A DNA stretch of 23,209 bases from positions 1 to 23,209 of IMG/VR virus record IMGVR_UViG_3300032282_006051; one strand, given 5' to 3'. Under the pieces are notes generated by a model. That model ran no database searches. It saw only the letters and a program-made list of their open reading frames with translations, and had not been told where the DNA came from. Position numbers and translations under genes: made by a program. Positions 1 through 23,209 of this stretch are shown one piece after another (the stretch's first letter is position 1; every line of letters begins with the position of its first letter). This DNA is from a virus.

Positions 1-310
1 CAAGTGGATCTACAAAAGTACCAGTTCCTGTAACCGTTGTACCATCAGTATATACACCTACAAAATTAATAACAGGGTTTTCAGGATCTACGTTATTTAC
101 AGATATTACATCACCTCCTATACCTGGTGCTGCAGTAACAGATTGTACACCACCTCCTAATGAAGTCTCAATACCTGCATCATCTAAATAATACCATAAT
201 CCATCTGATTTTGGATATATTTTGCTGTACCCGCTCTCAGGCTGAATTGGAGTAGACGAAACTGTCTTCTGTTGAGCTATACTATGATTTTTCTTTCCGT
301 TATATGCCAT
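1..310 (-). CDS. Tail fibre/appendage-like protein, N-terminal part (runs off left edge)
   Basis: An open frame reads leftward from an ATG at 308-310 to the window edge without a stop, giving about 103 residues of an incomplete protein. The N-terminus is basic (MAYNGKKNHSIAQQ). It is followed by a segment around IYPKSDGLWYYLDDAGIETS and then a Gly/Val/Thr-rich beta-type stretch (GGGVQSVTAAPGIGGDVI). The pattern of a short segment saying in effect 'what follows is displayed' and then beta-rich repeats is common at the start of phage tail fibres and appendages that are built as trimers. It lies 6 nt downstream of the next minus-strand gene (317-1210), so the two are probably one transcript. The role in host attachment is inferred from composition and context; no receptor-binding domain is visible in the part present. 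Confidence 0.6.
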   Translation of the reverse strand, partial: MAYNGKKNHSIAQQKTVSSTPIQPESGYSKIYPKSDGLWYYLDDAGIETSLGGGVQSVTAAPGIGGDVISVNNVDPENPVINFVGVYTDGTTVTGTGTFVDPL

Positions 311-316
311 CTCGTA

Positions 317-1210
317 TTATATTTTTGCCTGAATTACAATTGTACCAGTTGTAATCGTGCCAGTCGAAGTAAGATTAAATGAGTTATCATCAATATGTTC
401 AATGTCTACCTCAATAATACTGTCTCCTTCTCTAACGCTATATACAAAGTCTTTAGTATTTAATCCGTGCGTAATAATAATTGGAACACCAGCAGAAGCA
501 GTAAAGTTTTGAATTACTACTTGAACACTAGTACCAGTTGCAAGATTGACAATTTTAATTATGCCTGCACCAAAATTATTAACCTGTCCTCCAGGATTAA
601 TATTTAGGACACCATTTGCAATTACAAGTTCTCCATAATTATTAACTATTCCATCTACTGTAAAGTCTCCATATATCCAATATTGATAATCCGCTTGAAT
701 AGTTAGGAGTTCATCAAATTCAATAAATATTTTATGTCCAGTGTCTCCGCCGGATCCTCCAGCATCAGCAGTTAAGCTTACCCATCCTCTACTTTGAAGA
801 AATCCAATAAAATCCTCTCCGAATACTGGATCAAGCCCATCAACACCAGTGTATATAATTTCTCCTGGAACACCTACTGCAGGATATGTTGGAAAGTCTG
901 TAAATCGCTGACGTTGCGTCTCTGCAACTTCAACTAATAGTGCTTTACCTGTAGCGTTTCCCGAAGAGGAAATTGTAAATGTAGGAATACTACTTTGTGA
1001 AATAGTAAGTTGATTTGTAATCTCAGCAAGTTCAAATGTACCTGAATAGAGAGAAATAGAATTAGCTATTTCATCATAATTAATATTATTTAAGAATTCT
1101 AAGTTTGCATCCGCTAAGCTTTTAAAATTTAAGTTAGTCACATCAATGAGTGAAGTTAAACTTGCGTTAGTTAAGCGACGAATTGACTCTATGTTTTTAT
1201 AGACGGCCAT
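317..1210 (-). CDS. Putative tail fibre/virion appendage protein
   Basis: A 297-residue protein with no signal peptide or membrane segment. Residues 1-100 are mixed helix and strand. Around residues 110-150 there is a segment (VGVPGEIIYTGVDGLDPVFG) like those in phage fibre proteins that carry peptide-linked structural repeats. Residues 170-225 form short Asn/Gly-rich strand repeats (IYGDFTVDGIVNNYGELVIANG and what follows) that look like one or two turns of a beta-helix. The last 50 residues, starting near ITHGLNTKDFVYSVREG, match the general pattern of a small C-terminal beta domain found on many phage fibres (a 'H.L.T.D..V.V' strand pair). It is transcribed away from the baseplate and terminase genes, with its downstream neighbour 6 nt away. 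Being a virion appendage is the best reading; the exact fibre is not identified. Confidence 0.6.
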   Translation of the reverse strand: MAVYKNIESIRRLTNASLTSLIDVTNLNFKSLADANLEFLNNINYDEIANSISLYSGTFELAEITNQLTISQSSIPTFTISSSGNATGKALLVEVAETQRQRFTDFPTYPAVGVPGEIIYTGVDGLDPVFGEDFIGFLQSRGWVSLTADAGGSGGDTGHKIFIEFDELLTIQADYQYWIYGDFTVDGIVNNYGELVIANGVLNINPGGQVNNFGAGIIKIVNLATGTSVQVVIQNFTASAGVPIIITHGLNTKDFVYSVREGDSIIEVDIEHIDDNSFNLTSTGTITTGTIVIQAKI

Positions 1211-1220
1211 CCTATAATTA

Positions 1221-1242
1221 GTTTATTTTTATTATTTATCTG
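1221..1242 (-). promoter_or_regulatory. Late-promoter-like AT element (minus strand)
   Basis: On the minus strand this stretch reads CAGATAAATAATAAAAATAA. Its core GATAAATA (1233-1240) ends 23 nt before the ATG of the 317-1210 gene. It closely matches the element before the 1284-2603 gene (CAGATAAATA) and the elements before many plus-strand genes, which argues against chance AT content alone. It resembles the T4 late promoter TATAAATA; activity is inferred. Confidence 0.45.
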
Positions 1243-1283
1243 TTTGGATAAATAAGAAGACCGATCTTTAAATATCTTATGAG

Positions 1284-2603
1284 TTACTTGTTTATGACTT
1301 TAGTAGACTTATCGATCTCTGAATTTAGGGTAAACTTTCCTCTATTCACCAAGCATTCAGTCAGGTTAGCATTAATTGTTTTTGCATCAGGGTTATCTAA
1401 GAAACTGGAAGTAATCTCATTTGATTCACCTAAATAATCACAATCTAATAATTTAGAAAATTTAACAGAATTATTTGAAAAAATAGAACATCCTTCTAAT
1501 TTAGAGTTTCGGATAATGCAATTTTCAAATAGACAATTATTAACGTCTCCTTCAATCTCACAATTAAAAAATTCTACCCCTTCTAGTAGAATACTTCTTG
1601 TTATTTTAGCGTTCTTTATTTGAAGTCTAGCTCGTTTAGTATCATAATTAATAGTAGCCTCAGTTATTCCGCCACCAATAATTAATCTAAATATTTTTTC
1701 TCTAATACGTGGATATACTGATTCTATTAAGTGAGGCGCCTGGCTTAAATCAACATATAAATCAATTTCTGGAAAAGCTGACCTGAATCCTAATATTGAT
1801 CGAGTAGAATCAATCGCTCTTCTAAAATCTTTAACCATTTCAGAGATTCTAATCTTTTCCTGATTTGAATAAGTGTAATTTTCAGTAAGAGTCGTATATA
1901 GATGCTCAATAATAATGTTTAGGGTCTCAACTGCCTCCTTCTTTTTTCGAGTATAATCCTTACCTGAAATATAATTCACATTAAGTTTACCGCTAGCCAA
2001 TTGAGAAAAATCAGTTGCAAAGAAATCAGAATTTGGAAAATTTAATTCAATTGAGTCTCCGCGTTCAACAATAGATTCAGTAAGCACCATATCATAGAGT
2101 CTTTTAGGCTGAACATATTGAAAATGATTTTGATAAATTAATCTATTCTCATTTTCAGGTTGTGGCCAAAGTTCAAATAGTCTCTTTTCATCTAGACTTA
2201 TTAAATACTTTAGACGATTTAGTTTGTTTACATGAGTTGATAATTGAAGAGCATTTTCATTAAGTTTAATAGTAGTTTTTACTCTACACCGTTCAGTAGT
2301 AAATCCAATTGCTTCAATTATATTTGATACTTTTAAATACATGTGAACTGCCTCTTGATATGGCATCAGCCCAGTACTAAGCTGCATTTCTTTATATCCA
2401 TTAGAATAAGTAGGTGCAAGTTTAAAAGTTTCATTTGTTGGATTAAAGTCACTCTTTACTTCGCTGAACCATTTTATCTTTTTACCTAGTGCTCTGGAGA
2501 TCTTTGCAGCAGCATCCATTTTTCTCATAGGCGAAAAGAATTCAAAACAGAATGAAATCTGAGAGTTATCATATATGCTTTTCTTATCTAATGATTTAAA
2601 CAT
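1284..2603 (-). CDS. Amidoligase-like N-terminal region fused to pentapeptide-like helix
   Basis: A 439-residue soluble protein with two visible parts. Residues about 15-165 follow the layout of phage-borne putative amidoligases (COOH-NH2 ligases of the glutamine-synthetase fold): FCFEFFSP at 18-25, KSDFNPTNETFKLAPTYSNG at 50-69, an EMQLSTG segment at 72-78, PYQEA at 81-85, CRVKTTIKLNEN at 106-117, then LNRLKYL and DEKRLFELWP. In the usual family the second and third blocks carry acidic and H-x-H residues; here I see Gln in EMQLSTG and KTTIK where histidines are expected, so the site may be altered. Residues about 330-400 are a Cys/Asn-rich pentapeptide-like repeat (NNCLFENCIIRNSKLEGCSI) expected to form a right-handed beta-helix. 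It lies beside fibre-like genes and has its own upstream AT element. The family call rests on motif layout from memory and is moderate; a purely structural role is possible. Confidence 0.45.
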   Translation of the reverse strand: MFKSLDKKSIYDNSQISFCFEFFSPMRKMDAAAKISRALGKKIKWFSEVKSDFNPTNETFKLAPTYSNGYKEMQLSTGLMPYQEAVHMYLKVSNIIEAIGFTTERCRVKTTIKLNENALQLSTHVNKLNRLKYLISLDEKRLFELWPQPENENRLIYQNHFQYVQPKRLYDMVLTESIVERGDSIELNFPNSDFFATDFSQLASGKLNVNYISGKDYTRKKKEAVETLNIIIEHLYTTLTENYTYSNQEKIRISEMVKDFRRAIDSTRSILGFRSAFPEIDLYVDLSQAPHLIESVYPRIREKIFRLIIGGGITEATINYDTKRARLQIKNAKITRSILLEGVEFFNCEIEGDVNNCLFENCIIRNSKLEGCSIFSNNSVKFSKLLDCDYLGESNEITSSFLDNPDAKTINANLTECLVNRGKFTLNSEIDKSTKVINK

Positions 2604-2610
2604 TACTCTA

Positions 2611-2633
2611 TTTTTCTTTATTCTATTTATCTG
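2611..2633 (-). promoter_or_regulatory. Late-promoter-like AT element (minus strand)
   Basis: The minus strand reads CAGATAAATAGAATAAAG here. The core GATAAATA (2624-2631) ends 21 nt before the ATG of the 1284-2603 gene, nearly the same sequence and spacing as the element before 317-1210. Confidence 0.45.
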
Positions 2634-2684
2634 ACTAGATCCTTTTAGGAAATGTAAGTATTAAATTAATAGGCTGAATATGGA

Positions 2685-2710
2685 GATAAATGAATAAATA
2701 AAATAAATAA
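2685..2710 (+). promoter_or_regulatory. Tandem late-promoter-like AT elements before the baseplate operon
   Basis: Three overlapping repeats of the (G/A)ATAAAT(G/A) type occur in a row: GATAAATG at 2685-2692, AATAAATA at 2693-2700 and AATAAATAAG at 2702-2711. The middle one ends 20 nt before the ATG at 2720. This is the densest cluster in the window and heads the longest operon. Promoter function is inferred from similarity to TATAAATA and position. Confidence 0.45.
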
Positions 2711-2719
2711 GATTGCTAC

Positions 2720-4384
2720 ATGGCAAAAGTCACAGACGATTTTAAAGTATTTACTAGACTTAGCATATACGTTGAGGATCTATTGTCACAGACGATAAAT
2801 TATCTAACTACTAAGTTTAATCAAAGTAGAGCGGTCTTTACTTCCGCTTCTCCATTCGGCCAGCTCCTACTAGTTGTTGAGAACCTAACTCAACTTGTAT
2901 TTTATTATATTGAGGACTCAATTACTGAGTTAAATATCAATGAAGCAACTAGATTAACTTCAATTTACTCCTTAGCTACTCTTGCTGGTCACAACCCAAG
3001 TAGAGCAGTTGCTGCCTCTGGCGAAATAAGCTTATCTACCTTGGCTGGTGCAGGTGAACCGCCTACTGATTTTGTAATTATACCTAACTTAACTAGAATT
3101 AGATGTAAAAATAACGGGCTGACCTATGTATTAGACCTTCCTCAAGATGAAATTAAGTTTTCTTTTAATGGAACTAATAATGGTCTTCGAATAGGTATTA
3201 GACAGGGTATAATTGAATCTCAAACGGTCACTGCTAAAGGAGAACCTATTGAAAGTTTTGCAATAGGCAGTCCACAAAACTACTACATTGATAACTTCAT
3301 GGTTAATGTTCAAGTAAATGGAGAAAAATGGACAAAGTATGATTCTATAATTGACATGCCTAGGGGAGAAAAGGCATACTTAATTAAAACTGGAATAACT
3401 ACTGGTGTTGACCTTTTCTTTGGAAATGGAAATTATGGTAGAATACCTACTCGTGGAGCAGATATTCTAGTTGAATACTTGGTGACTGAAGGTTCAAATG
3501 GAAATATCCGAAGTAATGATTTAAGCAGTATTAAATTTGAATTTGTAGATACCGGCTTTAGTATTCTAGGAGATGAGATCGATCTAAACAAATATATTGA
3601 AATAACTACGTCAAATGCACCTTTCTTTGGGACGAATGCCGAAGATTCTAAATTGACTCGATTGCTTGCACCAAAACAGTCTAAAAGCTTTGCACTAGTT
3701 AATGTTGATCACTATGAAAACGTATTAAGAAAATTAAAACTTTTCTCTATTATAAATGTTGCATTAGATGAAGTCGACCCTAGAATGTTGAATCTATTTC
3801 TTATACCTGACATTAGAAAGACTTTTAGTGTAGCGCAAGATTATTTTAGTGCAAGTATTGATAGATTTATGATGAATGATTATCAAAAGAATCAATTACT
3901 GCAATATCTTGAAAAGTCAGGAAGCAAACTTATCTCAACTGATGTTCAAATAATTGATCCTATTCCTAGTGAATATGTCATAAATACTTCAATTATTGCG
4001 TTCGATGATGTCTCTACTGATATTATTAAGAGAGATATCCTAAATAATTTAGGTGAATACTTTATTCAAAATACTCGATTCACTAGAATACCTAAAAGTG
4101 ACTTAATTAAGATAGTTGAGGAGGTAAATGGAGTTGACTCTGTCTCAATTAATATTATATCTAAAAAGAATGAACTTGCAAAAATTCAAAATCCTTCTGC
4201 ACCGGATACTGGTATTGATGAATTTAACGATATTATTGTCCTATATCAAGAACTTCCTATAATTAGAGGAGGATTTACTGATCGTTATGGACAAGTATAT
4301 TCTACTGGAATAACGCCTGATTCATTAGGTCCAGTGAATATTCAAATTAAAGAGATTGTGCCTAGACCAAAAAAGATTAATTAA
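2720..4384 (+). CDS. Baseplate wedge protein, gp6 / baseplate J-like
   Basis: A 554-residue protein whose central region carries the hallmark of baseplate J-like / T4 gp6 wedge proteins: LFFGNGNYGRIPTRG from about residue 232, followed by an ILVEYLVTEGSNGNI strand-turn. In this family the pattern (F-G-D/N-G-x-Y-G-x-x-P, then a Y-x-x-T-x-G-x-x-G-N run) marks the core beta domain. The helical N-terminus (residues 10-100) and mixed alpha/beta C-terminus also fit; the C-terminal part (about 410-500, VISTSIIAF-like strand then helix DIIKRDILNNLGEYF) looks like the repeat domain of J-like proteins. Wedge proteins assemble six-fold around the hub of contractile tails and link to the tail fibres. It is the first gene of the rightward operon, followed directly by a small gene and the terminase pair, which is consistent with late expression. 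Confidence 0.75.
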   Translation: MAKVTDDFKVFTRLSIYVEDLLSQTINYLTTKFNQSRAVFTSASPFGQLLLVVENLTQLVFYYIEDSITELNINEATRLTSIYSLATLAGHNPSRAVAASGEISLSTLAGAGEPPTDFVIIPNLTRIRCKNNGLTYVLDLPQDEIKFSFNGTNNGLRIGIRQGIIESQTVTAKGEPIESFAIGSPQNYYIDNFMVNVQVNGEKWTKYDSIIDMPRGEKAYLIKTGITTGVDLFFGNGNYGRIPTRGADILVEYLVTEGSNGNIRSNDLSSIKFEFVDTGFSILGDEIDLNKYIEITTSNAPFFGTNAEDSKLTRLLAPKQSKSFALVNVDHYENVLRKLKLFSIINVALDEVDPRMLNLFLIPDIRKTFSVAQDYFSASIDRFMMNDYQKNQLLQYLEKSGSKLISTDVQIIDPIPSEYVINTSIIAFDDVSTDIIKRDILNNLGEYFIQNTRFTRIPKSDLIKIVEEVNGVDSVSINIISKKNELAKIQNPSAPDTGIDEFNDIIVLYQELPIIRGGFTDRYGQVYSTGITPDSLGPVNIQIKEIVPRPKKIN

Positions 4385-4385
4385 C

Positions 4386-4631
4386 ATGGTAAAAAATAGC
4401 ATATATCGCCCAATATTTGATCGTAGAGAAAAAAGAGAAAATACTGGATTTGATTATAAAGGTCAAATCTTAAAAAAGACTCTCTCTTCTCAAATGTTTG
4501 GTGCACATCCTCTACTTGATTACTTGATACAACAAGTTGAAAGTATTGTATATGAGTGGGTCGAGGCAGTAAAACAAATAAAGATAACTGCTAATCCGGC
4601 ATTGGATAAGTACGAAAATAAGATTAGATAA
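4386..4631 (+). CDS. Small unknown protein between baseplate and terminase genes
   Basis: An 81-residue protein starting at the ATG at 4386, one base after the stop of the baseplate gene. The frame could be extended 10 codons upstream to a TTG at 4356, but this would overlap the baseplate gene, so the ATG is preferred. It begins MVKNSIYRPIFDRREKREN and ends in a helical half with YLIQQVESIVYEWVEAVKQI. There is no signal peptide, membrane segment or metal-binding motif. The next gene starts at the base after its stop codon, implying translational coupling. I do not recognise the family. Its position suggests a small baseplate or packaging accessory protein, which is a guess. Confidence 0.7.
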   Translation: MVKNSIYRPIFDRREKRENTGFDYKGQILKKTLSSQMFGAHPLLDYLIQQVESIVYEWVEAVKQIKITANPALDKYENKIR

Positions 4632-5366
4632 ATGGGTAGTAATAAAGCTGGAATGGGCCGAGAGAATCGTGCTCACCTCAGAGACGAGATTCAGTCTCTA
4701 TTGGGATCAATTGGGACTGAAACACATGGTGACATGGTGATTGACACTGAGATCTCAGAAAAAACAAGACCTGAAAGTCCATATGACTTTGAGGAGATGA
4801 GTAATCAATTCACAGTAAAAGCTAGAGAGATTACTGATTCACTATTTAAAAATTTCGTTGATATTGGAATTTTTGAAAAGAACGACTATGCTCGACATAA
4901 AAAAGAGCTAGATACAATTAATATTTCCAACCTATTCTTTCAATTAAAAACTATTAAGATCACTATAATTAAGGTGATGGAGGAGATAACTTCGGGGAAT
5001 ACTCATCCTCGATTGATTGAGGTAATGGGTCAGTTGCAGGATAAAATGGCGTCCATTACAAAGATGCAGGCAAACTATGTTCTTTTTCTTGAGGATACGT
5101 ATCGTCAATTAAACTCAGCTGCACCAATAAATCCAGATTCAGAAGTAGTAGGTTCAGACTCAAAAGAGGGCCAGTTCTTTATTACAGTAGGTACTAAAAA
5201 CCTAATTAATAGTCTACCTACTGAGCCTAAAACTGACGAAATTAGAGTTCCTACTGGGAGTTTAATTGATCCTACTAAAAAGTCAGATTTAATGCGAGAG
5301 AATAATATCCAAATAACTGATGATGATGGAGGCGATGATTTTATGGATATTACTGAAATAATTTAA
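4632..5366 (+). CDS. Candidate small terminase subunit (TerS-like)
   Basis: A 244-residue, largely helical, acidic protein. Its start codon directly abuts the preceding stop and it ends 4 nt before the large terminase start. A central run of helices (about residues 75-160, with FQLKTIKITIIKVMEEI and MGQLQDKMASITKMQANYVLFLED) could form the coiled-coil oligomerisation core seen in small terminases, and the C-terminus is very acidic (ITDDDGGDDFMDITEII). T4-type small terminases (gp16) lie next to the large subunit, bind the packaging start site and activate the ATPase. I see no clear helix-turn-helix at the N-terminus, and sequence conservation in this family is too low to call from motifs. The assignment therefore rests on position, size and helical content; a structural protein is the main alternative. 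Confidence 0.45.
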   Translation: MGSNKAGMGRENRAHLRDEIQSLLGSIGTETHGDMVIDTEISEKTRPESPYDFEEMSNQFTVKAREITDSLFKNFVDIGIFEKNDYARHKKELDTINISNLFFQLKTIKITIIKVMEEITSGNTHPRLIEVMGQLQDKMASITKMQANYVLFLEDTYRQLNSAAPINPDSEVVGSDSKEGQFFITVGTKNLINSLPTEPKTDEIRVPTGSLIDPTKKSDLMRENNIQITDDDGGDDFMDITEII

Positions 5367-5370
5367 CTCA

Positions 5371-7350
5371 ATGAGAGACGTCATGACAAATGGTGGCGCT
5401 TTCAGCCATCGTAAACTATCTAACCTATCCGGTTCACCTGAAGATACTAATACTTCAATGTGGACAACTATCAGAATCAATAAATTACTTGATGATATTG
5501 AAAATGATGGATTTGATATTAAAGGCTTGCATAATTCTCCGTTTAAGGACAACGATATTAACCTAAAGCGAGGAAATTTACCTTTTGAATATACGCCAGA
5601 CGAGTGGGAAGAACTTAAGAGATGTAAATCAGACATACTCTATTTTGCAGTAAATTATTGTAGGATCCAAACTGGTGATGGTATTCAATTAATTAGAGAC
5701 ACTCCAGGACTTAGAGATTATCAAGAAGAAATACTTGAATCTTTTAAAGGAAACAAATTTAATATCTTAATGGCAAGTCGTCAAACTGGAAAGTCAGTTA
5801 CCTCTGCTATTTTTATCTTATGGTATCTCCTATTCAATTCTGATAAGACTGCACTAATTGTTGCTGACAACTTTACTACAACCCGAGAATTATTAGATAA
5901 GTTTAGAATATGTTTAGATGGCCTACCTTTCTTTATGAAACCTGGAATCAAGCATATTAACTCAGGAAATATTAAGTTTGATAATGATAGTCGAGTTGTT
6001 GGTAGAACAACCACTAAAAAATCAGGTATCGGTTTATCAGTAAACGTTTTATACATTGATGAGTTTGCCCATATTGATGAGGCAAAACTAGATGAATTCT
6101 ATCGAGCTATCCTACCAACAATCACAGCCGATCCAAACGCTAAGGTGATTATCACATCTACTCCAAACGGTAAGAATAAATTTTATGAAATTTGGGTTGA
6201 TGCAATTGCTAGTAAAAGTGATTACGTTCCACTTAGAGTGGACTGGTGGCAAGTTAAGGGTAGAGATGAAGCATGGAAACAGGCAGTAATTGCTAATATG
6301 GGATCAGTTGAAGATTTTAACCAGGAATATGGACTTCAGTTCTTCTCGTCAGATCAATTATTACTAAATTCAAATGAGCTAAAGAGACTCTATAATATTA
6401 AAGCAGATTATGTAAATACAACTTTTGCACTTAGTGAAGATCGCCAATGGATCAATGAGTGTTTGACTGTTCACCCAAACTATGCAAAGAGAACTCCAAC
6501 TGACTATAAGAATGATAAAGCAAAATATGTGTTTTCGGTGGATACTGCAGATGGTACTGGTGGTGACTATTCAGTATTGAACATTTATAAAATTGCATGT
6601 CTACCAGTTGGCGAACTTTTAAAAAAGAAAGAGGCTATTCGCGGAGAGATTGATACTACCTCACTTGTACAAGTTGCAACTTTTAGAACCAATGAATACG
6701 ATATCAATGAATTTGCAGCAGGAGTAGAATACATAACGTATAATTTATTCAATTCAGAAAATGTTAGAATTGTTCTTGAAATGAATCATAAAGGGGAGAT
6801 AATAAAAAATAGGTTAGAGAGTAATGATAATTATTGGCCTTCTCAATTAGTACACACCAAACATACTGAGATGGCAGTAGTATCAAAACCGGGACTTAGA
6901 CTTGGCCCAACTAATAAGATTAGATATTGCGAAAAATTCAAATACTTTGTAGAAGTTAAAAAGATCATACCTAACGATTTTCTAACAGTTATGGAATTAA
7001 TGGCATTTGGTAAGACTAAAGGCGGATCCTACCGTGGACAAAATGGAAATGATGATCTTGCCATGACTTGTGTTAATTTGGCACCTGCACTTGATTCTAA
7101 TCAATTATGGGAGCTTTCAATAGAAACATATGAAGCAACTTCATTAGAGTATCGAAAGGAAGTTGAGGAAAAAATATTTAATCTATTTAGGTCTAACTTA
7201 AATAAACCAGCATTTGATTATGACACATTAAGAGAAGTAAATGCACCATCAAATGGAGCAGAAAAAAACTTAGAACCGCGTCGCCATGTATTTGATATTG
7301 AATCATTAAATCAAATGCAAAAAATTAAGAATAAATTCTTTAAAAGCTAA
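5371..7350 (+). CDS. Large terminase subunit (DNA-packaging ATPase and nuclease)
   Basis: A 659-residue protein with all motifs of a T4 gp17-like large terminase. The ATPase has a Walker A-type segment MASRQTGKS at 134-142, Walker B VLYIDEF at 226-232 with D230-E231, and coupling motif ITSTPNG at 261-267. The nuclease has the first acidic cluster FSVDTADGTGGDYS with D391, a second candidate acid in VLEMNHKGE near E470, and the third pair GNDDLAM with D561-D562, the usual RNase H-like triad. It translocates DNA into the prohead through the portal and cuts the concatemer. The N-terminal 130 residues are typical adaptor sequence. A second ATG four codons downstream (5383) is an alternative start; neither has a Shine-Dalgarno sequence. 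The candidate small subunit lies immediately upstream. Confidence 0.95.
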   Translation: MRDVMTNGGAFSHRKLSNLSGSPEDTNTSMWTTIRINKLLDDIENDGFDIKGLHNSPFKDNDINLKRGNLPFEYTPDEWEELKRCKSDILYFAVNYCRIQTGDGIQLIRDTPGLRDYQEEILESFKGNKFNILMASRQTGKSVTSAIFILWYLLFNSDKTALIVADNFTTTRELLDKFRICLDGLPFFMKPGIKHINSGNIKFDNDSRVVGRTTTKKSGIGLSVNVLYIDEFAHIDEAKLDEFYRAILPTITADPNAKVIITSTPNGKNKFYEIWVDAIASKSDYVPLRVDWWQVKGRDEAWKQAVIANMGSVEDFNQEYGLQFFSSDQLLLNSNELKRLYNIKADYVNTTFALSEDRQWINECLTVHPNYAKRTPTDYKNDKAKYVFSVDTADGTGGDYSVLNIYKIACLPVGELLKKKEAIRGEIDTTSLVQVATFRTNEYDINEFAAGVEYITYNLFNSENVRIVLEMNHKGEIIKNRLESNDNYWPSQLVHTKHTEMAVVSKPGLRLGPTNKIRYCEKFKYFVEVKKIIPNDFLTVMELMAFGKTKGGSYRGQNGNDDLAMTCVNLAPALDSNQLWELSIETYEATSLEYRKEVEEKIFNLFRSNLNKPAFDYDTLREVNAPSNGAEKNLEPRRHVFDIESLNQMQKIKNKFFKS

Positions 7351-7398
7351 ACTTTTTTTAGTATCATAGTAATAAATTACTGTATAACATCTAGAAAT

Positions 7399-7707
7399 AT
7401 GAAGATTCTTAAATTTCAAGGCGATATCGGGCTGGATGACGTATTTAACCGTCATAAAATAGAGATCTACGATAATCTCTTACAATCGATAAAAAATCAC
7501 TATTTAGATAAGAATCACGCGGAAGTCACTGTGATTAAGATCTCAATAAACGAATCAGAATATACAATTAATTTATCTAGGGATAAATTCATAAGCGGAT
7601 TAGAGGGAGCAATCTCTTTTTATGAGGCATGTGAAGAATACGAAAAGTGTGCAGAATGTTTAAAAATCATCAATACACTTAAAAAAAATAATACAATAGA
7701 GGTCTAA
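7399..7707 (+). CDS. Small unknown protein upstream of sigma gene
   Basis: A 102-residue soluble protein beginning [21 protein letters not shown] middle strand pair ([20 protein letters not shown]) is followed by a helical C-terminus containing [16 protein letters not shown]. Three cysteines in that helix (C-x6-C-x2-C spacing) could bind a metal or form a disulphide, but this is not a known zinc signature. It stands 5 nt before the sigma factor gene and after a 48-nt gap that has an AATAAATT element 21 nt before its ATG. It is probably co-transcribed with the sigma gene. I do not recognise the family; a regulatory partner of the sigma factor is possible but unsupported by any motif. Confidence 0.75.
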
Positions 7708-7712
7708 AAATT

Positions 7713-8339
7713 ATGGGGTATGAATCAGCTAACACAAAGATTAACGAAAGAATTCAGGAAATATCTGAACGTCTGCTTAAGAAACAAAGCACTGAACGTG
7801 AAAAAAATGAATTGGCTCAGCTGATTTATCCAAAACTTAAATATTATATTTGGAAATTTTGTAAAAATGAAGTCGATACTGAAGAGGCTCTTCAATTTAC
7901 ATTAAAGAAGATTTTTAAAAATATTACACAATTTGATTTTGAAAAAGGTCGATTCACTACTTGGATTTATACAATAGCTAGAAATGAAACCTTATTTTAC
8001 CTACACCAATTAAAAAAGAACTCCCATTACGATATTGATACAATGTATGGTAAAATCGATAGACCTGATGATTTAACTGATGAAGTTAATGGCTTTACTG
8101 ATATCGATGACATCTATCAAACTACAGTAGATGAAATATTCCTAATTGAAGATCCTCTACTTAAAAATATTGCCATCGATAAAATGATCAAAAATAAGAA
8201 GGTGAAACAAATTGCACTTGACTATGAGATCAATGAAAATACTGTAAAAACCAAACTTCGTAAAATAAGATCTGATATTAAATTTTCAGTCCTAAAGAAA
8301 AATCCTCAATATGAGGAAAAAATAAAACAAATACTATGA
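7713..8339 (+). CDS. RNA polymerase sigma factor, ECF-type (sigma-2 and sigma-4 only)
   Basis: A 208-residue protein with a sigma-2 region at about 37-103 and a sigma-4 region at about 150-192. Sigma-2 shows the core-binding and -10 recognition helices, including [20 protein letters not shown] (74-93), which matches the 'F...k..F..WL..IArN' pattern of ECF sigmas. Sigma-4 has a helix-turn-helix in [20 protein letters not shown] (164-183), with E173-N174-E175 in the turn and a basic recognition helix. There is no sigma-1.1 or sigma-3. Phages with T4-like lifestyles use a small sigma (T4 gp55) to redirect host polymerase to late promoters; this gene sits beside the terminase and could play that role here. 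Its stop overlaps the start of the next gene by 4 nt (ATGA), as in sigma/anti-sigma pairs. Function in late transcription is inferred. Confidence 0.88.
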
Positions 8340-8797
8340 TACTTGATTACCTTTCTCCAATTAGAATATACAGGAGACTCTCAATTCATGCAAAAGAATT
8401 AGTAAACTATCGAACATTTAAAAGGATCATATTTGATCTAAATAAGAGCGGTAAGCTTGATGAGATAGGGCTCAAAGTTGATCCAAATTTAAACATGTAT
8501 ATTGGAATAGATTTGAACCCAGAACTTTTACTCTATTCTGATACTTCCCAAGAATCAGTTGAATTACGATTAATTTCAGAAAAAATGAATAAGTATAATG
8601 ATTTCCTAACTAAGGAAGGAATACTTGATTCAATTAAAGTAGATTATGAAAGAATCCAGACTGAAGAGCATTATGGTTACGTATTACAAATCAGCTTTAA
8701 TTTTAAACAATATAAGAAGTCAGATTTTATTTATGGAATATCCTATTTTTCAGCAATTGCTCTTGGAATATTAACTAGCCTCTTCTTTCTCCTTTAA
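8336..8797 (+). CDS. Tail-anchored membrane protein coupled to sigma gene
   Basis: A 153-residue protein whose ATG overlaps the sigma stop (ATGA), so its translation is probably coupled to sigma. Residues 1-130 are soluble and mixed alpha/beta, with a segment [19 protein letters not shown] in the middle and amphipathic strands at [16 protein letters not shown]. The last 20 residues ([21 protein letters not shown]) form one hydrophobic helix reaching the C-terminus, so the bulk would face the cytoplasm with a C-terminal anchor. The layout sigma-then-membrane protein resembles ECF sigma/anti-sigma operons, but classical anti-sigmas have an N-terminal zinc-finger domain and an internal membrane helix, neither of which is visible. 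I do not recognise the family. A lysis or membrane-scaffold role is equally possible. Confidence 0.75.
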
Positions 8798-8810
8798 TAA
8801 ATTCTTACTT

Positions 8811-8822
8811 CTTTAATAAATA
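8811..8822 (+). promoter_or_regulatory. Late-promoter-like AT element
   Basis: AATAAATA at 8815-8822 ends 15 nt before the ATG at 8837, within a 39-nt gap rich in A and T. It matches the element found before other gap-following genes in the window. Confidence 0.35.
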
Positions 8823-8836
8823 AAAAAATAAATCAT

Positions 8837-9127
8837 ATGAAAAAATTAAACACATTTATAACAAATCAATATCCTAAAATATTAGTGATTTTAAGTATCC
8901 TTATTTTCCTTAATACTTGTGGAAATCCAAACAAATCCCTTACTAAAAAGGTTGATACTCTATCTCAAAAAATTGATTCATTGGAATTAATTATTGTAAC
9001 TGGTAAAGATCTAAAAATAGAAGGTCTTAGATCTGAGAAGAGAATGATACAATCAACTGATCGTAAAATACTAGACGTAAACCGTCAATCTGAGATCGAT
9101 AAAGAGATCAGTGAGTTAGAAAAATAA
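8837..9127 (+). CDS. Small membrane-anchored coiled-coil protein
   Basis: A 96-residue protein with a basic N-terminus, one hydrophobic helix (KILVILSILIFLNT, about residues 14-27) and a charged helical remainder that looks like a coiled coil (KVDTLSQKIDSLE and later KEISELEK). Cys28 follows the hydrophobic segment in LNTC. This is a weak lipobox because Asn and Thr replace the usual small residues, so it may be either a lipoprotein or a plain N-terminal anchor. The rest would lie in the periplasm. Its neighbours are two other membrane proteins (8336-8797 and 9136-9966). Small anchored coiled-coil proteins of this shape occur among phage lysis and spanin components, but no diagnostic motif is present, so no function is assigned. 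Confidence 0.75.
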   Translation: MKKLNTFITNQYPKILVILSILIFLNTCGNPNKSLTKKVDTLSQKIDSLELIIVTGKDLKIEGLRSEKRMIQSTDRKILDVNRQSEIDKEISELEK

Positions 9128-9135
9128 TAGCAATT

Positions 9136-9966
9136 ATGTTTAATTGGATTAGTCGAAATAAAGAATCAATAATTAGAATGGCATTCCTTGTGCCTATTCT
9201 TTCAGTAGCAATAATCTCAATCTCTCACGTAGTAAAATGGTATGACTTAGCTAACCCTATGAGTTGGGCCATATACTTATCTATTGCAATAGAGATAGCT
9301 GCACTTTCATCAATCGCAGCAGCATCAGTTAAAGTCAAAGGATTTTCAGTATGGTTTGTGTTTATTATTGTGACCTTGATCCAGTTTATAGGAAATATCT
9401 ATTTTAGTTATACTGAAATAAACATATCTTCCAAAGAATTTAGAGATTGGGCCGAGCTTACTGGACCATTGTTTGAATCCTTTAGCGATATTGAAGATGC
9501 AGTCGCACAACGTCGACTTCTTGCAGTCCTTGAAGGAGGTCTTCTTCCTTTAATTTCATTGACCTGCCTACATTTCTTTATTAAATATGGAGATCGAGAT
9601 CTTGAACAGCCTGTCGTATATACTGAGGGCGACAATATTGAAGAGTCACAAGAAAAAATAGAAGAATACGAAAAGTCAGATTTACAAAAAGAAGCAGATA
9701 GAGTTTGGGACACTGTTGCTAAACTTAAAAAAGAAGGTGTTTTTCCTGAAGCAACTGCCGAAGAATTAGCCGACGAACCTAGTGCACTAGCAAACTCTCA
9801 ATATAGATTAGAGGAAATTGAAGAAATACCATCTATTGACTCTACTGTAAAATTCAATAGTGGAAATAAACCTAGACCAGATAAATCCGAACTTACTGAA
9901 GTAAAACCTGGAGTATCTTTAGTCAAAAGACCACCATACGATAGTAATAAAGTAAGACGTCAGTAA
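9136..9966 (+). CDS. Four-helix membrane protein with long acidic cytoplasmic tail
   Basis: A 276-residue protein with four predicted membrane helices at about 13-33, 43-63, 70-91 and 129-149, judged by eye from hydrophobicity. Residues 94-128 form a polar loop (EFRDWAELTGPLFESFSD). From about 152 to the end the protein is a soluble, Glu-rich tail with short helices (ESQEKIEEYEKSDLQKEADR) and then a Pro/Lys/Arg-rich end (PGVSLVKRPPYDSNKVRRQ). Polytopic membrane proteins are unusual in a virion gene cluster. Possible roles include prohead anchoring at the membrane, superinfection exclusion or lysis, but no motif settles this. The gene follows the small anchored coiled-coil gene by 8 nt and precedes an AT element and the next virion-type gene. 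I do not recognise the family. Confidence 0.8.
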   Translation: MFNWISRNKESIIRMAFLVPILSVAIISISHVVKWYDLANPMSWAIYLSIAIEIAALSSIAAASVKVKGFSVWFVFIIVTLIQFIGNIYFSYTEINISSKEFRDWAELTGPLFESFSDIEDAVAQRRLLAVLEGGLLPLISLTCLHFFIKYGDRDLEQPVVYTEGDNIEESQEKIEEYEKSDLQKEADRVWDTVAKLKKEGVFPEATAEELADEPSALANSQYRLEEIEEIPSIDSTVKFNSGNKPRPDKSELTEVKPGVSLVKRPPYDSNKVRRQ

Positions 9967-9980
9967 AATAAATAATAAAA
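9966..9980 (+). promoter_or_regulatory. Late-promoter-like AT element
   Basis: AATAAATA at 9967-9974, followed by ATAAAAAAA, ends 20 nt before the ATG at 9994. It begins right after the preceding stop codon and matches the element seen elsewhere in sequence and spacing. Confidence 0.4.
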
Positions 9981-9993
9981 AAATTACTGGCTA

Positions 9994-10521
9994 ATGATAC
10001 CCAATTTAAACGAGATATGCGACTGTTGTGGTGGTTATGAAAATCAACCAATACTTCAACTTTTTGATAACAAGTGTTTTGGTATCGTTGACGGTAAGGA
10101 AATAACAGAAGATTTTTGTATAAAAGATTTTGCTTTTCCTACTGACGGTTATTCATGTGTAGGAATAACTCTTCAAGAAGACGGAGGAAATACTACCCTA
10201 TTTGATAATCAATTACCTGTTCCTTTAGTATCATTAGAAAGCGGTAAAGCATACGCTAGGGGAATCTTATTAAAGATTACATACCCTACCAATGATTTAA
10301 ACTCTGAGGAAATAAGCATCATTGATAAAAACGTAGTATTAACAATTGAAACATATGATGGAGTCTCAACTGACTATCCGCTATATAATTTCTTTTCGAT
10401 GTTTACTAACCCAAAATCAAATGATCCGTCACAAATAATAAATAAAATAGAATTAAGTAATCCAAATACTAATTATTCAATTAGAATATCTGCTTTAATT
10501 TTATTTGGAAATGCATTGTAA
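9994..10521 (+). CDS. Unknown virion-type protein with N-terminal cysteine cluster
   Basis: A 175-residue soluble protein with predicted beta-rich content. The N-terminus holds a cysteine cluster, EICDCCGGYENQ (Cys9, Cys11, Cys12), with Cys28 and Cys42 and Cys55 further along. There is no signal peptide, which makes disulphides less likely unless in the assembled particle. Repeated strand-turn segments such as VVLTIETYDGVSTDYPLYNFF and LSNPNTNYSIRISALILFG suggest a beta-sandwich. It starts a run of three closely spaced genes (9994-11410) of similar virion-like character, heading for the gp26-like baseplate gene. Baseplate, neck or tail-completion proteins are usual in this position in T4-like phages, but the family is not recognised. 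Confidence 0.7.
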   Translation: MIPNLNEICDCCGGYENQPILQLFDNKCFGIVDGKEITEDFCIKDFAFPTDGYSCVGITLQEDGGNTTLFDNQLPVPLVSLESGKAYARGILLKITYPTNDLNSEEISIIDKNVVLTIETYDGVSTDYPLYNFFSMFTNPKSNDPSQIINKIELSNPNTNYSIRISALILFGNAL

Positions 10522-10535
10522 AAAATTTTAAAGAA

Positions 10536-10943
10536 ATGACTAATTACGCTACCGAGATAATTAACCTTACTGCTGGACTCAACTATGAACCTACTTTTGT
10601 TCGTACGGATAAGAGAAGATCAGCACTTGAATCAACATCACTAGGCTATTATCAAATAGGAGAGCTTGCTCAATATGGAAATGCAAGAGGTCCAATTTTT
10701 AAAATTGAATTTGCAGATACCTCTTCTATTGCTACGGCTTCACATGTTAAGATTTGGGGACTAGATAATGATGATATAAATGCACCACTATACCCAATCA
10801 GTTATCTTAATACTTGGAGACCTATCCTAGACGTATACGTAAAGAAATTTATCTTTTGTGATTCTGCTGGAGTAGAAGTTGACGAAGAAGGTAATTACAC
10901 AGTAATTGGATATAAGAAAAAAACTTTGCCTACCGTATTCTAA
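10536..10943 (+). CDS. Unknown small virion-type protein
   Basis: A 135-residue soluble protein with strands and loops throughout and no membrane segment, signal or metal-binding motif. Distinct stretches include GYYQIGELAQYGNARGP, IKIWGLDN-like (VKIWGLDNDDINAPLYPISY) and a C-terminal hairpin (VDEEGNYTVIGYKKKTLPTVF). The last codon overlaps the next start (TAATG), so translation is coupled. Being between two other virion-type genes and within the baseplate part of the cluster suggests a tail or baseplate role, which is context only. Confidence 0.7.
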   Translation: MTNYATEIINLTAGLNYEPTFVRTDKRRSALESTSLGYYQIGELAQYGNARGPIFKIEFADTSSIATASHVKIWGLDNDDINAPLYPISYLNTWRPILDVYVKKFIFCDSAGVEVDEEGNYTVIGYKKKTLPTVF

Positions 10944-11410
10944 TGGAAAGACTTGATGAATTTTATAATGGGGCAGGAATGCCTTCTAAAGATTTTGCAA
11001 GAGGTCTACCTTTTTATGGAACGAAAGGCGACTTTAACTTTACCGTAGGAAAAAGTCAATTTACTCCAGGTGTATCTATAAAGCAGACTCCATTGACTGA
11101 CATGTCTATTAAGGGAGATCCTGGGCTATCCCCATTTGACCTAGAACTAAGTAAACTAAGATTCTATTACAAACCTGGAGATAGGGTCAGAGGAACAATT
11201 GTTAACTCTCAACTTACTTCAGAAAATGGCAGAGTCATAATAGGAAAACTTGACAAAATCGTTGCAGATTATGGAGCAAATTCTATTCGAGCATGGGTAA
11301 AAAATCCATCTACTCTTGAATCTATAGAAATCTATATTAATTCAATTGAGAGAATTTATGAAAGCGTATCACGTAGAGCATTAAGCTTTTCTCAATTTAT
11401 TAATTCTTAA
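10943..11410 (+). CDS. Unknown virion-type protein with SH3/KOW-like C-terminal domain
   Basis: A 155-residue protein whose ATG shares an A with the preceding stop (TAATG). The first 60 residues look extended and loop-rich (GLPFYGTKGDFNFTVGK, SIKQTPLTDMSIKGDPG). The second half (residues about 73-140) resembles a small SH3/KOW-like barrel: FYYKPGDRVRGTIV opens with the common 'PGD.V.G' turn, followed by strands in IIGKLDKIV, SIRAWVKNP and IEIYINSIERIY. A similar domain occurs at the C-terminus of the 19156-19902 protein. This suggests a structural or nucleic-acid-contact module, but such small barrels are generic. It precedes a 63-nt gap and the gp26-like gene. Confidence 0.7.
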   Translation: MERLDEFYNGAGMPSKDFARGLPFYGTKGDFNFTVGKSQFTPGVSIKQTPLTDMSIKGDPGLSPFDLELSKLRFYYKPGDRVRGTIVNSQLTSENGRVIIGKLDKIVADYGANSIRAWVKNPSTLESIEIYINSIERIYESVSRRALSFSQFINS

Positions 11411-11423
11411 GTAAACTTTACTT
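11409..11423. repeat. Perfect 7-bp palindrome around a stop codon
   Basis: AAGTAAA at 11409-11415 and TTTACTT at 11417-11423 are perfect inverted copies with a single central base. The left arm includes the end of the stop codon of the upstream gene. With no GC content and no T-run directly after, it is a poor terminator. It could be an operator-like site or chance in AT-rich sequence. Confidence 0.2.
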
Positions 11424-11450
11424 TAGTAGAACCAACAACAACTTTTTGTA

Positions 11451-11460
11451 TATAAAATAA
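11451..11460 (+). promoter_or_regulatory. Late-promoter-like AT element before gp26-like gene
   Basis: TATAAAATAA at 11451-11460 (preceded by TTTTTGTA) ends 14 nt before the ATG at 11474. It deviates from TATAAATA by one inserted base, and lies in the usual position. Confidence 0.35.
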
Positions 11461-11473
11461 AAAACTATTTTTT

Positions 11474-12463
11474 ATGCAATCAAACGAAAATGATGATGAA
11501 GCAGCTCGTTTTCTAGAAGAACAGGATAGAATACATGGGGTAAATACAATCAAGGTCGAAGAGACGATTGATGAGCCTATTCAAAAGAGCCTCGGCCAAA
11601 TTAAGGGATATACTGAATCTCCTGAATTATCTGGTGCATCCGAATCTTCTTGGAAACTTTTAGATCTGCGTTCACTACCTTCACAAGGATTATTTTATCC
11701 AGAAGGAACCGAACTCCTATTACGATCTGCTAAAACTAAGGAAATCCGTCACTGGTCTACGATTGATGAAAACGATCCACTTGATGTTAGAGAAAAAATT
11801 AATTTTGTTCTAAATGCGTGTACTAAAATTAAAGTATCTGGCGGAAGACCTCTAAATTTCAATGATTTTTTAGAAATTGACAGGTACCATATCCTATTTA
11901 GACTTTATGAACTTACTTTTCCAAATCAGGAAAATAAACTTTGGGCAAATATTAAATGTGACAATGATGGTTACATAAATCGAACTCAAGTATTAAGTGC
12001 AAACCTAAAAGGTTTTGAATATCCTGCTGAATTAATGAAATGGTATTCTGAGGAAGATCGTTGTTTTAAAGTAGTTTCTGAAAAACTTAATGAGACTTTT
12101 TATCTCTATTTACCAACTATTGGAATTGAAAATAAGTTTAGACTAAAAAGACAAGATGATATTAGTAAAGGTGTTGAAATAGATGAAGCATTCTATGAAT
12201 TTGGACCATATCTAGTTAAAGATTGGCGAACCGTTTCTAATTCTTCTCTCACTGACCTAAAGTTTAGCTCAAATGCATGGCAAGGTAATAAGTTTATCTT
12301 TATTCATAAATTCACTAAACAACTTAAAGAGGCTAGTCTAAATAAAGTATTAAGTGTTTGTGAAAAATGCAAAAATACAACGGAGAGCCACATTTTTTTG
12401 GAGGGAAGCTTCACTGTCAAAGATATTTTCATTATTTCAGCTGGACTTGATGAACTTATTTAA
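11474..12463 (+). CDS. T4 gp26-like baseplate protein
   Basis: A 329-residue protein. Residues 60-98 hold the signature of the T4 gp26-like baseplate family: LPSQGLFYPEGTELLLRSAK (68-87), matching 'LPS.G.fYp.g..i.iR...'. Family members are baseplate hub-associated proteins of contractile-tailed phages. The first 60 residues are acidic and probably disordered. A run of strands and helices follows, with F-rich helix DRYHILFRLYELTFP. A short CEKCKNTTESHIFLEGSF (C296, C299) near the C-terminus looks like half of a zinc ribbon, and a lone Cys in IKCDNDG may be its partner or not. It is longer than T4 gp26 (about 208 residues) and overlaps the next gene by 14 nt. Family membership is judged from motif, not search. 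Confidence 0.65.
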   Translation: MQSNENDDEAARFLEEQDRIHGVNTIKVEETIDEPIQKSLGQIKGYTESPELSGASESSWKLLDLRSLPSQGLFYPEGTELLLRSAKTKEIRHWSTIDENDPLDVREKINFVLNACTKIKVSGGRPLNFNDFLEIDRYHILFRLYELTFPNQENKLWANIKCDNDGYINRTQVLSANLKGFEYPAELMKWYSEEDRCFKVVSEKLNETFYLYLPTIGIENKFRLKRQDDISKGVEIDEAFYEFGPYLVKDWRTVSNSSLTDLKFSSNAWQGNKFIFIHKFTKQLKEASLNKVLSVCEKCKNTTESHIFLEGSFTVKDIFIISAGLDELI

Positions 12464-12668
12464 GCTTAATAAAGACTTGGCATTGAAGCTTAACCAATCG
12501 TTTGATACCCTATATGAAATGGAATACATGGAATATTCTCTACTCTTAAATATCGTAAATGATGAGATAGACAAAAAGAATAATCCGGACGATGTATTCA
12601 CTAACATAATGAGCGGTAATAATCAGCCATTGAAAGTTAATCTTCCAGATAACCTAAAACTTAAATAA
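12450..12668 (+). CDS. Small helical protein overlapping gp26-like gene
   Basis: A 72-residue protein starting at the ATG at 12450, 14 nt inside the end of the gp26-like gene. The frame is open 32 codons further up to 12354, but that region is read as the gp26-like C-terminus (including its Cys pair), so the downstream ATG is preferred. The sequence MNLFKLNKDLALKLNQSFD then MEYMEYSLLLNIVNDEIDKKNN is mostly helical, and ends in a loop (SGNNQPLKVNLPDNLKLK). It is the right size and position for a tail or baseplate assembly chaperone, but there is no diagnostic motif. Overlap suggests translational coupling rather than frameshifting. Confidence 0.6.
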   Translation: MNLFKLNKDLALKLNQSFDTLYEMEYMEYSLLLNIVNDEIDKKNNPDDVFTNIMSGNNQPLKVNLPDNLKLK

Positions 12669-12680
12669 ATAATAAAAATA
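12664..12680 (+). promoter_or_regulatory. Late-promoter-like AT element
   Basis: AATAAATA at 12664-12671 is followed by ATAAAAATAA and ends 20 nt before the putative TTG start at 12691. Sequence and spacing equal those before the 9994 gene, which supports the chosen start. Confidence 0.45.
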
Positions 12681-12690
12681 ATCAGATATT

Positions 12691-14385
12691 TTGAGTGTTG
12701 ATCTGTACATAAGTAAGGCTACTGAAGGGATTCAAAAGAGAATTAAAGAGAATATTGAATTTGCAAAAGCTAATCCATATCCAAAAGATGAACTAAAATC
12801 TGCCCTTGATTCAGCAGGACAAGACTCAGCACTATCTAAATTATACACACTGGATGGCCAAACTGAGAATTTTATATTTCGAACTCCTGAGGTAACTGCT
12901 GCAGCCAAAGAACAGGCTGACATTTATCCTGGACTATGGGATAAATTATCAAAGGGTAATAAAGGAATAGAGAAGCTTAAGAAGAATAAAGACTTAGAAA
13001 ATATTAAACCGGCAAATGAATTAAATTCTGAGTTTGCTAAGTTTATAACTGAACTAAATAAATCTATTAGTTTAGGAGCTAAAATTAAAATAGACGAGGT
13101 ATTCTCAGATAAGACTGATAATGATGCGTTTGATGAATACTTGGATGTATTTAACATTAGTCTAAATACGTATGGTGCTGACTCTCTAGTTAGATCAGCA
13201 TTTACCGAATTGTTTACTAAAAAACCAGTAGAAGTTCCAAAACCAGTAGAAGTTAAATCGTCTACAGTTAATGATGCACCAGTTTCTACCGAAGGTAAGA
13301 AAACCTCTACTGCTTCAATAAATTCAACGACTGCTAGTCAAGTTCCGTCTAATTCTACTGCAAGTAATCCAATAAATCCGACCTCAACTAAATCTTCTGA
13401 ACCGACTGCTGTCACTAGTTTAGACGGAGGCGTAACATCAAAGGCTGGAGAACTTCAAACTGAGAATATTCTAGACACGAACCAAAGCCAGGCAATAAAT
13501 GTTAATCTTGAAAATAAACCTACTGAATCTAAACCTGCTGCTGGCGTTACTTCAAATTCAACAACTGCCACAACTACCTCAAACTCAACTACCGTAAATG
13601 ATGTAAATTCTGCTTCTTCTGTAACGAGTAATCCATCGAATACTTCAAATAATACTGGAGTAACTGGTGATAAGAATATAATGAAGGTTGAAAATACAAA
13701 TAATCAATCTTCATCAAGTACAGTAAATGAGAGTAAACCGGAAAAAGAAAAAGGTGGCTTTTTATCTAAAGTAGGAAATTTTGCAAAGAAGGCAGGTGCC
13801 GCTTTAAATCTACCATCAGTCGGTGAACTTGGAGAACAGGCAAAGGGTTTATTTGGAGCTACTGGTGCAAATATTAGTTCAAGAATATCTGAGGTTAAAA
13901 ACTCATTTGCAATTAATTCAAATAAAGAAGAATCAAATTCTTCACCTACTTCATCTACTGCAACAAATTCAGTAAATTCTTCAAATACTACGGCAACTAC
14001 TAACCCTAATGATATACTAGCTGTTCCTAATACTGGAACAACTTCAACTACTTCTGATATTCTTAAGACTGAGACTCAGACTGCAATGAATGTTGAGCAA
14101 AATAAACCAGCCGTCGCTGCTACTCAGTCTCCGGTAACTAACCAAACAACTCAGAATACAAATCCGGCAGTATCGGCTGTTTCAAATACATCAAACTCTC
14201 AAAATACATCTTCACCAACCACTACAACATCAAATGTTTCTCAAAATACTCAATCTGCGGTGCAACAACCTGGTGCTCCTGCAGGCGGTGGTGTAAATGT
14301 TGATACAAATCAACTTGCTCAATCTATTACTCGATTAGAGAGAATATTAATAAGTGGAATAGAAGTAACAATAAAAGACGCATAA
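12691..14385 (+). CDS. Large Ser/Thr/Asn-rich virion-type protein (non-ATG start)
   Basis: A 564-residue protein. The frame opens only at 12682 (stop TAA at 12679-12681), with no ATG before about codon 331, so translation probably begins at the TTG at 12691 or another non-ATG codon. Residues 1-175 are a compact helical domain (IQKRIKENIEFAKANPYPK, ELNKSISLGAKIKIDEVF). About 178-345 is a low-complexity Ser/Thr/Asn/Pro linker. About 350-412 has an amphipathic helical segment with GFLSKVGNFAKKAGAALNLP, then a second low-complexity linker. The last 30 residues (VDTNQLAQSITRLERILISG) are a short helix and strand. It is preceded by an AT element and followed at 1 nt by a coiled-coil gene. A tail or baseplate protein with flexible spacers is plausible; the family is not recognised. 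Confidence 0.8.
   Translation: MSVDLYISKATEGIQKRIKENIEFAKANPYPKDELKSALDSAGQDSALSKLYTLDGQTENFIFRTPEVTAAAKEQADIYPGLWDKLSKGNKGIEKLKKNKDLENIKPANELNSEFAKFITELNKSISLGAKIKIDEVFSDKTDNDAFDEYLDVFNISLNTYGADSLVRSAFTELFTKKPVEVPKPVEVKSSTVNDAPVSTEGKKTSTASINSTTASQVPSNSTASNPINPTSTKSSEPTAVTSLDGGVTSKAGELQTENILDTNQSQAINVNLENKPTESKPAAGVTSNSTTATTTSNSTTVNDVNSASSVTSNPSNTSNNTGVTGDKNIMKVENTNNQSSSSTVNESKPEKEKGGFLSKVGNFAKKAGAALNLPSVGELGEQAKGLFGATGANISSRISEVKNSFAINSNKEESNSSPTSSTATNSVNSSNTTATTNPNDILAVPNTGTTSTTSDILKTETQTAMNVEQNKPAVAATQSPVTNQTTQNTNPAVSAVSNTSNSQNTSSPTTTTSNVSQNTQSAVQQPGAPAGGGVNVDTNQLAQSITRLERILISGIEVTIKDA
13221..13254 (+). repeat. 16-bp tandem direct repeat in coding sequence
   Basis: AAAACCAGTAGAAGTT occurs at 13221-13236 and again at 13239-13254, 18 bp apart and in frame. 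It encodes the peptide repeat KPVEVPKPVEVK at the edge of the low-complexity linker. A recent duplication in the linker is the simplest explanation. Confidence 0.8.
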
Positions 14386-14386
14386 T

Positions 14387-14626
14387 ATGGAAGAAACAAT
14401 AAAGAGCCAATTACATAGCCTATATTTAACCTACTCTGCAATAAACACTCAATTTAAAAGAATTGAGAGCGAAGCTACTCGATTAGAAACAGAGAGAAAA
14501 ACAGTTAGCGAGGTACTTCATAATACTCGAGAACTAGAAAAAGAATTAATAAATAACTTAGAGAATATCTTAGGTAAAAAATTAACCCCAAATGATATTC
14601 TTGAAATAATTAAACAATATGAATAA
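14387..14626 (+). CDS. Short coiled-coil protein
   Basis: A 79-residue protein starting 1 nt after the preceding stop. Nearly the whole chain is one charged helix with heptad-like spacing (FKRIESEATRLETERKTVSE, then ELEKELINNLENILGK), so an oligomeric coiled coil is likely; the last 15 residues (LTPNDILEIIKQYE) form a short separate helix. There is no membrane segment or signal. Its stop codon overlaps the next gene by 8 nt (ATGAATAA), so the two are probably made together. It could be a chaperone or a partner of the coiled-coil region in the next protein. I do not recognise the family. Confidence 0.7.
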   Translation: MEETIKSQLHSLYLTYSAINTQFKRIESEATRLETERKTVSEVLHNTRELEKELINNLENILGKKLTPNDILEIIKQYE

Positions 14627-15407
14627 AGATGTAATATATCGCGTTATTGGAGCAATCCTACTCTGCATAATTTTAATGCTATTTTTAAAAAACTGTCAAA
14701 TCCAAAATGGCGCAGATAAAGAAATAGACAATCTTAAAAAATCAATAATTGCATCTGACAAATTAACAAAGGAAGCAAATGGAAGATACTCAAAACTAGT
14801 AGATTACTATGCAAGTAACGGTGATCTTATGAAAGATTTAAAGGAGTCAAATCGTGATCTATATAAGACTATTAAGAACCAGGATGAACGACTATTAAGT
14901 ATAACTAGTTCAATAATAACATTAGATCGTAAAGTAGTTCAAGGTTTTGCACAAACTGACCCAGTAGATACTAATAAATTAAACCTTTCTCTAAAATATC
15001 CTGATGAAAAGGACCCATTTATATATTGGGATGGTTGGGTAAATAAAAATACCGCTGCATATAAAGGAACGTTTTCTTTTGGTAAATTACCAATTCAAGT
15101 AGTTTTAACTGAAGAGGCTAGAGGTTTATGGAAAAGTAGAATCATTGGTCCTGACTGGTTAAAGGTTGACTCAATGTCAGTTAAAAGTCTTCCACCTACA
15201 GAATACGCAGTCGTTAAACCTAAAAACCTACAATGGTTAGTTGGAGGATCATATGTATATAATCTAAATAATAGTAGTTCAGGAATAGGCGTAAATTTTG
15301 GTCTAAACTTGTTCGATCGTCATAATCTTATATTAGGTGCAACCACTCTAAATCAAGTAAGTCTTGGATATACATATAAGATCAAGACATTTAAAAGAAA
15401 CAAGTAA
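14619..15407 (+). CDS. Membrane-anchored coiled-coil protein with beta-rich, barrel-like C-terminus
   Basis: A 262-residue protein overlapping the preceding gene by 8 nt. It has an N-terminal membrane helix (VIGAILLCIILMLFLKN, about 9-25) with Lys/Asn/Cys right after, then a coiled-coil-like stretch (about 35-105, IDNLKKSIIASDKLTKEAN, YKTIKNQDERLLSITSS). Next is a mixed domain with an aromatic patch (FIYWDGWVNKNTAAYKGTF) and a C-terminal part (about 203-258) with alternating aromatic/hydrophobic strands (LQWLVGGSYVYNL, GIGVNFGLNLFDRHNLILGA, QVSLGYTYKIKTF), like outer membrane beta-barrel strands. The order inner-membrane anchor, rod, outer-membrane-like end is what a unimolecular spanin would need. 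This is a topology argument; no spanin family motif is visible and only 3-4 strands are present. Cys26 is not in a good lipobox. Confidence 0.75.
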   Translation: MNKDVIYRVIGAILLCIILMLFLKNCQIQNGADKEIDNLKKSIIASDKLTKEANGRYSKLVDYYASNGDLMKDLKESNRDLYKTIKNQDERLLSITSSIITLDRKVVQGFAQTDPVDTNKLNLSLKYPDEKDPFIYWDGWVNKNTAAYKGTFSFGKLPIQVVLTEEARGLWKSRIIGPDWLKVDSMSVKSLPPTEYAVVKPKNLQWLVGGSYVYNLNNSSSGIGVNFGLNLFDRHNLILGATTLNQVSLGYTYKIKTFKRNK

Positions 15408-15410
15408 CTA

Positions 15411-17414
15411 ATGGCACAAAGTAGATTCATAAATTTATCTTCTTACTGTATTGTTGAATATCAGTTTGAACAACTAACCTCTCTTAATTTCTATAGTGAA
15501 GATTTTACGTTTGTTGAAAATACTATTACTGGTGAACACCAAATATTTAATACTGATGCTTCGTATAATACCCTAAAGAATATCCAGGACTTATCAGTTG
15601 TCTCAATAGGAAATAATTCATATGCTTATTTAGATAGTGAAAAAGTGCCTAATTATCTTACGTATGATACTCAATTAACTTCTTCTACACTATCTGGTTA
15701 TAATGTAGTAATGGATAAAGTAAGATTTCACTTTGTTGCTGGTTTCGATTTTGATAATTTTAAAGCTTTAATATTATCAATTAATAATACTGAGAATAAT
15801 GGAACCAAGTGTACTTTCGCAAATATATTATTAGCGCCTGAAACAATCGCACAGCTTATAATCTTTAATCCAAAACCATTATTCCTTTCAAATGCAGTAT
15901 ATGATAGATATGTTGATATCTATGTTCCATCTATAAAGAATATCAATAGTGATTTTGAGACAGCACCAATTCCTGGAATTACATTTGCTGCTGCGATTAC
16001 TCCGAGTCCAAGCGGACCAGTTGGATTTATCTATAATAATCCAATAACTATATCACTACTTGAATGCGGAAATAAAAAGACAATTTATACAAATACTTCA
16101 GTTACCTATGATTCATATGAAGTAACAGATGCTTTTCATGCAACCGTATCCCAGACCAATGAGTTTGATAATGTTGGTGCGTATGTTGCTGAATCACTGG
16201 TTGGTGACTATTTAGAATTTTATTTGACATTTAATTCAGCTTTTCCAGGTGAGTTAATATCTATCCTAGATAAAAGAAATCCAAATGACGATTGGATTAT
16301 CGTACACCAGTTAAGTGTATTTGAACAAGTAGGATCAGCTTTTATTAATACGTCAAGACTAGTTTTCTTCCAGGAAGATTCATACGATGAACCTAATGTA
16401 TTTAGACCCGTTCTTAAGTATGCTCATGAAGCCATAAGTATGTCAGTTGATTATATTGCACGATTAACAAATCGTCGAAATGGTGAGCAAATTATTAGAG
16501 AAGCTTCATTTAATCTAGTTTCTCCAAAGAAATATGGTCGAAACTTAATAAACTTGCCTTTACTTGAAAAACCTCAATCTCAGAAAATTTATAATAAAAT
16601 TGTCAAGAACAACTTTGAAGCTACTTCATTATTTATTGAACCTGTACCAGTTGGAAAACAGCCAGTTGTTGTACCACAATCACCGACGACTATTACTCAA
16701 ATAACTGAAGTCGTCCGTACTGAATTTATCCCAATATTCTTTAATAATAACAATATTTCAATATCTAATGTTAATTCAATGACTACTTCTACTGATTCAT
16801 CAGAAGAGGTAATATTTGCACCAGGTAAACTTAGATTTATTCTTTCACCATTTGATAACGTTCTTAAATTAAAGGTATTTACTGAAGCGACTCTAGCAAA
16901 TGCTGAAAATCCATTAGTACCACTAGACTTAAATGTAAATTCTGCAAAATATCGACTTGTTTTTGAGACAACTACTGGTAAGATCGCGATTGACAATGTT
17001 AATGATTCTAATCAGGAGAATTTATCAACTGGCCAAGTCACATTTAATATTGCTAAGAAAGATAGTGAAGCTGTTTTAAATTCATCAAATCGAACACTAT
17101 ACTTAATCTCAGTTTCACAAGATGGTAGAGAGACATTAATGTATACTGGAGAATGGAGAAAACCTAGTGAACAGGCTGACGTTGATGCTGCAATCGCTCA
17201 AGCAAAAGCAGATGCTGCATCCAAAAAAGATACTTCCTCTATACTTAATGGTATTAGGGATCGTATATCTCTTATCACTAAGCTAGATCTTGCAAATAAG
17301 GTTGATCTACGTTCAAATGTAAAAAATAAAGGAGAAGCACCAGTTGTAAATAGGTTCGGCGTTGCTGGATCAAAGTCAATACGAACAAGTGGTTCTAACT
17401 CTAAGAACAAATAA
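15411..17414 (+). CDS. Large unknown virion-type protein
   Basis: A 667-residue protein, the largest in the window, starting 3 nt after the previous stop. The N-terminal two thirds are beta-rich with repeated Asn/Ser/Tyr turns and aromatic strands (FTFVENTITGEHQIFNTD, IYVPSIKNINSDFETA, LEFYLTFNSAFPG). Around residues 410-430 there is a short Pro-rich stretch (EPVPVGKQPVVVPQSPTT). The C-terminal 90 residues change character: a helical Ala-rich segment (VDAAIAQAKADAASKKD) followed by a basic end (NKGEAPVVNRFGVAGSKSIR). There is no signal peptide or membrane helix. The composition fits a tail, baseplate or fibre-attachment protein; the family is not recognised. A 76-nt gap with an inverted repeat and an AT element follows. 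Confidence 0.75.
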   Translation: MAQSRFINLSSYCIVEYQFEQLTSLNFYSEDFTFVENTITGEHQIFNTDASYNTLKNIQDLSVVSIGNNSYAYLDSEKVPNYLTYDTQLTSSTLSGYNVVMDKVRFHFVAGFDFDNFKALILSINNTENNGTKCTFANILLAPETIAQLIIFNPKPLFLSNAVYDRYVDIYVPSIKNINSDFETAPIPGITFAAAITPSPSGPVGFIYNNPITISLLECGNKKTIYTNTSVTYDSYEVTDAFHATVSQTNEFDNVGAYVAESLVGDYLEFYLTFNSAFPGELISILDKRNPNDDWIIVHQLSVFEQVGSAFINTSRLVFFQEDSYDEPNVFRPVLKYAHEAISMSVDYIARLTNRRNGEQIIREASFNLVSPKKYGRNLINLPLLEKPQSQKIYNKIVKNNFEATSLFIEPVPVGKQPVVVPQSPTTITQITEVVRTEFIPIFFNNNNISISNVNSMTTSTDSSEEVIFAPGKLRFILSPFDNVLKLKVFTEATLANAENPLVPLDLNVNSAKYRLVFETTTGKIAIDNVNDSNQENLSTGQVTFNIAKKDSEAVLNSSNRTLYLISVSQDGRETLMYTGEWRKPSEQADVDAAIAQAKADAASKKDTSSILNGIRDRISLITKLDLANKVDLRSNVKNKGEAPVVNRFGVAGSKSIRTSGSNSKNK

Positions 17415-17435
17415 TCAATTGAATATAAATCCTAA

Positions 17436-17459
17436 CAATAAATAATTAGCGATTTATTG
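17436..17459. repeat. Perfect 8-bp inverted repeat in intergenic gap
   Basis: CAATAAAT (17436-17443) and ATTTATTG (17452-17459) are perfect inverted copies with an 8-nt loop. It lies between the stop of 15411-17414 and the AT element before 17491. All-AT stems are weak, so a terminator is doubtful; the left arm itself contains an AATAAAT-type element and the right arm its inverse. Confidence 0.35.
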
Positions 17460-17480
17460 AGATAAATAAAAAAAAATAAT
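17459..17480 (+). promoter_or_regulatory. Late-promoter-like AT element
   Basis: GAGATAAATAAAAAAAAATA at 17459-17478 contains GATAAATA (17461-17468), ending 23 nt before the ATG at 17491. It is nearly identical to the minus-strand elements before 1210 and 2603. Confidence 0.45.
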
Positions 17481-17490
17481 AAGGCACGAA

Positions 17491-19086
17491 ATGAAAGGCT
17501 TCGTAGACAAGATATTAACTGAACTTAAGACTAATTCTACTCTTAAAACAGACCCGCTTGTAAAACTTTTAACAGAATCTATTGATAAATCTATTTCTTT
17601 AGGTGAAACTACTCCTTCTATCTATGAGAATTTGAAGAGTGGTCTTACTTCAATAAATGCTAGAGTTAAAAGCAAACAATTAACCACAATCCTAGAACAA
17701 TTCACTAAGGTTGAGACTACTTCTGAATCTAAAACTTTTGATATTTCAAAGAAAGCAAACCTTTCTGAAAAATTAAATGCAATTAAAGAATCTAAATCTG
17801 GCACAAATCCGATAGTTAAAGGTCAAGTAGAAGTTTTTGAATCTTACTTGAATAATGGAACTCCTGATTTTGCATTATGCGAAGGCTTTATTAAATTCTT
17901 CTCAAATCATAAATATGATTCAACTATTAAAAAGCAAGTTGAAAAGGTTCAAAAATACATTAATGAAAATACATCAGAAATACTATTTTTGAATGCTATC
18001 TACACAATGGATGCAATGCCAAACCAGCAATATGCAGCAGTTAGTTCAGATCTTAAAAATATGTTGATTGGTGAATCATATACATCAGATATTCTTAAAC
18101 TTAAATATGGAACAACTGTTCCTATTGTTAATCAACTAGTAAATGATTTAAGACTTCTTGAATCTCAAACATTGGGATACTTTACATTAGGTGGAGGTGA
18201 TTCATTTACAAAAGTGACTAATCTGATCACACCTGCGACGAAAGCAAAAGATGGAATGATTCTTTATATGGACAACCGATTTGTTTCAATCCGTGAATCC
18301 AGAGGACTTACTGGTAAAGAAACTAAGGTACATATCGATGGTAGCTTTAAGATTGCCGACGTTGATCCAAATTACGTTAAAGAAAAGTTTCCAAAATTCT
18401 ATAGTGTAGCTGAATCTTTCGCTACTTTAGGATTTACTAAAAATGTTGATGGAACTAGTGTAGATTCTTCAGCAATCAGAAACTTTAATATTAGTTTTAA
18501 AACCAATGAAGAGAGAGAATTAGATCTTTATCTAAATGAGTCTAAAGTTTCTAACTTGGATGAAATTAACTTAATGGAAGCTCTTTCTTTGGAAAGTAAT
18601 GATGTTAAGAACAGAGTAATTACTCTTTTTGAAAACTCAAGTAACTTATTTAACTTTGATTTCATTAAGGAATTAACTAATGATCGTACTTTAAGCGAAG
18701 CATTTGTTCTTAAGTTAAATGAAGAATTCTATATTTGTGAGAAATTAAATTCAGCAGATAAAGAATGGAGAAAAATAGATGAGTACGAAATGTATGAATT
18801 CTGCATGGAAAAATTCAATTACGATATTAGTCCTATCTTTAAAACTCAAATTGATGAAAAGATTGATGCTTATAAAAAGATTGAAGCAAGAAAGAATGCT
18901 ATTTCAGTAGATATTACTAAACTTGAAGAAACAATGGAAAAACTTCAAAAGGCAATTTCAAGTCCAGATCTTGATTCAGAAGCAACTAAGAAACTTACTG
19001 GAATTAGAGAATCAATTGAATCTACTATTACTGCTCTTAAAAATGATTATGTTGGATTAGACCTATTCAAAAAGGATATAAAATGA
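17491..19086 (+). CDS. Large helical protein of unknown function
   Basis: A 531-residue soluble protein starting after a strong AT element. It is helix-rich in the first 220 residues (VDKILTELKTNSTLKTDPLV, EILFLNAIYTMDAMPN), has a more mixed middle (GMILYMDNRFVSIRESRG, then HIDGSFKIADVDPN) and ends with a coiled coil (about 465-522, ISVDITKLEETMEKLQKAIS). There is no signal or membrane helix. Its Lys/Glu/Asn-rich, low-tryptophan composition and size would fit an abundant internal or capsid-associated protein, but no family motif is visible. The stop overlaps the next start (ATGA at 19083-19086), so a tiny lipoprotein is coupled to it. Confidence 0.8.
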   Translation: MKGFVDKILTELKTNSTLKTDPLVKLLTESIDKSISLGETTPSIYENLKSGLTSINARVKSKQLTTILEQFTKVETTSESKTFDISKKANLSEKLNAIKESKSGTNPIVKGQVEVFESYLNNGTPDFALCEGFIKFFSNHKYDSTIKKQVEKVQKYINENTSEILFLNAIYTMDAMPNQQYAAVSSDLKNMLIGESYTSDILKLKYGTTVPIVNQLVNDLRLLESQTLGYFTLGGGDSFTKVTNLITPATKAKDGMILYMDNRFVSIRESRGLTGKETKVHIDGSFKIADVDPNYVKEKFPKFYSVAESFATLGFTKNVDGTSVDSSAIRNFNISFKTNEERELDLYLNESKVSNLDEINLMEALSLESNDVKNRVITLFENSSNLFNFDFIKELTNDRTLSEAFVLKLNEEFYICEKLNSADKEWRKIDEYEMYEFCMEKFNYDISPIFKTQIDEKIDAYKKIEARKNAISVDITKLEETMEKLQKAISSPDLDSEATKKLTGIRESIESTITALKNDYVGLDLFKKDIK

Positions 19087-19202
19087 AAATTCTAGTAATA
19101 ATTATTATTCTTTTAAGTTTAGCTGCATGCGCTTCTTCTAAAAAAGGAGGATGCGATGCATACAGTAAGATCGATAATGACAAGAAAAATATTAACATAT
19201 GA
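19083..19202 (+). CDS. Tiny lipoprotein overlapping both neighbours
   Basis: A 39-residue protein read from the ATG at 19083, overlapping the previous stop by 4 nt (ATGA) and overlapping the following gene in another frame. It begins MKILVIIIILLSLAACASSK: a lysine, a hydrophobic stretch, and an exact lipobox LAAC, with Cys16 as the lipidated residue. The mature part is only 24 residues (CASSKKGGCDAYSKIDNDKK and a few more) and has a second Cys. Short mature lipoproteins with CASSKKG-like ends are typical of Bacteroidota genomes. An outer-membrane lysis component (o-spanin) or a small periplasmic anchor would fit. It is easy to miss because it is short and overlapped. Confidence 0.7.
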   Translation: MKILVIIIILLSLAACASSKKGGCDAYSKIDNDKKNINI

Positions 19203-19902
19203 TCAGTTCTCAAGAGGCTTCCAACTGGGCGAGTCTCTTGATCTATCTTGGGGTTCTAAAATATTTGAGATTGGAGATCCTAGGCATGCGATCACTCCAA
19301 TCGATTGGGAACTAGTTGATGAGAGAGATCGGGAGACAGATTATAGGTTTTCACTCAATCCAAGCACAGACTATCTAGTAAAACTAACTAGGACAGTTGA
19401 CGCAAATGACGTGAACATTGAGTTCTATGCAAATGGCGACAGAGATTCAGTAACAAATGATGGAAATCCGCTGACTGTGATGTCAACTGTGATCGACATA
19501 GTCAAGGATTACTTGAATAATCATCCCGATATAGCTTCATTTTCATTCATTCCAGCAAAGGCTGATTATGATGATGACCGTAGGTTAAAGTTATATTTAA
19601 GATACATAAGAGGCCACTTTGATAGTCCTAGAATCACGAAGCAAGAATTTGGTGGAGGTTATGTTTTAATTAAGGTGATTCTTAATGGATCAATCAAAGA
19701 ATCGCTTGATCCATATATAGAATCCAAGTTAAAATTTAAAATTGGCGATCAAGTTCAAGTAAAAGATCGAATTGGAAAAGTAACGGCATTCAATGGAAAA
19801 GAATACTTAGTGATGATTGGTAGTAAAAATGAGAGAGTTCCAGAATCACAAATTGAAAAGATAAGTCAACTAAAGAAAAAGAAACCTGCGCGTAAGAAAT
19901 AA
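19156..19902 (+). CDS. Phage protein of unknown function with SH3/KOW-like C-terminus
   Basis: A 248-residue protein. The first ATG (19156) follows GGAGG by 6 nt, but an ATG at 19177 gives a start MTRKILTYDQFSRGF that looks like the N-terminus of other phage proteins, so residue 1 is uncertain. Residues about 70-160 have strands VKLTRTVDANDVNIEFYANG then helix TVIDIVKDYLNNHPDIASF and FIPAKADYDDDRRLKLYLRY. This strand-helix-strand layout recurs in uncharacterised phage proteins. The last third has FKIGDQVQVKDRIGKVTAFN, a KOW/SH3-like barrel, then a Lys/Arg-rich tail (KKKKPARKK) that could bind DNA. It overlaps the small lipoprotein by 47 nt. A strong terminator follows, so this ends the operon. 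Confidence 0.7.
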   Translation: MHTVRSIMTRKILTYDQFSRGFQLGESLDLSWGSKIFEIGDPRHAITPIDWELVDERDRETDYRFSLNPSTDYLVKLTRTVDANDVNIEFYANGDRDSVTNDGNPLTVMSTVIDIVKDYLNNHPDIASFSFIPAKADYDDDRRLKLYLRYIRGHFDSPRITKQEFGGGYVLIKVILNGSIKESLDPYIESKLKFKIGDQVQVKDRIGKVTAFNGKEYLVMIGSKNERVPESQIEKISQLKKKKPARKK

Positions 19903-20000
19903 AAATTATTAGTTTTAAAATAGCGAAGGATGTAAATTTTTACATCCTTTTGTTTTATTTGTAGTTTTTTCTCAGTATAATAACTAAAAATTTCTATAGT
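19903..20000 (+). other. Gap holding a terminator and a possible AT element
   Basis: A 98-nt gap with a hairpin terminator (19926-19960) and then AT-rich sequence leading to the next ATG. TATAATAA at 19976-19983 lies 17 nt before the ATG at 20001 and is a weaker version of the common promoter-like element. Confidence 0.5.
19926..19960 (+). terminator. Rho-independent terminator
   Basis: AAGGATGTAAA (19926-19936) pairs with TTTACATCCTT (19939-19949), an 11-bp inverted repeat of which at least 8-9 bp can form around a small loop. It is followed by TTGTTTTATTT. It lies 24 nt after the stop of the 19156 gene and ends the virion operon. Confidence 0.8.
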
Positions 20001-20276
20001 ATGAAAAAATCAATTGTAATCGGCCCTATCCAAAAGGCCAAACCTATGACAGAAAGAGCGTCAATCTTGGAACAACGCTTATCTAAAATGAAAGTTGGAA
20101 ACTTTTTCGAAGTTACTGGATTATCTGGCAAAACTGAAGTTCTTAACTTTAGAGCATCTGTAAGTTATTTCTCAAAGAAGAATAGTGTTCGTGTATCTAC
20201 ATCAATGGTAAACGGAGTTCTTAAAGTTGAAAGAGTAAAATCTGGTAAAACTAAAGAGACATCCAAAGTACAATAA
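20001..20276 (+). CDS. Small basic protein, unknown
   Basis: A 91-residue, Lys-rich protein starting after the terminator. A helix (ERASILEQRLSKMKVGNFFE) is followed by strands and a turn, GLSGKTEVLNFRASVSYF, then FRVSTS-like NSVRVSTSMVNGVLKVERVKS. This last stretch, with a basic strand and a 'G.lkV.Rv' ending, resembles small phage and plasmid proteins of unknown function that may contact nucleic acid. There is no metal-binding motif. It is followed at 17 nt by the methyltransferase gene, preceded by a weak AT element. Function unknown. Confidence 0.65.
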   Translation: MKKSIVIGPIQKAKPMTERASILEQRLSKMKVGNFFEVTGLSGKTEVLNFRASVSYFSKKNSVRVSTSMVNGVLKVERVKSGKTKETSKVQ

Positions 20277-20282
20277 TAAATA
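20275..20282 (+). promoter_or_regulatory. AT element before methyltransferase gene
   Basis: AATAAATA at 20275-20282 overlaps the preceding stop and ends 12 nt before the ATG at 20294. It is closer to the start than other copies, so a leader rather than a promoter role is also possible. Confidence 0.25.
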
Positions 20283-20293
20283 AACACTTTTAA

Positions 20294-21094
20294 ATGGATA
20301 CTCGAATAGATTTTAACACTGCCAAAAAGTTTGATCAACTTGAATTGATTGATTGGAAAACCAAATATGGTGATTTCCAATTTTATATCCGTAAAGGATT
20401 AAATGAAATTAAGTACAATGTTGGTACGAACGTTTCAAAAAGTCCAAAGAGCGGCGAATATATTAAACCATTGACTTCTGCTGCATATGGACCAGAAATG
20501 GACGTAAATGGAGTTTTTAATCAAGAGGATACATGGTTAGATATCGGTGGACATATTGGTCTTTTTGCAATCCGCATGGCTCGACAATTTCCTAAAATCA
20601 AAGAGGTCATTTCATATGAAGCTCTTCCGCATAATGCATCTTTTGCTTTAGAGAATATTAAAGTAAATAGTGTTGAATCAAACTGTTCAGTTGTACAAAA
20701 AGCAATTGTTCCAGGTGCAGAAGATACAATAGACTTCTTTATTTCAAATGACTCTGGAAAGCATTCAATTCTTCCAATTAGAGGTCGTGAGATCCTACAC
20801 GTTCCAGCAATCAATATTAATGATGCAATCAATGAACATGGGGCAACGGCTATTAAAATGGATGTTGAAGGAGCTGAATACGAACTAATTAAGGCAGTTA
20901 CTGATTGGTCTAAAGTTCGAGTAATCATTATTGAGTATCACTTTATGTACAAGCCTTTGAAGACTAATCGTGTTCAAAAATTCCAAGAGATCACAGCAAT
21001 CCTTGAACAAAACTTTGATGTTGTTCGTAAGATTGAAGCAGTTGAGTATGGTAAAAACTTTATCACTCATATTGTTGCTCTTAAAAATGATTAA
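20294..21094 (+). CDS. FkbM family methyltransferase
   Basis: A 266-residue soluble SAM-dependent methyltransferase. Motif I is WLDIGGHIGLFAIRM (81-95) with the Gly-rich SAM loop G85-G86-H87-I88-G89, preceded by D83. The acidic post-I residue is E in VISYEALPHN (the ribose contact of this family). The FkbM signature is IKMDVEGAEYELIK, with D190, E192, G193 and E195. A further strand VIIIEYHFM is typical of the family. FkbM enzymes O-methylate sugars and related hydroxyl groups, so the likely target is a glycan or an attached sugar. It lies upstream of a glycosyltransferase-like gene, separated by a terminator, and the two could modify the same product. It is the most confident non-structural call in the right part of the window. 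Confidence 0.9.
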   Translation: MDTRIDFNTAKKFDQLELIDWKTKYGDFQFYIRKGLNEIKYNVGTNVSKSPKSGEYIKPLTSAAYGPEMDVNGVFNQEDTWLDIGGHIGLFAIRMARQFPKIKEVISYEALPHNASFALENIKVNSVESNCSVVQKAIVPGAEDTIDFFISNDSGKHSILPIRGREILHVPAININDAINEHGATAIKMDVEGAEYELIKAVTDWSKVRVIIIEYHFMYKPLKTNRVQKFQEITAILEQNFDVVRKIEAVEYGKNFITHIVALKND

Positions 21095-21111
21095 GATCAA
21101 ATAATTTAAGG

Positions 21112-21144
21112 ATGGGCATCTAGATAGGTGCCCATTTTTTATTT
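21112..21144 (+). terminator. Rho-independent terminator
   Basis: ATGGGCATC (21112-21120) pairs with GGTGCCCAT (21127-21135) around loop TAGATA (one G-T pair), followed by a run of T (21135-21140) and ATTT. It has the highest GC stem in the gap after the methyltransferase and ends that transcript. Confidence 0.88.
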
Positions 21145-21177
21145 AAAACCTCACGACATATTTTAAGTAAATATTAT

Positions 21178-22242
21178 ATGAAAAGTTTATATGCATATTT
21201 TGGTCTACTTGACCTACACCAAATTGATTCTCCAGGACATTCGTTATATCAAATAGGATTAGTTGATTCATTACGTGAATCATTTGGAGAAGAAAAATTT
21301 GATTTCTATTCATATTATCCAGAAGAGATAATCAAATCAGCTGACATTCAAGGCTTTCCGGAGACAGATCTAGGCCGACTGTTTCATAAATATCGAACTG
21401 AATTATTTGATCGCCCTATCCATACTACTGACGAGTTACTACAATTAATTTCTCAAAAAACATATTCTAAATTATATCTAAAGGCTAGATTTAGAAATCT
21501 TTCAACTCTTTCTAAGAAATGGAAAGATGCTAGGAATTTTGATAGAATTGTTCAATGTGCAATTGATGCAGGATATACAAAGGACGAAATAATTATATTA
21601 GATACTGATCTTTCTCTTTCAGATAAATTCGTCGAACAAACTAAAGATTTTGTGACTATCTTGATTCCATCAATTGATTTTCCAGGAATATCTAATATGT
21701 TTCTGGTAGATTGTGTAAATTTAAACCTTACTCAATCCAAAAAAGGAATAAGCAGTGTCTTTTATGGAAATATTGATACTTCAAAATACAAGAGCGGAAA
21801 CTCAAAAAGTGAGATCTTACCGAATGCTCTTGAATGGATTGCACGTAATCACTGGTCAAGGGATGAAGATTTTTATCTAGTTTGCAAGAAGAATGATTTT
21901 GACCTAGTTTCCGATAAATTAACACAATCTACTTATCATGTAGATAGGAAAGATCGTATTAAGATTTGGGAAACTTTAGAGTCTTCTAGAATCATGATCA
22001 ATATTACTAAAGAGAAATATAATGAACGAAAGTTTATTCCAGCTAGAATATTTGAAGCAATAATCTTTGGTATGATTCCAATCTCATATAAATTTGACTT
22101 CTTATGTCCAGCATTCTCTTTTGAAAATCTTGAAGATCTTTCTGAGATTTATATGTATCTTAATGAATGTGATGAGGCTGGTCTAGAACAAGCATATAAG
22201 CATTTTATAAATTGTTATATTAATAGCTTAGACACAAAATAA
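21178..22242 (+). CDS. Glycosyltransferase-like protein (GT-B type)
   Basis: A 354-residue soluble protein. The N-terminus has DSPGHSLYQIGLVDSL (17-32), resembling the donor-side start of phage glycosyltransferases in which a Gly-His-Ser loop opens a Rossmann-type fold. The C-terminal half has SRIMINITKEKYNERKFIPA then ARIFEAIIFGMIPISY (289-304), matching the 'R..E....G.ipi' motif that holds the donor sugar nucleotide in GT-B enzymes (E293, G298). An alpha-beta alternation in the middle (IIILDTDLSLSDKF, FVTILIPSID) supports the fold. The family is not certain; DNA-modifying or virion-glycosylating roles are both known for phage enzymes. The ATG at 21178 follows the terminator by about 34 nt. 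Residues 105-130 are Lys/Arg-rich helix. Neighbours are an FkbM methyltransferase and a secreted protein. Confidence 0.6.
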   Translation: MKSLYAYFGLLDLHQIDSPGHSLYQIGLVDSLRESFGEEKFDFYSYYPEEIIKSADIQGFPETDLGRLFHKYRTELFDRPIHTTDELLQLISQKTYSKLYLKARFRNLSTLSKKWKDARNFDRIVQCAIDAGYTKDEIIILDTDLSLSDKFVEQTKDFVTILIPSIDFPGISNMFLVDCVNLNLTQSKKGISSVFYGNIDTSKYKSGNSKSEILPNALEWIARNHWSRDEDFYLVCKKNDFDLVSDKLTQSTYHVDRKDRIKIWETLESSRIMINITKEKYNERKFIPARIFEAIIFGMIPISYKFDFLCPAFSFENLEDLSEIYMYLNECDEAGLEQAYKHFINCYINSLDTK

Positions 22243-22264
22243 TTTTATCTTATCATATGTCGAT

Positions 22265-22272
22265 TATAAATA
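22265..22272 (+). promoter_or_regulatory. Exact TATAAATA element
   Basis: TATAAATA at 22265-22272 matches the T4 late promoter consensus exactly. It ends 18 nt before the ATG at 22291 but only 6 nt before the ATG at 22279, supporting 22291 as the start. Confidence 0.5.
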
Positions 22273-22290
22273 ATATAAATGGTTGACACT

Positions 22291-23209
22291 ATGAAAAAAT
22301 TATTGTTTTTTGCACTCATGAGTATCTCATGGGTATCTGCAGTTGCACAATGTACATCATATTCAGTTTATGAAAGCTTTTCATCAACTTTACCTACTCA
22401 GGGTGGAACTTGGGGTTCAACATCAATGAGTGCAGGATCAACGACAGGCACTGCTAGAAATGGTACATATTATCTAATTTTTAATGCAGTCGGCGATATT
22501 ATTCGGACTCCGCTAATTGCAAATCCTGGAGTTTTTTCATTTTGGTATAAGCGAAGCAGTACTAGTACTGGAGGGCCTCAATTTACAATAGAAACTTCTC
22601 TTGATAATATATCATGGACATCTAGAGGTACTGTAACACCAGGCGCTTCATATACACAATATACTTTGAATTTAGGGGCGTTATCTTTAACAAATGTGTA
22701 TGTTAGAATTCGTGATACTAGAACATCAGGCACGGCAGAAAGATATGTGGATGATTTATCATGGACATCTACTGTCTCGTCAAATAACACTTTAATTCCA
22801 GCAATATCTAACTGTTCACAAACATTAGCCGCAGCTACTACTTATACTTTTACTGATATTGGTGGATCTAGTGACACTTACAATAATAGTATGTCTCAGA
22901 CTTTTACTTTTACTCCAGGCACAGCTGGATTAAAAGCGGAAATTAATTTCAGTTCTCTTGTTGGAGAATTAGGAAACCTTGGAACTCTTTATGATTATAT
23001 TAGAGTTTACAACGGACCTACTATCGGATCTACTCTAATCGGGACCTATACCTCTTTACCTGCAGGAGTAATTACATCATCAGCATCCGGTGGAGAATTA
23101 ACAGTTACATTTACTTCGGATATATCGACTTTTAATGCCGGATGGGTTGCTACTGTTTATATGGTTACTGTTGCATGTGGTTCACCTTCTGCTGTAACTA
23201 TGACTACTA
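22291..23209 (+). CDS. Secreted CUB-domain protein, N-terminal part (runs off right edge)
   Basis: An open frame continues to the window edge with about 306 residues visible. It begins with a signal peptide (MKKLLFFALMSISWVSAVAQ) with likely cleavage after A19, so the protein is exported. Residues about 22-165 form a beta-sandwich-like domain (FSSTLPTQGGTWGSTSMSAG, VFSFWYKRSSTSTGGPQFTI, AERYVDDLSW) of the type found in Bacteroidota secreted proteins. Residues about 175-295 look like a CUB domain: C175, then MSQTFTFTPGTAGLKAEINF, TLYDYIRVYNGP and SGGELTVTFTSD. In the usual domain the 'YD.i.iydG' and 'l.v.F.SD' strands are hallmarks. The ATG at 22279 is an alternative start (adds MVDT), less likely given the signal sequence and the promoter-like spacing. 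Such architecture is common in host surface adhesins; in a phage it may be a host-derived acquisition. Its end is unseen. Confidence 0.75.
   Translation, partial: MKKLLFFALMSISWVSAVAQCTSYSVYESFSSTLPTQGGTWGSTSMSAGSTTGTARNGTYYLIFNAVGDIIRTPLIANPGVFSFWYKRSSTSTGGPQFTIETSLDNISWTSRGTVTPGASYTQYTLNLGALSLTNVYVRIRDTRTSGTAERYVDDLSWTSTVSSNNTLIPAISNCSQTLAAATTYTFTDIGGSSDTYNNSMSQTFTFTPGTAGLKAEINFSSLVGELGNLGTLYDYIRVYNGPTIGSTLIGTYTSLPAGVITSSASGGELTVTFTSDISTFNAGWVATVYMVTVACGSPSAVTMTT

Follow-up and report, generated by a model that had tools for sequence, protein, structure and literature searches.

The late promoters of bacteriophage T4, which are served by gp55, gp33, and gp45, carry an ATAAATA box and have no -35 element (PMC2988020, PMC7892883). 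The 8-bp T4 box, TATAAATA, is located at positions -13 to -6, T being the usual base at -13, although nine sites have A there (PMC2988020). The bases of this box are read by gp55 through stacking of Y97 on A(-12), contacts of A(-9) with N13 and H95, and a bond between T99 and A(-8) (PMC7892883). The late promoters of cyanophages, NATAAATA (PMC2984593), share the same core. Our search of the literature available to us for work on late promoters of Bacteroidota T4-like phages, Flavobacterium phage MaF61 included, found none. Here we describe ATAAATA elements in the window, a virus record of 23,209 bases, which on sequence grounds are very probably an extended form of gp55-dependent, T4-type late promoter belonging to an uncultured T4-like phage. 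The likeness to T4 late promoters was pointed out in the first-pass annotation of this DNA, and is supported by shuffled controls, the lack of a -35 signal, the class of gene served, conservation, and a gp55-type sigma factor in related phages.

Many genes of the window have no family match. Those that do include a gp6-like baseplate gene (2720-4384, + strand; phrog_219, 1e-28), a gp17-like terminase (5371-7350), an ECF-like sigma factor with region 2 and a weak region 4 (7713-8339, + strand; Pfam Sigma70_r2, 1e-11), and an FkbM-type methyltransferase gene (20294-21094; Pfam, 2e-11). A scan with the terminase yielded 31 related viral contigs (identity 30-96%), the nearest named phages by terminase, at ~30-35% identity, being uncultured huge phages, PAU, Flavobacterium phage MaF61, and Tenacibaculum phage PTm1. 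The nearest proteins to the ECF-like sigma factor include those of Prevotella Lak phages, and orthologues are present in all four close relatives. Scanning host genomes for the window terminase revealed none that carries it. From these terminase and sigma neighbours, and the absence of Shine-Dalgarno sequences, the host is probably a member of the Bacteroidota. Genes and their starts were called with a simple hexamer-based caller written for this analysis, and genes following a gap of 15 nt or more (gap genes) were compared with genes abutting their upstream neighbour.

The window holds 16 matches to the element over both strands, compared with a shuffle mean of 15 (sd 4.2), so that whole-window counts are uninformative and the case rests on position. 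A reversed-pattern control is equally uninformative, since ATAAATA reads identically backwards. Every match listed in the first-pass annotation is present at the coordinates given there, and its expectation that some would arise by chance, but not their placement, is borne out. ATAAATA is found within 45 nt upstream of 8/13 gap genes, on both strands, and 0/12 abutting genes, as had been proposed, with dinucleotide shuffling of each gap giving a mean of 1.5 and a maximum of 4 in 300 trials, and with 9 sites in the upstream zone against 0.16 expected under a uniform spread. The same holds for five related contigs, with gap against abutting genes at 49/121 and 1/79 in G001, 25/87 and 1/59 in G002, 14/46 and 0/40 in G003, 10/24 and 2/24 in G004, and 18/108 and 2/67 in G005, and for T4 between 75 and 120 kb (12/20 and 0/25), with the early region of T4, as a negative control, showing 2/40 against 1.5 expected. 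The observed number was reached by no dinucleotide shuffle (300 trials) of the window, G001-G005, MaF61, or T4. Across the window and four related contigs, 106 of 291 gap genes and 2 of 214 abutting genes have ATAAATA 6-32 nt before the start, although these contigs are not mutually independent and pooled p-values overstate their independence. ATAAATA ranks first among the 7-mers found in upstream gaps of G001, G003, and T4, and upstream gaps contain its reverse complement more rarely. As G005 has a GC content of 54%, AT-richness does not explain the enrichment.

Alignment of 99 sites on ATAAATA reveals a unit longer than the core box, R-ATAAATA-A-N-W-W-AAA, with a purine before the core (position -13; A 46%, G 44%), A after the core in 94%, and a downstream AAA in fixed register (92, 99, and 94%). 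The first-pass annotation had described an extra A-G shared by some copies, which is better stated as the purine at -13, and the near-invariant AAA was absent from it. A weight matrix, seeded on the exact core and rescanned with variants permitted, scores at least 8 bits before 101/291 gap genes and in 0.8% of base-shuffled gaps, with 100 of these 101 sites having the exact core, and the AAA tail pattern is present in 82/101 zone sites compared with 25/168 other occurrences of ATAAATA. Between about -45 and -7 upstream of the box, divergence from background does not exceed 0.17 bits, with no conserved -35 box at the fixed distance that an ECF sigma promoter would need. The window sites have 10-22 nt, mostly 19-22 nt, between the end of ATAAATA and the start codon. 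Overall, this spacing centres on 17-20 nt, and although it varies, the AAA keeps register with the box. The leaders have no Shine-Dalgarno sequence. Given that T4 boxes sit at -13 to -6, the AAA would occupy -1 to +2, placing the predicted transcription start at the 99% conserved A, with predicted leaders of ~9-17 nt.

Of the nine main sites in the first-pass annotation, eight hold and one, 20275-20282, does not (-5.1 bits; 1/5 orthologous gaps). Seven score at least 11.9 bits and are kept in relatives down to ~48-55% protein identity. On the minus strand, the predicted late promoter of gene 1210-317 (1226-1240) consists of GATAAATA and a AATAAAAA tail, with +1 at 1227 and a leader of ~17 nt, its core (1233-1240) scoring 18.7 bits and recurring in 10/10 orthologous gaps. 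An inverted repeat, TTATTTATC-N6-GATAAATAA, surrounds this promoter (1232-1254), and is kept in close relatives only. That of gene 2603-1284, also on the minus strand (2617-2631; core 2624-2631, 14.8 bits, 12/12), has a predicted +1 at 2618 and a leader of ~15 nt. On the plus strand, the predicted promoter of the gp6-like baseplate gene lies at 2693-2707 (+1 at 2706; 14.4 bits; 12/12), near a second copy (2702-2709) that is missing in distant relatives, and that of gene 8837-9127 at 8815-8829 (+1 at 8828, leader ~9 nt; 11.9 bits; 9/10). Gene 9994-10521 has a predicted promoter at 9967-9981 (+ strand; +1 at 9980; 18.0 bits; 6/10), which is lost in the most distant relatives, gene 12691-14385 one at 12664-12678 that overlaps the stop codon of the preceding gene (+ strand; +1 at 12677; 17.2 bits; 3/3), and gene 17491-19086 one at 17461-17475 (+ strand; +1 at 17474; 18.5 bits; 5/5). 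The eighth, at 22265-22279 on the plus strand, is a probable late promoter (TATAAATA) of a signal-peptide gene, with a predicted +1 at 22278, and is also found in the one relative compared. The start called for this gene, 22279, overlaps the predicted transcription start; the site fits with a gene start at 22291, not 22279, giving a spacer of 18 nt, and 22291 is probably the correct start.

The four weaker versions proposed before genes 7399, 11474, 20001, and 21178 did not stand, with scores of at most 1.0 and ATAAATA in 0/31 orthologous gaps. The gaps before 7399, 11474, and 20001 carry other conserved sequences, and genes 11474 and 21178 are each preceded by a hairpin followed by a T-run, resembling a terminator for the gene before. 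A second promoter-like class, (A)GTATAATA with TTTAA ~18-22 nt upstream, occurs before gap genes without ATAAATA, including the window gaps upstream of 7399 and 20001 and 20 sites in related contigs; its two-element layout might suit the ECF-like sigma factor. Separately, at least 14 copies of GTTATATTTACT-TATAACTTAAAAACA, with repeated GTCTCT and GACTTTT upstream, precede small genes between 60 and 80 kb of G002 (L045), perhaps forming an early-promoter array.

The genes that carry the element were compared by class among the gap genes with a PHROG match in G001, a 176-kb relative. The element is found before the head maturation protease, tail sheath, and head closure genes and the gp6 orthologue of window gene 2720, and is absent before the genes for DNA polymerase, two helicases, UvsX, SSB, ribonucleotide reductase, thymidylate synthase, exonuclease, endonuclease, and ligase. 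This amounts to 4/5 structural genes against 0/10 replication or nucleotide genes (hand-computed p ~0.004, from small numbers), the exception being the major head protein gene, which lacks the element and lies 28 nt behind the protease gene.

These elements resemble T4 late promoters in the ATAAATA box, the lack of a -35 element, the AT-rich sequence just downstream of the box, their placement before virion genes on both strands, and the gp55-type sigma factor, here found in relatives. They very probably represent a promoter kind known from T4 with a fixed extension of its own, differing from T4 in the purine, instead of T, at -13, an A at -5 and an AAA at -1 to +2 that are both near-invariant, the shorter distance from box to start codon (17-20 nt compared with 27-28 nt), and the absence of Shine-Dalgarno sequences. 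In cyanophage S-RSM4, ATAAATA precedes 7/25 gap genes against 0.9 expected, however no fixed AAA is apparent in the sites printed, and the spacing is longer and looser (19-49 nt). MaF61, whose terminase is ~31% identical to that of the window, has ATAAATA before 19/101 gap genes against 4.7 expected, with G at -13 in 14 of the 19, and its gp55-like protein (L076, ORF75, 54739-55476) is matched weakly (E 0.002) and is split by a large insertion. No ATAAATA enrichment was seen in LR756500 or in Lak-B9, for which gene calls are poor.

G001 and G003 each encode a 132-residue protein with matches to the T4 late sigma family (phrog_234; E 7e-20 and 4e-19, respectively) and to annotated cyanophage late sigma factors. 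These proteins retain the T4 residues N13, R57, F86, Y97, and T99 (residues from PMC7892883), with H95 replaced by F, as in cyanophages, and L54 by A. They lack the C-terminal region that bears the clamp-binding motif in T4 gp55. The short gp55 proteins of G001, G003, and LR756500 (L083, L084, and L103) share a C-terminal (V/I)YSI, which might substitute for the clamp-binding tail. Searches of the relatives for a T4-like clamp (phrog_223, PF02916, PF02767) found none, although a diverged clamp could be missed by them, and MaF61 ORF136, annotated as 'sliding clamp', gave no match as a query and carries an ATPase-like GNSGLGKS motif. No gp55 was detected in G005, although this contig has the box. 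As the window spans only 23 kb, the gp55 gene of this phage is out of view, and we infer its presence from two relatives.

In the model that we favour, each element is a single -10-like box, R(-13)ATAAATA(-6), after which come A(-5), a run of W-rich sequence, and the AAA (-1 to +2). Such elements would stand at the head of transcription units on either strand, which, as far as gene functions are known, are mostly those of virion genes. Late in infection, the host RNA polymerase core together with a phage gp55-type sigma factor would melt the box, with the sigma factor reading the flipped non-template-strand bases at -12, -9, and -8, and transcription would start from the +1 A, ~9-17 nt ahead of the start codon. 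Start site, timing, sigma factor, and host are all inferred here.

The ECF-like sigma factor was our first candidate reader of the promoters, its gene lying in the window with orthologues in each close relative, and was set aside after gp55 was found in G001 and G003. A sigma factor with a weak region-4-like domain would suit a two-element promoter, whereas the box has no -35 partner. Moreover, the relatives also encode a gp55 whose contact residues are conserved, and in T4 the same box is served by gp55 alone. As the gp55 proteins of G001 and G003 keep the residues that contact the promoter, gp55 is favoured, and it is unlikely that the ECF-like protein reads these elements in its place.

The element could also act in translation, as an A-rich leader aiding ribosomes independently of Shine-Dalgarno sequences, which are indeed missing from the leaders, with every gene class being A-rich around -10 to -17. 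This is contradicted by the near absence of the element from abutting genes, its absence from replication genes with gaps, and the AAA, whose register is fixed to the box and not to the start codon, and we regard a translation signal as very unlikely. Chance matches in AT-rich gaps would account for the whole-window count, which equals expectation, and seemingly for 20275 and the weaker sites, however as an explanation of the whole set chance is refuted by the per-gap shuffles and orthologous conservation, with recurrence of the element in a 54% GC contig rendering it more improbable still; of these alternatives, it is the one to which we give almost no credence.

Beyond this clade, ATACATA or GATATATA, differing from ATAAATA at -9, seems to take the place of the element in other phages that have relatives of gp55. 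ATACATA, and not ATAAATA, is enriched in the gaps of PAU (L105; 12/30) and PTm1 (L072; 10/30), whose gp55-like proteins have SFFT in place of the AYFT of others. A set of 52 contigs whose gp55 is 38-47% identical to that of G001 shows enrichment of GATATATAA, with ATATATA before 123/305 gap genes and an A again near the predicted start. Among gp55-bearing viral contigs L120-L187, it is GATATATAA and not ATAAATA that is enriched upstream of gap genes. The -9 base and gp55 residues 96-100 agree in 50/50 classified sequences, comprising 44 contigs classified by rule and six by hand (T4, S-RSM4, G001, and G003 as A; PAU and PTm1 as C), with the scan pattern, NAFAY[FY]T, having biased which gp55 relatives were fetched. 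It is possible, though somewhat less likely than not, that T4-type late promoters diversified among environmental phages by a switch at -9 (this clade and T4 having ATAAATA, PAU and PTm1 ATACATA, and ~40 other gp55-bearing contigs ATATATA) with the gp55 pocket changing alongside (AYFTQ, SFFT, and AYFTE or AYYT, respectively), giving one sigma-promoter pair per lineage. The tree of the classified sequences requires two changes only, and common descent therefore explains the agreement between base and residues equally well.

Bacteroidota differ from E. coli in their promoters and translation signals, and our findings suggest that T4-type late transcription works in hosts that are probably Bacteroidota. 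With the extended element, late operons and probable transcription starts can be called from sequence alone for a group of uncultured T4-like phages, and the variation at -9 makes sigma-promoter co-evolution at one base directly testable.
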